This document shows positions 1-64,000 of a stretch of DNA of 64,000 bases, piece by piece. The position numbers were made by a program, and so were the translations under genes. The notes under the pieces are model-generated. The model did not search any database. It saw nothing but the letters and a program-made list of their open reading frames with translations, and had not been told where the DNA came from. Positions within the stretch are counted from its first letter, which is position 1; each line of letters starts with the position of its first letter. Source of the DNA: Eunapius fragilis (Eukaryota; Porifera; Demospongiae; Spongillida; Spongillidae); the NCBI GenBank assembly GCA_963681505.1, contig OY811972.1, forward strand, positions 8,822,775 through 8,886,774. Reading direction: 5' to 3'.

Positions 1-395
1 TACCACATCACCACAGCACACAGATGACATTATAAATCCTGGTAGATAATTCCCATATATTGGCACCATGGTTACATGCCACAGACGACACTTTTGCCCA
101 TGGTGTACAAAACATCATTATATGTAAACACACATGTACATTGCAATTCATCATCATACATATATGTACATACATCAGTTGAACTATTTATAGCTACAAA
201 TGTACTAACAGTCTAAGCTAGAACAGCATATCACACAACACTTCAACACTACACTACCTCCATGCTACAAACACACTATTGCTACCTGTAAAAATGCTAC
301 AGTGTATACAATGTCTTTAATTGTTCAGCCAGGACCACACGGTCACAGGATGAGAGGGCATCAATCAGTTTCTTGGTGGAGAGTGGAGCTCAAGT
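1..395 (-). repeat. Segmental copy of the 3' end of the ANK-NHR-ROC-Death gene
   Basis: Closely matches 15545-15930: the same 3' flank and last part of the Death-domain exon, with scattered substitutions. The match stops near 395. This shows that a second family member or a truncated copy lies at the left edge in the same orientation. Which copy is older cannot be read from the window. Confidence 0.85.
297..389 (-). pseudogene. Death-domain C-terminal fragment (paralogue tail)
   Basis: The minus strand reads about 30 codons ending KTLYTL-stop, including KKLIDALSSCDRVVLAEQLK. This closely parallels the end of the Death exon at 15838-16115 (RKLIDALSSCDHVVLAERLK). It is preceded by an in-frame TGA at 390-392 and similarity to the Death exon ends just upstream, so this is probably a truncated copy. 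A short terminal exon of a living paralogue extending off the window cannot be excluded. Confidence 0.6.
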
Positions 396-676
396 AAGTC
401 AAGTAACCTAATTAATGCCCACCACACGGCAGTGAAACACAGTGCATCCTATAGGTCAAGTTGTAAAAATAAAGTTGAGAAATGAAGAATGAAATGAAGT
501 TGAGAACCATACACCCATACACACACATGTACCATATACATGCACGCACACACATACACACAGGGGGAAAAATTATGAGGCAATATGTACGGCAGGGTGC
601 AATGAGCCTAGCCTAGTAATCGGCAGGAGACAGGAGTGCCCGTGCGTTGGCTCACATCAAAGTCAGGCTAAGCCTG

Positions 677-1642
677 TCATACAATAGACAGGTAGCATGG
701 GACTTGGAGCAATTTCCCCTTGTGTCTAGGTGAGAGGCAAGGGGTGTCAAAGTCTGCATGGCTTCTGCACCCCAGCACATAAGTCTCCACTGCTATGGGG
801 ATACATGTCCAGCCTAGCTCTGAGCACTTGGCATCATTAGCATTGTGCTTGCACACCTCAGCTGCCAGAGCTGAAGATCCACTTGTCACACCTGCTTCCA
901 ATAATGTACTTGAATTTAGCGTAGATGTGACAGTCAGATCTAGAGCTGCTGGTTTGCCCAAATCCCAATGAGGGATAAGGATGTCTGCTGGCCATGTTCT
1001 ATGTCCTTCATGCCCCAAACCACTTCCTGCTTCAACTTGAGGACCCAAACAGGCTCGTCGACAAGATTCTATGAGGACATCCCTGAGCCTGTTGTGCCGC
1101 GACACCACATCTCCTCCGTGCTTGCATGTTAAGGCATGGTGGCCTTAAGGGTCCAAAATATGGGATGGGCAAAAGGAGCAAACAGGAGTATCAGTAACAG
1201 CAATGCCCAACCACCACTTTACAGCAATCTGAAACTCAGCAGGTTCAAGATAGAGATTCAGCCTGAGGGAAGGAATCACAGAGAGCCATACAGCTGCTTG
1301 TGGTGAAGAAATGGAAAGCAGACGTGCTTTGTAAGGCAAGGAGACCTTATCAAGTCACACACTTAAATCATGATCTTCAATTTTGCCAGACAGAGATCTT
1401 TGGCGCATCACAACATCAAGATGATCCAACACTAAGGCATCATCAGAGGAGACAAGTTCATTAAAATCCTTGATGGATTCGGCTAGGTGCTTGCAAGAAG
1501 ATGAGCAGACACCAGAAGCACTTAAAGAGGATATGTAGGCAGCTGAACAGTGTTCCAAAAGACTACGGAGCCCATACCCCCTCTGCTTAGGCTGAGTTGG
1601 GCTTGTTGCCATGCAACATTGGGTGTGTCTATGGCGGTGCAT
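677..1642 (-). pseudogene. Retroelement ORF remnant: reverse-transcriptase C-terminal region with restriction-like nuclease segment
   Basis: One reading frame of about 322 codons is broken only by two stops, TGA at 1355-1357 and TAA at 1145-1147. Stretches include ARLLSISSPQAAVWLSVIPS, PAEFQIAVKWWLG, VSRHNRLRDVLIESCRRACL and WPADILIPHWDLGKPAALDLTV. From memory these match the C-terminal part of a reverse-transcriptase-like protein common in marine invertebrate genomes. The ADILI...LDLTV pair resembles the core of a PD-(D/E)XK-type nuclease, but the Lys position is not obvious. The same family left the YTDD-motif fragments at 29131-30115. It is a decayed mobile-element gene, not a host gene. 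The exact family name is uncertain. Confidence 0.6.
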
Positions 1643-1729
1643 TCAGAAAAACAGCGACGGACATAATCATCAAAGAATTGCAAAGCCTCACCAATTAAGG
1701 CTGGGGGGTAGATCTAGCAAAGTGCACCA

Positions 1730-3150
1730 ACTGATAGTGTAAAATTATTGGGCCAATGTTCACAAATTGTGTGTATGTAATATTATTAGGCTGTGTTCAC
1801 CAACAGTGTATTACAATAAATTGTGTGGTTCATTGATATTATGATCGTAATATGTTTTATCAACCAAACACCTGCAATTATTTATTTTCCCACTTTGTGA
1901 TAGAGACTTTCCTAAAAAGATCAAATAAAAATGAACACATAGGAAATTAACGAGCATAGTTGTAGTATAAGTGGTGATTGACTTGAGCTATCATCCCTGA
2001 AGATAACTAGGCCCAGCTCGTACCAGGCATACAGCCCCAGGACTAGGTGCCTGGTTCGAGCTGGGCCTACAGGTAGTTAGGTTCAGCCTATAGAGATGGT
2101 ACGATAGCTTACCTCGATTACCACTTAATACATGTACATGTATGCCAAATTAGTGTGTCAAGCAATGAAACTTAAAAGAAAAAAGAAAGTGATACAGAGA
2201 GAAGAGTTAGTGGGATGGACATCAGGATCACCTTAGTTACCAAATCTGGGTCTGGGTGAAGTAAGGTATTGTACACCTTGCTAAACTCGTGACTTCACCA
2301 ATTCATCACAACAGAGATGGTTTAACATATTCATAGTTGACCAGGAGTTTACTTTGTTGTGCTGGTCAGCTATGAATATTATAAGAAGCCAATTCTGTTG
2401 TGATGAAAGAAGTTCACCCAGAAACAGACTAAGGTAATCATTAACATAATCATTTGATAATGGATCCTATGAATAATTTTAAGTTCATTAAACAGTTCAA
2501 TGTCATACAGGTATTTAGTTAATTCATTCCCACAAAGAAGTAGGCAAAGCATGAAAGGTCATGATGGAAATTAAATATTCAGTGCACAATATTTTCATAT
2601 AAAAGACATGGTTGGTAAACATATATCGAGCAAAAGTGTACATATCTATGAGGAGAATTTGAAGTTTAAATAATACTGTGTGGGTCCAATTTGATGTGGA
2701 ATGACTCCATTTTAATCTGACGAATGCTCAAAATTTTTAACATTAACATAATTAGGCTGTTTGAGCAATTATTAAGCCTACATGTTAAATATCGCATGTA
2801 CATGAATACATGTACATCAGACTTGTGTACTTTTACTATACAATTGTGTAAAATTATTTCATGTGTGCTCTCCAATTCTGTACCATGTGCTCTCATATTG
2901 TGTACAATTATAAGGCTGTCTTCAACAATTTGTACCATTACATACATGTCATGTAGCCAAGTTCATTACAATCATTAAGATTCAATAAAAAAATTTGGGC
3001 CAATGTGAAGATGAAATGTTAAGACCAATTATCCACATGTACCCAATTGTGTACTGTGTTCACCAAGTATCAGATACACACATGATAGTTGTCAATTATC
3101 AATAATGTTCCCCAATTCATCAATTGTTTAAACCTTAACTTTCAACAAGC
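1730..3150. repeat. AATTGTG/TTCACCAA satellite-like DNA, short block
   Basis: AT-rich DNA repeats short phrases such as TGTTCACCAA, CAATTGTGTA and AATTATTAGGCTGTG at irregular spacing. The stretch at 1740-1830 closely matches 7228-7330. Short open frames here (for example 2666-2978 on both strands) have no conserved protein features. I see no gene between 1643 and 3473. Confidence 0.7.
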
Positions 3151-3170
3151 CTCAATTATGGCAAGTGGGC

Positions 3171-3191
3171 CTGTGTGTGTGTGTGTGTGTG
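3171..3191. repeat. (TG)n microsatellite
   Basis: About ten uninterrupted TG dinucleotides followed by GAGCGCGC. Confidence 0.9.
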
Positions 3192-3473
3192 AGCGCGCAT
3201 GCCTGTAGTTAACATATAGATTTTGGTGAACCCATAAATCAATAATTGTCCTTGCAAAGGTATCAAATGATTAATGGTTCTTAAAGGAATAAAGACCTCT
3301 ACTCTTGCTATTGTTTGCCTCAGATTGATTTGCATCGTATGTGGCTCAGGTTATATATCAGTGATCAATCAACATTACCACAAATCAACAGTTTTCACAT
3401 GCACACACAATGCCAAATCAAGCAGGCATTGACACAGTAACATGTACTGATATACTGACATCAGAATCAAAGA

Positions 3474-4794
3474 TCACGGTAGGGCCTTAAGACATTTAAT
3501 TTCTTCGGGCCAAACATGTACAAAAAGAAAATCTTTGTCCAAAACTGAAATATTCTTACGCTTAAAGTATTCCTGTGCTGCAGGTGTGATGTTTCGTGTT
3601 GTGGCCAGGTATCTGAACCAGTTGGACAAGGGGATACCACTTCGCTGGTATGCTTCCAATGCCAGTTTCTCTCGGCTGAAGAATTTTGCGGCAATGTCTT
3701 CAGCACTGTCCTGCTTAATTCCTTTTTCGGCTTCTGTGAAAATAGTAGAGGTGCCAAGCATCACTTGGACACGATAAGCAATGCTGGACTTGTGGTCGTC
3801 TGGTATAAGGACAACAACATCAGCACCAAAGGCATCTCGGCCATGCATGAGCTCCTTGTACATCACATAATGGTCAAAGTGAGCCACCTGTTTTGATGAA
3901 GAACTCTGAGAGAGCATCTGTCTCCTCTTCTGAAGGCACATAATTATCAGGCATGTGATTTATGGTCCGATAAAGACATAAAAAGGAGTCCACATCAAGA
4001 AAAGGGAAGATCCAGCGAGGTTGGTACTTGGTGCTGTTCAGGTCAACACCGGTGTAATTAGGATAGTTTGATTTGAGTTCATTTGGTAGCTTGGCAAAGG
4101 CCAGTTGACGCAAACGAGTGCTGCTGCCGCTGATAATGCAGTTGATTTGGCCATTTGCATCCTCGCCAAGGGCAAGTATATCATCAATGGTAAGGCGCCC
4201 TTCTGGAAACGCACCCATGTAAACATCGTTAAGTTCATCGACAACCAGGAAAAGCTTTTTGTCTGTGCTCTGAAGAAGCGCGCTTAGGCGCGTAAAAAGC
4301 GGAGGTTGGCTCGCTGCAGAAACAATTCGCCCCGCCATGCCTGGTACAATGCCGCAACCACGGAAATAGCCTTCATCGTGGAGGAGGAGGTCGTACAAGT
4401 CCAGCTGCTGCTGTTGTATGATGTTACAGGTTGGTTCGTCCACACAAGCCTCTTCTAGGAACTCTGAGATATCTGGTCTGATGCCGGACTTTCGTAGATG
4501 GTGGCAAATAATTCTTCCAAGACGCACCTTTGTATAGGCGTAGGACACATAAAGAGTGATTAGTTCAGGGTATCCCGTATTAGCTGCTTTAAGCAAACTC
4601 TTCAGTAAAGTTGTTTTGCCGACAGCTTTGCAGCCAAGTAGGAGGCGTCGAAAACGGTTTCGCTTTATATTTAGTTCACCTTTCATCAGACACGAAACGA
4701 CAGAAGCTTGTTCGCGTACGAAAGCGCGTCGAGTTTCATCCAGGACACACTCGTCCCTAGGAAAGGACGCCTCCAATAATTCTAATTCTGCCAT
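3474..4794 (-). CDS. P-loop NTPase with possible nuclease-like C-terminus (Crinkler/RHS-like), one frame break
   Basis: The first frame opens at 4881. The start at 4794 (MAELELLEAS) is preferred because the 29 upstream residues look non-coding. Counting from there, Walker A GCKAVGKT lies near residues 54-61, Walker B LFLVVDELND near 181-190, and a sensor-like NCIISGSSTRLRQL follows. A second frame (3474-3941) continues with HYVMYKELMHGRDAFGADVVVLIP and YRVQVMLG. That resembles the D...QxK core of the nuclease segment in Crinkler-type proteins, although the final Lys is replaced. The two frames overlap at 3874-3941 and differ by one register near GGSL, so there is a frameshift, an unseen short intron or a sequence error. 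Total is about 440 residues with no signal peptide. The P-loop ATPase call is firm; the Crinkler relation and nuclease activity are inference. A generic STAND or transposon-linked ATPase is the alternative. Confidence 0.6.
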
Positions 4795-5004
4795 GAACTG
4801 AACGCGGGAACAATTAAAGGTCATGAGAACTGGAACAAGAGAGGAAAACAAAGAGGGCAAACAATGACCTTCGCAACACAAATATACATAAAGAAATGGG
4901 CGGACAAAAAGAGTGCCCTACAAAAATCTTTGAGTTAAACCTGTACCTTGTCCAGACTGACATCAGTTGAACAGCAAGCAGGCGTCGCGATTCTATAAGT
5001 GGCG

Positions 5005-5021
5005 CTATTTATTGGTTGCGT
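5005..5021 (-). promoter_or_regulatory. Possible CCAAT-box promoter segment
   Basis: The minus strand reads GCAACCAATAAATAG immediately upstream of the NTPase gene. It holds a CCAAT box and an AT-rich stretch about 220 bp before the chosen start. The LTR element begins at the very next base, so the element landed at or in the presumed promoter. Weak evidence. Confidence 0.25.
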
Positions 5022-5105
5022 TGTAACAAAGGTCATGTTAACACCTCTACTGTTAATTAAAGGTCGTGCTGGATGACCAACCGTTATAACATCATACTTG
5101 TTACA
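5022..5105 (+). repeat. 5' LTR, internally deleted
   Basis: Matches the two ends of the 209 bp 3' LTR, joined at GGATG/ACCAACCG. The missing part contains the ATATAAATAG promoter-like sequence near 6330 in the intact LTR. Confidence 0.8.
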
Positions 5106-6165
5106 TTGGTGGGATGTCCCGCAGTCTGTGTCAGGTACTTATGGAGTGAAAAAGGTGTGTGGCATAACCTGCATCGGAGGCACAGAAAAATTGCAGCAGA
5201 AACAGGCCCGAGATGTTTACACTTCTCAGATCATTGAGGCACTCAGAAGGGGTGAGTCAACCAATAAGAAAAGGAGATGCAGGCACTCTCTAGAAAAGGG
5301 AGTTCTATGTCGTCACTCGATCAAAGGTAGCCATCACCCTCAAGTAATAGTTCCAGCCACCCTACGGCCACTTGTCATAGAGCAGTTGCATGACAAGTCT
5401 GGACACTTAGGCATTCACAAAACACTAGAAAAACTCAGAGAGTGTTTCTACTGGCCTAAGTGTGCATGATGTCAATGTCAAGAATGCTATCCAACAGTGT
5501 GACCATTGCCAGAAAAGGAACAACCCTGTTGCTCACCAACCCTGCCAATTGATGTGATGTTGGGACAAGGAGAGAGGAAATGAGAGTTGCCAGACTATGT
5601 CCAAAGAGTGCAACAGTCCCTTTGAGCTGCATTTTCTTCAGTACGTAAACACCTTGATGTTGCACACCAATGCCAAAAGCAAGAAGCTGACAAGCTAAAC
5701 ACTGGGGAAGGCCAGTTGCAGATAGGGGATAGGGTGTGGTTGTATGTCACAGCTGTAAGACCAGGAAATTGGCATCCCAATGACGAGGACCTCATACAGT
5801 TGTTGACAAACTGAGCACTGTAAATTACAAAATATAAATCATTGGTGGAATTAAGTCCCAAATTGTTCATAGAAATAGGCTGAAACTTTGTTGTAGCAAC
5901 CCTGATCTGCCTGCAGTCCAACCACATACAAATATTGAAGCAAGCACATCTAAGCCCAACAATAATTCAGAGTGCTTCACATATGTAGAGCATGACCAAG
6001 GTGCAACAGAAAAACAGGAAGTCATTCAAGAAGGTAACAAAAGTGACTTGCAAGGCCCTGAAGATCAATATATGGATGTTGAACCTGATCCAGCACCACC
6101 ACAGCAATTCAGAAGAAATCCCCCTAGAAACCGCTAACCACCATTGAGATATAGAGATGGTGGCC
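5106..6165 (+). pseudogene. Integrase remnant of the Ty3-like element (H2C2 and C-terminal parts)
   Basis: The first segment (to 5469) ends with an HHCC-type region: HLGIHKTLEKLRECFYWPK in one frame, then IQQCDHCQKRNNPV in the next after a shift near 5465. The catalytic core is absent. The frame resumes near 5600 with DYVQRVQQSL, a stop, VRKHLDVAHQCQKQ and IGDRVWLYVTAVRPG, which is the usual integrase C-terminal region. It then runs through an acidic and proline-rich tail to about 6165. Frameshifts and stops make it non-functional. Confidence 0.75.
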
Positions 6166-6206
6166 ATTAGCCTTGCAGGGACGCAAGGGCTTGAAGGGGG
6201 GAGTTA

Positions 6207-6415
6207 TGTAACAAGGGTCATGTTAACACCTCTACTGTTAATTAAAGGTCATGCAGGATGAAGCCTGCCCAGAACATTCTAGAACTCTTCAAAACATTCT
6301 AGAACTCTTCAGAACATTATCTGTGACTATATAAATAGACAGTGTGTTGTGTTGTGTAGAGCTGTTGCTTCTGTGTAATTCCATTTCCAACCGTTATAAC
6401 ATTATACTTGTTACA
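6207..6415 (+). repeat. 3' LTR, 209 bp
   Basis: TGTAACAAGG...CTTGTTACA with a directly repeated GAACATTCTAGAACTCTTC segment and a TATA-like ACTATATAAATAG near 6330. More complete than its 5' partner. Confidence 0.8.
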
Positions 6416-7944
6416 GCATCATTTGTATAACAAAATGGCGGATTGCTCCGTAACCCAAGTTACTAAAATTGTACTATCGCAGAGAACATATAATCGGTGT
6501 AGATCAAAGGAAGGAATAAGGTTTGACAATTATTGTCCTGTTGTGTTGATATCATTGGACATGTTCATCAATTGTAACAACTATAATGTGCTTGGGTTCA
6601 CCAATTAAATAATAGACTATGCATGTTGTATTAAAGTTTACAAAATAAAGATGAACAATTTTATTCTAAAATCTATCGCCATCCCAGCAAGGATTTATTC
6701 CTAAGACTAATAATATAGTGGATATATAAGAAACTGCAATAACAGGTGAACATCAACAATGAGTCCTTATGGCTGAACAGGATGAGAGACACTGTGTACA
6801 CTCTATAAATACACACACACAGTAATAGTAATGTTCACAAATATGATATTAAAATGATGTACCTACATGTATATACTGTAAGTGTAGTTTGACACAATTC
6901 AAATAGTCTCATCTATCAACACATAAATGTGAGTGTTCACCAGTTGTCTATAAATTAATTTGGCTCAGTTAATCAATTCTGAGCAACGGACTGTTAAATT
7001 ATTGTATATGTACAGCAGATCTGAGTACCCTTACTGTGTTCAATAATTGTGTAAAGTACGTGTGTTACTGGTCAATGTGTTAGACAATATGTCACATTAC
7101 ATGTACACAAGGATAAGACTGGTGTTCATCATTTTAAACAATCTGACAATGGACAATTTTTTTGCATGTGTTCATTAATTGTAACAACTATAATGTGCTT
7201 GGGTTCACCAATTAGGGTGACTTCACTGATTGTGTAAAAATTATTGGACCAATGTTCACAAATTGTGTGTATGTAATTATTAGGCTGTGTTCACCAACGG
7301 TGTATTACAATAAATTATGTGGTTCACCAATTGTGTTAATGCTAAGTTCTCCAGTTGTGGAAAATTACTGCTTCTACATGTACATGGTGTGTTTACAAAT
7401 TATATGCTATTGGTGAACACACAGTTTACATAATTGTTGACCACAAGTACAAGTTAGTTAACCCAATAGGTTTTCAATTGAATATGCTAAATAGTAAAAT
7501 GATGAACCTATATATGTAGTACAGTTTAGTGAATTCAGCCTCATCATTTAACATACATGTACACACACAAATACAACTTGTAAACTATGGACTTGTATTG
7601 AAAATAAATTTTTTTTTCCTCATTAAAATTTTACACAAAATTTGCGAGTGTTCACCAATTGTTTATTAATTCTAACAAATTATTAGGCTCAGTTAATCAA
7701 TTGTGAGCAATAATTAAGCCTACACGTAAAATAATGTATGTACACCAGACTTGTGTACAGTTACTGTGTTCAATAATTGTGTACAATACATGTGTTCTGT
7801 TGTGTTCATGTGTTCAACAATTTGTACAATTACAGATAACTTAAGAGACAGCAAGTAAAAACACAGATGTGAATAAATACATGTCCTGTGTAGTGCATAA
7901 TGGAACTTTACCTTAAGATTTGGAATTGGATAGAAGATTCATAT

Positions 7945-8170
7945 CTTATCACATTGTTCATCACTTTGATGTGTGTGACTACAGTGAAAAAAAAAGGAGT
8001 CAAAATAATAATGGCTCTATACCAGATTAAACTATATCCCAAATACAGCATATAGAAATCATGATTTCAACACTTTATCATAATAATTGTAAACAACTCC
8101 TTTACATACATGCACATATATTATACAATTATATTAAAAACAACATTACAGGGAATACAAAAATGAATGT
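7945..8170. repeat. Inverted segment relative to 10830-11055
   Basis: Phrases here (TTATCACATTGTTCATCACTTTGATG, AACAACTCCTTTACATACATG) appear as reverse complement at 10830-11055, while flanking blocks are in direct order. One higher-order copy therefore carries a small inversion. Confidence 0.7.
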
Positions 8171-8395
8171 ACTATGTAATAATAATGTTGTTCTTTGCAT
8201 AGTGTTACTGATGTACATGTACATGTAAACACCAACACACAAATTTAATTACCCAATCGAACTGTGTTTACCAATTATCAGCTATTACTAGACATACACA
8301 TGCACATTTGTACAATAGTATACAATGTACCGCATTGTTAAGCTTATAAATTACTGTGGCCATTTGTGTAAAATACAATTCTTAAAGGCTCATCC

Positions 8396-8458
8396 ATTAA
8401 TTGAATGTAAATTTAATGTGTCAATGTTATTTGACACATTAAATTATTAGTTTACATT
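8396..8458. repeat. Imperfect hairpin
   Basis: AATTTAATGTGTCAA pairs with TTTGACACATTAAATT around a short loop, flanked by further pairing of AATGTAAA with TTTACATT. It looks like a foldback relic in the satellite domain. Confidence 0.6.
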
Positions 8459-9389
8459 ATTAGTTCAATTATTAGTTCAATTAATAGTTCACAAATTACT
8501 GTGTGTAAAATTCAATCTTCACCAGTTTACCAGTTGTCAAACTATTGGGTCAATGTTAGTTCAGAAATTACATGTACATGTACTGTAAGAAGCATATGAA
8601 CACCTCACACTACTAGACTATAAACAAATGTAAAATTATTTAGCCAATTTTTACCAGTTGTGTACAGGTAGATAGATGTACATGTGTACAATCGTTAGGT
8701 TTAGCTCACATTGGCCAATGTCTAGGCCAAATACAGTGACATTCATAAAATTGTATTATAAGTAAATGCCACCCTGGTGCTCGGAATTGTATTCCTCAAT
8801 TGTATCAACTACATGTATAACGTGCTTGGGTTCACTACTAATTATGTAAAATTATTGGGTCAAAATGTGTGGATTTGTAAACTACATGCATTAACATGTA
8901 TGTACACAAATACATGTACAAATGGCTCACAAATTGTGTGTACATGTACATGTACATGTACATATATTGTGCGGTTCACCAAGATGCTTAAGGCTAAGGT
9001 CATCAATTGCACAAAATTATTGGTTCTATCTTTACAAATCATATGTATTATATGAGCAGCACACAGTGACCTACATGTACATGTACATGCTTTTAAAGTT
9101 TTCTAATTGTTTCATATTCTAAGAGACACTTATGCCTTCTACAACTTCTTTCTTACGCACTGGAAATTAGTCTGTCCATCATGGAGTTACAGTGGTCTGA
9201 ACTTTTAAATTACTTGGACATTTTTATTGCATGCATCAATTTAGATGCTCCTTCCTAGAAAATGTTTATAATATGCACTAGGTCCCTTTTCACTGCCATG
9301 ACCCCATATATTGGTAACACACACTTTGCACAATTCTTAACCACAGCACAAATTAACCCAATAGGTTTGTAACTACTTGTTCAGTAGTG

Positions 9390-9431
9390 AAATTTACCAT
9401 ACATGTGTCTAAACACATGTATGGTAAATTT
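9390..9431. repeat. Near-perfect short palindrome
   Basis: AAATTTACCATACATGTGT, loop CTAA, then its exact reverse complement. Related smaller palindromes lie near 9485-9515 and 9665-9700. Confidence 0.85.
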
Positions 9432-12400
9432 TAAATAGGTTTTTAACTATTTGTAACTACATGTACTTGTTACCATATATCAAACATACATGTGTCTAAA
9501 CACATGTATGTTCAATATCAATATCTACTTAATTTACTAAGTGTCCATACATGTACTTGGTGAACACACACAAATACAATTATTGCTGAAATACGGTGAA
9601 CACAAATATTCCACTTGTAAGCGTCCACCAATTATGAAATAGGCTGTGCTCACATGTGTATATGTGCTACATGTATGTATGTATACATGTAGCACAATTG
9701 AATTATCTGGCCAATGCTCAAAAATTGTAACATTATTAGGCTGTTTGAAGAATTATTAAGTTGGAGTAATTATTAAGCCTACAGGTCTAAAAGTCAGGTG
9801 CATCATTTGTGTTAATGTCAGTTATGTTCATTTGTACAATTATTAATTACTAGGCAGTATTCAACAATTGTGTAACATCACCTCAGTCCATGTGTTCACT
9901 AATTGTTAGGCTGTGGACCCCAATAATTAAATCTACAAGTCTTCTAAGTACAGCAGTTGTGGACAATTATTATCAGGCTGTTTTGCATGTGTTCATCAAT
10001 TGTAACAACTATAATGTGCTTGGGTTCACCAATTAGGGAGACTTTACTAATTGTGTAAAAATTATTGGGCCAATGTTCACAAATTGTGTGTATGTAATTA
10101 TTAGGCTGTGTTCACCAACAGTGTATTGTACAATTATTACAATAAATTATGTTCACCAGTTGTGTTAATGCTAAGTTCTCCAGTCGTGGAAAATTATTGC
10201 TTCTACATGTAAATGGTGTGTTTACAAATTATATGCTATTGGTGAACACACAGTTTACATAATTGTTGACCACAAGTACAAGTTAGTTAACCCAATAGGT
10301 TTTCAACTGAATAGTGAATTTAGCCTCATCATTTAACATACACATGTACTTGGTGAACACTCACAAATACAACTTGTGAACTATGTACATGTATTGGTGA
10401 ACATGGCCTAAAAATAAATTCTTTTGCCTACAACAATTGTACACACAATTTGTAAGTGTTCACCAATTGCTTATGAATTGTAACAAATTATTAGGCTCAG
10501 TTAATCAATTGTGAGCTATAATTAAGCCTACACATAAAATATTGTATTTACACCAGACTTGTGTACAGTTACTGTGTTCAATAATTGTGTATAATACATG
10601 TGTTCTCCAAATTGTGTACATGTGTACGACAGTTTGTACAATTACAGGTTCCAATTAACTTAAGAGACAGATAGTAAGAAACTTTCTCATGATGTTTATA
10701 AATAGATCGCTAATTTTCATAAGCATATACTGTAGCTGAGTTCCAGAGTGGATTACACATTTGAGACATTAGTATCCAATATCCAAGGTTTGCTGGCTAG
10801 CTACATGTACATACATGTTACATTGTGTTGTATGTGTACAAAATAATAAAGATGTACATGTATGTAAAGGAGTTGTGTACAATTATTATGATACAGTGTT
10901 GAAATCATAATTACGATATGCTGTACTGGGATAAAGTTTAATCACTTGTTTAGAGCCACAATTTTTCTAGTTAAAAATGGTTTATTATTATTTTTGACTA
11001 TTTATTTCACTGCAGTCCCACACATCAAAGTGATGAACAATGTGATAAGATAATTACCCAATCCTACTGTGTTCACCAATTATCAGCTATTATTGGAAAT
11101 ACATGTTATTAAGTTTCATCAATTATAAATTACCGGGGCAGTGTTCACAATTTTTGATAAACAATTCTTAAAGGCCCATCCATTATGAATGTAAATTTAA
11201 TATGTCAATGTTAAGTAATTATTAGTTCACACACTTAACGTGTGCAAAATTATTTAGACAATCTTCACCAGTTTACCAGTTGTTAAACTATTGGGTCAAT
11301 GTTAGTTCACAAATTACATGTACATGTACTGTAAGAAGCATATTAACACGTCACACTACTAGACTATAAACAAATAAACAAATGTAAAATTATTTAGCCA
11401 ATTTTTACCAGTTGTGTACAGGTAAATGTACATGTGTACAATTGTTAGGTTTAGCTCACATTGGCCAATAATGTCTAGGCCCAAAAACCAGAGTATTAAG
11501 TGACATTCATAACATTGTATTATAAGTATTGCTAAACACCACCCTGGTCAATGTGCTTGGGTTCACGTAAGATTATTGGGTCAAATTGTGTGGCATGTAT
11601 GTACGTTATAATGTATGTACATAAATACATGTACAAATGGCTCACATGTGTTGGGCCAATGTTCACAAATTGTGTGTACAATTATTAGGTTGTGTTCAGT
11701 GATCAATACATGTAGTATTGTATGATTATTACAATACATCGTGTGGTTCACCAAGTGTGTTGAATGATTCATGCACTTAAGACTAAGTTCACCAATTGCA
11801 CAAAATTATTGGCTCAATGGGGTTACAAATAATAATTATTATATTGGGAACACACACTTTGCACAATTCTTAACCACTGCAAAAATTAATCCAATAGGTT
11901 TTAACTACTTGTTCACAGTTGTGAAATTATTTGTAAATATTGAACACACAATGGTGTCTAGACATGTATGTTCAATATCTAGACAATTTTTAAATAAGCC
12001 TCCATACATGTACTTGGTGAACATACACAAATACAATTATTGGTGAACACAGCCTAAATATTCCATTCTGAGCGTTCACCATTTATGGAATAGGCTGTGC
12101 TCCCAATTTGAAGACCAAGATATTTTAATTTGACTGTGGACTATGGTTCAAACATTGTGTTAAATCATTGTGTGTGTGTGTGTATGTTAATGTCAGTTAT
12201 GTACATTTGTACAATTATTAATTACTAGGTAGTACTCAACAATTGTGTAACATCACCACAGTCCATGTGTTCACTAATTATTAGGCTGTGGACCCCAATA
12301 ATTAAATCTACAAGTCTTCTATGTACAGCAGTTGTGGACAATAATTATCAGACTGTTTTGCATGTGTTCATCAATTGTAACAACTATAATGTGCTTGGGT

Positions 12401-13299
12401 TCACCAATTAGGGAGACTTCACTGATTGTGTAAAATTATTGGGTCAATGTTCACAAGTTGTGTGTATGTAATTATTAGGCTATGTTCACCAACAGTGTAT
12501 TGTACAATTATTACAATAAATTGTGTGGTTCACCAATTGTGTTAATGCTAAGTTTACCAATTGATTTATTGCTTCTACATGTACATGGTGTGTTTACAAA
12601 TTATATGCTATTTGTGAACACAGAGTTAACATAATTCTTGACCACAAGTACAAGTTAGTTAACCCAATAGGTTTTGAACTGAATAAGCTAAATGGTAAAA
12701 TGATGAACCTATACATGTAGTACAGTTTAGTGAATTCAGCCTCATCATTTAACATACATGTACTTGGTGAACACTCACAAATACAACTTGTGAACTACAT
12801 GTACATGTATTGGTAAACATATACATGTAGTACAGTTTACCCTATTAAAATTGCACACATAATTTGCAAGTGTTCACCAATTGTTTATGAATTGTAACAA
12901 ATTATTAGACCTAGTTAATCAATTGTGAGCTATAATTAAGCCTACACATAAAATATTGTATGTACACCAGACTTGTGTACAGTTACTGTGTTCAATAATT
13001 GTGTATAATACATGTGTTCTCCAAATAGTGCACATGTGTTCGACAGTTTGTACAATTACAGGTACCAATTAACTTAAGAGACAGATAGTAATTGTAGTGC
13101 CTTTTAGTTGTGAGTATGTATCTGCTGCTGTGTATCGTATAATAACTTTGGAATTTGATTATCGAACAAACTAGGACGTGTTCACCAAATACAATGCATC
13201 ACATGTAGACTGTGCTAATCATTTGAAAACTGTTTTCCCAAGTTCTGTAAAATAGCATTAACCCTTCACTACAATGTAGGGTCACCAAATCTGCATAAT

Positions 13300-13969
13300 A
13301 AAGACACATGTACATGTATGTTTATCAATTGCACGTAATATTAGTTGACCAATATTTATCCAACCAGAAGATGTGTTATCACTAATATGCTAAATGTAAC
13401 GATCAGAGCACAAAGGGATGCTTATCAAAAAACTGAAATTTTAACTGATAGGCTGTGGGTGCACACTGATAGACCAGACAGACCTACATCGTAATTCAGT
13501 GAAAGTAACAGCGAAGTTGGGTGTGGCCCGACTAGGTATAGCGATCCATATACTTTACTGGCTCAGTTCATCAAGTGTGTAGCGTTATTGGACCTACAGT
13601 ATGTTTACCAAATGTGTACAACTATTAGTCCCGTGGTCTCCAGTGAGTTGCGTGAAAAAATAAGACACTTGACTCTTTATAGATACAGCAATACCCGACG
13701 GATGTACCAGCGGGAAGTCAGGCACAAACAACAGCTTATTTTAGCGCCAAGAGGTCTTACCCGCCCATCCTTTAGGAAGCACTCCCACTGTAAAAGAGCC
13801 CCGTCAATAGATCCAACCGCAGCCTAATTTGCATTTTACAACGTGCAAATTTTTATTTTTTACGGTCAAAAAGGATTAATAACTGCAAGACAACTTATTT
13901 AGCGTAATAGTACGGTACTTCAAGTTGCATTGGGACATTGGATTTAAATGTAACTGCATGCATGTCTAG
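13300..13969. other. Non-repetitive spacer, no recognisable gene
   Basis: The satellite phrases fade out and GC content rises. A 79-codon open frame at 13588-13827 has no start context, domain or splice evidence that I recognise, so I do not call it. Confidence 0.5.
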
Positions 13970-14567
13970 CAGCGGCGGCGGAAGGTATATAAGATTGGGG
14001 GGGGGCTCTAAAAGCGGGGATAATTAAATTCATGAATTCAAAGAGAGCATTTGTTCACAATATTCCTTTTGTCTGCCGGGGGCGGGAGGAGTAAGAACTC
14101 CCCAACCCATTACAATCTATCTGTACTGTTAGCATTTGGCATTCAGCTAACAATCAATCGGGACAGCCTTCGCTCCACATTGTCAAGCACGCTAATAGGG
14201 GGGGGGGGGGGGGGGGGGGAGGAGGTGTGCCCTCCCGCGCGAAAAGTGGAAGCTTTCGATGCCCTAATTATATTTATGCACGAAAAAACTCTTACGATTC
14301 AAGAAAACTAGCTCTATGAATATTATTAGTTGAGAGTTGAGAGGGGGCCCCCCTTTTCCCCATCGAGCGGTCGCCTACGGTGACTTTTCTGGATGTCATT
14401 ATATAAATGCGCGGACTGGCGAACATTAACGGTATACGCGAGCGATCTCGCGGGCAAGGAATAACAATTGTACTATACCGGTTATTGTTTAGGAGGGGCT
14501 GAGCCCCCCCTATGTCATTATTGGGGGGGCTCGAGACCCCCCAGCCCCCCCCCTTCCGCCGCCACTG
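13970..14567. mobile_element. hAT-like non-autonomous DNA element (MITE), 598 bp
   Basis: Terminal inverted repeats read CAGCGGCGGCGGAAGG on the left and CAGTGGCGGCGGAAGG on the reverse of the right end. They are flanked by a perfect 5 bp direct repeat TCTAG (13965-13969 and 14568-14572). CAGTGGCGG-type ends suggest hAT. A 5 bp target duplication is less usual than 8 bp but known in some hAT groups. It contains a 22-G run (14198-14219) and G/C-rich subterminal parts, and encodes no transposase. Confidence 0.75.
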
Positions 14568-14826
14568 TCTAGTATACCTAATGTCACTCTCCACGTGCAC
14601 ATAAGAATCAAGTAAAGTTGTTGATAATTACAAGTAGCAGGCCTTGTTCGTTAATACCTTATACGCTAAGTGTGTATTATTATTATTATCTAAAAGAGCT
14701 AAGGTATCACTGTCTAACCGGAGAACTGAACCACACCTGATAACCATTTTTGGATCGATAGAACATCTCTAAGAGCCATCTTGGCCATGAATGTTTTGTT
14801 TTTACACACGAAATTTACAACTAAGC

Positions 14827-14975
14827 TGCAGACCACACTAGGGAGATGTTAAGGTGACCAAATGGCCCTAGCTGAATACCACACTAGGGAGATGTTATGG
14901 TGACCAAATGGCCCTAGTTGCAGACCACACTAGGGAGATGTTAAGGTGACCAAATGGCCCCACTTGCAGACCACA
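14827..14975 (+). repeat. 46-47 bp tandem repeat, about 3.2 copies
   Basis: Copies start near 14827, 14873, 14920 and 14966. Each contains CACACTAGGGAGATGTTA and GGTGACCAAATGGCCC with few differences. Confidence 0.9.
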
Positions 14976-15544
14976 TGTGCAAAATCAAGTCACATGAAGC
15001 ATAAACTATGACACTGGCCGGTGATCAGCTGGACTAGTTGTTGATCTATCAACAACTAAAAATAGAATGACTCTTCAGTGTTACTACACCATCCCCTCCT
15101 CCCACAGCCACAAGACAAAAAAGGCATTGGTCAAGTAACAGCATCTACAACTCAAAACAATGCTGCTAAATTAAATCAAACTATCAGTATTGATGTGTCA
15201 AACATTGTAAGTCGGTGGAAGGCAATAAGTCTGCTGATAATCATTTCATTAGGTGATTTGTACAGCATAACATGTTGCTAAGCAACAGTCACACAACACA
15301 GGAGTATACGTATTTATTTATCTAAGTAATAATTATGCTGCCTACTGTAGGTGTATGTGTACATAAATTATCTCCCCTAGCAAGGCATTGGAGACATAGA
15401 GGCAAGCACACGGCCCATATGCATCAAGGAGCAGCTAGGATAGTTTTAGTCATATTTGAATGGGCAGATGAAAAAACAATGTTTACTTGACATATCTATG
15501 CTCTAATGATTAGCTGGAGATAATGTTGGCTCCAGTACAGAATG
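14976..15544. other. Spacer downstream of the large gene, nothing recognised
   Basis: AT-rich sequence between the tandem repeat and the duplicated gene 3' flank. No convincing coding or RNA signal seen. Confidence 0.5.
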
Positions 15545-15930
15545 CTCCAGTAGGTAGTCTGGTAGCACACAGATGACATTATAAATCCTGGTAGGTAATT
15601 CCCATATATTGGCACCATGGTTATGTGCCACAGACCACACTTTTGCCCATGGTGTACAAAACATCATTATATGTAAACACATGTACATTGCAATACATCA
15701 TCATCATACATACATGTACATACATCAGTTGAACTATTTATAGCTACAAATGTACTAACAGTCTAAGCTAGAACACCATATCACACAACACTCCAACACT
15801 ACACTACCTCCATGCTACAAACACACTATTGCTACTTCTAAATATGCTTCAGTCTATACAATTTCTTTAATCGTTCAGCCAGGACCACATGGTCACAGGA
15901 AGAGAGGGCATCAATTAGCTTCCTCCAGGA
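15545..15930 (-). repeat. Gene 3' flank and tail duplicated at 1-395
   Basis: Covers the last codons, stop and 3' untranslated or flanking DNA of the large gene. It matches the window start in direct orientation at about 15.5 kb distance. Confidence 0.85.
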
Positions 15931-16115
15931 GCATGATGTGTCTGATTCCAACCAGAACTGAATAAGATGGCGTCGGCAATCCGCAACTTGTCCACGATTA
16001 TTAATATCAATTTCTTCTATCTTTGTAAGGCTAATATGTAGCTGGGTTCCCAGTGACTTCCAATCCACCACGTCTTTAAGAGCACTGAGTATATTTTTAT
16101 GAGTAAAAGTATGAT
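15838..16115 (-). CDS. Exon 19: Death domain and stop
   Basis: The acceptor TCTTTCTTCAG lies just before 16115. The 92 codons begin DHTFTHKNILSALKDVVDWK and include LGTQLHISLTKIEEIDINN, the typical helix 1-3 region of Death domains seen in UNC5, ankyrin and related proteins. It continues with RRHLIQFWLE and RKLIDALSS, ending LKHI-stop. Such domains assemble with other death-fold proteins. The last third is duplicated at 297-389. Confidence 0.8.
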
Positions 16116-19100
16116 CTGAAGAAAGACAGAAATAAACATGTGATACTGTATATAGGTGATGAAGAATACAAAAATTCATATAAACAGACAAGTGCATGTA
16201 CATGTAAAAGTACTCCACTTTCTAACAACGCTGTCACTCATGGTACAAATTGTGATGCTAATATAACATGTAAACTACAAACGTACCATTTGAATATTTT
16301 CTTTCCTCTGCAATCCATACAGTGTGATTAGAGATAAGGTCCATGTCAGTAGAACAGCTGGTACATGATGCCAGGTTAGGGTCACTATCATATGGTGTGG
16401 CCACACCCTTGCAAAATTTATTAGAACAGGCAAAGCCATCTTTGAGGAGCTTCAAACTATGATAACGGAGAACATCACTACATTTTTTAATACCATCATA
16501 TATCAGCTTTCGTATTCTGGGACAGGCTGTGGGAACGTCTCGTGCAGAATCAAGGTGCACCTCTATGAATAATGAGGAATCAATAATGGTGAATTGGGCT
16601 GGAAACTTTTTACATTTGAAAGACACGCAGTTCCTATAAAGACAAACTGGTACTTTATTCACCTCTAAAACTGAACATTCTGTCTGAATGGAAGAAACTA
16701 AGCAACTGAACAATCCAAATGGAACAAGATCATTTTGGAGGTGCAATAGGAGAGGTTGTGCTGATGCATTATGTCGTCTGATGCTCTCAGGACTAAGAGG
16801 GTCCAAAAGAGCTGGCATCAAGTAGTCACCACCTTCCAATGGAACCATAATGAAGAGGTGGCACATGAGGGCAGTGAAATGCTCTACATTAAATACATCA
16901 TCCAAAAAATGCTTCTCGAAGCGATTAACATAAAGAAAATCTTTGCTGACAATACCATGGTCCCTGAACTTAGAGCACCATGCATTCTTTACACCAGCAA
17001 TGCCCAACACTTCACCTCCAGCCAGCTCATGTTTACACTGGACTAGGTCTGAGATGATGTTTAGGATAACTTGGGGATCACAGAACACTATGTTGCGAAG
17101 AGAGGGTACATTATGGTACCATAGCAACAGGTTATATTTGACCATGTGCAGGAGAGCTGCTTCTAGGGCTTGCTCATCCATACCTAAGCTCCGTGCCAGC
17201 TGAAGGCATCTATGAAGGCTGATAACACCTCTTACAGCTGTGTGCTTTATCTGCATCTCTAGACCAAACCACTTTATAGGCAGGGAAGGAGTGGCTTCAT
17301 CATTGCAGTGATCTACTATTGCATGCCTTAGCTCACCAGCTACCTTTTGGTCATAGGAATCAGGGTTTGCACCATTTATATCCCAGATTACGTCCACACC
17401 ATTCTTGCATATCAGGTACTCTGAATTCACCATTTGCTTGATGACATCACCTTTTCCCCCCTTCGTCTCAGAACACTTATCCTCCTCATCGCGGTGAGTT
17501 CCTACTACAAACAAATGAGGACGGAAATCTCTGGCATGTGCAGCTCTCACACACTGCTCCAACACCTGCTTGTGGGAAGATGGAGACTTGTACGGATTTC
17601 CTACTGGTTGACTGTCCTTTCCGTAGAAATAGATCATAGGGCAGTGGTTGAGACTTTCAGAAAGGTTTATAGCATAGAGAACAACAGAAACATCTTGAAC
17701 AAAGACTGGTAAGAGCTCAAGAAACTGGGGCTGACCACCACTGTCAATGAACTGGACCAATCTAACGTTTAACACTTTCTTACTGCTTATGTTTTTGAAT
17801 GCTTCTATGAATAGACTATCTACTTCTCCAGTAGCTGGGTTATCAAACACGTCATGGTCACTATGATGCTCTGCTTCCAATGGTTCTAGGGTAGATGGTT
17901 TAGGAGCTGTCTTAGCTGGTTGAGAACTTTTATTAGTGAGGTTCTCTGAAGCCATTGGAAGTGATGGAGGTTGAGGTATCTGGGTTTTTGTAGGTGCAGG
18001 CTTCAAATGGTATGCACTTGCAAGGACCTGCATCAGCTTAGTCTCATCCATAACCTCCCACCTACCTGGATCATTCTCATCCACACCTGCTAGTATGGAC
18101 TTGACAGAGCCAACAAATGCCTGTACTGGGTTATCTGCCAGTCCTGTGCTAACACGACCGGTGGATTTATCATTACCATCTGGTAGGAGGAGCCTCTTGA
18201 GGTGGGTCTTCCCCACACCTGCTATCCCAAGCACCAGGCATTTGATAATCGATATATTTACTGAACCTTCCTTCATAGCTTCTTCATACAATTTTGTTGC
18301 CTCTGATAGAGATAGAAAATCATATTTATGCAAAAGCAACACACTTGAAGATCAACATTTCATCATCACTGCATGGGATTATGTGTCTCTTTTCATCAGA
18401 TCTTAAGTGTGTTTGGCCCAATAACACCTTACAGTTGCCACTTCATAAGGGTGGTAAGGGTTGTTACATTTTATGTACTTCATTACTTAGAAAGTGCTCA
18501 TTAATTAAATTACCATATATTAGACACACTTAGGATATTTCAGTAAATATGAGGGAAAAACCAGCAACATGCCTGGGTTGATTGTTACAGAAAGCCTTTT
18601 TATAATAGACATCCAGTCCTTGGTATATTGTAACAACTGGCCCTATGCCCTGCTGGGAGAACCATTCCCATCATGTCACCATAATGCTTTGCTCAGCTGG
18701 AATAGATATTAATGCACTACACAGCAAGCCCATGTATTGTTCATTATGCAACTCAAATTTCCCCTTTATATGAGATAATGTAGTTGCATCATGTACAACA
18801 GTTAGAATTGTAGCCACCCCACCAGCCCAATGACAAATGCACATGTAGGGAGATGGTCATCACACTGGTTGGTTGTCGTCATTGCAACAATAAAGAAACT
18901 TAGCTAATGATACTGTGCTTAAATGTTTAAAATTTCATCCCACTAAGTGTACCAGTGATGGTCCTCCCTATCAAGTGTGAAATGGTACACTTCCCTCTAA
19001 ATTTATTGTTACATTACCCAAACTAAGCAGAGTTACAAACAAATAACTCAAAGGTAAAATACAAAGACAACTGGTCTGACCCATCAGAAGCCAACATATT

Positions 19101-22100
19101 TAGAGTCAGCTGAGTCACTTCTCAATGCAATTGAAAAAAGAAGTGTTTGCTATATGTACATGTACTGTACAAGTAACAGGACTACAGTGTACATATACAT
19201 AAAACTAAGCTCCAATGCAATATATAGGTCTAAACAACTGGTGACATGGACAACTTACCAGCAAGCTGCTTTCTCTGCTGATCAAGAGCACTTTTATCAG
19301 CCATAACATGAAGGGGACTTCCCCCATTCCAAGGTGTCAGTGGTCTTAGGGATACCTTCACACATTGACCATACAGGTCCACCAAACCATACACACCCAT
19401 GGGGACAGTGCAGGGAAGTGTGATCATGTGGGCACCATTAATGAAGAGGTGCAAGGTACCAGAGTTTGTGTACAGCAGTCCAACTGTGTCCCCAACCTTT
19501 AGGTCATGGAAATTGATTTCATCAGGCAGTTGATCCACTTCCTGGTGAAATTAATACATATGTAAGTGTTGGCATGAGGTGCATGTATTTATATGAACCA
19601 GTTCATTCATTGCAGATGTACTATTGATACACTTCTAATGCAAGTCAAAAAACATGTTTTAAATGTACAGGTACAAGCTCATGTGGAATAATTGGTGATT
19701 AAGTACATAGTATCACTACATGTTTAAATTAACATGTATTTTGTGCCCTGTAGCAATACAAGGTGTTTCTCGATCCCTCCCTCTCCCTAAAGAACTTTGC
19801 AAGAGGATCTCACTCAGAATGCTACTCAATATATTTGGTAGCATCTTTCTATTGCTATCCAGAGGGAGCCTCATATTGACAAGCTAGTGAATAGTTTGCA
19901 TGTACATCACATACATACAATAACCAGTGAAACGTATAATTTTAATACAATGGCGGCATGGATTACTCTATAGCACACACAACAGATGTACACATGTACA
20001 TGAACTAAACAGTGTCATACCTGCCCTCCAACATACAGAGCTAAGGATGATTTGCCATTAACTGATGATGTCACAATAAAACTTTGTCCCAACAACTGCT
20101 TTGCATTGTCCACAGAAACCACCTGTGCTGTACTTTGTGTAGTGACTCCAATGGACAGAGAGCCACTCCATTTGGAGTCCACCTCCATAATCTCCACCTA
20201 TTGATGTGTAATCAGTATTCATAATATGAAATATGCACACATTCAAATGCACTTGCAGTTTTAGCAATTGCCAGAATTGCATGTATGTGTCTGTATACAA
20301 GAAAGGTACCAATAGGATAAAATAAAGCCACACATAAACATATATACTGTACCAACAAATAAGATGTTTTCCCCCCACAAACCTACAGTACCGGAATATA
20401 GAATAGAATGTAGAATATAAAAAATAGGTGAGTGCAGATATATTTATGCAGGCATGTGAAAAATATGTACAGTATAATTCAATGTCATCCCAAGGTCAAT
20501 TGTATACCCAGGTGTATAATCTAAAGCAGCCAAGATAACATGCACGAAAGTCACAACACTCACAACTGAGGCACCACATGTCAGTGAGGGACAACAGTAT
20601 GTGGTGAAAATGTCTAAACCTGTCATCCCACCTGAAAGATGACATCACTAGGAAGAGGAGCAGAAGTAATCACAATGCCTCTTGAGTTGTTATTAAATCT
20701 GCAGGCCACTTGTCCTCCATGTTCAAGTCTGATATTGTCACCATGTGTGGAGGCAAATGTGACCAACCTATTGAGAGGGAATATTGGAGAGAAGAGAGAG
20801 GGGAGGAGATAGAGTGGAGTGTGAAGGATCGTGAATACATTTGGTGGTACAAATGTTTACTCTTTGTGTTCCAACGGCTGCTTTATCTGTAAACAGACAA
20901 ATATACATTTCATAATGACATGTACATGTACTCCTGACCAAACACATAAAAATCACATGCCATGGAAGCATACATCTCCTAATTCAAAAGCAACAACAGT
21001 GCTCCTCCCCATACTTGTAGTATCCTGACCTCTTATCTGTAGCTTCCACCACTATTACCCTTGTTATGTAACAGTAGTGCAATTGATTGTCTGTACATGT
21101 AAATGTACTTATTGTGCTGCAAGGTGGCTCATTTGTCCTCTTGTGTCGCCTTGGTAACCTACATGCAATTACTACATCGACCATCACACCCCCAGATCAC
21201 ACATAACCCAGACTACTCACCTCTGAAGGCTTCAGGTTATTCTGTTCAGTTAGGCCATTATCCTGAAGCAGTACATGGGAATATGTACATCATTGATGGT
21301 ATACAACAACACATGCAACATTTGGTGCTCATGGAAACACTACATGTATATCATCAGATGTCTTTATTTTATCTTCAGTGCCTATTCAGAAAACACAGAT
21401 TTAATAGTACACGATTTCAAAATGGATTTTATTTTCTTATGTCTCTGCGTTTAATCATTGCCAAATAAATAATTACGTACATACCATACAAATAACATAT
21501 ACATGTATACACTATAATTCAAGGGCTACGGCAGACAAATCATGGGCCTGCAAAGTCTGAGCATTTTGCCTCATTAATACAACCAACAAATGGCAATCTA
21601 CAGCTCATGTAATGAAGTTAATGAAGGTTGATGGTTGTCTGCAGCAGACAACTAGTACTTTTCAGAATACTTATTGAAATCAGTTATGTTAGACGTACAT
21701 AACATGGAGGTCACAAGTGAGTCACACAAGCAAGTAATTACATGTAAACAAGGGTTATGCAAAAGCACCTCACAGTACAATGTGGTCAACAGTGATACAG
21801 TTATACATGTAGATGTTACATGTTGGTCTGCAAAATGTACATAGCAAATTATCTAACATATTTAAGGATTTATGACATCATCAAAAGGTTGATACTGCAG
21901 GGGATTATTTAGCTGAACACATCTGAGCACCAGACATAACACCAGCACACACATTAGGTGTCTATGTACATGTACATGCACACCTAACCTAACCTTGCTC
22001 ATGTTAAGCTTCAGTAGTTCAATTATTTCCTTGTGACCCTTCTTCACAGCTATGTCCAGGGGTGTGCTCCCATCCTGAAGACCATACATGTACATGTACA

Positions 22101-25100
22101 TGAGTGATATACATGTACTTATGCATGCCATCATGTGTGAATGGATATCAATACACCTGCATTTCTGCTAATACTAAAACACTAAAGGCAATGAACAAAA
22201 AGTTGTATTACTTGATATTCTTTTTCTTGAATTCATACATGTACATGTACATGTACAATAACATATATTTTGGTACTTTATGAATAATAATAAAAAGCAG
22301 GAGCTCGCAACACCAAACACGTTCCATCATATCTCTCCACCACTACATTTGTAAACATCACTTACATCAGATGTTGCTATATTCACATCAGCACCAGCTC
22401 CCAACAAGGTCTGTACTACATCATGATGACCCTCCTCACTTGCCATAAACAGTGGAGTCATATTTTGCTGGTATGGAGAGAGGGAGCAAAAGCATCAACA
22501 TTGTGGAGTAATACACACAGTAGTTGGGGACATGGGGTGGGTGGTATGACCTCCTGGGCTTTATAGAAAATGATGTGAAAGTGTCTGGAGATTTTTATTT
22601 ACGCTCCCCAACCACACACACGTACTTAACCAGATACAGTGACCTTCATAGGAATAGTTACATCAGCAATACAATGATGGAAGGTACATGTAGTAGCACA
22701 ACATGTACATGTAACAATGGCAATTAATTAAGATGATAAAATAAGTGTATTGTAGTTATCAAGCCGAAAGGTATGATTTTTAATAAACTAATATTATCTA
22801 AAACATAAGCACGACTTTGAAAGCTTTCCCAATTAGTATGTGGTACGTTATAGGCTCAAAGAAATTGATGCTATTGTAAATGTACATTGAAACGCTGAGC
22901 AATATGGAACACTGACGCATTGGGTTATGCTTACCACATGCATACATTGAGGTATGTTTGCTGAAAGGTGCCAGGAATCATAAAACATTTGCTAATATTA
23001 TTGTAATCAACATTACATTTTCTTAGATCTGTCACGGAGCAAACGGTCCGCTGAGTAAAGTGTCCGCCCGGACCATTTACTCCGGAGTAAGTTGTCCTAG
23101 AACACCTTACTCCGAAGCAACCTGTCCCTCTAGGACAAGTTACTTCGGAGTAAGCTGTCCCAATCTGGAGTAAACTGTCCCTACCCCAACTCTCTTCCCG
23201 CAGACAATTTACTCCGGAGTAAGATGTCCTAGGACAACTTACTCCGGAATAATCTGTCATAGGACAATTAATTCCGTAATAATGTATCCTAGGACAGTTT
23301 GCTTTTCGCTGGATTAATGCATGCTTGTGCCCTGAGTTCAACTGACATCAGCAAACTCTCGTTCCTTGTTTTCATCTGTCCTCACATGAGTTTCATCCAT
23401 TTACATCAGCTATAATGTAGTAGAAGTCACATACAACCTCTGAAAGCCAGCTGGCAGCTACGCTCCTTATCGGTAGTGATTAACAACTTACACCACGTGG
23501 CTGCACACTAGTTTGAATTGCAATTTACACGATATATATGACGGACCACTTATTCCGTCGGGGGACAATTTCCTCCGGAGTAAAATGTCCGGTAGGATAA
23601 TTTACTCCGACGGACACTTTTCTCTGTGACAGATCCAACAGTGTTAAAGACTGCATAGCCTGCCTGCATGAGTCAAGGGAAGTACATGTAGGTTATTCAT
23701 TAATAGGACAGACAGGCATGTTTTGTGAACTAAGACTGGAAAATTGCTAGAGTCTGGATGTTATGGTCCATAGCAACAATGAATTGTGCATCCCATAGTG
23801 GGGTTAAACCTGAAAATTAGGGGCCATCCCTAGCTGTTTGGAGGTCTTAATCTCTGCAAAGTACCTATTGGTAGATCAACCTGTCAACCTGTGAGGTACT
23901 TATTATTGAACCATTATGGATGGTTAAAATTTGTATTGTTGAGAAGGTGCTCTGTTGTTGTAAGCAGAAAAAAATTATGAGAATGGCATCACAGTAAATT
24001 AAAAAATTCGCTTCAAGGATTTATGACGTACATGCTTATACACGGGGTGATTAAATTGCGACTCATTATCCCCAGAATGCATTCCCATCATGATACTATT
24101 CACCTGCTTACATAGAAAATATACTTTTCCTAGCAATTCCTTGTTTTCCGGGGCATTGGAAGCCCCCCCCAAACATTTGGGCCAGCATTTTTACGTGATT
24201 ACATAGAAAGCACATGACATACCATCACAAAGCTTATATGTGGTATTAGTGGTGCCAGAAATGGCAAATTAAAACCAATATTACAAACTGTCCGTCACTT
24301 AGATTGGAAAGGTGGGGTCAATCGTAGTGGTCACGTGTTAATGACAAATAGAAAGAATGTCACAAAGCTGCAGCCTTAATTCATAATTTGGAATGATCTT
24401 CCCACTTCAGACCATTCTTCCTGCATTTAGACTGGGCCAAGTGCCAGTCAAATATCATCAAGCAACAGCCTTGTATCATGTCCACCAGCTCGATCTACTG
24501 TAGCCTCCAGTCTCCACTATTATGCCCCAACTGGATAGCACTGAGTCCTGAGATGCAGAGTGCCTAGTACATGTACATGTAGTAGTAGTACCAGTCATTT
24601 ATCATCATGCAGCACTCCAGCATCATGTCTCTCAGTCATACATGTACATTTGTTTAATACATGCTCACAATGTACATTTAAGTGTCCTGCTTCACTGCAC
24701 ATGATTAGTTTTCTTTGTTTCATGAACATAAGCACTCCCAAATTTTTATAAATGACTATGGCCATGATTTTAGACCAGCCAGAGGGAGTTTCAGTTTACG
24801 TACTTACAAGTAGCCATTTAAAAAATCAGGCACATTGTAAACTTCAAGCCACAATTTTTACAATATATTTACTCGTAAGTTCAAGCCAAGAAACAGTGTC
24901 CCACAGAGAATGTTAAAATGGGGCTACAGAGAAGGTAAAGGTCGTATAAGTAGCAGAACTAGTTCTAATGAATTTTTTCAGGCCATCAGGTAAATGATCA
25001 ATAAATCACACACTAGCACAAGCAAAGCACACACGCAGTATTACGTTTCAAAGGGGTATTTCGTTAAAAGGGGGTACATTTGGCTATACCCACATGCATA

Positions 25101-28100
25101 GTTTGTTACGAAATTCAGAACTCCACTTATAGGCAGAGGTACATGTACAGTTGTAGATAAATGTTGACATGTTCAACTTATTTTTAATTTGGTGTTAACC
25201 CTGTAATCGTCTGGTAAACCCCTGACCGCAAGACATTATAAATGGAATTTAATATCATTCTACAAATGAGTTCAGCCTCTCATATCACTTGTTTAAAGCA
25301 TATCTGTGTCATGTACATGCATGATGATAGTTAATTTACTTAGTCCAGTATGGAAATGTATCACCTAAATTAAATATGTACACATAATACTAGTCAACTG
25401 CATGGAATGTACTTGAGAAATCATGAGTAATCTAAAAATACGAGCTCTTCATCAAAACAGCATGTCACCTAACTCCCTTACCATACACTGATTAGTCCAC
25501 ATCCCATCACTCCCTTCACCAACTCATCTCTCCACATGTAATCATCACTTACAGTAGTTGTTTTATTCACTCGAGCACCAGCTCCCAACAAGGTCTGTAC
25601 TACATCATGATGACCCTTCCCACTTGCCACGAGCAGTGGAGTTGCATTGCTCTGGTAAGGAGAAAAAGAACAAATGTATCCAAGCTATAAAACCAAGGGA
25701 GAAATGTTTTCACTGTCCATCACAATCTCTCCATGCAGCCTCCTATACTCTTCAATCCACTAGTCATGTCTGTTCTGATAGCTTTCGTGAGATGTTGAAT
25801 CTTCATTTACACCAATGTTCACACAATGATCGATTAGTGGGCAGTAATGGCAAATTGTTTTATGTTGGCTCATGTGTATAAACTACAGAAATGCCGTCTT
25901 CAGTGATTACATGTAAGGCAACAAATTGATGGTCCTTCCAGTTCCAGTACCTACGCTTGATCCACATACATGTAACTAATGAATTCCTATTGGTGGCCCC
26001 GCCCCTGCCATCCCAGCTCTTATAAATACATTTAACTGTAGGATTACTGCATGTAGTTAAAATAGCTAATAACACTCATCTGTGAGTACAAATAGTGACT
26101 ATCAAGTGACTATGATTGATAATGCCACTCCCCGTTTGGCGCCTGTCGTGGGGTTGGCCCCTCCCTTTGGTCAGCGGTGGGGCCACATATGATTACACCA
26201 ATAAAGTGTTACAAACGTCACTGGCAATGATAGAAAAACACCTACATGAATACATGTGTATATTTAGCATGCAATCAATTATCTTTAACAACAGATAATG
26301 TACATGTACCACTTACAACAAATCTTGCAATATTGATATCAGCACCAGCTCCCAACAAGGTCTGTACTACATCATGATGACCCTTCTGACTTGCCATAAA
26401 CAGTGGAGATGAATTGTTCTGTGTAAGGAGTGAAGGAACAAATGCATCACAGGTGCACATGCATGTAAGAAGGGAGAGAAATTTGAAAGTGAATATGAAG
26501 AAGAGAAGTGAATGAGATAAGTACAGTGGGAAAAGGTGCATGTTGGGAGGGTGTATAAAGAACATCAAAATCAGTCTAATTTGTACTCTGATCCAATCAC
26601 ATGTCAAACCAACCTTATTAGCCTGATTGATATCAGCTCCTGCTTCTATGAGTTTCTTTACTACTTCAAGGTGTCCTTTGAAACTTCCTATCAACAATGG
26701 ACTCTGACCATCCTAATCAAACAGTGATACATGTACAGTGTACATGCATATTGTTAGTTGAACGTCCATTAAAACCTACACCTCCAACCTCACAAGAAAG
26801 ATGACATAGGATTACAAATACAGTACCAATCAGAAAATTGTTTCTGTAACTTAGTACAGTTTTAACTAACGTAGTATAGCATCATGTCGTAATACCTTGA
26901 CCCACCATGGTCTACATGTACATGTACATGTAGACTGATAGGGTAATTCATAATATTATTATGAATAAGGCTACATGTACATGTTGGCATGCCTACACCC
27001 CACACCATCAATCTGCTTTGGTCATCAAGGGTTGTGATAACCTGTGCTAGGTTGGTACACTTTTATCAATCACTTACCCCTTAACTGAGATAAATTTGGG
27101 GCTCTTTACATTGAGGTATGTCATAAAACTTTCTATGGGCAGATGTTGGGAATTCCAATTGGGTGATGGCTGACCAGCGTCCATCAAAGGGTGGTAGAGA
27201 CAGCATGTACAGTTTTGGGTGGATGTGCTATGTGCCCCAGAGTGGATCGTAGGAAGGGTATGCTATACCGTTCTACTCCAAACCTACGGCATATACAAGG
27301 ACAAATCAGCAGTCGGCGTGGGTGAACACAGGATTTGTGGACCTTGCTGTTGCTGAGCTGCTCAGTGGGGGTTACGTCCAGACAGTAAGTGCTAAACCAT
27401 ATATTTGCAGCCAGCTATCAGAAGAAGTGCTTGGTGCTTAAAATTGTATCATATGAACCAGTTTGTACGGAAACAGACATTTTATTATGAGGACTTGTGT
27501 ATTACCATGATGCTTTTTCGACCAGGTGAGTATACGATGTATGTTTACTTTTGATTTAAAGTCGGGTTACCACCATGTGGAGGTGGTGGAGGCACATCGT
27601 AAGTACTTGGGTTTTGATGGAAAGTATTTTCAGTTCTCAGTGCTGCCTTTTGGTTTGTTGTCATCATCATACATGTATGTGTTCTTTAAATTAATGCAAC
27701 CATTGGTTAAGCTATGGTGATCTAAGGGGTTAAAAAGCAGAGATGTACCTGGACAATGGCATACAACTATGGGTAAAATAGAGGCCGAAAAGCCCAGTGC
27801 ATTGGAGAGGTTTAGTTGTGCACGAGAGTAAGTCAAATTTGCAGATAAATATAATGCTCAGTTAGACAGTTTTTGCATGTTCAGGAATGAAGGCAGTGGA
27901 TGCATTCACTGTTCACTGGGATGAAGAGAATAATTGGTTGTGCCCACCACCTGGGCTGGTGGTTAGAGTGATTAGACATGCAGAGGTGCTACCAACCACT
28001 GTGCTAAACAGACTAAAACAGTAGAGCTGAGAACACAACTAGGAAGTACCTGGGTGCCTTCAAGAGATGGAAACTGTGGGCAGAGGCAAGGCAAGGGGTT

Positions 28101-31100
28101 CCAGTGTTCCCTGTACAAGAAATCCACCTGGCACTCTTACCTCCAACATCTGGGTGAGTCTGTTGAGTCGTGAGCTGCAACAGATGAGGCAGTGCAAGCA
28201 CTGGTGCCTGGCTGCATCAGGTGGCTGGTTTGCCATCAGTGGGGGATGCACCATTAGTGCAGGTGACACATGATTCCCTAGCATAGCCATAACAAGGTTA
28301 AAGCAATGCTCCTCCATGTAGACCAAACCCCAAATTATTCAAACAGTTATATTTCATAAACCGAATTACATACTGTACATGTACAGAGATTATTTTGTAC
28401 AGAGATTATTTTGTACATTTCTTGGGGTAGATAATGGTACTTCTGTTTGAGACTAGGGTGGCTCAATTAAGTATGGAATGACTCATGTATCTTATCACAG
28501 GAGCTGATTTCTTGACTGATGGCAGATGATCCCTGAAACAGAGAAGGTGGCAGCTGTGGACTGTATGTAGAATGTGTTCTATGTTGTATGCTAGTTAGAT
28601 GATTATTTTTCCACAGGGGTTTTCCCATAAGGGGATGTAGGCTAATCTCTTTAAAAATAGGGGACAGATAACAGTGCACATGTACAATGTACATGTATAT
28701 GTATCCTGCAACATGTCCCCTAATTCCCTCACCACACCACATCCCTCCATACGCTCATCCCATCACATCAGACATTGCTATGGGTACATTCCATGGCTGG
28801 ATAACATGAAGTTACATGTAGATACTATGCCTTTATTTGTGTGCAAATTTGAAAGAGACCTTGGCCCAAATTAAAGTTAATAGTTTATGAAATACACCCT
28901 CGTGAAAATTAATTATTTTATGAAATTCCAGTCCTAACAGTTTAGGACTTTCATAAAATATTCACGAGGGCATCCATGCATTTCAAAGTTGGATGATAAC
29001 GAAAAAAAGTTGGCCTCCTATCACATTATCCACTTATGCTTTTTGATACACATTAGATTGAAGGGTGCATTCCCCTTTCGCCCACAAAGAAGGGGTTTGG
29101 GGAGCGCTGTAAGGGGTCAGGCCCAAGTGCATAGCGTATAGGTGGGGGCTGATGTTAATGATTCAATAGGACTTACATGTACCTCAGATATAAAGCAAGT
29201 GTGGTACACAGATGATGCCACTGCAGATGGTTCCCTCACAGCTCTTAAGACTTAGTGTGGTTGTCTCATACAACATGGTCCCATGTATGGTACTACTAAA
29301 TCTTGGCTAATGGTAAAGACACCACATGCATCCAATGGATCCTAACGTTTAGCAAACAGTTAGAAAATTAATCTAAACACTTGGAAAATTTACATGTCCC
29401 GCTTCCACCCCCTTGGTCAGTAAGCTCCTCCAAACTTTGAAAGTTGTCTACGACTATGTAGTGGGCAGTACTGGCAAGCTGTTTTATGTTGGCCCATGTG
29501 TATAAACTACAGAAATGCCATCTTTAGTGACTACATGTAAGGCAACAAATTGATGGTCCTTCCAGTATCTATGCTTGATCCACATGACTAATGAACATTA
29601 CCACAGGTGGTTCCTTGGAGGGGGGGGGGGGGGGGGGGCCTTGACCCTCCCTAAGTAAATTTAACTGTAAAATTGCAATAAGATTACTGCATGTAGTTGA
29701 ATGTTCACTATTGAAGAAAGCTACATGTATGTGACCTGTGACAACAACTCTTTCACCATTTCACGGATGTAATTTTCAGCACAATGATGTAGACCCAGTG
29801 CTGCACCTTTTCCCCCTTCAGATGTAATATTTAGACCACTGTTTGCTAAACGTTCCGATGCATTGGCAGCATATCACAGGTGACTTAACGATTAGGTTCG
29901 ACTAACAAAACACCTACATGTATGTGTGGGACCATGTATAATGAGACTATCCCACTACATGTAAGTCTTATGAGCTGTGAGGGAACTACATGTACCTGCA
30001 GTGACATCATCTGTGTACCACACTTGCTTTATATCTGAGGTACTACATGTACATGTACATGTAAGTCCTATTGAATCATTAACGTCAGCCCCTGCCTATA
30101 CACTTGGGCCTGACACACCTGAGTAACGTGCACACTTCTTTAATCTCAATAGCACACCTTTTGTGTACATGTATGTGTTGTGGGGGGGAGGGGTGGGCAG
30201 AAATTTTATTAATGGTACATGTACATGTAGCCTCTTTTACTGTATCCATAACGTACCCCTCCATACCCTCACATCACTTACATCAGATCTTGCTATATTC
30301 ACTCCAGCACCAGCTCCCAACAAGGTCTGTACTACATCATGATGACCATTCTGACTTGCCACATACAGTGGAGTTGCATTGGTCTGGTAAGGAGAGAAGG
30401 AACAAAGGCAACACAGATGCACATAAGAAGGGAGAACAGTTTGAAAGTGAATATGAAGAAGAGAAGTGAATGAGAGAAGTACAGAGGGAGAAGGTGTATG
30501 TTGGGAGGGTGTAGAAATGACAACATCACCAGATCAATTTGTCTTGCAGCAGGTAATCTGTACATACACTGTATGTTGGTACACATGGCTTGTGGTATTA
30601 GGGTAAGGACTGAGGTTATGGGCCTTGACCCACCATGGTCTACATGTACATGTACATGTAGACACCGTGTGTTTACATTTATGCGTTGTGGGAGGGGGAG
30701 GGTGGGACTTAAATGTACATTGTACATGTAAGTCTTATTGAATCATTATTATCAGCCCTCATTAGTCCATATGCATCTCCACAACTAAACATCACTTACA
30801 TCAGATGTTACTATATTCACTCCAGCACCAGCTCCCAACAAGGTCTGTACTACATCATGATGACCATTCTCACTTGCAATATACAGTGGAGTTGCATTGG
30901 TCTGGTAAGGAGAGAAGGAACAAAGGCATCACAGATACATGTACATGTACACACAAGAAGGAGAACAGTTTGATACATACTTTAGTATTGCAAAGGATGC
31001 ATGTATCTACACCCCACACCCCCACATCATCTATCTGCTTTGATGCCACCACCTCTTCAGTTCCCTCCACTGATTATTTGAACACACTCCTCATATATTG

Positions 31101-34100
31101 CTTATCTAACCAACAGCACAAGTATCAACTCTCTTCATTAAAGTACAGAGTGTGGATGGAGAAAATGTGTACAAGCTGCTCTTGTTCTAAACATACATAT
31201 AGTTTAAAAGCTTTATTCCTACACATCAAGGGTTGTGATAACCTGTGCTTGGTTGGTACACTTTTATCAATCACCTGCCCCACATTCTTTTAACCTTTAA
31301 TCTCCCGTAGTCCTACGCGTAGGACAAAAGTTAAAATAAAATAAATTTTCAGCAAAAAAATAATATTTAGCAAACTCATATGATCTAAGAACAAACCAAA
31401 ATCTCACTGTACTGTAGAAATGGTTATTAATTCAGAAAATAATTTTACTTTCTTGCAATTCGTCTAAGATTGTCAAATACAATCAATACTGCATTACTAC
31501 AAGATGTATTTGCGGTAAATTGCAATGCAACTTAAAGTACTAAGAAGTAATGTTGGGACGATCAGAGCAACATGTTAAAAGAAGGGGGTAGTAAGACAGG
31601 TCTTTTGCACTAAGCATATGAAAAAGTACATTGTAGATTTGGAAATTGCTAGCTCCACAAGCTTATGAACAATAGGTATTTGTCAGACGCATGTTGCGGG
31701 AATAGCCAAGTGAATGGACAAAATATTGAAAACGTACAGTGTGTTTTCTGTAAAAATGGCAAAAACCAATCACAGTAAAAACACTGCCATAGAATGTATA
31801 TAGTAGCACACACATGATGCTTAAAAAAAGTTAAATTTGTCGTACTTTTTCTGTGACAATAAAATTCTCTACATAATGCATTTTAAAGAACCGTATCTGG
31901 TTGTGTAACCAAGGGTGTGATTTAAAACAATTGGTAAATTTAGCACGATAGACACATCAAACAGCAGTAGAGAAATGGATGCCAAAAAACTGCATTTCTA
32001 TATATAATGAATTTTCAAATATTGGTCCTACGCGTAGGACTTGGACCTGGAGAATTAAGGTTAACTGAGATAAATTTGGGGCTCTTTACAATAAGGTATG
32101 CCATAAAACGTTCTGTGGGCAGATGTTGTGAATTCCAATTTGGTGATGGCTGACCAGCGTCCATCAAAGGGTGGTAGAGGCAGCATGTACAGTTTTGGGT
32201 GGATGTGCTATGTGCTCCAGAGTGGATCGTTGATTAAATACGGGAAGGGTATGTGATACCGTTCTACTCCAAACCTATGGCGTATACAAGGACAAATCTG
32301 CAGTCGGCATGGGTGAACACAGGATTTGTGGACCCTGCTGTTGCTGAGCTGCTCAGTGGGGGTTACGTCCAGACAGTAAGTGCTAGACCGTATATTTGCA
32401 GCCTGCTGTCAGAAAAAGCGCTTGGTGCTTAACCTGCGTCATGTGAACCACTTAGTACGGAAACAGAAATTTCAGTATTAAGACTTGAGTATTGCCATGA
32501 TGCTTTTCAGATCAGGTGAGTATATGATTTAAAGTCGGGTTACCACCATGTGGAGGTGGTGGAGGCACATCGTAAGTACTTCGGTTTTGATGAACCATAT
32601 GTATTCTCTAAACTTATACGACTCTTGGTCAAGCTATGGCGATCTAAGGGGTTAAAAGCAGTGATGTACCTGGACAATGGCATATGTGCAGTTAAGGGTA
32701 AGATAGAGGCCAAAAAGGCCAGTGCATGGGTGAGGGATGCTCTTGAATGTGCAGGTTTGGTTGTGCATGAGGATAAGTCAGTTTGGTTCCCATCACTTAG
32801 CACAGCGTGGTTGGGATTTGATTTGGAGCAGCTCAGAGTTCTACGGGAAGGGAATTGGTGATGGTGCTTAGGGTACCGGACTCCATTGCACACAAGCTGT
32901 GTAATATGAGAGTACTGGTGGGTAGTCAACAGCCACACTTGCAAACAGAATTGTTAAAGATTGTTTTATTATATGTTAATGTCAGACTGTTAGTAGTAAG
33001 CCAGTGAGTGGTGGCAAGCCTGGTAGAGTTGTGAGGATCAATGGGTGCGGCCAGTGAGTGAGGGTGATGGGTGTGGTCTGTGAATGTGAGGAGTTGTAGT
33101 GTATCAGGTAGGATGTTTGCAGCTGGTATATATAAACAAGATGTCTACATGAAAATGAGTTATGATGAAGCCCTTATATGGAAGGGTATATATTCCTGTC
33201 TGCTATGAGGACCCCTGGGTGTGGCCAGTGAGGTCGAGGGTGTGGCCAGTGAGTGAGGGTCAATGGGTGTGGCCAGTGAGTTCTTAGTGTCAGTAAGATG
33301 GAACATGGCGTGCTGGTGTGCTATAGTCAAGTCTAGTAGTGTAGTATGGTGGTCCAACTGCATATAGTAGTTCAATTTCTTGTTAGCGCTATAACTTGGA
33401 CTTGATATTTTCCACCCAAATAGACATTCGATGCAAGTACATGTACACAGATCGAAATTGAGTGTTAGTGAGTCATTCGTGTGCAAGAGTGGGTGGACGG
33501 CGCTGTACCTGGGTGCCTTCAAGAGATGGAAACTGTGGGCAGAGGCAAGGCAAGGCGTTCCGGTGTTCCCTGTGCAAGAAATCCACCTGGCATTCTTACC
33601 TCCAACATCTGGGTGAGTCTGTTGAGTCGTGAGCTGCAACAGATGAGGCAGTGCAAGCACTGCTGGTTTGCCATCAGTGGGGGATGCACCATTAGTGCAG
33701 GTGACACTGGCAGGGCTCAGGAGTGAGTTGGTGTGGCCAAAGATGTGCAAGGAGCCTGTCACTGCAGATATGTTAAGGGCAATGGTAGACTAGATGGGGC
33801 AGGAACCATCATTGTCTGATGTCAGACTGTTAGTACTATGCCTGGTGGCATTTGCTGGTTTTATGCATTGTGATGAGTTGTTAAAGTTGCAGTGCTCTGA
33901 TATTGCATTTGGCACAGAAAGCATGACCTTAAAAATAACGTCTAGCAAGACAGATCAGTACAGGGAGGGTTCCTCCCTGGTAGTTGATCGTACAGGGACA
34001 CCTACATACCTGGTATCCATGATGGAGAGATATTTCAGCATGGGTGGTTTGTGTACACAAGAGCATGGCAAAATGTTTTGGGCAAAAGGTGGGCAGTGAT

Positions 34101-37100
34101 TGAGTAAATCAGGGGGAAGGGGGGGGGGGAATCAGCTACATAAGGCTTAGGGAGTTACTACTAGAGAAGACAGAACAGTTGGGTATAGACCCAAGTGGAT
34201 TTGGCATGCATAGTCTGCTCCCTTCACCCTCACACTAAAACTCCTATCACCATCACACCAAGACCTTTCACCCTCATACCGAGTCCAATAACCCTCACAC
34301 CAAGACTCCTCCATTCACCCTCACACTAAACTCCTCCATTCAGCCTCACACCAAGACTCCCATCACTCTCACACCGACTCCTCTCTTCACCCCCACACCA
34401 AGACTCCTATCACCTCACACCAAGACTCCTCCCTTCATCCTCACACTGAACTCCTCCCTTTACCCTCACACCAAGACTCCTCCCATCACCCTCACACCAA
34501 GACTGCGTAGCGCACCATGTAATGAATACTCATAAAATGTACATGACGTCATATTTACGTAAAATAGTGTCAATGACATTGCAATGTATTGCGTTTCCAA
34601 TCCCGTTCCGTAAGGTCTTCATTCTATGCTAACACAAACAAATATATTTCGGAGTTCCCTTCGTCAAGCATTCGTCAAGCAAACAATCAAATCACTATAA
34701 GGAGGGTACAAGCTGCACAATAACAAAAGTAAAAATGGCTGGTCCTGCTTGCTTGTATGTAAGAATTACATGTACTATTATTGGGTCAGTTTCCGACAAA
34801 ATGAGCCTTCGCTATATATTTTAAAAGTTATGAAAATGACTCATCGCTATAACTTCGGAACGGTAAACGCTATTGACTTCCTATTGTTAACACTTCATAC
34901 TAAACCATTTCTATAAGGTAAAATAGGTTTTGGGGTCTTGCATTAGCTTCGTGCCAGTGTTGCAACAGAGATAATCTATATATTATCTCTGGTTGCAACG
35001 TCCGATACCCCTTTGGGTTCAAACTGGCCATATCTTTCGGCAGGACATCTCAATTAACTTCAAACTCGGTTTATACGCAGAGGGGTCCTGTGCCTATCGA
35101 TTTGCCCTGTTCATTAATTCTTACTTGATCCGTTACGGAGGGAGATACAGCTGTGCAAAGTAATTGCACATATCTCGTTCATTTCGTGCCATTATCCTGG
35201 TTCCCGTACTCCGAGCACATGAATATACAATAACCTCCCGTGCCCATGGCCACTATGTACAACTGAAGTACCAGCTTCGTCAGTGGTTGTCTTCTATAGC
35301 AAACAGGATTCGTTAAGCGATAGAAATGTGTGGGATTCAGCTACCATCACACGGTACGTACCACCAGTACCGATACGCGCGCACAACATTATGTAGAAAT
35401 CGTGCCCCTGTTGTATACTCTTTGGGTGCCACTCATTGCATAGCCATTTATAGGCGCACAGCCTATAACAGTACGTCAGAGCCATGAGATATATAGGGGG
35501 GGGGGGGGGGGGGGGGGGGGGGTTCACAACAACGGAAAAGTAACACTTGGAACAACGAACGCTAAAATGAGAATCCATTGGGCCTTAAACTAGCTGTTAG
35601 AGGTTATATCACATCCCACCATCAATATAATTATATATAGATGGGGAAAGATGTGGGATGTGATATGACCTCTAACAGCTAATTTAAGGTCCAATGATTC
35701 TCATTTATTGTTCGTTGTTCTGAGTGTTACTTTTCCGTTGTTGTGAGCCCCTCCTGTAGTGCACGCACCATGTATCAGCTAGGCTAGGGGAGAGGTGTGG
35801 TCGCGTTAAAAACACATGCAGCGCAGCTAGGCTGGAACACATGTACCCCTTCCTTATTGTCCAGATTTGCGTTCTGCTGGCACATATATTTCAAATGCCC
35901 ACTGTCTTTCTGCATGGCTGGCACACTCACACACACCCATGAACCAACACATACACATGTTTCATGTCCGGCCTATATACACACTCTTTCCACCATAAGA
36001 CAAGATGTTGGGAGGGTGTAGAAATGGCAACATCACCAGATCAATTTGCATGCATGCCAGCATGTTCATGGAACACATCGGTTTGTGTGGTATTAGGGTA
36101 AGGACTGAGGTCATGGGTCTTGACCCACCACAGTTGGTAGGGTAATTAATAACAAGTAAATAAAAACATTCTCACTGAGAAAGTTGGTAGGATATAGGTT
36201 TTGCAGGCAAATAGTATACTGGTGTAAAAAGCAAGGAAACAAGTTTTATCAGAAGGGAAAATGTAATAGTCCTATATTTAGCACACTTCGACTAAGGCAT
36301 ATGCTGTTTCTGTGCTAAATATAGGACTATTACATTTTCCCTTCTGATAAAACTTGTTTCCTTGCTTTTTACACCAGTATACTATTTGCCTGCAAAACCT
36401 ATATCCTACCAACTTTCTCAGTGAGAATGTTTTTATTTACTTGTTTTCCTTAATTTTTTTAACACCCAAATAGGTACTTTTGCTTTACCGATTACCGGCC
36501 GTAGGCGCATAAATGCGTCTCGTATTTAAGGATGTTTAACGGCCGTAGACGACTCAACCACATACTCGCGTCCAATAACCTAACGTCAGAATCGCGTATG
36601 TTGTACGCTCACCATCGACACATAAAATGACAACTCAGTTGTCCACCTGTTATGAAAGCGCCGAATCTAATTTCCAACGTACATCCGCGTAACTGATTTT
36701 TCACGGGACACGCTAGTTTGTACTATAATTATTTATGAAAATTACGGTTAAAAAGTAAAGAGGCGGGTCGTAGTATATATGCCCGTACCAAGCGTGAGGT
36801 AAGTGCTGTAGATACCATCACCCACAAAACACAATCAATGAATGGCATTAGATATGACGAAACTGGGAGAGGTCTTTGACTCCATGAACAGGGATGAAGA
36901 CTTCTGTGTTGTAAATATCGACTTCAACAATGCCAGTAGTGATGATAACATGGATGGGGCTGGGCAGCTGGAAGTGATGAGGACAGAGGGGTAGAAGTGG
37001 AAGAGGACGAGAATGAAGCAGACTACAATCCTACATCACCACTGCACCCCACCCACACATCACCCCACGTCACCACTGCACCAACACATCACCCCACATA

Positions 37101-40100
37101 AACACTGCACCCACACACCACCCCACCCATCATCCCACATCACCACTGCACCCACACACCACCCCACATCACCACTGCACCCACATCACCGCTCCACTTC
37201 CACATCACCATTGCTTCATACATCACCCCACATCCCCTCTGCACCCACACATCACCACTGCACCCCACATCACCACTGTGCCTCACATCACCATTGCTTC
37301 ACACATCACCCCACATTACCACTACACTCCCACATTACCACTGCACCCCACATTACCACTACACTCCCACATCACCACTGAACCCACCCATCATCCCACA
37401 TCACCACTGCACTCACCCACATCACCACTGCACCCACATCATCACTGCACCCACATCACCACTACACCCACACATCACCACTCCACTCCCACATCACCTC
37501 TGCACCCACATCACACTGCTTCACACATCACTGCACCCCACATTACTACTACACTCCCACATCACCACTGCGCCCACACATCACCACTTCACCCACACAT
37601 CACCACTGCACCAACACATCACCCTACATCACCACTGCACCCACACATCACCCTACATCACCACTGCACCCCCACATCACACCACTGCACCCCACATCAT
37701 CACTGCTTCCGGGTACCCACATCACTCACATTTCCACTGAACCCATACATCCCCAGTGCCCCACACATCACCACTGAATCCCACATCACCACTTCAACCC
37801 ACATCACCACTTCAACCCACATCACCACTTCAACCCACATCACCACTTCAACCCACATCACCACTTCCCCACACATCAGCCCTTCAGCCCACATCACCCC
37901 ATATCCGCACTTCACCCCACATCAGTACTGAACACATCCAACCCTACACCCCAGTGCACCCCATATCACCACTGCACAACTACATCACTACTACACTTCC
38001 ACATCACCACTACATCCCCATATCACCATCGCACCTCTCCACCACATGTGTGGGAAGCTTGTGTTAACAAACATACCTTCAAACGCAGTAAAGCTTTACA
38101 TTGTGCCATTAGTGGCCTTCAAAGGTAAATGGGTTAAAAAATCAGCTAGGCTTGCACAGTTCCTATAGAAAGAGGGGTATTCAAACAGAGCATAGCATGC
38201 GCGCAATAATTAGAACTCACTTCAACATGGGTTAGCTGCTGCCATCATATTTCGAAGTTTTGCGTAAGACAACAACATTTTAAAGAAAATACATAATAGT
38301 CCTCTTACTTGGTATTTCGACTGAAAATGCGAACATTCGTGTCATTGCCGAATAAGAACCGATTTCACTGCCTTACGTATATTGAACACGAGCGCCTCGA
38401 TGGAGAAAGAAACGATCACAACAAAGCGTAGGTTTTATAATATGCAAAAGAGACTTTACTAACGGTAGAATGAAACTTGTCTATACATATTTTGCTTCGT
38501 TTTGCTTTTGTTCGCATTTTTAAGACGATACCTATTTCTAACGCACGGCTGTTACATTACATTGAAATTTGGACAACAGGTCCTCGCCCACTATGAATTT
38601 TAAGTACGTAGCAACAGGGCTCATTACTTCCGTAGCAACGACTATAGGTTAAAAGAGGCCTGTGTACATGAAGATATCGTCGGAGTTTTCACTTAAAGCG
38701 CAACCTACATATGCAGTAAGGACTTCGCCACCCGATAGTGCTAATTTCTAGCAATGATACCTTGGCGAACACGTGCCACACTGCCAAACGCTCTCGAGGC
38801 CTTAACGGGTGCGGTCAACGGTGCTTATGTTTTCTAAAAATTGCTCTTATATTTTTCGACAGGAAACACCTTGAACAAAGTAAAGGGTTTGATCTTGCGT
38901 TTCAAGTAGCTTTTACGTTGCTACGCGGCTTCGTCTGTCCATTATAGTCGGTAGAAATATAGCGCCATTTTGGGTTCTCTAATGACGCGCCTCCTGTGGA
39001 TATGATGATGAGTTATGTATTTTTTTACTTTTATTAGGCGGTGGTACTGCAGCTGTGTGATGGAATGTTAAGGTAATGGTCTTGCTAAATGTTTTTAAGC
39101 CAAGCAATAGTATTTCTTATTCCAGTGTAGGTGCGTTTTGAATTTAGCATGTATGGTTCAGCACCTTGCTCCCCTATTAGACCACAGTGGTATGTAGATT
39201 CCCATTCCAACATGTGCATGGTCCTCACTTGATGGCCTGACTTATTAGGAGTATTAATGCTGTCTGAATGCTCCCTCGTGCTATAACTTGCTTTTAGTTT
39301 AATTCCAATTGTGTTTGAGTTGATTGTTTGCCCAAAAGGGGGTAAGCAACAACCATCCCAGTCGGGTGTATAGGGGTGCTGACCCCTTGCCCTGAGCCTG
39401 ACTGGAACCAAGAGGTGATGCTGGTCCCCTTTAGTCAGCTCACCCCATGACACTGGTTGAGGTACGGTGGCTAGGTCAGGGGTAGAAGCCCGAAGGGTGC
39501 CGCCTGCCATTGATGTATAAGCAAGAACACAGCAATACATGTACAAAGTACAGCCACTGCACAGGTGGAGTCGGGATGAGTATGCAATGCAGCTAGCAAT
39601 TAGCTGTAAGCAGCCTACCACCATCCTTTTTCTACATGTTTGACCTGGAACCTTATCAGGTGTCAATATGTCTGGGATCAGAGTAGTGTATTAGATTGGG
39701 TTGACTAAATGCAGGTGAGGCTTTTCAGTCCTCAGACTTTAAGATCGGGGTTTAATATAAGTGCTGGGATGTTCCCAGGCTTTAGGCTAGGAGGTGTACA
39801 TGTAGAGTATGACTCATTCACCAAAACATTAAACCAAGTTTAGTACCTAAACAACCACTTAAATAAACAGGTATGCACACACCAAGTTTTGTATGGTACT
39901 TGTGTTGTGTGCTGTCAGTACTGTCATACAGTGAATGGCATTTGGAGAATTTCAGCAGAATGTATATGAATGAAGCTCTCCTTGGAAGCATCAAACACCC
40001 TTTGCACTACCTTGCTGACAAATTGTCTCTCTTGGCTGGTTACATCATTACAACATGTTAGATAGCTTTGAGGCTTCTGTCACATGACCTGCAACACACC

Positions 40101-43100
40101 ACCCCATCATGCGGGAGTATTGAAGATTCTTGCTGTTCAGTGTGGTGTTGTAGAATGACACAATGCAGCAGTCAAATGGAAGGCATGTGGCACATAGAAA
40201 CGTGTTGCAGGGGAATTGGATTGGTTGTCCTAGACACATTAACTCATCATTTGCAGATTACATCTGTGTAGATGACAACTTGTATGCGATTTTTGTGGTG
40301 CTATAGTCTTAATATGTTGTACAAAAGTCAGTATCAACTGGCCTGGCCTGGGTACTGCCACATGCTTCAGGTTTGCACCATTAAGCCACGTAAAAGGGGG
40401 CACTACATACTCTATGGTGAAGGAGGAAGGACTGAATTGTGAAAGAATTTTTTTTATTGCACACTACCTTACAGGTACTGATGGCATGGTTGCACCTGTC
40501 ATGTGGCTCTAACAAACATTTGTAAAAGTGTTCGGCTTCGTGACGCAACTGTTACATGTTTCATCATCACTCAGCACTTGAACGTGAATAACTTGCATGG
40601 GTGTTGGATCTTAGGACTGTCTTTTTGTGTGTCAATATAAAAGATTGACAGTAGCTCTTTATGGTTGTTTAGATGGCCTGACCAGCACAAATCATCCAAT
40701 TGACACTTCTGCTTAGGTTCCATTGTAGCTGTAGATTGCTCGCGGTGTGTAAATTATTCACGGTTTTGTAAGAGCTCTTACGCCTAGTTTCAGGCGCGTA
40801 GCACGAAGCCGAATTCATCAAATGATTCACTGATCCTTTCTCTTTCTTCTGAGCGTTTTACAGCTCATTTAATAAGAGCAATTTTTTACAGTATGAAATC
40901 TAACTCATGGCATTTTTAGTTATGTTGAGAAGAGCCTGTATGCGTGGCCACAAGTACATCGTAGTCGTAATAGTATTCGATTGCGCAAATAGTCCTTTAA
41001 TATTTCAGATGTTTACTAAACATTAATTCCTTATTGGGTTTTGCATTGGTACCAAAGGCCAAGTGCAGGCAATCTCCGAAGTTAAGTGACAGTTAATGAG
41101 CTCTATGGCGGCCATTTTTTTAGACATACCGTAATTCAATCCTTACGATCTAATTTCAAAACCTATTGTCACGTACGGAACAGCCGTGAACGCAATTTCG
41201 AGGCAGCTACGAAAATATTCTACGGCAGTGACCGTACGTATTGACGGATAATTAAATTGGCCGGTAATCGGTTAATTAGACTTCATAAGACCGTATGTAG
41301 GCTTTTAGTCTTTTGTGTATCAAAGCCTAAAAGCGAGTCCTCCAGCAAATTCTAAAGCTATTGGTGCAATTTTCATTGCTTAAAAGTGTTCCTGTCCTGA
41401 GTTATGAGTTCTCAAGAAGAAGAAGCAGACGACCCGCCCATTATTTTTGGAAGGGGAACGAGGACAGCAGTATTTTTCGTTCTCGACAACCACGCGGTTC
41501 TACGACGTGAAACAAAAACGAAACTACTCAGTTTTGACTTCTAGATCGATTGCCGCAACAAGTTAGACGATCCGATCGTCGGGAGCGAAGCTATGGTAGG
41601 GTCGCGGGATTTTAATTAAATTCATAGTCGGGGTCAAAACCTATATGGAAGTCTCTAGCGAGACTTCCGATATTCAACATCTCAAGTGCCATCTGAGGTG
41701 GAGGGGAAGTTTACATGTACATGGAAAGTACACCATTAAACCATCCACAGAGATGTACAGAGATGTATAGAACTGTAGGCATGTCAAGCTGCATGCTGTG
41801 ATCAGCTGCTTAAGATAAAACAAGTATAAGAATAATAATAAAATGCAGGAGCTCGCAACACCAAACACATTCCATCACATTTCTCCACAACTACATTTGT
41901 AAACATCACTTACATTAGATCTTGCTATATTCACATCAGCACCAGCTCCCAACAAGGTCTGTACTACATCATGATGACCCTCCTCACTTGCCATAAACAG
42001 TGGAGTTTTATTTAGCTGGTAAGGAGAGAAGGAACAAAGGCATCCTTATATGTGGTGCAATACACACAGTAGTTGGGGACATGGGGTGGGTGGTATGACC
42101 TCCTGGGCTTTATAAAAAATGATGTGACAATGTCTAGAGATTTTTATTTACCCTCCCCAACCACCCATACATGCATTAATACACTGTGAACTTCATAGGA
42201 ATAGTTACATCAGCAATACAATGATGGAAGGTACATGTAGTAGCACAACATGTACATGTAACAATGGCGATTAATTAAGATGATAAAATAAGTGTATTGT
42301 GGTTATTAAGCTGAAAGGTATGCTTTTTAATTAACTAATTTTACATAAGCACGACTTTGAAAGATTTCCCAATTAGTATGTGGTAGATTATAGGCTCAAA
42401 GAAATTGATGCTATTGTAAATGTACATTGAAACGCTGAGCAATATGGAACACTGAAGCATTGGGTTATGCTTACCACATGCATACATTGAGGTATGTTTG
42501 CTGAAAGGTGCCAGGAATCATAAAACATTTGCTAATATTATTGTAATCAGCATTACATTTTCTTAGATCTGTCACGGAGCAAACGGTCCGCTGAGTAAAG
42601 TGTCCGCCCGGACCATTTACTCCGGAGTAAGTTGTCCTAGAACACCTTACTCCGAAGCAACCTGTCCCTCTAGGACAAGTTACTTCGGAGTAAGCTGTCC
42701 CAATCTGGAGTAAACTGTCCCTACCCCAACTCTCTTCCCATAGACAATTTACTCCGGAGTAAGATGTCCTAGGACAACTTACTCCGGAAAATAATCTGTC
42801 ATAGGACAATTAATTCCGTAATAATGTATCCTAGGACAGTTTGCTTTTCGCTGGATTAATGCATGCTTGTGCCCTGAGTTCAACTGACATCAGCAAACTC
42901 TCGTTCCTTGTTTTCATCTGTCCTCACATGAGTTTCATCCATTTACATCAGCTATAATGTAGTAGAAGTCACATACAACCTCTGAAAGCCAGCTGGCAGC
43001 TACGCTCCTTATCGGTAGTGATTAACAACTTACACCACGTGGCTGCGCACTAGTTTGAATTGCAATTTACTCGATATATATGACGGACCACTTATTCCGT

Positions 43101-46100
43101 CGGGGGACAATTTCCTCCGGAGTAAAATGTCCGGTAGGATAATTTACTCCGACGGACACTTTCCTCTGTGACAGATCCAACAGTGTTAAAGACTGCATAG
43201 CCTGCCTGCATGAGTCGAGGGAAGTACATGTAGGTTATTCATTAATAGGACAGACAGGCATGTTTTGTGAGCTAAGACTGGAAAATTACTTGAGCTCTGA
43301 TGTTATGGTCCATAGCAACAATGAATTGTACATCCCATAGTGGGATTAAACCTGAAAATTAGGGGCCATCCCTAGCTGTTTGGATGTCTTAATTTCTACA
43401 AAGTACCTATTGGTAGATCAACCTGTCAACCTGTGAGGTACTTATTATTGAACCATTATGGATGGTTAAAATTTGTATTGTTGAGAAGGTGCACAAAACA
43501 TTATGAGAATGACATCACAGTAAATCAAAAAATTTGCTTCAAGGATTTATGACGTACATGCTTATACATGGGGTGATTAAATTGCGACTCATTATCCCCA
43601 GAATGCATTCCCATCATGATACTATTCATCGGCTTACATAGAAAATATACTTTTCCTTTGTTTTCCAGGGCAATTGGACGCCCCCCAAACATTTGGGCCA
43701 GCATTTTTATGCGATTACATAGAAAGCACATGACATACCATCACAAAGCTTATATGTGATATTAGTGGTGCCAGAAATGAAAACCAATATTACAAACTGT
43801 CTGTCACTTACATGTAGGGTGTAAATGTGGGGTCAATCTTAGTGGTTACGTGTTGATGATAATTAGAAAGAATGGACATCACAAAGCTGCAGCCTTAATT
43901 CATAATTTGGAATGATTTTCCTACTTCAGACCATTCTTCCTGCATTTAGACTGGGCCAAGTGCCAGTCAAATATCATCAAGCAACAGCCTTGTATCATGT
44001 CCACCAGCTCGATCTACTGTAGCCTCCAGTCTCCACTATTATACCACTACAGTGAGATGCAGAGTGCCTAGTACATGTACATGTAGTAGTAGTGCCAGTC
44101 ATTTACCATCAAGCAGCACTCCAGCATCATGTCTCTCGGTCATACATGTACATTTGTTTAATACATGCTCACAATGTACATTTAAGTGTCCTGCTTCACT
44201 GCACGATTATTTTTCTTTGTTTCATGAATATTATAATATAAGCACTCCCAAATTTTTATAAATGACTAAGACCATGATTTTAGACCAGCCAGAGGGAATT
44301 TCAGTTTGCGTACATGTACTTACAAGTAGCTTTTAAAGATCAGGCACATTTTCAACTTCAAGATGCAGTTTTTACAATCAATTTCAAACGAATATATTTA
44401 CACGTAAGTTCTATCCAAGAAGCAGTGTCTCACAAAGTATTTTTAAAATGGGCCACTACAAAGATGAAGATAAAGGTCGTATAAGTAGCAGAACTACATG
44501 TAGTTCAAATAAGAATATCAATCATTTTTTCAGGCCATCAGGTGAATGATCATTATATTACACAAAGCACACACGCAGTATTTCGCTATACCCACATACA
44601 TAGTTATGAAATTCAGAACTCCACTGAGGCAAAGGTAAATGTACAGTTGTACATATGTTCCACTTATTTTTATTTGGTGTTAACCCCGTAATCGCCTGAC
44701 AAACCCTGACCGCAAGGTATTATAAATTAATACTATTGTACGGATGAGTTCTTAGTAAACCGTATATAATTCAGCCTCTCATATCACTTGGTTAAGGCAT
44801 AATAGTGTCATGTACATGCATGATGATAGTTAATTTACTTAGTCCAGTATGGAAATGTATGACCTTCATTAAATAATACTAGGCAACTGCACAGAATGTA
44901 CTTGGGAAATCAATCATGAATAAAAGTACTACGTCAAAATGGCATGTCATCCAGATCAGCCACATCCCATCACTCACTTCACCAACTCATCCACAACTAA
45001 ACATCACTTACATCCGATGTTGTTTTATTCACTCCAGCACCAGCTCCCAACAAGGTCTGTACTACATCATGATGACCCTTCCCACTTGCCACGTGCAGTG
45101 CAGTTGCATTGCTCTGGTAAGGAGAAAAAGAACAAATGTATCCAAGCTACAAACCGAAGGAGAAATGTTTTCACTGTCCATCACAATCTATCCATGCAGC
45201 CTCCTATACTCTTCAATCCACTAGTCCTGTCTGTTCTGATAGCTTTCATCAGATGTTGTTGGCTCATGTGTATAAACTATAGAAATGCCATCTTTAGTGA
45301 TTACATGTAAGGCAACTAATTGATGGTCCTTTCAGTACCTATGCTTGCTCCACATAACTAATGAACATTACCATTGGCAACCCCCTGGCCCCCTCCCCTC
45401 CCAGCCCTTATATTTACATGTATAAGTACATGTAACTTTAACTGTGAGCATTGCAATAATGTTACTGCATGTAGTTACATGTATGTGTTTCTAAAGTAAA
45501 ATAACTACTAACACTCATCTGGGCATACAAATAACGATGAACAAATGACTAAGATAGCAAAGTCAATGATGCCCATTCCTCTTTTGGCGCCCTTTGAGGG
45601 GTTGGTAAGCACTGGGACCACATATGATTACACCAACAAATTGTAAAAAGCGTCACTTGCAAAGATAGAAAAAAACCTGCATGATCACACACAAGTTTAT
45701 ATTTAACACGATGTTGTAGTGAATATTATTCACATCAACAAAAGATGAATGAGATAATGTACATGTGCCACTTACAAGAGATCTTGTAATATTGATATCA
45801 GCACCAGCTCCCAACAAGGTCTGTACTACATCATGATGACCCTCCTGACTTGCCATAAACAGTGGAGTTACATTGTCCTGGTAAGGAGTAAACGGACAAA
45901 GGGATCACAGATGCACATGCACATAAGAAGGTTGAAAGTGAATATGAAGAGGAGTGAATGAGGTAAGTACCGTGGGAAAAGGTGCATGTTGAGAGGGTGT
46001 ATAAAGAACATCAAAATCAGTCTAACATGTACTCTGATCCAATCAAAGTCAAACCAACCTTATTAGCCTGATTGATATCAGCTCCTGCTTCTATGAGTTT

Positions 46101-46833
46101 CTTTACTACTTCAAGGTGTCCATTGAAACCTGCTATCAACAATGGACTCTCACCATCCTAATAGAAGAGAGATATATGTATAGTGTACATGTACATGTAT
46201 ATTGTTAATTTCAACGTCCATGAAAACCTACCTCCAACCTCACAAGGATTACATGATTGCAAAATATTACATAATAAGACATACATGACGTATGTGTACA
46301 AGAAGTCAGAAATGCATGTCACTTTACCAATTTTACCACGATTGTCTCTTCAAACAGTAACAAAGGTTAGAAGCTTCTGTAGTTATATTTACACGACATT
46401 ACAGTTACATGTACCATTGGATGGGATAAAATGATGTAATATATGGCCGCATGAATCAATACAGGTGCGAACAAAATTTCTACGACAATTTTCCAGACCG
46501 TAGGATTTTCTATCTTGATATTATTATTTATGTACTGTACAATAGTTAACTTCTGTTATGTAGTATTATTATGTGACTTTGATTCAGCATTATGTGATGA
46601 GCCCATCTTAATTAAGCATACAAAGTATCAGCAACACTACAATATTTCTGCTTGCGTTGTTTATAAAAGCCATAATTGCAGTAGTGGTGAAAGAAAAATA
46701 GCACTGACAATTAGAAACATCTTAAATCTACATCACATTAAGTCTTAGATGAAAAAAAAGGACTTACACGATCAGGATTTTCTATCGAATGTAATAGCAA
46801 TGACCGCACTGTACACCCCAATTTTTTTCCCAT
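15838..46833 (-). CDS. ANK(11)-NHR-ROC/COR-Death multidomain signalling protein (19-exon model)
   Basis: Exons (minus order): 46833-46768, 46157-46059, 45877-45776, 45113-45012, 42015-41914, 30901-30800, 30383-30282, 26712-26614, 26418-26317, 25651-25553, 22467-22366, 22074-21994, 21262-21221, 20886-20861, 20767-20632, 20197-20021, 19541-19259, 18302-16287, 16115-15838. All have AG acceptors and GT donors and the phases match throughout, giving 4116 nt (1371 residues). Approximate residues: leader 1-22, ankyrin repeats 23-386, linker 387-408, NHR 409-607, GTPase plus COR-like 608-1279, Death 1280-1371. Likely a cytosolic scaffold and nucleotide switch: ankyrin and NHR bind partners, ROC/COR switches, Death recruits a death-fold adaptor. 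The splice structure was read by eye; some exons may be alternative or missing. Function is inferred from domains. Confidence 0.7.
16287..18302 (-). CDS. Exon 18: ROC-like GTPase and COR-like region
   Basis: This large 2016 nt exon runs between acceptor CTATCTCTATCAG and donor G/GTACGT. G1 is GIAGVGKT (about residue 633), G3 is IDSGGQPQF (about 793-801) and the G4-like motif is VGTHRDE (about 881). DxxGQP and THxD are typical of ROC-type GTPases. About 150 residues, including a Pro/Ser/Thr-rich linker, separate G1 from G3, longer than usual. After it comes a COR-like stretch: LHRCLQLARSLGMDEQALEA, then LRNIVFCDPQVILNIISDL. The end has Cys pairs (CSNKFC, CTSC) that could bind zinc. A STAND-like NTPase is the alternative, but the QP after DxxG favours ROC. 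Confidence 0.75.
18303..19258 (-). other. Intron 17 (about 956 bp)
   Basis: Between donor G/GTAAGT at 19258 and acceptor TATCAG at 18303. No further coding segment or repeat recognised inside. Confidence 0.65.
19259..20767 (-). CDS. Exons 15-17: Neuralized homology repeat (NHR) domain
   Basis: Three exons (20767-20632, 20197-20021, 19541-19259) join in frame. They read FASTHGDNIRLEHGGQVACR, NNSRGIVITSAPLPSD, then MEVDSKWSGSLSIGVTT, then LKVGDTVGLLYTNSGTLHLF, INGAHM and VYGLVDLYGQCVKVSL. This is the full order of an NHR domain, a beta-sandwich found in Neuralized proteins and used for protein binding. No RING finger follows, so an E3 ligase role is not supported. The introns contain only AT-rich DNA. 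Confidence 0.85.
20861..21262 (-). CDS. Exons 13-14: short linker exons
   Basis: Exon 13 (21262-21221, 42 nt) reads DNGLTEQNNLKPSE between TGCTTCAG and GTGAGT. Exon 14 (20886-20861, 26 nt) reads IKQPLEHK plus two bases between TTTGTCTGTTTACAG and GTAAAC. Exon 14 is needed to reconcile the phase-0 end of the ankyrin part with the phase of the first NHR exon, which supports it despite its size. A micro-exon is easily missed by gene finders. Confidence 0.6.
21994..22467 (-). CDS. Exons 11-12: ankyrin repeats 10 and 11
   Basis: Exon 11 (22467-22366, 102 nt) starts QNMTPLFMASEEGHHDVVQT and ends ADVNIATSD before GTAAGT. Exon 12 (22074-21994, 81 nt) is DGSTPLDIAVKKGHKEIIEL plus LKLNMSK, a shortened capping repeat. 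Both are phase 0 on both sides. Exon 11 is nearly identical in sequence and flanks to exon 5 (41914-42015). Confidence 0.85.
23030..23631. mobile_element. Non-autonomous DNA element with CTCCGGAGTAA repeats, copy 1
   Basis: Ends are TGTCACGGAG and, reversed, TGTCACAGAG, flanked by GATC on both sides. The interior repeats TTACTCCGGAGTAA and TGTCCTAGGACA in both orientations, giving many possible hairpins. An open frame on the minus strand (22931-23341) is made of these repeats and is not a gene. Confidence 0.7.
23632..25552 (-). other. Intron DNA between exons 10 and 11
   Basis: AT-rich, shared with 43174-45011. It includes a CATACATGTACATTTG...AATACATGCTCAC stretch (24636-24760) that is the unoccupied form of the BEL insertion site at 47113/54083, and an AATTTTTATAAATGAC stretch that is the unoccupied form of the DIRS-like insertion site at 54176/62341. 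Confidence 0.7.
25553..26712 (-). CDS. Exons 8-10: ankyrin repeats 7-9
   Basis: Exon 8 (26712-26614) is DGQSPLLIGSFKGHLEVVKK then LIEAGADINQANK. Exon 9 (26418-26317) is NNSSPLFMASQKGHHDVVQT then LLGAGADINIARFV. Exon 10 (25651-25553) is SNATPLLVASGKGHHDVVQT then LLGAGARVNKTTT. Lengths are 99, 102 and 99 nt, all phase 0, with donors GTTGGT, GTAAGT and GTAAGT. They are paralogous to exons 2, 3 and 4 (46157-45012). Confidence 0.85.
27085..28272 (+). pseudogene. DIRS-like retroelement relic, copy 1 (reverse transcriptase and recombinase start)
   Basis: Plus-strand segments read WVNTGFVDLAVAELLSGGYV, FDLKSGYHHVEVVEAHRKYL, FQFSVLPFGL and YLDNGI (the YxDD site with the second Asp changed), then YLGAFKRWKLWAEARQGVP from the recombinase N-terminus. 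Stops and shifts separate them. It ends abruptly near 28272. The Tyr-recombinase pairing with this type of RT indicates a DIRS-like element. Copies 2 and 3 are at 32061 and 62929. Confidence 0.7.
28453..28484. mobile_element. End fragment of the Sola-like transposon family
   Basis: AGGGTGGCTCAATTAAGTATGGAATGACTC closely matches the right terminus of the transposon ending at 61836. The rest of its inverted repeat is not visible, so this is a relic end. Confidence 0.55.
28485..29130. other. Intron DNA with a small hairpin
   Basis: Part of intron 7. It contains a foldback at 28897-28970 (CCCTCGTGAA ... TTCACGAGGG with TCCTAA/TTAGGA at the tip). A weak, degraded echo of ankyrin-exon flanking sequence lies near 28690-28790, without a usable exon. 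Confidence 0.5.
29131..29372 (+). pseudogene. Reverse-transcriptase fragment, plus-strand copy
   Basis: Reads GADVNDSIGL, DIKQVWYTDDATADGSLTAL and IQHGPMYGTTKSWLMVK with stops between. YTDD is the RT catalytic box. It is an inverted, shorter copy of 29740-30115. Confidence 0.6.
29620..29638. repeat. Poly-G tract (19 G)
   Basis: Uninterrupted G run lying between the two inverted reverse-transcriptase fragments. Confidence 0.9.
29740..30115 (-). pseudogene. Reverse-transcriptase fragment, minus-strand copy
   Basis: The minus strand reads DIKQVWYTDDVTAG, later ASERLANSGLNITSEGGKGA and LGLHHCAENYIREMVKELLS, interrupted by stops and ACATGT insertions. Order and motifs fit the RT family whose C-terminal part is at 677-1642. 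Its upstream flank (to about 30400) is also found at 63715-64000. Confidence 0.6.
30282..30901 (-). CDS. Exons 6-7: ankyrin repeats 5 and 6
   Basis: Exon 6 (30901-30800) is TNATPLYIASENGHHDVVQT then LLGAGAGVNIVTSD. Exon 7 (30383-30282) is TNATPLYVASQNGHHDVVQT then LLGAGAGVNIARSD. Both are 102 nt, phase 0, with CCTTACCAG acceptors and GTAAGT donors. They differ at only a few codons, indicating recent duplication. Confidence 0.85.
31294..32060. mobile_element. TTAA-flanked non-autonomous element (piggyBac-like), 767 bp
   Basis: TTAA lies at both sides (31290-31293 and 32061-32064). Ends are CCTTTAATCTCC and, reversed, CCTTAATTCTCC. Each end carries the perfect palindrome GTCCTACGCGTAGGAC. The related locus at 27083 (CCCCTTAACTGAG) shows the site without the element. 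The interior is AT-rich with no transposase. Confidence 0.8.
32061..34213 (+). pseudogene. DIRS-like retroelement relic, copy 2
   Basis: Same family as copy 1. RT pieces: WVNTGFVDPAVAELLSGGYV, HVEVVEAHRKYFGFDEPYVF (with codons missing after GFD) and AVMYLDNGICAVKGKIEAKK. A degenerate GTGGCCAGTGAGT repeat lies at about 33000-33290. Recombinase pieces follow from 33495: YLGAFKRWKLWAEARQGVP, then DVRLLVLCLVAFAGFMHCDE and TSSKTDQYREGSS. The copy breaks exactly within the recombinase HSLR motif (GMHSL) where the CT-rich minisatellite starts. Not functional. Confidence 0.75.
34212..34506 (+). repeat. CT-rich minisatellite, about 25-28 bp unit
   Basis: Around eleven imperfect copies of CACACCAAGACTCCTCCCTTCACCCT. 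It begins at the break in the recombinase relic. Confidence 0.9.
34507..35495. other. Intron DNA, no feature recognised
   Basis: Mixed-composition sequence within intron 5 of the large gene. Open frames are short and show no domains. Confidence 0.5.
35496..35754. mobile_element. Foldback element with 27-G run
   Basis: GTTCACAACAACGGAAAAG at 35523 pairs with CTTTTCCGTTGTTGTGAGC near 35745. Arms of about 100 bp (35521-35621 and 35651-35748) surround a 30 bp AT-rich centre. G27 at 35496-35522 forms the left edge and GCCCCTCC the right. No clear target duplication. Confidence 0.75.
36004..36150. repeat. Copy of ankyrin-intron sequence
   Basis: GATGTTGGGAGGGTGTAGAAATGGCAAC... through GACCCACCACAG...GGGTAATTAAT parallels 30495-30650 and part of 26530-26945. 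This is a further intron fragment of the ankyrin region. Confidence 0.7.
36151..36445. repeat. Near-perfect long hairpin (135 bp arms, 25 bp loop)
   Basis: The left arm 36151-36285 (AACAAGTAAATAAAAAC...TATTTAGCACA) and right arm 36311-36445 are reverse complements with almost no mismatches visible. If transcribed, as it would be in the intron of the large gene, it would fold into a long double-stranded RNA. It could be a foldback MITE or a fresh inverted duplication. Confidence 0.85.
36841..38070 (+). pseudogene. piggyBac-like transposase N-terminus running into a coding-derived minisatellite
   Basis: From ATG at 36841: MALDMTKLGEVFDSMNRDED, FCVVNIDFNNASSDDNMDG, then a stop at GGGTAG. Another frame keeps an acidic EVEEDENEADYNPTSPLHP-like segment. 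From about 37025 the DNA is an array of CACATCACCACTGCACCC units, which gives Thr/Ser/Pro/His-rich open frames in several registers. The array unit matches the codons for the TSPLHP segment, so it probably expanded from the gene itself. No catalytic domain remains. Confidence 0.6.
38071..41270. other. Interior of piggyBac-like element A
   Basis: 38071-38540 matches 47400-47900 in inverted orientation. 38540-41200 is absent from element B. At 39338-39512, on the minus strand, is a stretch (GGCGGCACCCTTCGGGCTTC...) related to 62089-62250 near the end of the DIRS-like element. An open frame on the minus strand at 39085-39666 mostly covers this repeat and shows no domain. Confidence 0.5.
41276..41828. 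other. Intron DNA, nothing recognised
   Basis: Unique-looking sequence between element A and the duplicated ankyrin block. No coding evidence. Confidence 0.5.
41914..46157 (-). CDS. Exons 2-5: ankyrin repeats 1-4
   Basis: Exon 2 (46157-46059, 99 nt) is DGESPLLIAGFNGHLEVVKK then LIEAGADINQANK. Exon 3 (45877-45776) is DNVTPLFMASQEGHHDVVQT then LLGAGADINITRSL. Exon 4 (45113-45012) is SNATALHVASGKGHHDVVQT then LLGAGAGVNKTTSD. Exon 5 (42015-41914) is LNKTPLFMASEEGHHDVVQT then LLGAGADVNIARSN. Exons 3-5 are 102 nt; all are phase 0 with good splice signals. Confidence 0.85.
42570..43173. mobile_element. Non-autonomous DNA element with CTCCGGAGTAA repeats, copy 2
   Basis: 604 bp, same ends and internal palindromes as 23030-23631, and same position relative to the ankyrin exon. 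It is carried by the segmental duplication rather than being a new insertion. Confidence 0.7.
43174..45011 (-). other. Intron DNA between exons 4 and 5
   Basis: Duplicate of 23632-25552. It holds a second unoccupied BEL site (44137-44260). Confidence 0.7.
46256..46767 (-). other. Intron 1 remainder
   Basis: AT-rich, no repeat or exon recognised. Confidence 0.5.
46768..46833 (-). CDS. Exon 1: start exon of the large gene
   Basis: The minus strand has ATG at 46833 in a GTTACGATGG context, 22 codons MGKKLGCTVRSLLLHSIENP then DR, and donor CGT/GTAAGTCC. The phase-0 end fits exon 2. The last residues resemble the end of an ankyrin-type helix. It lies outside the duplicated block, so only one copy exists. 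The alternative is that this is an internal exon and the true start lies further upstream. Confidence 0.55.
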
Positions 46834-47015
46834 CGTAACAACTAACTAATTTGATCTGCAACTGATCAAATAACTCAGAACTTTGGCCAGGGCATGAGTA
46901 TTAATTGTAAAATAAGACACTGAAGTATACATTATTTTCCAGTGGCTTTATTGATGTGTAACCTGCATTAACACCCCTGACTATACATCTCCCCATAACT
47001 AAACATCATCTTACA

Positions 47016-47062
47016 TCATCTTACTATACTCACTTCAGCACCAGCTTCCCAACTGAGGTGAA
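47016..47062 (-). pseudogene. Degraded ankyrin-exon fragment
   Basis: The minus strand GGAAGCTGGTGCTGAAGTGAG resembles the GGAGCTGGTGCTGGAGTGAAT part of the ankyrin exons, followed by a GTAAG-like donor. Next to it (about 47057-47090) is a short piece matching the DIRS-like relic at 27913. A patchwork remnant. Confidence 0.55.
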
Positions 47063-47117
47063 GAGAATAATTGGTTGTGCCCACCACCACCATACATGTA
47101 CATTTATTTAATACATG

Positions 47118-47282
47118 TAAAAGAGAATCGTTCGTGTTTATATTGACTATGAATCTACTCCAATACAGTTGCGCGCGGCGGTTGTCAAGCACTTCTATAC
47201 AACAACAATAATAATAATACATCACGTGCGGTTACGTAGTTACGTAATCGTTCCAATACATTTGTGTGTGTATTTTCTAACA
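47118..47282 (-). repeat. BEL 3' LTR (165 bp)
   Basis: Nearly identical to 53918-54082. The polypurine tract CGGGGGGAGAA (minus strand) directly abuts it at 47283-47293. Confidence 0.9.
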
Positions 47283-47330
47283 TTCTCCCCCCGTTGACTA
47301 TAAGTCAACTGTGAGAGTGAGAGTCATTAA

Positions 47331-49872
47331 CCGATTACCGGCCAATTTAATTATCCGTCATTGCGTAGAGTCACGGCTGTAGAATATTTTCGTAGCTGCT
47401 AATAATTGCGTTAGAAATAGGTATCGTCTTAAAAATGCGAACAAAAGCAGAACGAAGCAAAATATGTACAGGCAAGTTTCTTTCTACCGTTAGTAAAGTC
47501 TCTATTGCATATTATTAAACCTACGCTTTTTTCCGATCGTTTCTTTCTCCGTCGAGGCGCTCGTGTTCAATATACGTAAGGCTGTGAAATTAGTTCTTAT
47601 TTGGCAATGACACGAACGTTCGCATTTTCAGTTAAAATACCAAGTAAGAGGACTATTCTAATGTATTTTCTTTAAAAATGAGGTTGTCTTACGCTAAAGT
47701 TCGAAATATGATGGACAGCAGCTAACCCATGTTGAAGTGAGTTCTAATTATTGCGCGCATGCTATGTTCTATTTGAATACCCCTCTTTCTATAGGAACAG
47801 TGCAAGCCTAGCTGATTTTTAACCCATTTACCTTTGAACGCCACTAATGACACAATATACTGCGTTAGAAGGTATGTTTGTTCACACAAGCTTCCCACAC
47901 ATTGGTGGAGAGGTGCAGTGGTGATATGGGGGTGTAGTGATGATGTGGAAGTGTAGTGGTTATGTAGTTGTTCATTGGTGATGTGGGGGTGCACTGGTAT
48001 GTAGGGTTTCAGTGGTGATGTGTTCAGTACTGATGTGGGGTGAAGTGGTGATGTTGAGTAATGTGGGATGAAATGGTAATGTGGGCTGAAGGGGTGATGT
48101 GGGGTGAGATGGTAGTGTAGGCGGAAGTGGTGATGTGCTGTGAAGTGGTGATGTGGGAGTGGAGTGGTGATGTGTGGGTCCAGTGGTGACATGCTGTGAA
48201 GTGGTGATGTGGTAGTGGTGATGTGGTAGTGGAGTGGTGATGTGGGGTGATGCGTGGGTGCAGTGGTGATGTGTGAAGCAATGGTGATGAGGGAGTAGAG
48301 TGGTGATGTGAGTGCAGTGGTGATGTGGGGTGATGTCTTGATGCAGTGGTGATTTTGGGTGATGTGTGGGTGCAGTGGTGATGTGGGGCATGTATGGGTG
48401 GAGTGGTGATGTGGGGTGATGTGTGGGTGCAGTGGTGATGTGGGGGTGATGTGGGTGCAGTGGTGACGTGTAGTTGCAGTGGTGATGTGGGGTGCAGTGT
48501 GGATGCAGTGGTGGGGTTATGTGTGGGTGCCGTGGGGATGTGGGGTGATGTGTGGGTGCAGTGGGGATGTGGGGTGATGTGTGGGTGCAATGGTGATGAG
48601 GGGTGATGTGTGGGTGCAGTGGTGATGCGTGGGTGCAGTGGTGATGTCTGAAGCCGTGGTGATGTGGGAGTGGAGTGGTGATGTGGGGTGATGTGTGGGT
48701 GCAGTGGTGATGCGTGGGTGCAGTGGTGATGTGTGCAGCCGTGGTGATGTGGGAGTGGAGTGGTGATGTGGGGTGATGCGTGGGTGCAGTGGTGATGTGT
48801 GGATGCAGTGGTGATATGGGGTGATGTTTGGGTGCAGTGGTGATGTGGGGTATTGTGTGGGTGCAGTGGTGATGTGGGGTGATGTGTGGTTGCAGTGGTG
48901 ATGTGTGGGTGATGTGGGGCATGTGTGGGTGCAGTGGTGATGTGGGGTGATGTGGGGCATGTGTGGGTGCAGTGGTGATGTGGGGTGATGTGTGGTTGCA
49001 GTGGTGATGTGTGGGTGATGTGGGGCATGTGTGGGTGCAGTGGTGATGTGGGTGATGTGGGGCATGTGTGGGTGCAATGGTGATGTGTGGTGATGTGTGG
49101 TTGCAGTGGTGATGTGGGGCATGTATTGGTGGAGTCGTGATGTGTGGGTGACGGGGTGATGTGGAGTGATGTGTGGGTGCAGTGGTGATGTCGAGAGATG
49201 TGTGGGTGCAGTGGTGATGTGGTGTGATGTGGGGTGCAGTGGTGATGTGTGGGTGCAGTGGGAATGTGGGGGGATGTGTGGGTGCAGTGGTGATGTGGGT
49301 GCAGTAGTGATGTGGGGTTCAGTGGTGATGTGGGTGCAGTAGTCTGCTTCATTCTCGTCCTCTTCCACTTCTTTCCCTATGTCCTCGTCACTTCCAGCTG
49401 CCCAGCCCCATCCATGTTGTCATCATCACTACTGGCATCGTTGAAGTCGATAGTTACAACACAGAAGTCTTCATCCCTGTTCATGAGGTCAAAGACCTCT
49501 CCCAGTTTCATCCATTTCGTCATATCTAGTGCCATTCATTGATTGTGTTTTGTTTTTAGTGGGTGATGCTATCTACCGCACTTACCTCACGCTTGCTACG
49601 GGCATATACGCTACATGCTATGTCCCGCCTCTTAACTTTTTAACTGTAATTTTCATAAAATATTATAATACAAATATGGCGCTTTCATTGTCTTTTCTAA
49701 CAGCTGTACAACTGGGCTATGATTTTATGTGTCGATGGTTAGCGTACGACATACGCGATTCTGACGGTAGGTTGTTGGACGCGAGTATGTCATTGAGTCG
49801 CATTTATGCGCCTACGGCCGTTAAACATCCTACATTACGTGACGCATTTATGCGCCTACGGCCGGTAATCGG
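47331..49872 (-). mobile_element. piggyBac-like element B (2542 bp)
   Basis: TTAA lies at 47327-47330 and 49873-49876. Ends are CCGATTACCGGCC and its reverse complement. It is inverted relative to element A and internally deleted against it. It was inserted one base after the stop codon of the BEL pol frame, so it is younger than the BEL element. Confidence 0.85.
47900..49540 (-). pseudogene. piggyBac-like transposase N-terminus plus minisatellite (element B)
   Basis: The minus strand from about 49534 reads MALDMTKWMKLGEVFDLMNR then DEDFCVVTIDFNDASSDDD and a stop. A shifted frame carries GSDEDIGKEVEEDENEADY. Array DNA with units like CCACATCACCACTGCACCCACA follows to about 47900, producing several long Thr/Pro/Ser/His open frames. 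The acidic N-terminus fits piggyBac-type transposases; nothing of the catalytic domain is left. Confidence 0.6.
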
Positions 49873-49877
49873 TTAAA

Positions 49878-52193
49878 TCATGAATCTAACTCCTTGATAC
49901 AGCTTGATATTGCTTGTTGTGCTCTTTTAAATGCGGCTCGTTTTGGACGTTGCACTTTGTCTGTCGTACATGTGTCTTCCACAATTTGTGTTACTCTTTT
50001 GTCACCTGAATCACTATTTTTACCTGAATCTGAACACACTTCCAATGGATAGAGGTGTTGTATTGGGCGTTTAAGAAATGATGTATTCTTTTTGCCACTG
50101 TTCACTCTGACTAACGCACCTCTGACTGCTCCATCTGAGCCTCGTATCAACTGCTCTACCTTTCCCAATCGCCACAGGGTTCTGGGAAGTTCATGGTCAT
50201 ACACTACAACTATATCACCAATTGCAATCACTTCTTGACCATTAGTTTTGTTAGCATATCGATGGGATTCCCTTAATTCAGTCAAATATTCCCTCCTCCA
50301 TCTACGCCAAAAATGACTCAGTGTTGCACCAAGATATCTCATTCTTCGTGTCAGACTACACAATGTAAGCTGTTTTTCTCCATATGTTGGATCAAGGTCT
50401 TTAGCATACAATGAGTCAGGCAAACTTAACAACCGATGACCAACTAGTAGATGTGAAGGTGTAAGTGGTTCTTCCATGTCATCACATGACACATAGGAGA
50501 TAGGACGTGAGTTCAGTGTGATCTCCACTTCAGTGACAACAGTCAAAAGCTCATCATATGAGTGTTTAGATCGTCCAATAGTTCTCTTGAGACATCTCTT
50601 CATTGAATGTACCATCCTCTCAAATAATCCTCCCCACCAGGGAGCTCTTTCCAAGTTGAAAACCCACTGTAGGTGAATTTCGGCAAAGAAGTTTTGCAGA
50701 ACAGGGTCTTTGAGCATCGTTGAGATGACTTTACTTGCAGATTTAATAGTTTTCCCATTATCTGAAATCATTCGGCAGGGGAAACCTCGTCTTGCTGAGA
50801 ATCTTCTGAAGCTTCGCAAAAATGCCTCAGTTGTTAGGTTTGGGACAATATCAAGATGCACCACTCTAGTCACACAGCATGTGTAGAGACATATCCACAC
50901 TTTGGTGTCTGGGTCATTCACTATGTAAAGAGGCCCTGGAAAGTTCACTCCAGTGTATGCAAATGGTTGAGCTTCTTGGACTCTGAATCCAGGCAATGAA
51001 GGAGGTGGTGGAGGCTGAAACGGTCGACTATCAAATCTTCTGCAAATTACACAATGAAACAGCAACTTTTTCACCACTTGCCTTCCCCGAACAATCCAAA
51101 ACCGTGATCTCAATTCTGTCAATGTATCCTTCATCCCACCATGCAGTACTTTCTCATGGCAACTCTTCACAATTAGAGCTGTTATATGGTGACTTGCATC
51201 CAGGAGAATCGGATACTTGGCAAATTCCGTAATATCTGCTTCACTCAACCGTCCCTTGCACCTCCACAAGCCTTCATTGTCAACAAACATACCAAACTGT
51301 CGCTTCCACTGGCTGAACTTGTTTTCTTTAAGTAGGGACTCTTGCAAGATTTTTATCCAGTAGATTTCAGCCCTTGCCAAGTCAAAATCAAAACTCTGAC
51401 TCTTGTGTTGACAGTCATTCAGAGAAAGCCCATTAGATCTTGCTGAAGCATCATACACAACCCTCAGCTTTGTGGTTGCCTTGTCCAACCTAATGACAGG
51501 ATGCTGTGGGATGTAATGTACTTTGCCTACCTTGCCAATGTCAGGTTCAGCCACAATTTCAACGATCCCTTTATCTATTTGCTCTCTGATAACTGCATCA
51601 TATTGCCTGAGAATGTCTGGACTTTGCTGGAGATGTTTCAGAAAACCTCGTAATCTGCTCTGACTTAATTCATAGTTATCAGGTAATGTGGAATGTGATT
51701 CTTTCCATGGTAGCTTCACTTTGTATCTGTTGTTACAGAAGGTCAAACCGTTAACAAACTTTTCGTACAGCGAAGGTTCACTGCTGTTGATCCCCAAGGA
51801 CTCCAAATCCCAAAACTTCTTTAGTCTCATATCTAGGTTTGCCTCAGATTCAGTTGTATCAGGGGATGCATCCAGTCGCAGTACATGTGAGGAAACAAGA
51901 TTTGAAACAGACGGTTCACTTGAGATACCATGTACAGGTCCCGACAGGACCCATCCAAATTTTGTTTCAATCGCCGTTGGTTCACACACCCCTCTCATGA
52001 CATTCCCAGATACCACCTCCCAGTAGTGATCAGATCCAATGAGGATATTCACATCAAGATTTTCACCACTGAAGTGTGGATCTGCCAGATCCAATCCAGA
52101 GATGTGTGGGAATCGTTCAGCCACACACATGATTGGCTGCCCGGACAAAGGTTCGCAAATTAGAGGTACTGCAAGAAAGCTAACTCCAAACAT
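49878..52193 (-). pseudogene. BEL pol with reverse transcriptase deleted in frame; integrase region kept
   Basis: 771 codons without a stop. The N-terminal part carries protease-linked sequence (VNILIGSDHYWEVVSG) and the RT lead-in (LRVVYDASARSNGLSLNDC). It then jumps in frame to QHKSQSFDFDLARAEIYWIK, so the RT catalytic box and RNase H are missing. The integrase follows: an HHCC-like region (HEKVLHGGMKDTLTELRSRF ... FHCVICRRF), YTGVNFPGPLY where BEL integrases usually have Asp at the Asn, ISDNGKT, and LFERMVHSMKRCL with the Glu. A C-terminal DUF5641-like region ends it. Translation from the protease needs a frame change near 52180. Not expected to be active. Confidence 0.85.
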
Positions 52194-52750
52194 TCTCCAG
52201 TTTTGGTCTTCATAGCAAGCCTCACAACATCACAGTTCTGCCTTTTCTCTTCAACTGAACCAAAAGTTTTGATCAACATTGTTTCTACTTGCTCAGTAGG
52301 TAGTGACAGTGCTGTCTTCAGTTGATTTGTTATGTAAGATCTCTGACTACCAGAGTCAAGAATCATCCTGGCTGGTATGACTGGGGATGAACTATCGGGC
52401 CGAAGAACACCAGTTGTTGCTGTCTGAAGTAGTACTGGAGTTTTTGCGTCCACGTACAATGTCACAACAGGAGGTTTACTTCCTTTAGGTACACGCTGAT
52501 GATTTACACTTTCATCAGATGCACTTGATGACGAAGATTTTTTCTTTTGGGCAGTCCTGGAACAAATGCTAGTGTGATGTCTTCCTGAGCAATTGTAGCA
52601 CTTCGTGGTGAATTTGCAGTCCCTGCTCATGTGGTGTTTCCTTAGGCACAGAAAACATCTGCCAGTCTTAGTCAGGACTTGCTTCCTGGCATCAGAACCA
52701 ATCACTGTCATGAGACTGATGATTGTGACTGTCCACAGTAAGAACAGCAT
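52160..52750 (-). pseudogene. BEL zinc knuckles and aspartic protease
   Basis: CFLCLRKHHMSRDC and CYNCSGRHHTSIC are two CCHC-type knuckles. MILDSGSQRSYITNQL is the protease active-site stretch (DSGS). Frames shift at both edges, against gag (around 52720) and pol (around 52180). Ordinary decay or programmed shifting cannot be told apart. Confidence 0.8.
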
Positions 52751-53898
52751 ACGGAAGAAGAATCACCACTAAACAAGGCTGCAGCGGTAGGAAGATCTTT
52801 TGTGCCATGATTCCTGGTAGTAGTGACAAATGTCGCTCCAGTTCTCTCCCTCGCATCAATTTCTTTCTCAATCACTGCCATCACTTCTTCAAAGTTCCAC
52901 TCACCATCAGTTATCGTTCTGCTTACAATGAGCCAAAGCTCCTGTGGTAACTTGCTCATTAACACTGAAGACAGCAGGCTTCCATATGACTCGGAAGGAA
53001 TGCCTAATGATTTCAGGCTCCTAATGTGGGATTCAATTTGGTCACGTAGATATCGAAGACTTTTGAAGTAAGAATGAGACGTTACAGCCTCCAAGTTCAA
53101 TAAAGCATCCATATGTGTGCTGATGATTTGTTGCTTGTTGCCATACCTCTTTTTTAACACAGCTACAGCTTCCTCGTAATTTGCATTTGTGAGTCTCAGA
53201 CCAGATATAGATTCAGCTGCAGATTGCTCCAACAGCGAGTTCAGGTAGTTGAACTTGTCAATGTTCGTCAATTCAGGATTCAAATGAATAATTGACTCGA
53301 AAGAGTCCCAAAATGTAGTCCATGCGGTTAGATTACCATTGAACTTCTTGATGGAAAGTTTCAGCAGCCTTACTTTTGTTCTAAAATAACTGCTGGACTC
53401 TGGCTGCGTTCTCAACGATTCCATGGACAGACTAGGCCTACGCAGACCTGAAGGGTTACGAGGTGATTCTGGAAGAACATCATCTCGAGGCGGAGTAGAC
53501 TGCACACGGGATTGAATGGTCTTCGTTCTGGGTGAAATGTTTGAACGGATTGAATGATAATCCGTCAAATCTGCAGAAATGCTGCATTTTGACAAAGCAG
53601 CATCAATTTCAATTACCGCCAAGCAAATCTTCTCGGCGAATGTGTCCGCTTGGAGTATCTCATCGTCTAATTCGTCCTCAGTCAGAATCAAACTCAACTC
53701 AACAATTTCTGCGTCAAGTGCACGAAGGACGTCTAGCTTTTCAAGAAGCGCCACTTTCAATTGCTGCAATTTCGCCAAATTCCTCTCCAACGACTGGAGT
53801 TCGTCATTCGCCTGCGCCAAAAGTCGAGTAGTTGACGAACGGTGCCCCGAACGGACCCGTTTCTTTTGAGAAAAAGTCACCTGATCAGTCATAGTCAA
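52708..53898 (-). CDS. BEL Gag-like protein (DUF1759 type)
   Basis: 396 codons from ATG at 53898. A coiled-coil-like N-terminal part (LQSLERNLAKLQQLKVALLE) precedes the DUF1759 core (LKLSIKKFNGNLTAWTTFWD, SFESIIHLNPELTNIDKFNY). The end, SSVCCSYCGQS, starts a knuckle that continues in the next frame. It is the structural protein of the element. The ORF itself is intact. Confidence 0.85.
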   Translation of the reverse strand: MTMTDQVTFSQKKRVRSGHRSSTTRLLAQANDELQSLERNLAKLQQLKVALLEKLDVLRALDAEIVELSLILTEDELDDEILQADTFAEKICLAVIEIDAALSKCSISADLTDYHSIRSNISPRTKTIQSRVQSTPPRDDVLPESPRNPSGLRRPSLSMESLRTQPESSSYFRTKVRLLKLSIKKFNGNLTAWTTFWDSFESIIHLNPELTNIDKFNYLNSLLEQSAAESISGLRLTNANYEEAVAVLKKRYGNKQQIISTHMDALLNLEAVTSHSYFKSLRYLRDQIESHIRSLKSLGIPSESYGSLLSSVLMSKLPQELWLIVSRTITDGEWNFEEVMAVIEKEIDARERTGATFVTTTRNHGTKDLPTAAALFSGDSSSVCCSYCGQSQSSVS

Positions 53899-53899
53899 T

Positions 53900-53917
53900 T
53901 CCCGGCTCGAAGGACCA
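53900..53917 (-). promoter_or_regulatory. BEL primer-binding site
   Basis: TGGTCCTTCGAGCCGGGA on the minus strand directly follows the 5' LTR. A TGG start and TTCGAGCC-like body are as expected for pairing with a tRNA 3' end. Confidence 0.8.
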
Positions 53918-54082
53918 TAAAAGAGAATCGTTCGCGTTTATATTGACTACGAATCTACTCCAATGCAGTTGCGCACGGCGGTTGTCAAGCACTTCTCTAC
54001 AACAACAACAATAATAATACATCACGTGCGGTTACGTAGTTACGTAATCGTTCCAACACATTTGTGTGTGTATTTTCTAACA
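53918..54082 (-). repeat. BEL 5' LTR (165 bp)
   Basis: Partner of 47118-47282 with only a few substitutions, suggesting a fairly recent insertion. Confidence 0.9.
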
Positions 54083-54433
54083 ACATGCTCACAATGTACA
54101 TTTAAGTGTCCTGCTTCACTGCACATGATTATTTTTCTTTGTTTCATGAATATAAGCACTCCCAAATATTTATAAGGGGTGTTTAGGTCTACAGTAAGTA
54201 AACATTGTTTAATGTTGGTGGGAATGCTACCCTCAGGAAGGTTATAGCTCTGCCTGTTGATGAGCTCAAAGGCATGGCTAAGTATACAACCCCTCCCCAG
54301 CTATACAGCCTATTCAGCCTATCAACCACAACAACCAAAATAGGGTTTCTTAGGGGTTTGGTCCCAGGCATTATTGAAGAGAGGTTTGGGAAGGGTGACT
54401 CACTCAGTCATCAGCCACTGCAGCTACAAAGTC

Positions 54434-55595
54434 ATGAATCGTAGACATCTAGAAAAGCTAACGTGCGAAGTCCTCCGCCTTCGGCTAGGCGCGGCAAAGC
54501 TCGCGACGACGGGAAACAAGTCTGCCCTGGTAGAGCGCCTCTACCAGCACCTTCGCGAAACCTCTAGCGAGCCAGAGCCAGAGCGAGACGACGCTCCTGA
54601 CGCTGCATCCGAATCCAGCGAGGAATCCAGCAAATCTTCGGATGAGGATGCAACGCCAGAGCCCATCGCTGAAGCCGAACGTTCTCCTCCGGAACGTTCC
54701 CCTCCTCCCGAGGTGGAACCCCGACGCCGACGCAAACGCAAGGCACACAGACTGAAAAGACGTCGTCGATCGACCAGCTCTTCCTCAAGCGCCTCAACCG
54801 ACTCCAGCAACTCGGATGGTTCGGATCACCGCAAGCGCAGGCGCTCTACATAACGTCACAGAAAGAGCCGCTCTAAGCGTCACCATCGGCATCGCAGCTC
54901 CAGCTCATCCGGGTCATCGACGGACTCTCCCCTTATCTCTTGCATGTCCACTCCAGCGAGGCGGATCGTCAAGAAGATAAAGAGAGGTGAGTACGCTAAC
55001 TTCGATAAGTTACTCCCACCCACAGAGGACGCGGTGCGGTGGCGCCCAAAAAGAGTCGCAAGGCTTCCAAGCGGCAGGTCTGCGATCTCCCAAGTTGGCT
55101 AGAGGCTTGGAATATCTTCCTGGCCATCCGAGTTCAGACGGCTCCCAAGACAGCGTTGCAACTGGTAAAATATCAGACCATCGTCTGCCAGCTGTTCTCC
55201 GCTTACCCTGCTGCATCGGCTCTGAAATACGACCGGCTATTTCGGGAGGCGGCGGCTAGAAGCAAGTCGACGTTACAATGGGACGTGCTGAAGGAGGGAC
55301 ATACAGTGTACTGGTCTGGTGCGTTACCCATAACCCCTTTCGTGCCCGGCAGCAGGTGCAGAGTGGCAGCTCCACCCCTCGTCAAGGCTCAGCCACCACA
55401 GCAGGAAACGCCAGCAACCAGCAGGGGGATCGCTCCGTGCTCACCACCACAGGCCAGGAAATCTGCCGTTGTTTTAACTATGGCAAGTGCACTAAAGGAG
55501 CCGAATGCCACTATGCCCACAAGTGCTGGGGTCACGGTTATGGTTGGGACCACCCTGCTACAGCCTGCCCTCGCACCAAGCCGGCACCCGTGTGA
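54434..55595 (+). pseudogene. DIRS-like gag with SAP domain and CCCH zinc finger
   Basis: The start MNRRHLEKLTCEVLRLRLGA leads into a SAP motif (about residues 3-40; LATTGNKSALVERLYQHLR), a DNA-binding helix pair. An acidic Ser/Glu-rich stretch and an Arg-rich basic stretch follow. A TAA at 54851-54853 interrupts. The frame goes on (RIVKKIKRGEYANFDKLLPP), shifts near 55040 (LPSWLEAWNIFLAIRVQTAP) and again near 55320, ending with CRCFNYGKCTKGAECHYAHK, a CCCH-like finger. At least one stop and two shifts, so not functional. Confidence 0.7.
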
Positions 55596-55619
55596 GCTCC
55601 AGCAAGCTCACACACCACT

Positions 55620-57166
55620 ACGAAGCTCTACCTTCGAGCAAGAATTAAGAAATCATCCTGACAAGACCTGGACTTCATGGCTGCTAGCTGGCATTAACAA
55701 CGGTGTTTCCACCGAATATAATGGACCACGTTTTCCGCACACTGCACAAAACCTAGCATCAGCACGTAAGCACCCAGACATCATCAACACTGAGCTAGCA
55801 AAAGAAATTGCGGCTGGACGCATCCTGGGTCCATTCTCAGAGCGTCCACTGACCAACCTGCGCACATCAGGGATGGGAGCAGTGCCTAAGAAGAATGGGA
55901 AATGGAGGGTCATCATGCACCTGTCTGCACCCGAAGGCAGCAGCATCAATGACTTCATTGATAAAGAAGCCTTTCCCATCCACTACGCCACAGTAGACGA
56001 TGCAGTGGCAATGGTGTCCAGATACGGGAAAGGGTGCATGATGGCCAAGATTGACCTCAAGGCAGCATTTCGCATGGTTTCAATTGCAGCAGAAGAGTGG
56101 GACCTCCTGGGCCTTCATTGGAAGGGGATGTACTATGTAGACACATGCTTGCCTATTGGCCTTCGTTCGGCTCCGTATGTCTTCAACCAGTTTGCCTCTG
56201 CCCTCCACTGGATCATGGCCACCAATTATGCAGCGGATGTGATTCACTACCTGGATGATTTCCTCCTGGCGGGCCCAGCTGGACAGCCCACTTGTAGTGA
56301 GTCAGCAGAAACCATGCTCAGAGTATGTGAGAGGTTGATTATCCCAGTTGCCTTGGACAAGCTGGAAGGTCCAGCGACCACCATCACATTCTTAGGCATC
56401 ACCATCGACACTACTCTACAACAGCTGCGATTACCACCTGACAAACTGCAAGAAATGACCACCTTAATCAAATCCTGGCTGGGAAAGCACAAAGCTAGGA
56501 AGCGGGACCTTCTGTCGCTGATTGGCAAGTTGTCCTTTGCTGCCAAAGTGGTCCCATCTGGTCGTCTCTTCCTCCGTAGACTGATAGAGCTGTCAACCAC
56601 AGTCTCCAAACTACACCATCACATTCATCTTAATGTGGAGGCAAGGGAGGACATCATATGGTGGGACAGGTTTCTGCCCTCGTGGAATGGAGTATCGATC
56701 TTCCTCGACCCCAACTGGAGGGATGCAGAGACCAACAGATGCCTCGGGGACACTGGGCTTTGGAGCATACTTCAACGAGGCGTGGTTCCGTGGTGACTGG
56801 TCACCTCATCAGAGACTTCCCTTGCGATCAATTCAGTGGCAGGAATTGTTTGCCATCGTTGCAGCAGCCTGCACATGGGGACATCTCCTGCAAGGACAAC
56901 ACATCACTGTGCACTGTGATAACATGGCAATAGTGCAGTCCTGGTCCAACCAGTCGGCCAGGCACCCAGGAATTCTACACCTCCTGCGGACACTGTTCTT
57001 CATCACTGCCAAGCACAGTTTTATTGTCCGCTTGGTCCACCTGCCAGGCAAACTGAACCGAATAGCGGATGCTCTCTCGCGTAATCAGTTGTCACTGTTT
57101 TCTGCCCTTGCCCCACAGGCCAACCCACAGCCAACACCAGTACCTCCAGTGCTGGCAGAACTCTAA
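55620..57166 (+). pseudogene. DIRS-like reverse transcriptase and RNase H
   Basis: RT motifs include GMGAVPKKNGKWRVIMHLSA, MMAKIDLKAAFRMVSI, CLPIGLRSAPYVFNQFASAL, VIHYLDDFLLAGPAG (intact YLDD) and TITFLGITID. The frame reads to 56796. RNase H begins in another frame near 56725: TDASGTLGFGAYFNEAW, WQELFAIVAAACTWG, HCDNMAIVQSW and RIADALSR, to a stop at 57166. One frameshift thus separates two otherwise well-kept domains. Confidence 0.85.
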
Positions 57167-58567
57167 GTCACCAGATGGAGAAGCTTCTCCGCAGAGCACT
57201 GGCCCCATCCACTTTCAACACCTACCAGACGGAGATTAAGAGGTAATATGATTTCTGCAGCACCCACCACCGGAAACCACTCCCGGGTACAACTCGAACC
57301 TTGGCACTATTCGTGACTGACCTGAGTTTGACCCTCCAGCCAAGGACAATTCAGGTGTACATATCAGCAGTGTCCTACCTACACCACGTGAATGGTCTTG
57401 AAAGTCCAACAACCAACAACCCGGTGATCAAGCTCCTGGTCCAAGGTGTCGAACGTTCCATGCCTGCAGCCCACCTCAAACCAAAACGTCAGCCAATCAC
57501 CAACAAGATTCTAGGACAGATGCTGTCACAGCTGGACAGGGACCACAGAACAGCTCACGATCGCCTGATGCTCAAAGCAGCCATCACATTTGGGTTCTTC
57601 GGTCTGCTAAGGGTCAGCGAGTTCACAGTGGCAAACCAGCATGTGTTCAACCCTGAACAGCACCTTACCATGGAGGATATTACCATGCATAAGGACAGCA
57701 TGGTAGTCACCATCAAGAGATCTAAGACTGACCAGAAGGGTGAAGGTTGCCAGATCCACATCGGACAGACACACACCAAGTGCTGCCCACACTTTGCAAT
57801 GCAGAGGTACCTAGGTCAGGTGACACAATCAGCAAGAAAACCCCTATTTCGGTTTCAATCAGGGACAGCCCTCACAGCAAGGGCACTGAGATTGGTACTG
57901 CATCACCTGATACGAAAGTGTGGCTATAGCACAAAACTGTATAACACCCACAGCCTACGCATAGGAGCAGCAACAGGGTCATTCCATATTCAATTGAGCC
58001 ACCCTAATAACATCACTGTCTAGTATTGAAGTACCATTTCTTATTTACATTGTCCCCATGGAAATGCACCAAATTGCTATACATTTGTATATCCCATGTT
58101 GTATGGTTTTAAAAGTATAAGCTTATTAATTTTTAATCATTTTCTCTAATTTAGTCATTTTAGAAAGATATAACTTTAACTAGGTCTGAGGTATATGGAT
58201 ACATTTTGCACAAAAGAGTACTTGCTATGGAGTTGAACCTGTACCCTATGAATTTCATAACATGATATTATTGGGCTTCATGTTTGGCACAATTTAATGA
58301 CTAAAGTAGTAATTGCTAAAAATATTAAATTTCAAAGCAAACCAAACTTTTACCATAGGTAGTTACTATCACTCCTCACATATTGTACTGATCACCTTTA
58401 AGGGTGAAGTATGTCCTGGGCTGGGACATCCCTTCAAAGGACAGGCAGCCATGTTTTATCCTCCCTTCCTAAGTGTGTTTACTTAGTGCAGTTTACACAG
58501 TTGATGGACTACTTATCTACTCTGTCAACAAAACAATTTACACCTGCATAACCTGCACTACAAGTAT

Positions 58568-60892
58568 CTATTGCCTAGCAGCTAAAGCACAGTTGGCTTC
58601 TTGCATCTCTGTTTTGCTTAGAGTATAGGTTCTTCCTGTGGTTGTTATTGGATTCACATGGGTAAGGATGTCTGAGGGATCTATGTCCATGATATCTTCG
58701 TGATCCGGAAACACAAATGAGCTAGATGGTAATTGTGGATGCAGGAACTTCACTGTGACAACACATTCTGACTCCACAACACTGAGCACACAGCCAAGCC
58801 AACATGCTTCGTTGTACACAACTGTCACATATCCACCAATGCCAATGGCAGTGCATGGAGCACAATTAATACCCTCTCTGTGCACAACCCGTTCGGCTCT
58901 GCAAATTGCGCTTTTGGAGAATTGCCTAACCTCCACCATGCAAGCAGATAAGGGTATAAAACTGTGTAGGCTCTGTGTACCTGGCACTGTTCGGCTCATT
59001 TTATGCCTTTCCTCAAGCATCTTGGCTTCTTCATCATGCTCTTGCACAGTTGCAAACCCAAAGTGCATACCCTGGATGTGGCCAACTGCAAATTCGTACA
59101 GCTGAAGTGCTGTTAGGATGTGGTTGTCATAGGGATGCTGCAAACAAGCCTTAGTTGCAACTCTTTTAACTGTTCCTCCAGCACCATCACCTGCTGACTT
59201 TCCGTGCGATGTAGCAAAAAAATGCCACTCTGCGTAAACTCCAAAGTCAGCAAAATGATGGCACAGGTTGAGGAAGTTTTTGCAATTTTTGTATTGGGCT
59301 GCACACCCATCAGACATATACCAGATCTTTTTAGGTAGCTGGCCACCACAACACACCTGGGTCAGGAAATTGATAAGCTTTCTCTGGAAAAGGTGTACTG
59401 CATTCACATCATGCTGTATACATGAGGATATGACAATGTAACAGACACTTCTCAGCTCACCGTTGTCTCTATAGTAACATACGAAAGGATGAATGGTTGC
59501 TGAATTGTTACTCCAATGGAAGGATTGTATTTCATCCTGGACTACAAAGCTGAAGTTTTCTGAAAAGTCAGCCACCACCAAGAACTCCCCAGGTCCAAGA
59601 CTTTCCTTTTTTTCTCGCATGAAATCAGCCTGCATCTTTGCTATGAGGTCATGAACTAAGAGCTTCTCAAGCATGCAACCGAAACTGTCCAGGAACTCGT
59701 CTACTGTCTGCACCTTGGTTTCCAGCGACGATCGGTCTGTATTAGTCCACTGCCTATACTCTACTGAATCTATCTCACACTCATCCATTATAGCTTGAAG
59801 CTCAGCACAGAGTATTTCAACACCAGGGCACACGGTACATTTACCTAGAAAGCACTCTAAAGAAGGTGGGAAACACTGCATTTTAGCTAGACAATGGCGG
59901 TAGTGTTTTATTTCACCACCTGTTATATGCTCCAACCTGCTACCAACCATCATTAGTTTAACATTCTGGTGGATCTTACACACACAGACTGAGTGTGTGC
60001 CACTTGCTCCAGCTATAACACATTCTGCAGGCCGCAACTGAGCAAATTTAGAGAAACCAACTTTCAATCCTGGGTTGCGTTCTTTGAATTCACGATAGGC
60101 TTCTCTGAGATTGCACATGAGCAGTCTCTTTGGCTGGTGTACCCTTTTCCCATCAGCTCCCCTAACAGAAACAAAGTTCTTCATGCCAGGCATTACCCGG
60201 CTGATGTCATCAGATAGATAGAACTTCTTCACTTCTTCAAAAGCTACATTAACACCATGATCATGTGACGAATTAGGGCTTGACAAGACACCTTTTTCAG
60301 CTACCAACCTTTTAGCCTGCCCAGCCAGATAACGAGAAGCATTAAACACCTTTGCTGTTTTACGAACAGACCAGCTCTTAGGTACAGCTGTTAGGACAGT
60401 CAGCCTTTCGCTTCTTACTGTTGTGGAATGAAATTTCTCCACAAGCTGTTGGATCATCTCCTCCCCATCATTCATTGATACTGCAGATGTACCACTCTGC
60501 ACTGCCTCACTTTCACATCTACTCCTTTTTGCCTTAAACTGCTCGGACAAGGAGAGAGATTGACTACTATCAGAAGATGCATCTTCCTGTCCACTGTTTT
60601 CTACATCACTGATATCAGAAGCAGGAGATATGTTAGCAGTAGCTCCACTTTCCAGTTCACTGTTGCCTAAATCAGCAGGAAACGTGTCAGCAGTATCATC
60701 TGGAGATGTTGAAACGGCAAGCTGCAACTTCATTTCTTTGCGGCACATGGTACAAATGAAGTGACGGCGAGTAAGATGAAGTGATGGATGTGCAGCAATG
60801 ATAGCATGTGGCACAGTCCTTAGACCTTTTCGGTTCGGCTTTTTATGACATTTCAGCGGATCACAGCACACCCTTTCAGCTGGCAGTGACAT
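58568..60892 (-). CDS. DDD/E-type transposase (Sola-like), intact
   Basis: 774 codons from ATG at 60892. The N-terminal Cys/His region (VCCDPLKCHKK ... HFICTMCRK, residues 8-52) probably binds zinc. An acidic Ser-rich linker (60-140) and a helix-turn-helix-like stretch (SVRKTAKVFNASRYLAGQAK, 175-194) follow. The catalytic-type core has VVADFSENFSFV (D442), IWYMSDGCAAQYKN (D528) and ATSHGKSAGDGAGGTVKR (D569 candidate). I recognise this core from many cnidarian and other invertebrate transposases. No stop or shift, so potentially active. It cuts and pastes the surrounding element. Which third acidic residue is catalytic is a guess. Confidence 0.8.
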   Translation of the reverse strand: MSLPAERVCCDPLKCHKKPNRKGLRTVPHAIIAAHPSLHLTRRHFICTMCRKEMKLQLAVSTSPDDTADTFPADLGNSELESGATANISPASDISDVENSGQEDASSDSSQSLSLSEQFKAKRSRCESEAVQSGTSAVSMNDGEEMIQQLVEKFHSTTVRSERLTVLTAVPKSWSVRKTAKVFNASRYLAGQAKRLVAEKGVLSSPNSSHDHGVNVAFEEVKKFYLSDDISRVMPGMKNFVSVRGADGKRVHQPKRLLMCNLREAYREFKERNPGLKVGFSKFAQLRPAECVIAGASGTHSVCVCKIHQNVKLMMVGSRLEHITGGEIKHYRHCLAKMQCFPPSLECFLGKCTVCPGVEILCAELQAIMDECEIDSVEYRQWTNTDRSSLETKVQTVDEFLDSFGCMLEKLLVHDLIAKMQADFMREKKESLGPGEFLVVADFSENFSFVVQDEIQSFHWSNNSATIHPFVCYYRDNGELRSVCYIVISSCIQHDVNAVHLFQRKLINFLTQVCCGGQLPKKIWYMSDGCAAQYKNCKNFLNLCHHFADFGVYAEWHFFATSHGKSAGDGAGGTVKRVATKACLQHPYDNHILTALQLYEFAVGHIQGMHFGFATVQEHDEEAKMLEERHKMSRTVPGTQSLHSFIPLSACMVEVRQFSKSAICRAERVVHREGINCAPCTAIGIGGYVTVVYNEACWLGCVLSVVESECVVTVKFLHPQLPSSSFVFPDHEDIMDIDPSDILTHVNPITTTGRTYTLSKTEMQEANCALAARQ

Positions 60893-60974
60893 CTTCAGCT
60901 AGGAGACACGATGAAAACTAGGCTATGTATCAGTCTATATATACTGAGCTGGACAACGACATGCCTCCTATAAT

Positions 60975-61235
60975 GTAACAAAGGGTGAGCCACACAGCGC
61001 TTTGTATTTAACAAAGGGTGCGCAGCGCTTTAAAAGGTATGTACTGAGCTGGATAAGTCCGATAACGATAAAAGGTAATACGCATCGCTTTGAATTTCTC
61101 CTATGTAACAAAAGGCGCGCAGCGCTTTACAGGTATATACTGAGCTGGGCGACACGCCATCAATAATGTAACAAAGGGCGGCGCTTTGTATTCCTCCCTG
61201 TAACAAAAAGGGTGCGCTGCGTGTATTGAATTGGT
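60975..61235. repeat. Subterminal repeats next to the transposase start
   Basis: Four to five imperfect copies of TGTAACAAAGGGTGCGCAGCGCTTT, each with the palindrome-like core GCGCAGCGC. They lie between the transposase start and the right inverted repeat, where promoter or transposase-binding sites would be expected. Confidence 0.75.
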
Positions 61236-62344
61236 GACCAAAAGAAGCTTGGCGCTTATTAAATGTTGCGTGTAAATTGGTGGTTTTGATAGCAGTTGCA
61301 AAGTTATGACAGTACTGTTATGTGTTATGACAGTGTTTAAACAAAACACAGGATAAAACATGGCTGCCTGTCATTTGAAGGGATGTCCCAGCCCAGGACA
61401 TACTTCACCCTTAAAGGTGATCAGTACAATATGTGAGGAGTGATAGTAACTACCTATGGTAAAAGTTTGGTTTGCTTTGAAATTTAATATTTTTAGCAAT
61501 TACTACTTTAGTCATTAAATTGTGCCAAACATGAAGCCCAATAATATCATGTTATGAAATTCATAGGGTACAGGTTCAACTCCATAGCAAGTACTCTTTT
61601 GTGCAAAATGTATCCATATACCTCAGACCTAGTTAAAGTTATATCTTTCTAAAATGACTAAGTTAGAGAAAATGATTAAAAATTAATAAGCTTGTACTTT
61701 TAAAACCATACAACATGGGATATACAAATGTATAGCAATTTGGTGCATTTCCATGGGGACAATGTAAATAAGAAATGGTACTTCAATACTAGACAGTGAT
61801 GTTATTAGGGTGGCTCAATTGAATATGGAATGACCCAACAGCAGCAGCTAGGAGTGGTCTACCACCTGAGGACATCAAGATCCTAGGCAGATGGCGTAGC
61901 GAAGCCTACAAGGTTTACACACGTCACCCCTTGACACAGCCTTCAAACAGTGCAGTCATAGCATCAGCTCAGTAGCATTTTGGCACATGCACACACAATG
62001 ATTATGTACTACCATGATGTACCCCATGCCTGGAACCAAAAACCACTTAAATCCTATTGGGGAAAATATTTACAATATAACTTGGGGGCGGCACCCTCTG
62101 GGCTTCTACTCCAATAGCCACCTAACCATTGCCAGCGTAATGGTTTGGAACGCAGGCTGACCCAATGATAGCCAGCGCTTACCATTGGTCCTTGCTGGCT
62201 AGGTAGCAAACGTCCAGCTGCGGCTGCTGCCTACCCCTCAATGGGCAAAAAACAACGAAATTGAACATGGGACAGAATTCGGGTGACCTTAAACCATGCT
62301 TTCATACTCAATGCATGGGGAGCATACCAGGGAAAGCATTAAAT

Positions 62345-62928
62345 GACTTTGGCCATCATTTTAGACCAGTCAGAGGGAGTTTCAGTTTGCGTACGTACTA
62401 GTAGCCATTTTAAAGGTCAGCCACATCATCAACTTCAAGCCGCAGTTTTCTAAATCAATTTGCAACAAATATATATTAAGCTCTAGTCAAGAAGCAGTGT
62501 CCCACAAAGTATGTTAACCAATTACCGCCGAGATACATGTACGCATATCTGCGTCAAAAATGTGTTTACTGTTACCAATGAATTCTTCCAGACCCTTTGA
62601 AAAATTGTACCAATTTGAAGTTACACATGTTCACGGCTTCTGATTATGTTGTTGAAACACCCTTCCAGCTACATACCTAAGATTCCTCTGCTGTCTCATT
62701 TAGCTGTTTTTGGACAACTCTAGCTAAACAAAAATATTCCGACATTAATCGGTTTAAAATGGGCCGCTACAGTGATGAAGATAAAGGTCGTATAAGTAGC
62801 AGAGCTAGTTCAAAAAAGAATATCAATCATTTTTACAGGCCATCAGGTGAATGATCATTATATCACACTGTGCTTGCGCAAAGCACACATGCGGTATTTC
62901 GTTCAAATGGGGCACATTTGGTTATATG
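62345..62928. repeat. Third copy of ankyrin-intron DNA
   Basis: Outside the small TTAA element, this matches 24752-25100 and 44265-44600. Together with 54083-54175 and 47093-47117 it shows a third copy of the duplicated intron, split by the BEL and DIRS-like insertions. Confidence 0.75.
62518..62753. mobile_element. Small TTAA-flanked element (piggyBac-like MITE)
   Basis: TTAA at 62514-62517 and 62754-62757. Ends CCAATTACCGCC and, reversed, CCGATTAATGTCGG resemble the CCGATTACCGG ends of elements A and B. The paralogous intron at 44431-44450 (AAGTATTTTTAAAATGGGCC) lacks it. About 236 bp, no coding. Confidence 0.7.
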
Positions 62929-63640
62929 AACCATTACTGCAGGTGACACTGGCAGGGCTCAGGAGTGAGTTGGTGTGGCCAAAGATGTGCAAGGAGCCTG
63001 TCACTGCAGATATGTTAAGGGCAATGGTAGACTTGGTGGGGCAGGAACCATCATTGTCTGATGTCAGACTGTTCGTAGTATGCCTGGTGGCATTTGCTGG
63101 TTTTATTAATTGTGATGAGTTGTTAAAGTTGCAGTGCTCTGATATTGCATTTGGCACAGATAGCATGACCATAAATACATGTATAACGTCTAGCAAGACA
63201 GATCAGTACAGGGAGGGTTCCTCCCTGGTAGTTGATCGTACAGGGACACCTACATACCCAGTAGCCATGATGGAGAGATATTTCAGCATGGGTGGTTTGT
63301 GTACACAAGAGCATGGCAAAGTGTTTTGGGCAAAAGGTGGGCAGTGATTGAGTAAATCAGGTGGGGTGGGGTGGGGGGATCAGCTACACAAGACTTAGGG
63401 AGTTGCTACTAGAGAAGACAGAACAGTTGGTTATGGACCCAAGTGTATTTGGCATACATAGTCTGTGGGCAGGTGGTGCCACTGCTGCAGTGAGGGCTGG
63501 TGTGGCCCATCACTTATTCAAGAGGCATGGCCACTAGAGGTCACAATCTGCCAAGGATGGTTATGTAAAGGATGCACTGGAAACTCGGTGTAACATGTAC
63601 ATTGAAATGACATCATTGAACATTTAGAAATTACATTCTG
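62929..63640 (+). pseudogene. DIRS-like recombinase relic, copy 3
   Basis: Reads LAGLRSELVWPKMCKEPVTA, DVRLFVVCLVAFAGFINCDE, TSSKTDQYREGSS, then in other frames GIHSLWAGGATAAVRAGVAH, HLFKRHGH, a stop, and SAKDGYVKDALETR. The usual catalytic Arg after HSL is Trp, and the Trp expected after the RHGH/RHGR segment is TAG. It is 5'-truncated. The fullest C-terminal end of the three copies of this family. Confidence 0.75.
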
Positions 63641-63714
63641 AACACATGAACATGTGGCATAAAGTATAAAATAAGAGACCACTGATGTGCAAGGTGGGAT
63701 AAAAACTTAAGACC

Positions 63715-64000
63715 CTCATGTCATTACATTGTTAATACAGTCCTATTGAATCATTAACATCAGCCCCTGCCTATACGCTATGCACTTGGGCCTGACACAC
63801 CTGAGTAACGTGCACACTTCTTTAATCTCAATAGCACACCTTTTGTGCACATGTGTGTGTTATGGGGGGGAGGGGGTGGGGAGCAATATTCATAAATTTT
63901 ATTAATGGTACATGTAGCCTCTTTTACGGTATCCATAACTTACCCCTCCATACCCTCACATCACTTACATCAGATGATGCTATATTCACTCCAGCACCAG
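63715..64000 (-). repeat. Segmental copy of 30080-30390
   Basis: The same order of sequence (CAGCCCCTGCCTATAC ... GGGGGGAGGGG ... ACTTACATCAGAT) as upstream of exon 7, running off the window. Confidence 0.85.
63969..64000 (-). CDS. Partial ankyrin exon of a neighbouring paralogue
   Basis: The minus strand ends GAGVNIASSD before donor GTAAGT, identical in layout to exons 6 and 7. It lies upstream of the start exon at 46833, so it most likely belongs to another family member (or to an alternative longer transcript) extending beyond 64000. Confidence 0.65.

Follow-up and report, generated by a model that had tools for sequence, protein, structure and literature searches.

A predicted ankyrin-NHR-Roc-COR-Death gene of the sponge Eunapius fragilis and the variable contact face of its ankyrin exons

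The stretch of Eunapius fragilis DNA analyzed here, 64,000 nucleotides of contig OY811972.1 and referred to throughout as the window, carries a predicted gene whose product would join, in order, ankyrin repeats, an NHR domain, a Roc-like GTPase with a COR region and a Death domain. Judged from sequence comparison the gene is one member of a large, recently multiplied family, and one of the two types of ankyrin exon from which it is built, termed B below, is hypervariable at the contact face of the repeat. Taking the domains together with what is known of similar proteins, we give an even chance to the reading that the product is a kinase-less, DAPK-like ROCO protein that would act as a receptor inside the cell.

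Rebuilt by script from the sequence, the gene comprises 19 minus-strand exons running from 46833 to 15838 (Table 1), with a predicted coding sequence of 4116 nt that reads in a single frame through 1371 residues to one terminal stop. Each of the 18 introns begins with GT and ends with AG, and the phases agree at all junctions; an earlier note on this DNA had proposed nineteen phase-consistent exons encoding a protein of 1371 residues, and the rebuild reproduces that model to the residue, including both of its ends. That the exons might be chance frames is ruled out by the ankyrin scan with its shuffles, by the Pfam scores and by the exon rebuild. Each ankyrin repeat occupies an exon of its own, either of an A type (99 nt) or of a B type (102 nt, in one case 99), and because all of these exons are in phase 0 any number of them can be joined without breaking the frame. 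A block of four ankyrin exons is duplicated within the gene, the copies being 87% and 77% identical in the two pieces of the block.

Table 1. Predicted exons of the gene and the duplicated block within it (positions are those of the window)
Feature	Position	Strand	Basis
Exon 1: ATG (putative start), MGKKLGCTVRSLLLHSIENPDR, donor gtaagt	46768..46833	-	script rebuild
Ankyrin exon, A type, 99 nt, phase 0	46059..46157	-	consensus scan and rebuild
Ankyrin exon, B type, 102 nt, phase 0	45776..45877	-	consensus scan and rebuild
Ankyrin exon, B type	45012..45113	-	consensus scan and rebuild
Ankyrin exon, B type	41914..42015	-	consensus scan and rebuild
Ankyrin exon, B type	30800..30901	-	consensus scan and rebuild
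Ankyrin exon, B type	30282..30383	-	consensus scan and rebuild
Ankyrin exon, A type	26614..26712	-	consensus scan and rebuild
Ankyrin exon, B type	26317..26418	-	consensus scan and rebuild
Ankyrin exon, B type, here 99 nt	25553..25651	-	consensus scan and rebuild
Ankyrin exon, B type	22366..22467	-	consensus scan and rebuild
Last ankyrin exon, 81 nt	21994..22074	-	consensus scan and rebuild; present in 15/20 fetched stretches
Linker exon L1, 42 nt	21221..21262	-	rebuild
Linker exon L2, 26 nt, sets phase 2 for NHR	20861..20886	-	rebuild
NHR exon 1	20632..20767	-	Pfam Neuralized and rebuild
NHR exon 2	20021..20197	-	Pfam Neuralized and rebuild
NHR exon 3 and linker	19259..19541	-	Pfam Neuralized and rebuild
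Roc-like GTPase (GIAGVGKT, DSGGQP, THRDE), long G1-G3 insert, COR region, Cys-rich tail; 2016 nt	16287..18302	-	Pfam, profile comparison
Death domain exon and stop codon	15838..16115	-	Pfam Death and rebuild
Duplicated block, one copy, four ankyrin exons	22279..26818	-	self-comparison of window
Duplicated block, other copy, four ankyrin exons	41827..46263	-	self-comparison of window

The last ankyrin exon and the linkers L1 and L2 keep their place, splice sites and phase beside the NHR in most aligned copies of the gene (both splice sites of L1 are intact in 12 of 15 copies and L2 is intact in 14 of 15, the window included in each count), and this, together with the agreement of phases at every junction, argues against a division into two genes or several transcripts in which the ankyrin exons belong elsewhere and the NHR, GTPase and Death parts are read from an internal promoter. 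We hold such a division to be improbable, although it would fit with the 11-kb intron at 30902-41913, which contains retroelement-like pieces, with the putative status of the start in exon 1, and with the DNA that closes the window (63739-64000), outside the gene model, which is 89.7% identical to a segment (30064-30313) that extends into an ankyrin exon. Going by this resemblance, the gene model may be preceded by additional ankyrin exons.

A consensus scan of the window finds 11 ankyrin repeats, all of them on the minus strand, with no raw matches in two mononucleotide shuffles of the window, and Pfam Ank scores 272.6 bits on the ankyrin part. The three NHR exons, once joined, match Pfam Neuralized at 112.9 bits (cut-off 23.3) over profile positions 1-147 of 149, and the Death domain scores 26.3 bits, or 27.6 bits in a second scan, against a cut-off of 22.6. 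The 11 ankyrin repeats, the complete NHR and the Death domain that the earlier note had read from the letters are borne out by these searches. Among solved structures the NHR has its closest match in KIAA1787 (E 3.8e-13), which we take to be NEURL4, with Neuralized next (E 1e-7), and the nearest solved chain to the Death domain is FADD (E 0.0013).

For the GTPase with a COR-like region, claimed in the same note, the outcome is mixed, as the motifs are in place and a profile comparison supports them, yet both Pfam Roc and COR-A remain below their cut-offs. Roc scores 12.7 bits on the whole GTPase exon and 20.2 bits, as the top family, after removal of 102 residues between G1 and G3, in each case under the cut-off of 27; COR-A scores 27.5 bits (E 3e-6) over its full length, below its curated cut-off of 35.3, and COR-B has no Pfam match in the exon. 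Eight ORFs from the same genome were also scanned with Pfam, seven of which (L001-L005, L007 and L008) are clear LRR-Roc-COR proteins, six of them with a kinase, while the eighth (L028) matches COR-A only. A Roc-COR reference alignment was made from six of the seven (L002 was left out), five of these with a kinase, and was compared by hhalign with a query profile of three sequences, namely the window GTPase exon, L028 and L027. The resulting match, which begins at the G3 motif, runs into COR over 306 columns and includes a GTHxDE motif common to both profiles, has a probability of 96.8% (E 2.1e-10), as against 0.6% (E 0.097, 27 columns) in a control where the GTPase profile was set against the kinase regions of four reference ORFs. 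This comparison establishes, at the level of sequence, Roc-COR homology from G3 to COR-A, and homology is likely for the rest of the GTPase region; that COR follows directly after Roc is likewise supported by the profile comparison with its control, Pfam COR-A itself being below cut-off. An AlphaFold prediction of the exon has a pLDDT of 35.7 and the model is unusable, phmmer against solved structures returns a single weak match (Centrin, E 0.38), the three-row profile reaches the LRRK2 Roc among solved structures at E 0.13 only, and an NCBIfam scan of the exon gave no match. At its C-terminus (16288-16437, minus strand) the exon encodes a Cys-rich tail with GFxCxxxxCK and, in the window copy, later CxxC and H..W; the tail is shared in part with the distant L028, and no Pfam match was found there.

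The protein had further been likened to an intracellular sensor in the manner of NLR receptors. Since a Pfam scan of the exons finds no NACHT or NB-ARC match (AAA_16 reaches only 12.2 bits, cut-off 32.6) the protein is not an NLR, and that identity is rejected; the idea of a sensor fares better, drawing support from the expansion of the family, the exchangeable ankyrin exons and the variation at contact positions. A kinase match is also absent from the Pfam scan of the exons in the 19-exon model, and exon 1 and linkers L1 and L2 are too short to encode one. DAPK1 is built from an N-terminal calmodulin-regulated kinase and, further along, ankyrin repeats. Its group is described as ROCO proteins with Roc-COR and Death and without LRR (PMC6337361). 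DAPK1 is like the window gene in having ankyrin, Roc, COR and a C-terminal Death domain in this order and no LRR. The window model differs from it in having no kinase, in the NHR between ankyrin and Roc, in being multicopy, and in its one-repeat ankyrin exons. The ANK-Roc-COR-Death layout is that of DAPK1 minus the kinase, the NHR being an added part, and because the one is missing and the other added we do not class the window gene as DAPK1.

The earlier note knew of no described protein joining NHR, ROC and Death. In a search that covered part of the literature we likewise found no paper describing an ANK-NHR-Roc-COR-Death protein; the statement had, however, overlooked DAPK1, and two papers come near (PMC9334734, PMC8195603). 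The first, a survey of molluscs, lists COR, ROC, Death and NHR domains in its Fig. 6 legend for Aplysia TIR and COR proteins (PMC9334734), a likeness that comes from the legend's list of domains and not from domain combinations; TIR is among the domains and the legend is without ankyrin. In the second the Neuralized repeat is counted as SPRY-like, SPRY-like domains are said to be linked in immunity with NACHT or with Death-like domains, and ankyrin repeats are found in expanded Amphimedon TRADD-N proteins (PMC8195603); as presented in the sections available, the SPRY-like/Death-like immunity proteins, unlike the window protein, have no Roc-COR between those domains.

In the searched genome (219 Mb, 24 contigs) the window is part of contig C2, and this contig has at least 42 matches to the C-half of the NHR. 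For at least 20 of the 42 listed, COR-A is found 1.8-2.2 kb downstream on the same strand; among the matches listed, 22 of the 42 have no COR-A less than 10 kb away, and no NHR precedes 16 of the 36 COR-A matches on C2. For comparison of the paralogues 20 stretches of 10 kb were fetched around COR-A matches. The last ankyrin exon, the three NHR exons and the GTPase exon follow one another in 15 of them, a Death exon lies no more than 226 nt behind the GTPase exon in 13, and the full order ANK-NHR-GTPase-Death is present in 11, so that the architecture proposed for the window recurs when sought within this genome. Seven of these 11 copies are undamaged in the parts read, and four are damaged (a stop in the GTPase exon of L010 and L020, a broken frame in L012 and an early stop in the Death exon of L017). 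Elsewhere we find ankyrin, NHR and GTPase with no Death match in the fetched stretch (L022, L023, L024 and L025), the GTPase part alone (L016, L021), a GTPase exon whose likeness begins at residue 102, with Death present and NHR absent (L018, L027), and a distant relative (L028, 23%). The set of ankyrin exons adjoining the NHR differs from copy to copy. The GTPase part is 96.7-98.1% identical in 16 of the 20 copies, which points to a young expansion of the family.

Across L009-L027 the Death exons fall into two main versions (HTFTHKN or DTFTHKN; LAFN types), and the GTPase exons in front of them are for the most part nearly identical, a pattern suggesting that the copies have exchanged their 3' ends. 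Also on the 3' side of the GTPase exon, L016 and L021-L024 have a repeat reading VVYRGPH (or other frames), and L018 has a 105-aa frame that reads like mitochondrial ATP6 and may be mitochondrial DNA copied into the nucleus.

Comparison of the copies gives a pN/pS of 0.46 for the GTPase exon (16 of 21, with L012, L015, L016, L026 and L028 dropped for gaps or low identity), 0.31, 0.92 and 0.73 for NHR exons 1, 2 and 3, 0.62 for Death (15 rows, of which that of L016 duplicates L015 and that of L028 is an exon not beside its GTPase exon) and 2.14, from few sites, for the last ankyrin exon. Along the GTPase exon the ratio is 1.29 for residues 1-45, 0.72 for 46-165, 0.26-0.39 for 166-600 (again 16 of 21 copies) and 0.54 for 601-671. 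G1 is kept in all 14 copies that reach it, with one I to V change, and G3 and THxDE are each kept in 16 of 16.

Of the B-type ankyrin exons 24 were compared; residues 13-26 are nearly invariant and the most variable residues are 1, 3, 7, 8, 11, 12, 27, 32 and 34. The register of contact positions was taken from an alignment with DARPins that included their consensus repeat. In this register residues 1, 3, 11, 12 and 34 align to DARPin G3 residues 46, 48, 56, 57 and 45, the last deduced from 78 via the 33-residue period. The randomised residues of DARPin G3 that touch its target include 46, 48, 56, 57 and 78, and six positions per repeat are randomised in DARPins, the sixth not being named in the available part of the source (PMC3602593; PMC8683736 serves as DARPin background only). 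In 23 of the 24 B exons, the 99-nt exon having been set aside to allow residue 34 to be scored, the five contact positions have a pN of 0.386 and a pS of 0.099, a ratio of 3.89 (bootstrap 2.07-16.2), whereas the remaining positions have values of 0.063 and 0.074 and a ratio of 0.85 (0.58-1.26). The pN of the contact set, a set that was noticed after seeing the sequences, is reached by 1 of 20000 random five-position sets, and the excess shows separately in the 7 window-only and the 16 paralogue-only B exons. For the four other variable residues (7, 8, 27 and 32) pN/pS is 1.40 (0.89-2.33), and residue 31, which we take to be the sixth randomised DARPin position, varies little (pN 0.126). The introns that flank the B exons differ at 0.27-0.35 per site and third codon positions at only 0.099, so the silent sites of the B exons are unusually quiet; contact sites (0.404) exceed introns in 201 of 276 pairs. 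In the 14 A-type exons the contact-site pN is 0.230 versus 0.046 elsewhere (11 of 20000 random sets), with pS higher still, at 0.388.

Hypervariability at the contact face of the B exons is solid, and positive selection there, as judged from these substitution counts, is likely, though not proved. Under relaxed constraint residues 13-26, which are nearly fixed in the 24 B exons, should have changed as well, and no preference for the DARPin contact positions would be expected. We find it unlikely that the family is simply an amplified scaffold, DAPK-like and serving the cytoskeleton or autophagy, with ankyrin variation that stems from relaxed constraint and unequal repeat exchange instead of recognition. 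What speaks for such a scaffold is the closeness to the DAPK1 layout (PMC6337361), the young expansion with its nearly identical GTPase parts (96.7-98.1%), the fast introns, and the damage to some of the copies.

If the protein is instead a receptor inside the cell, as we prefer, its array of exchangeable one-repeat exons would bind variable ligands through concave and hairpin residues. Binding could then alter the nucleotide or dimer state of Roc-COR, by analogy with Roco proteins, which cycle with nucleotide and dimer state (PMC6337361), and the Death domain, going by its type, would recruit a FADD-like adaptor leading to cell death or inflammatory signalling. A role for the NHR is suggested by LRRK2 and NEURL4, whose binding is called exclusively Roc-dependent and is partly also ascribed to WD40; NEURL4 contacts LRRK2 through NHR3-4, the T1348N and R1441G mutations stabilise the contact, and NEURL4 bridges LRRK2 to HERC2 (PMC4565672, from the sections available). 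There, as in the window protein, an NHR meets a Roc, and KIAA1787 is the nearest solved NHR; however, LRRK2 and NEURL4 are two human proteins where the window has one chain, and LRRK2, as described in those sections, has LRR, kinase and WD40 and no Death domain. The NHR directly before Roc is a natural fusion of two partner types, which by itself would be no proof that the window NHR binds the window Roc. By analogy the NHR might pack, in a nucleotide-dependent manner, on its own Roc or on that of a partner, and might hold the switch, sense the state of Roc or couple it to the ligand.

A Death domain is unusual in ubiquitin or trafficking adaptors, and the exons scanned with Pfam gave no RING or HECT match; both points make it quite unlikely, in our estimate, that the NHR serves to recruit a HERC2-like or Neuralized-like ligase or a substrate, with Roc-COR-Death as a platform. 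Such an adaptor would be in keeping with the completeness of the NHR and with the link that NEURL4 provides between LRRK2 and HERC2 (PMC4565672).

Returning to the receptor reading, fungal ankyrin NLRs have highly alike repeats in which positive selection falls mainly on the face that binds, a feature linked to non-self recognition (PMC4986451), and they evolve their repeats in like manner to the window family, with a NACHT or NB-ARC switch and fungal effectors in contrast to Roc-COR and Death here. Brown-algal LRR-ROCO genes show one repeat per exon, exon shuffling, ligand-facing selection and splice variants (PMC11378527). They share with the window gene the ROCO family and the single-repeat exons and differ from it, to the extent that the available text describes them, in their phase-2 LRR exons and in an LRR-ROC-COR layout without NHR or Death. 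A broader proposal, which we put forward only tentatively, is that of an animal repertoire of ROCO-switch receptors, with dozens of tandem genes, ankyrin cassettes of phase-0 single-repeat exons that could be swapped among genes or skipped during splicing, contacts hypervariable as in fungal ankyrin NLRs, a Death output, and a built-in NHR-Roc contact kept in humans as NEURL4-LRRK2. Were the receptor reading right, the Roc-COR switch would, beside NACHT and NB-ARC, serve a diversified family of intracellular receptors, with LRR-Roc-COR-kinase genes present elsewhere in the genome, and the LRRK2-NEURL4 contact, a matter of human cells and Parkinson's disease biology, would gain a single-chain object for studying NHR, Roc and nucleotide state.

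Several other elements were noted in the window. An inverted repeat of 487 bp, 99.4% identical between its arms (57976-58462 and 61350-61836), lies around a 776-aa ORF (58568-60898, minus strand), and together they look like a recent DNA transposon. Three ORFs (783, 200 and 409 aa) at 49878-53937 on the minus strand resemble a retroelement of BEL/Pao type, and repeated pieces at 27081-28269, 32061-34217 and 62926-63465, of which the first two are intronic, contain reverse-transcriptase-like and tyrosine-recombinase-like frames that we take to be DIRS-like. A minisatellite block with a unit like CCCACATCACCACTGCA is present in inverted copies (36484-38545 and 47407-49876, 73-81% identical) and gives rise to long spurious ORFs. 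On the minus strand at 3474-4917 there are ORFs with a P-loop-like stretch (GCKAVGKTTLLKSLL).
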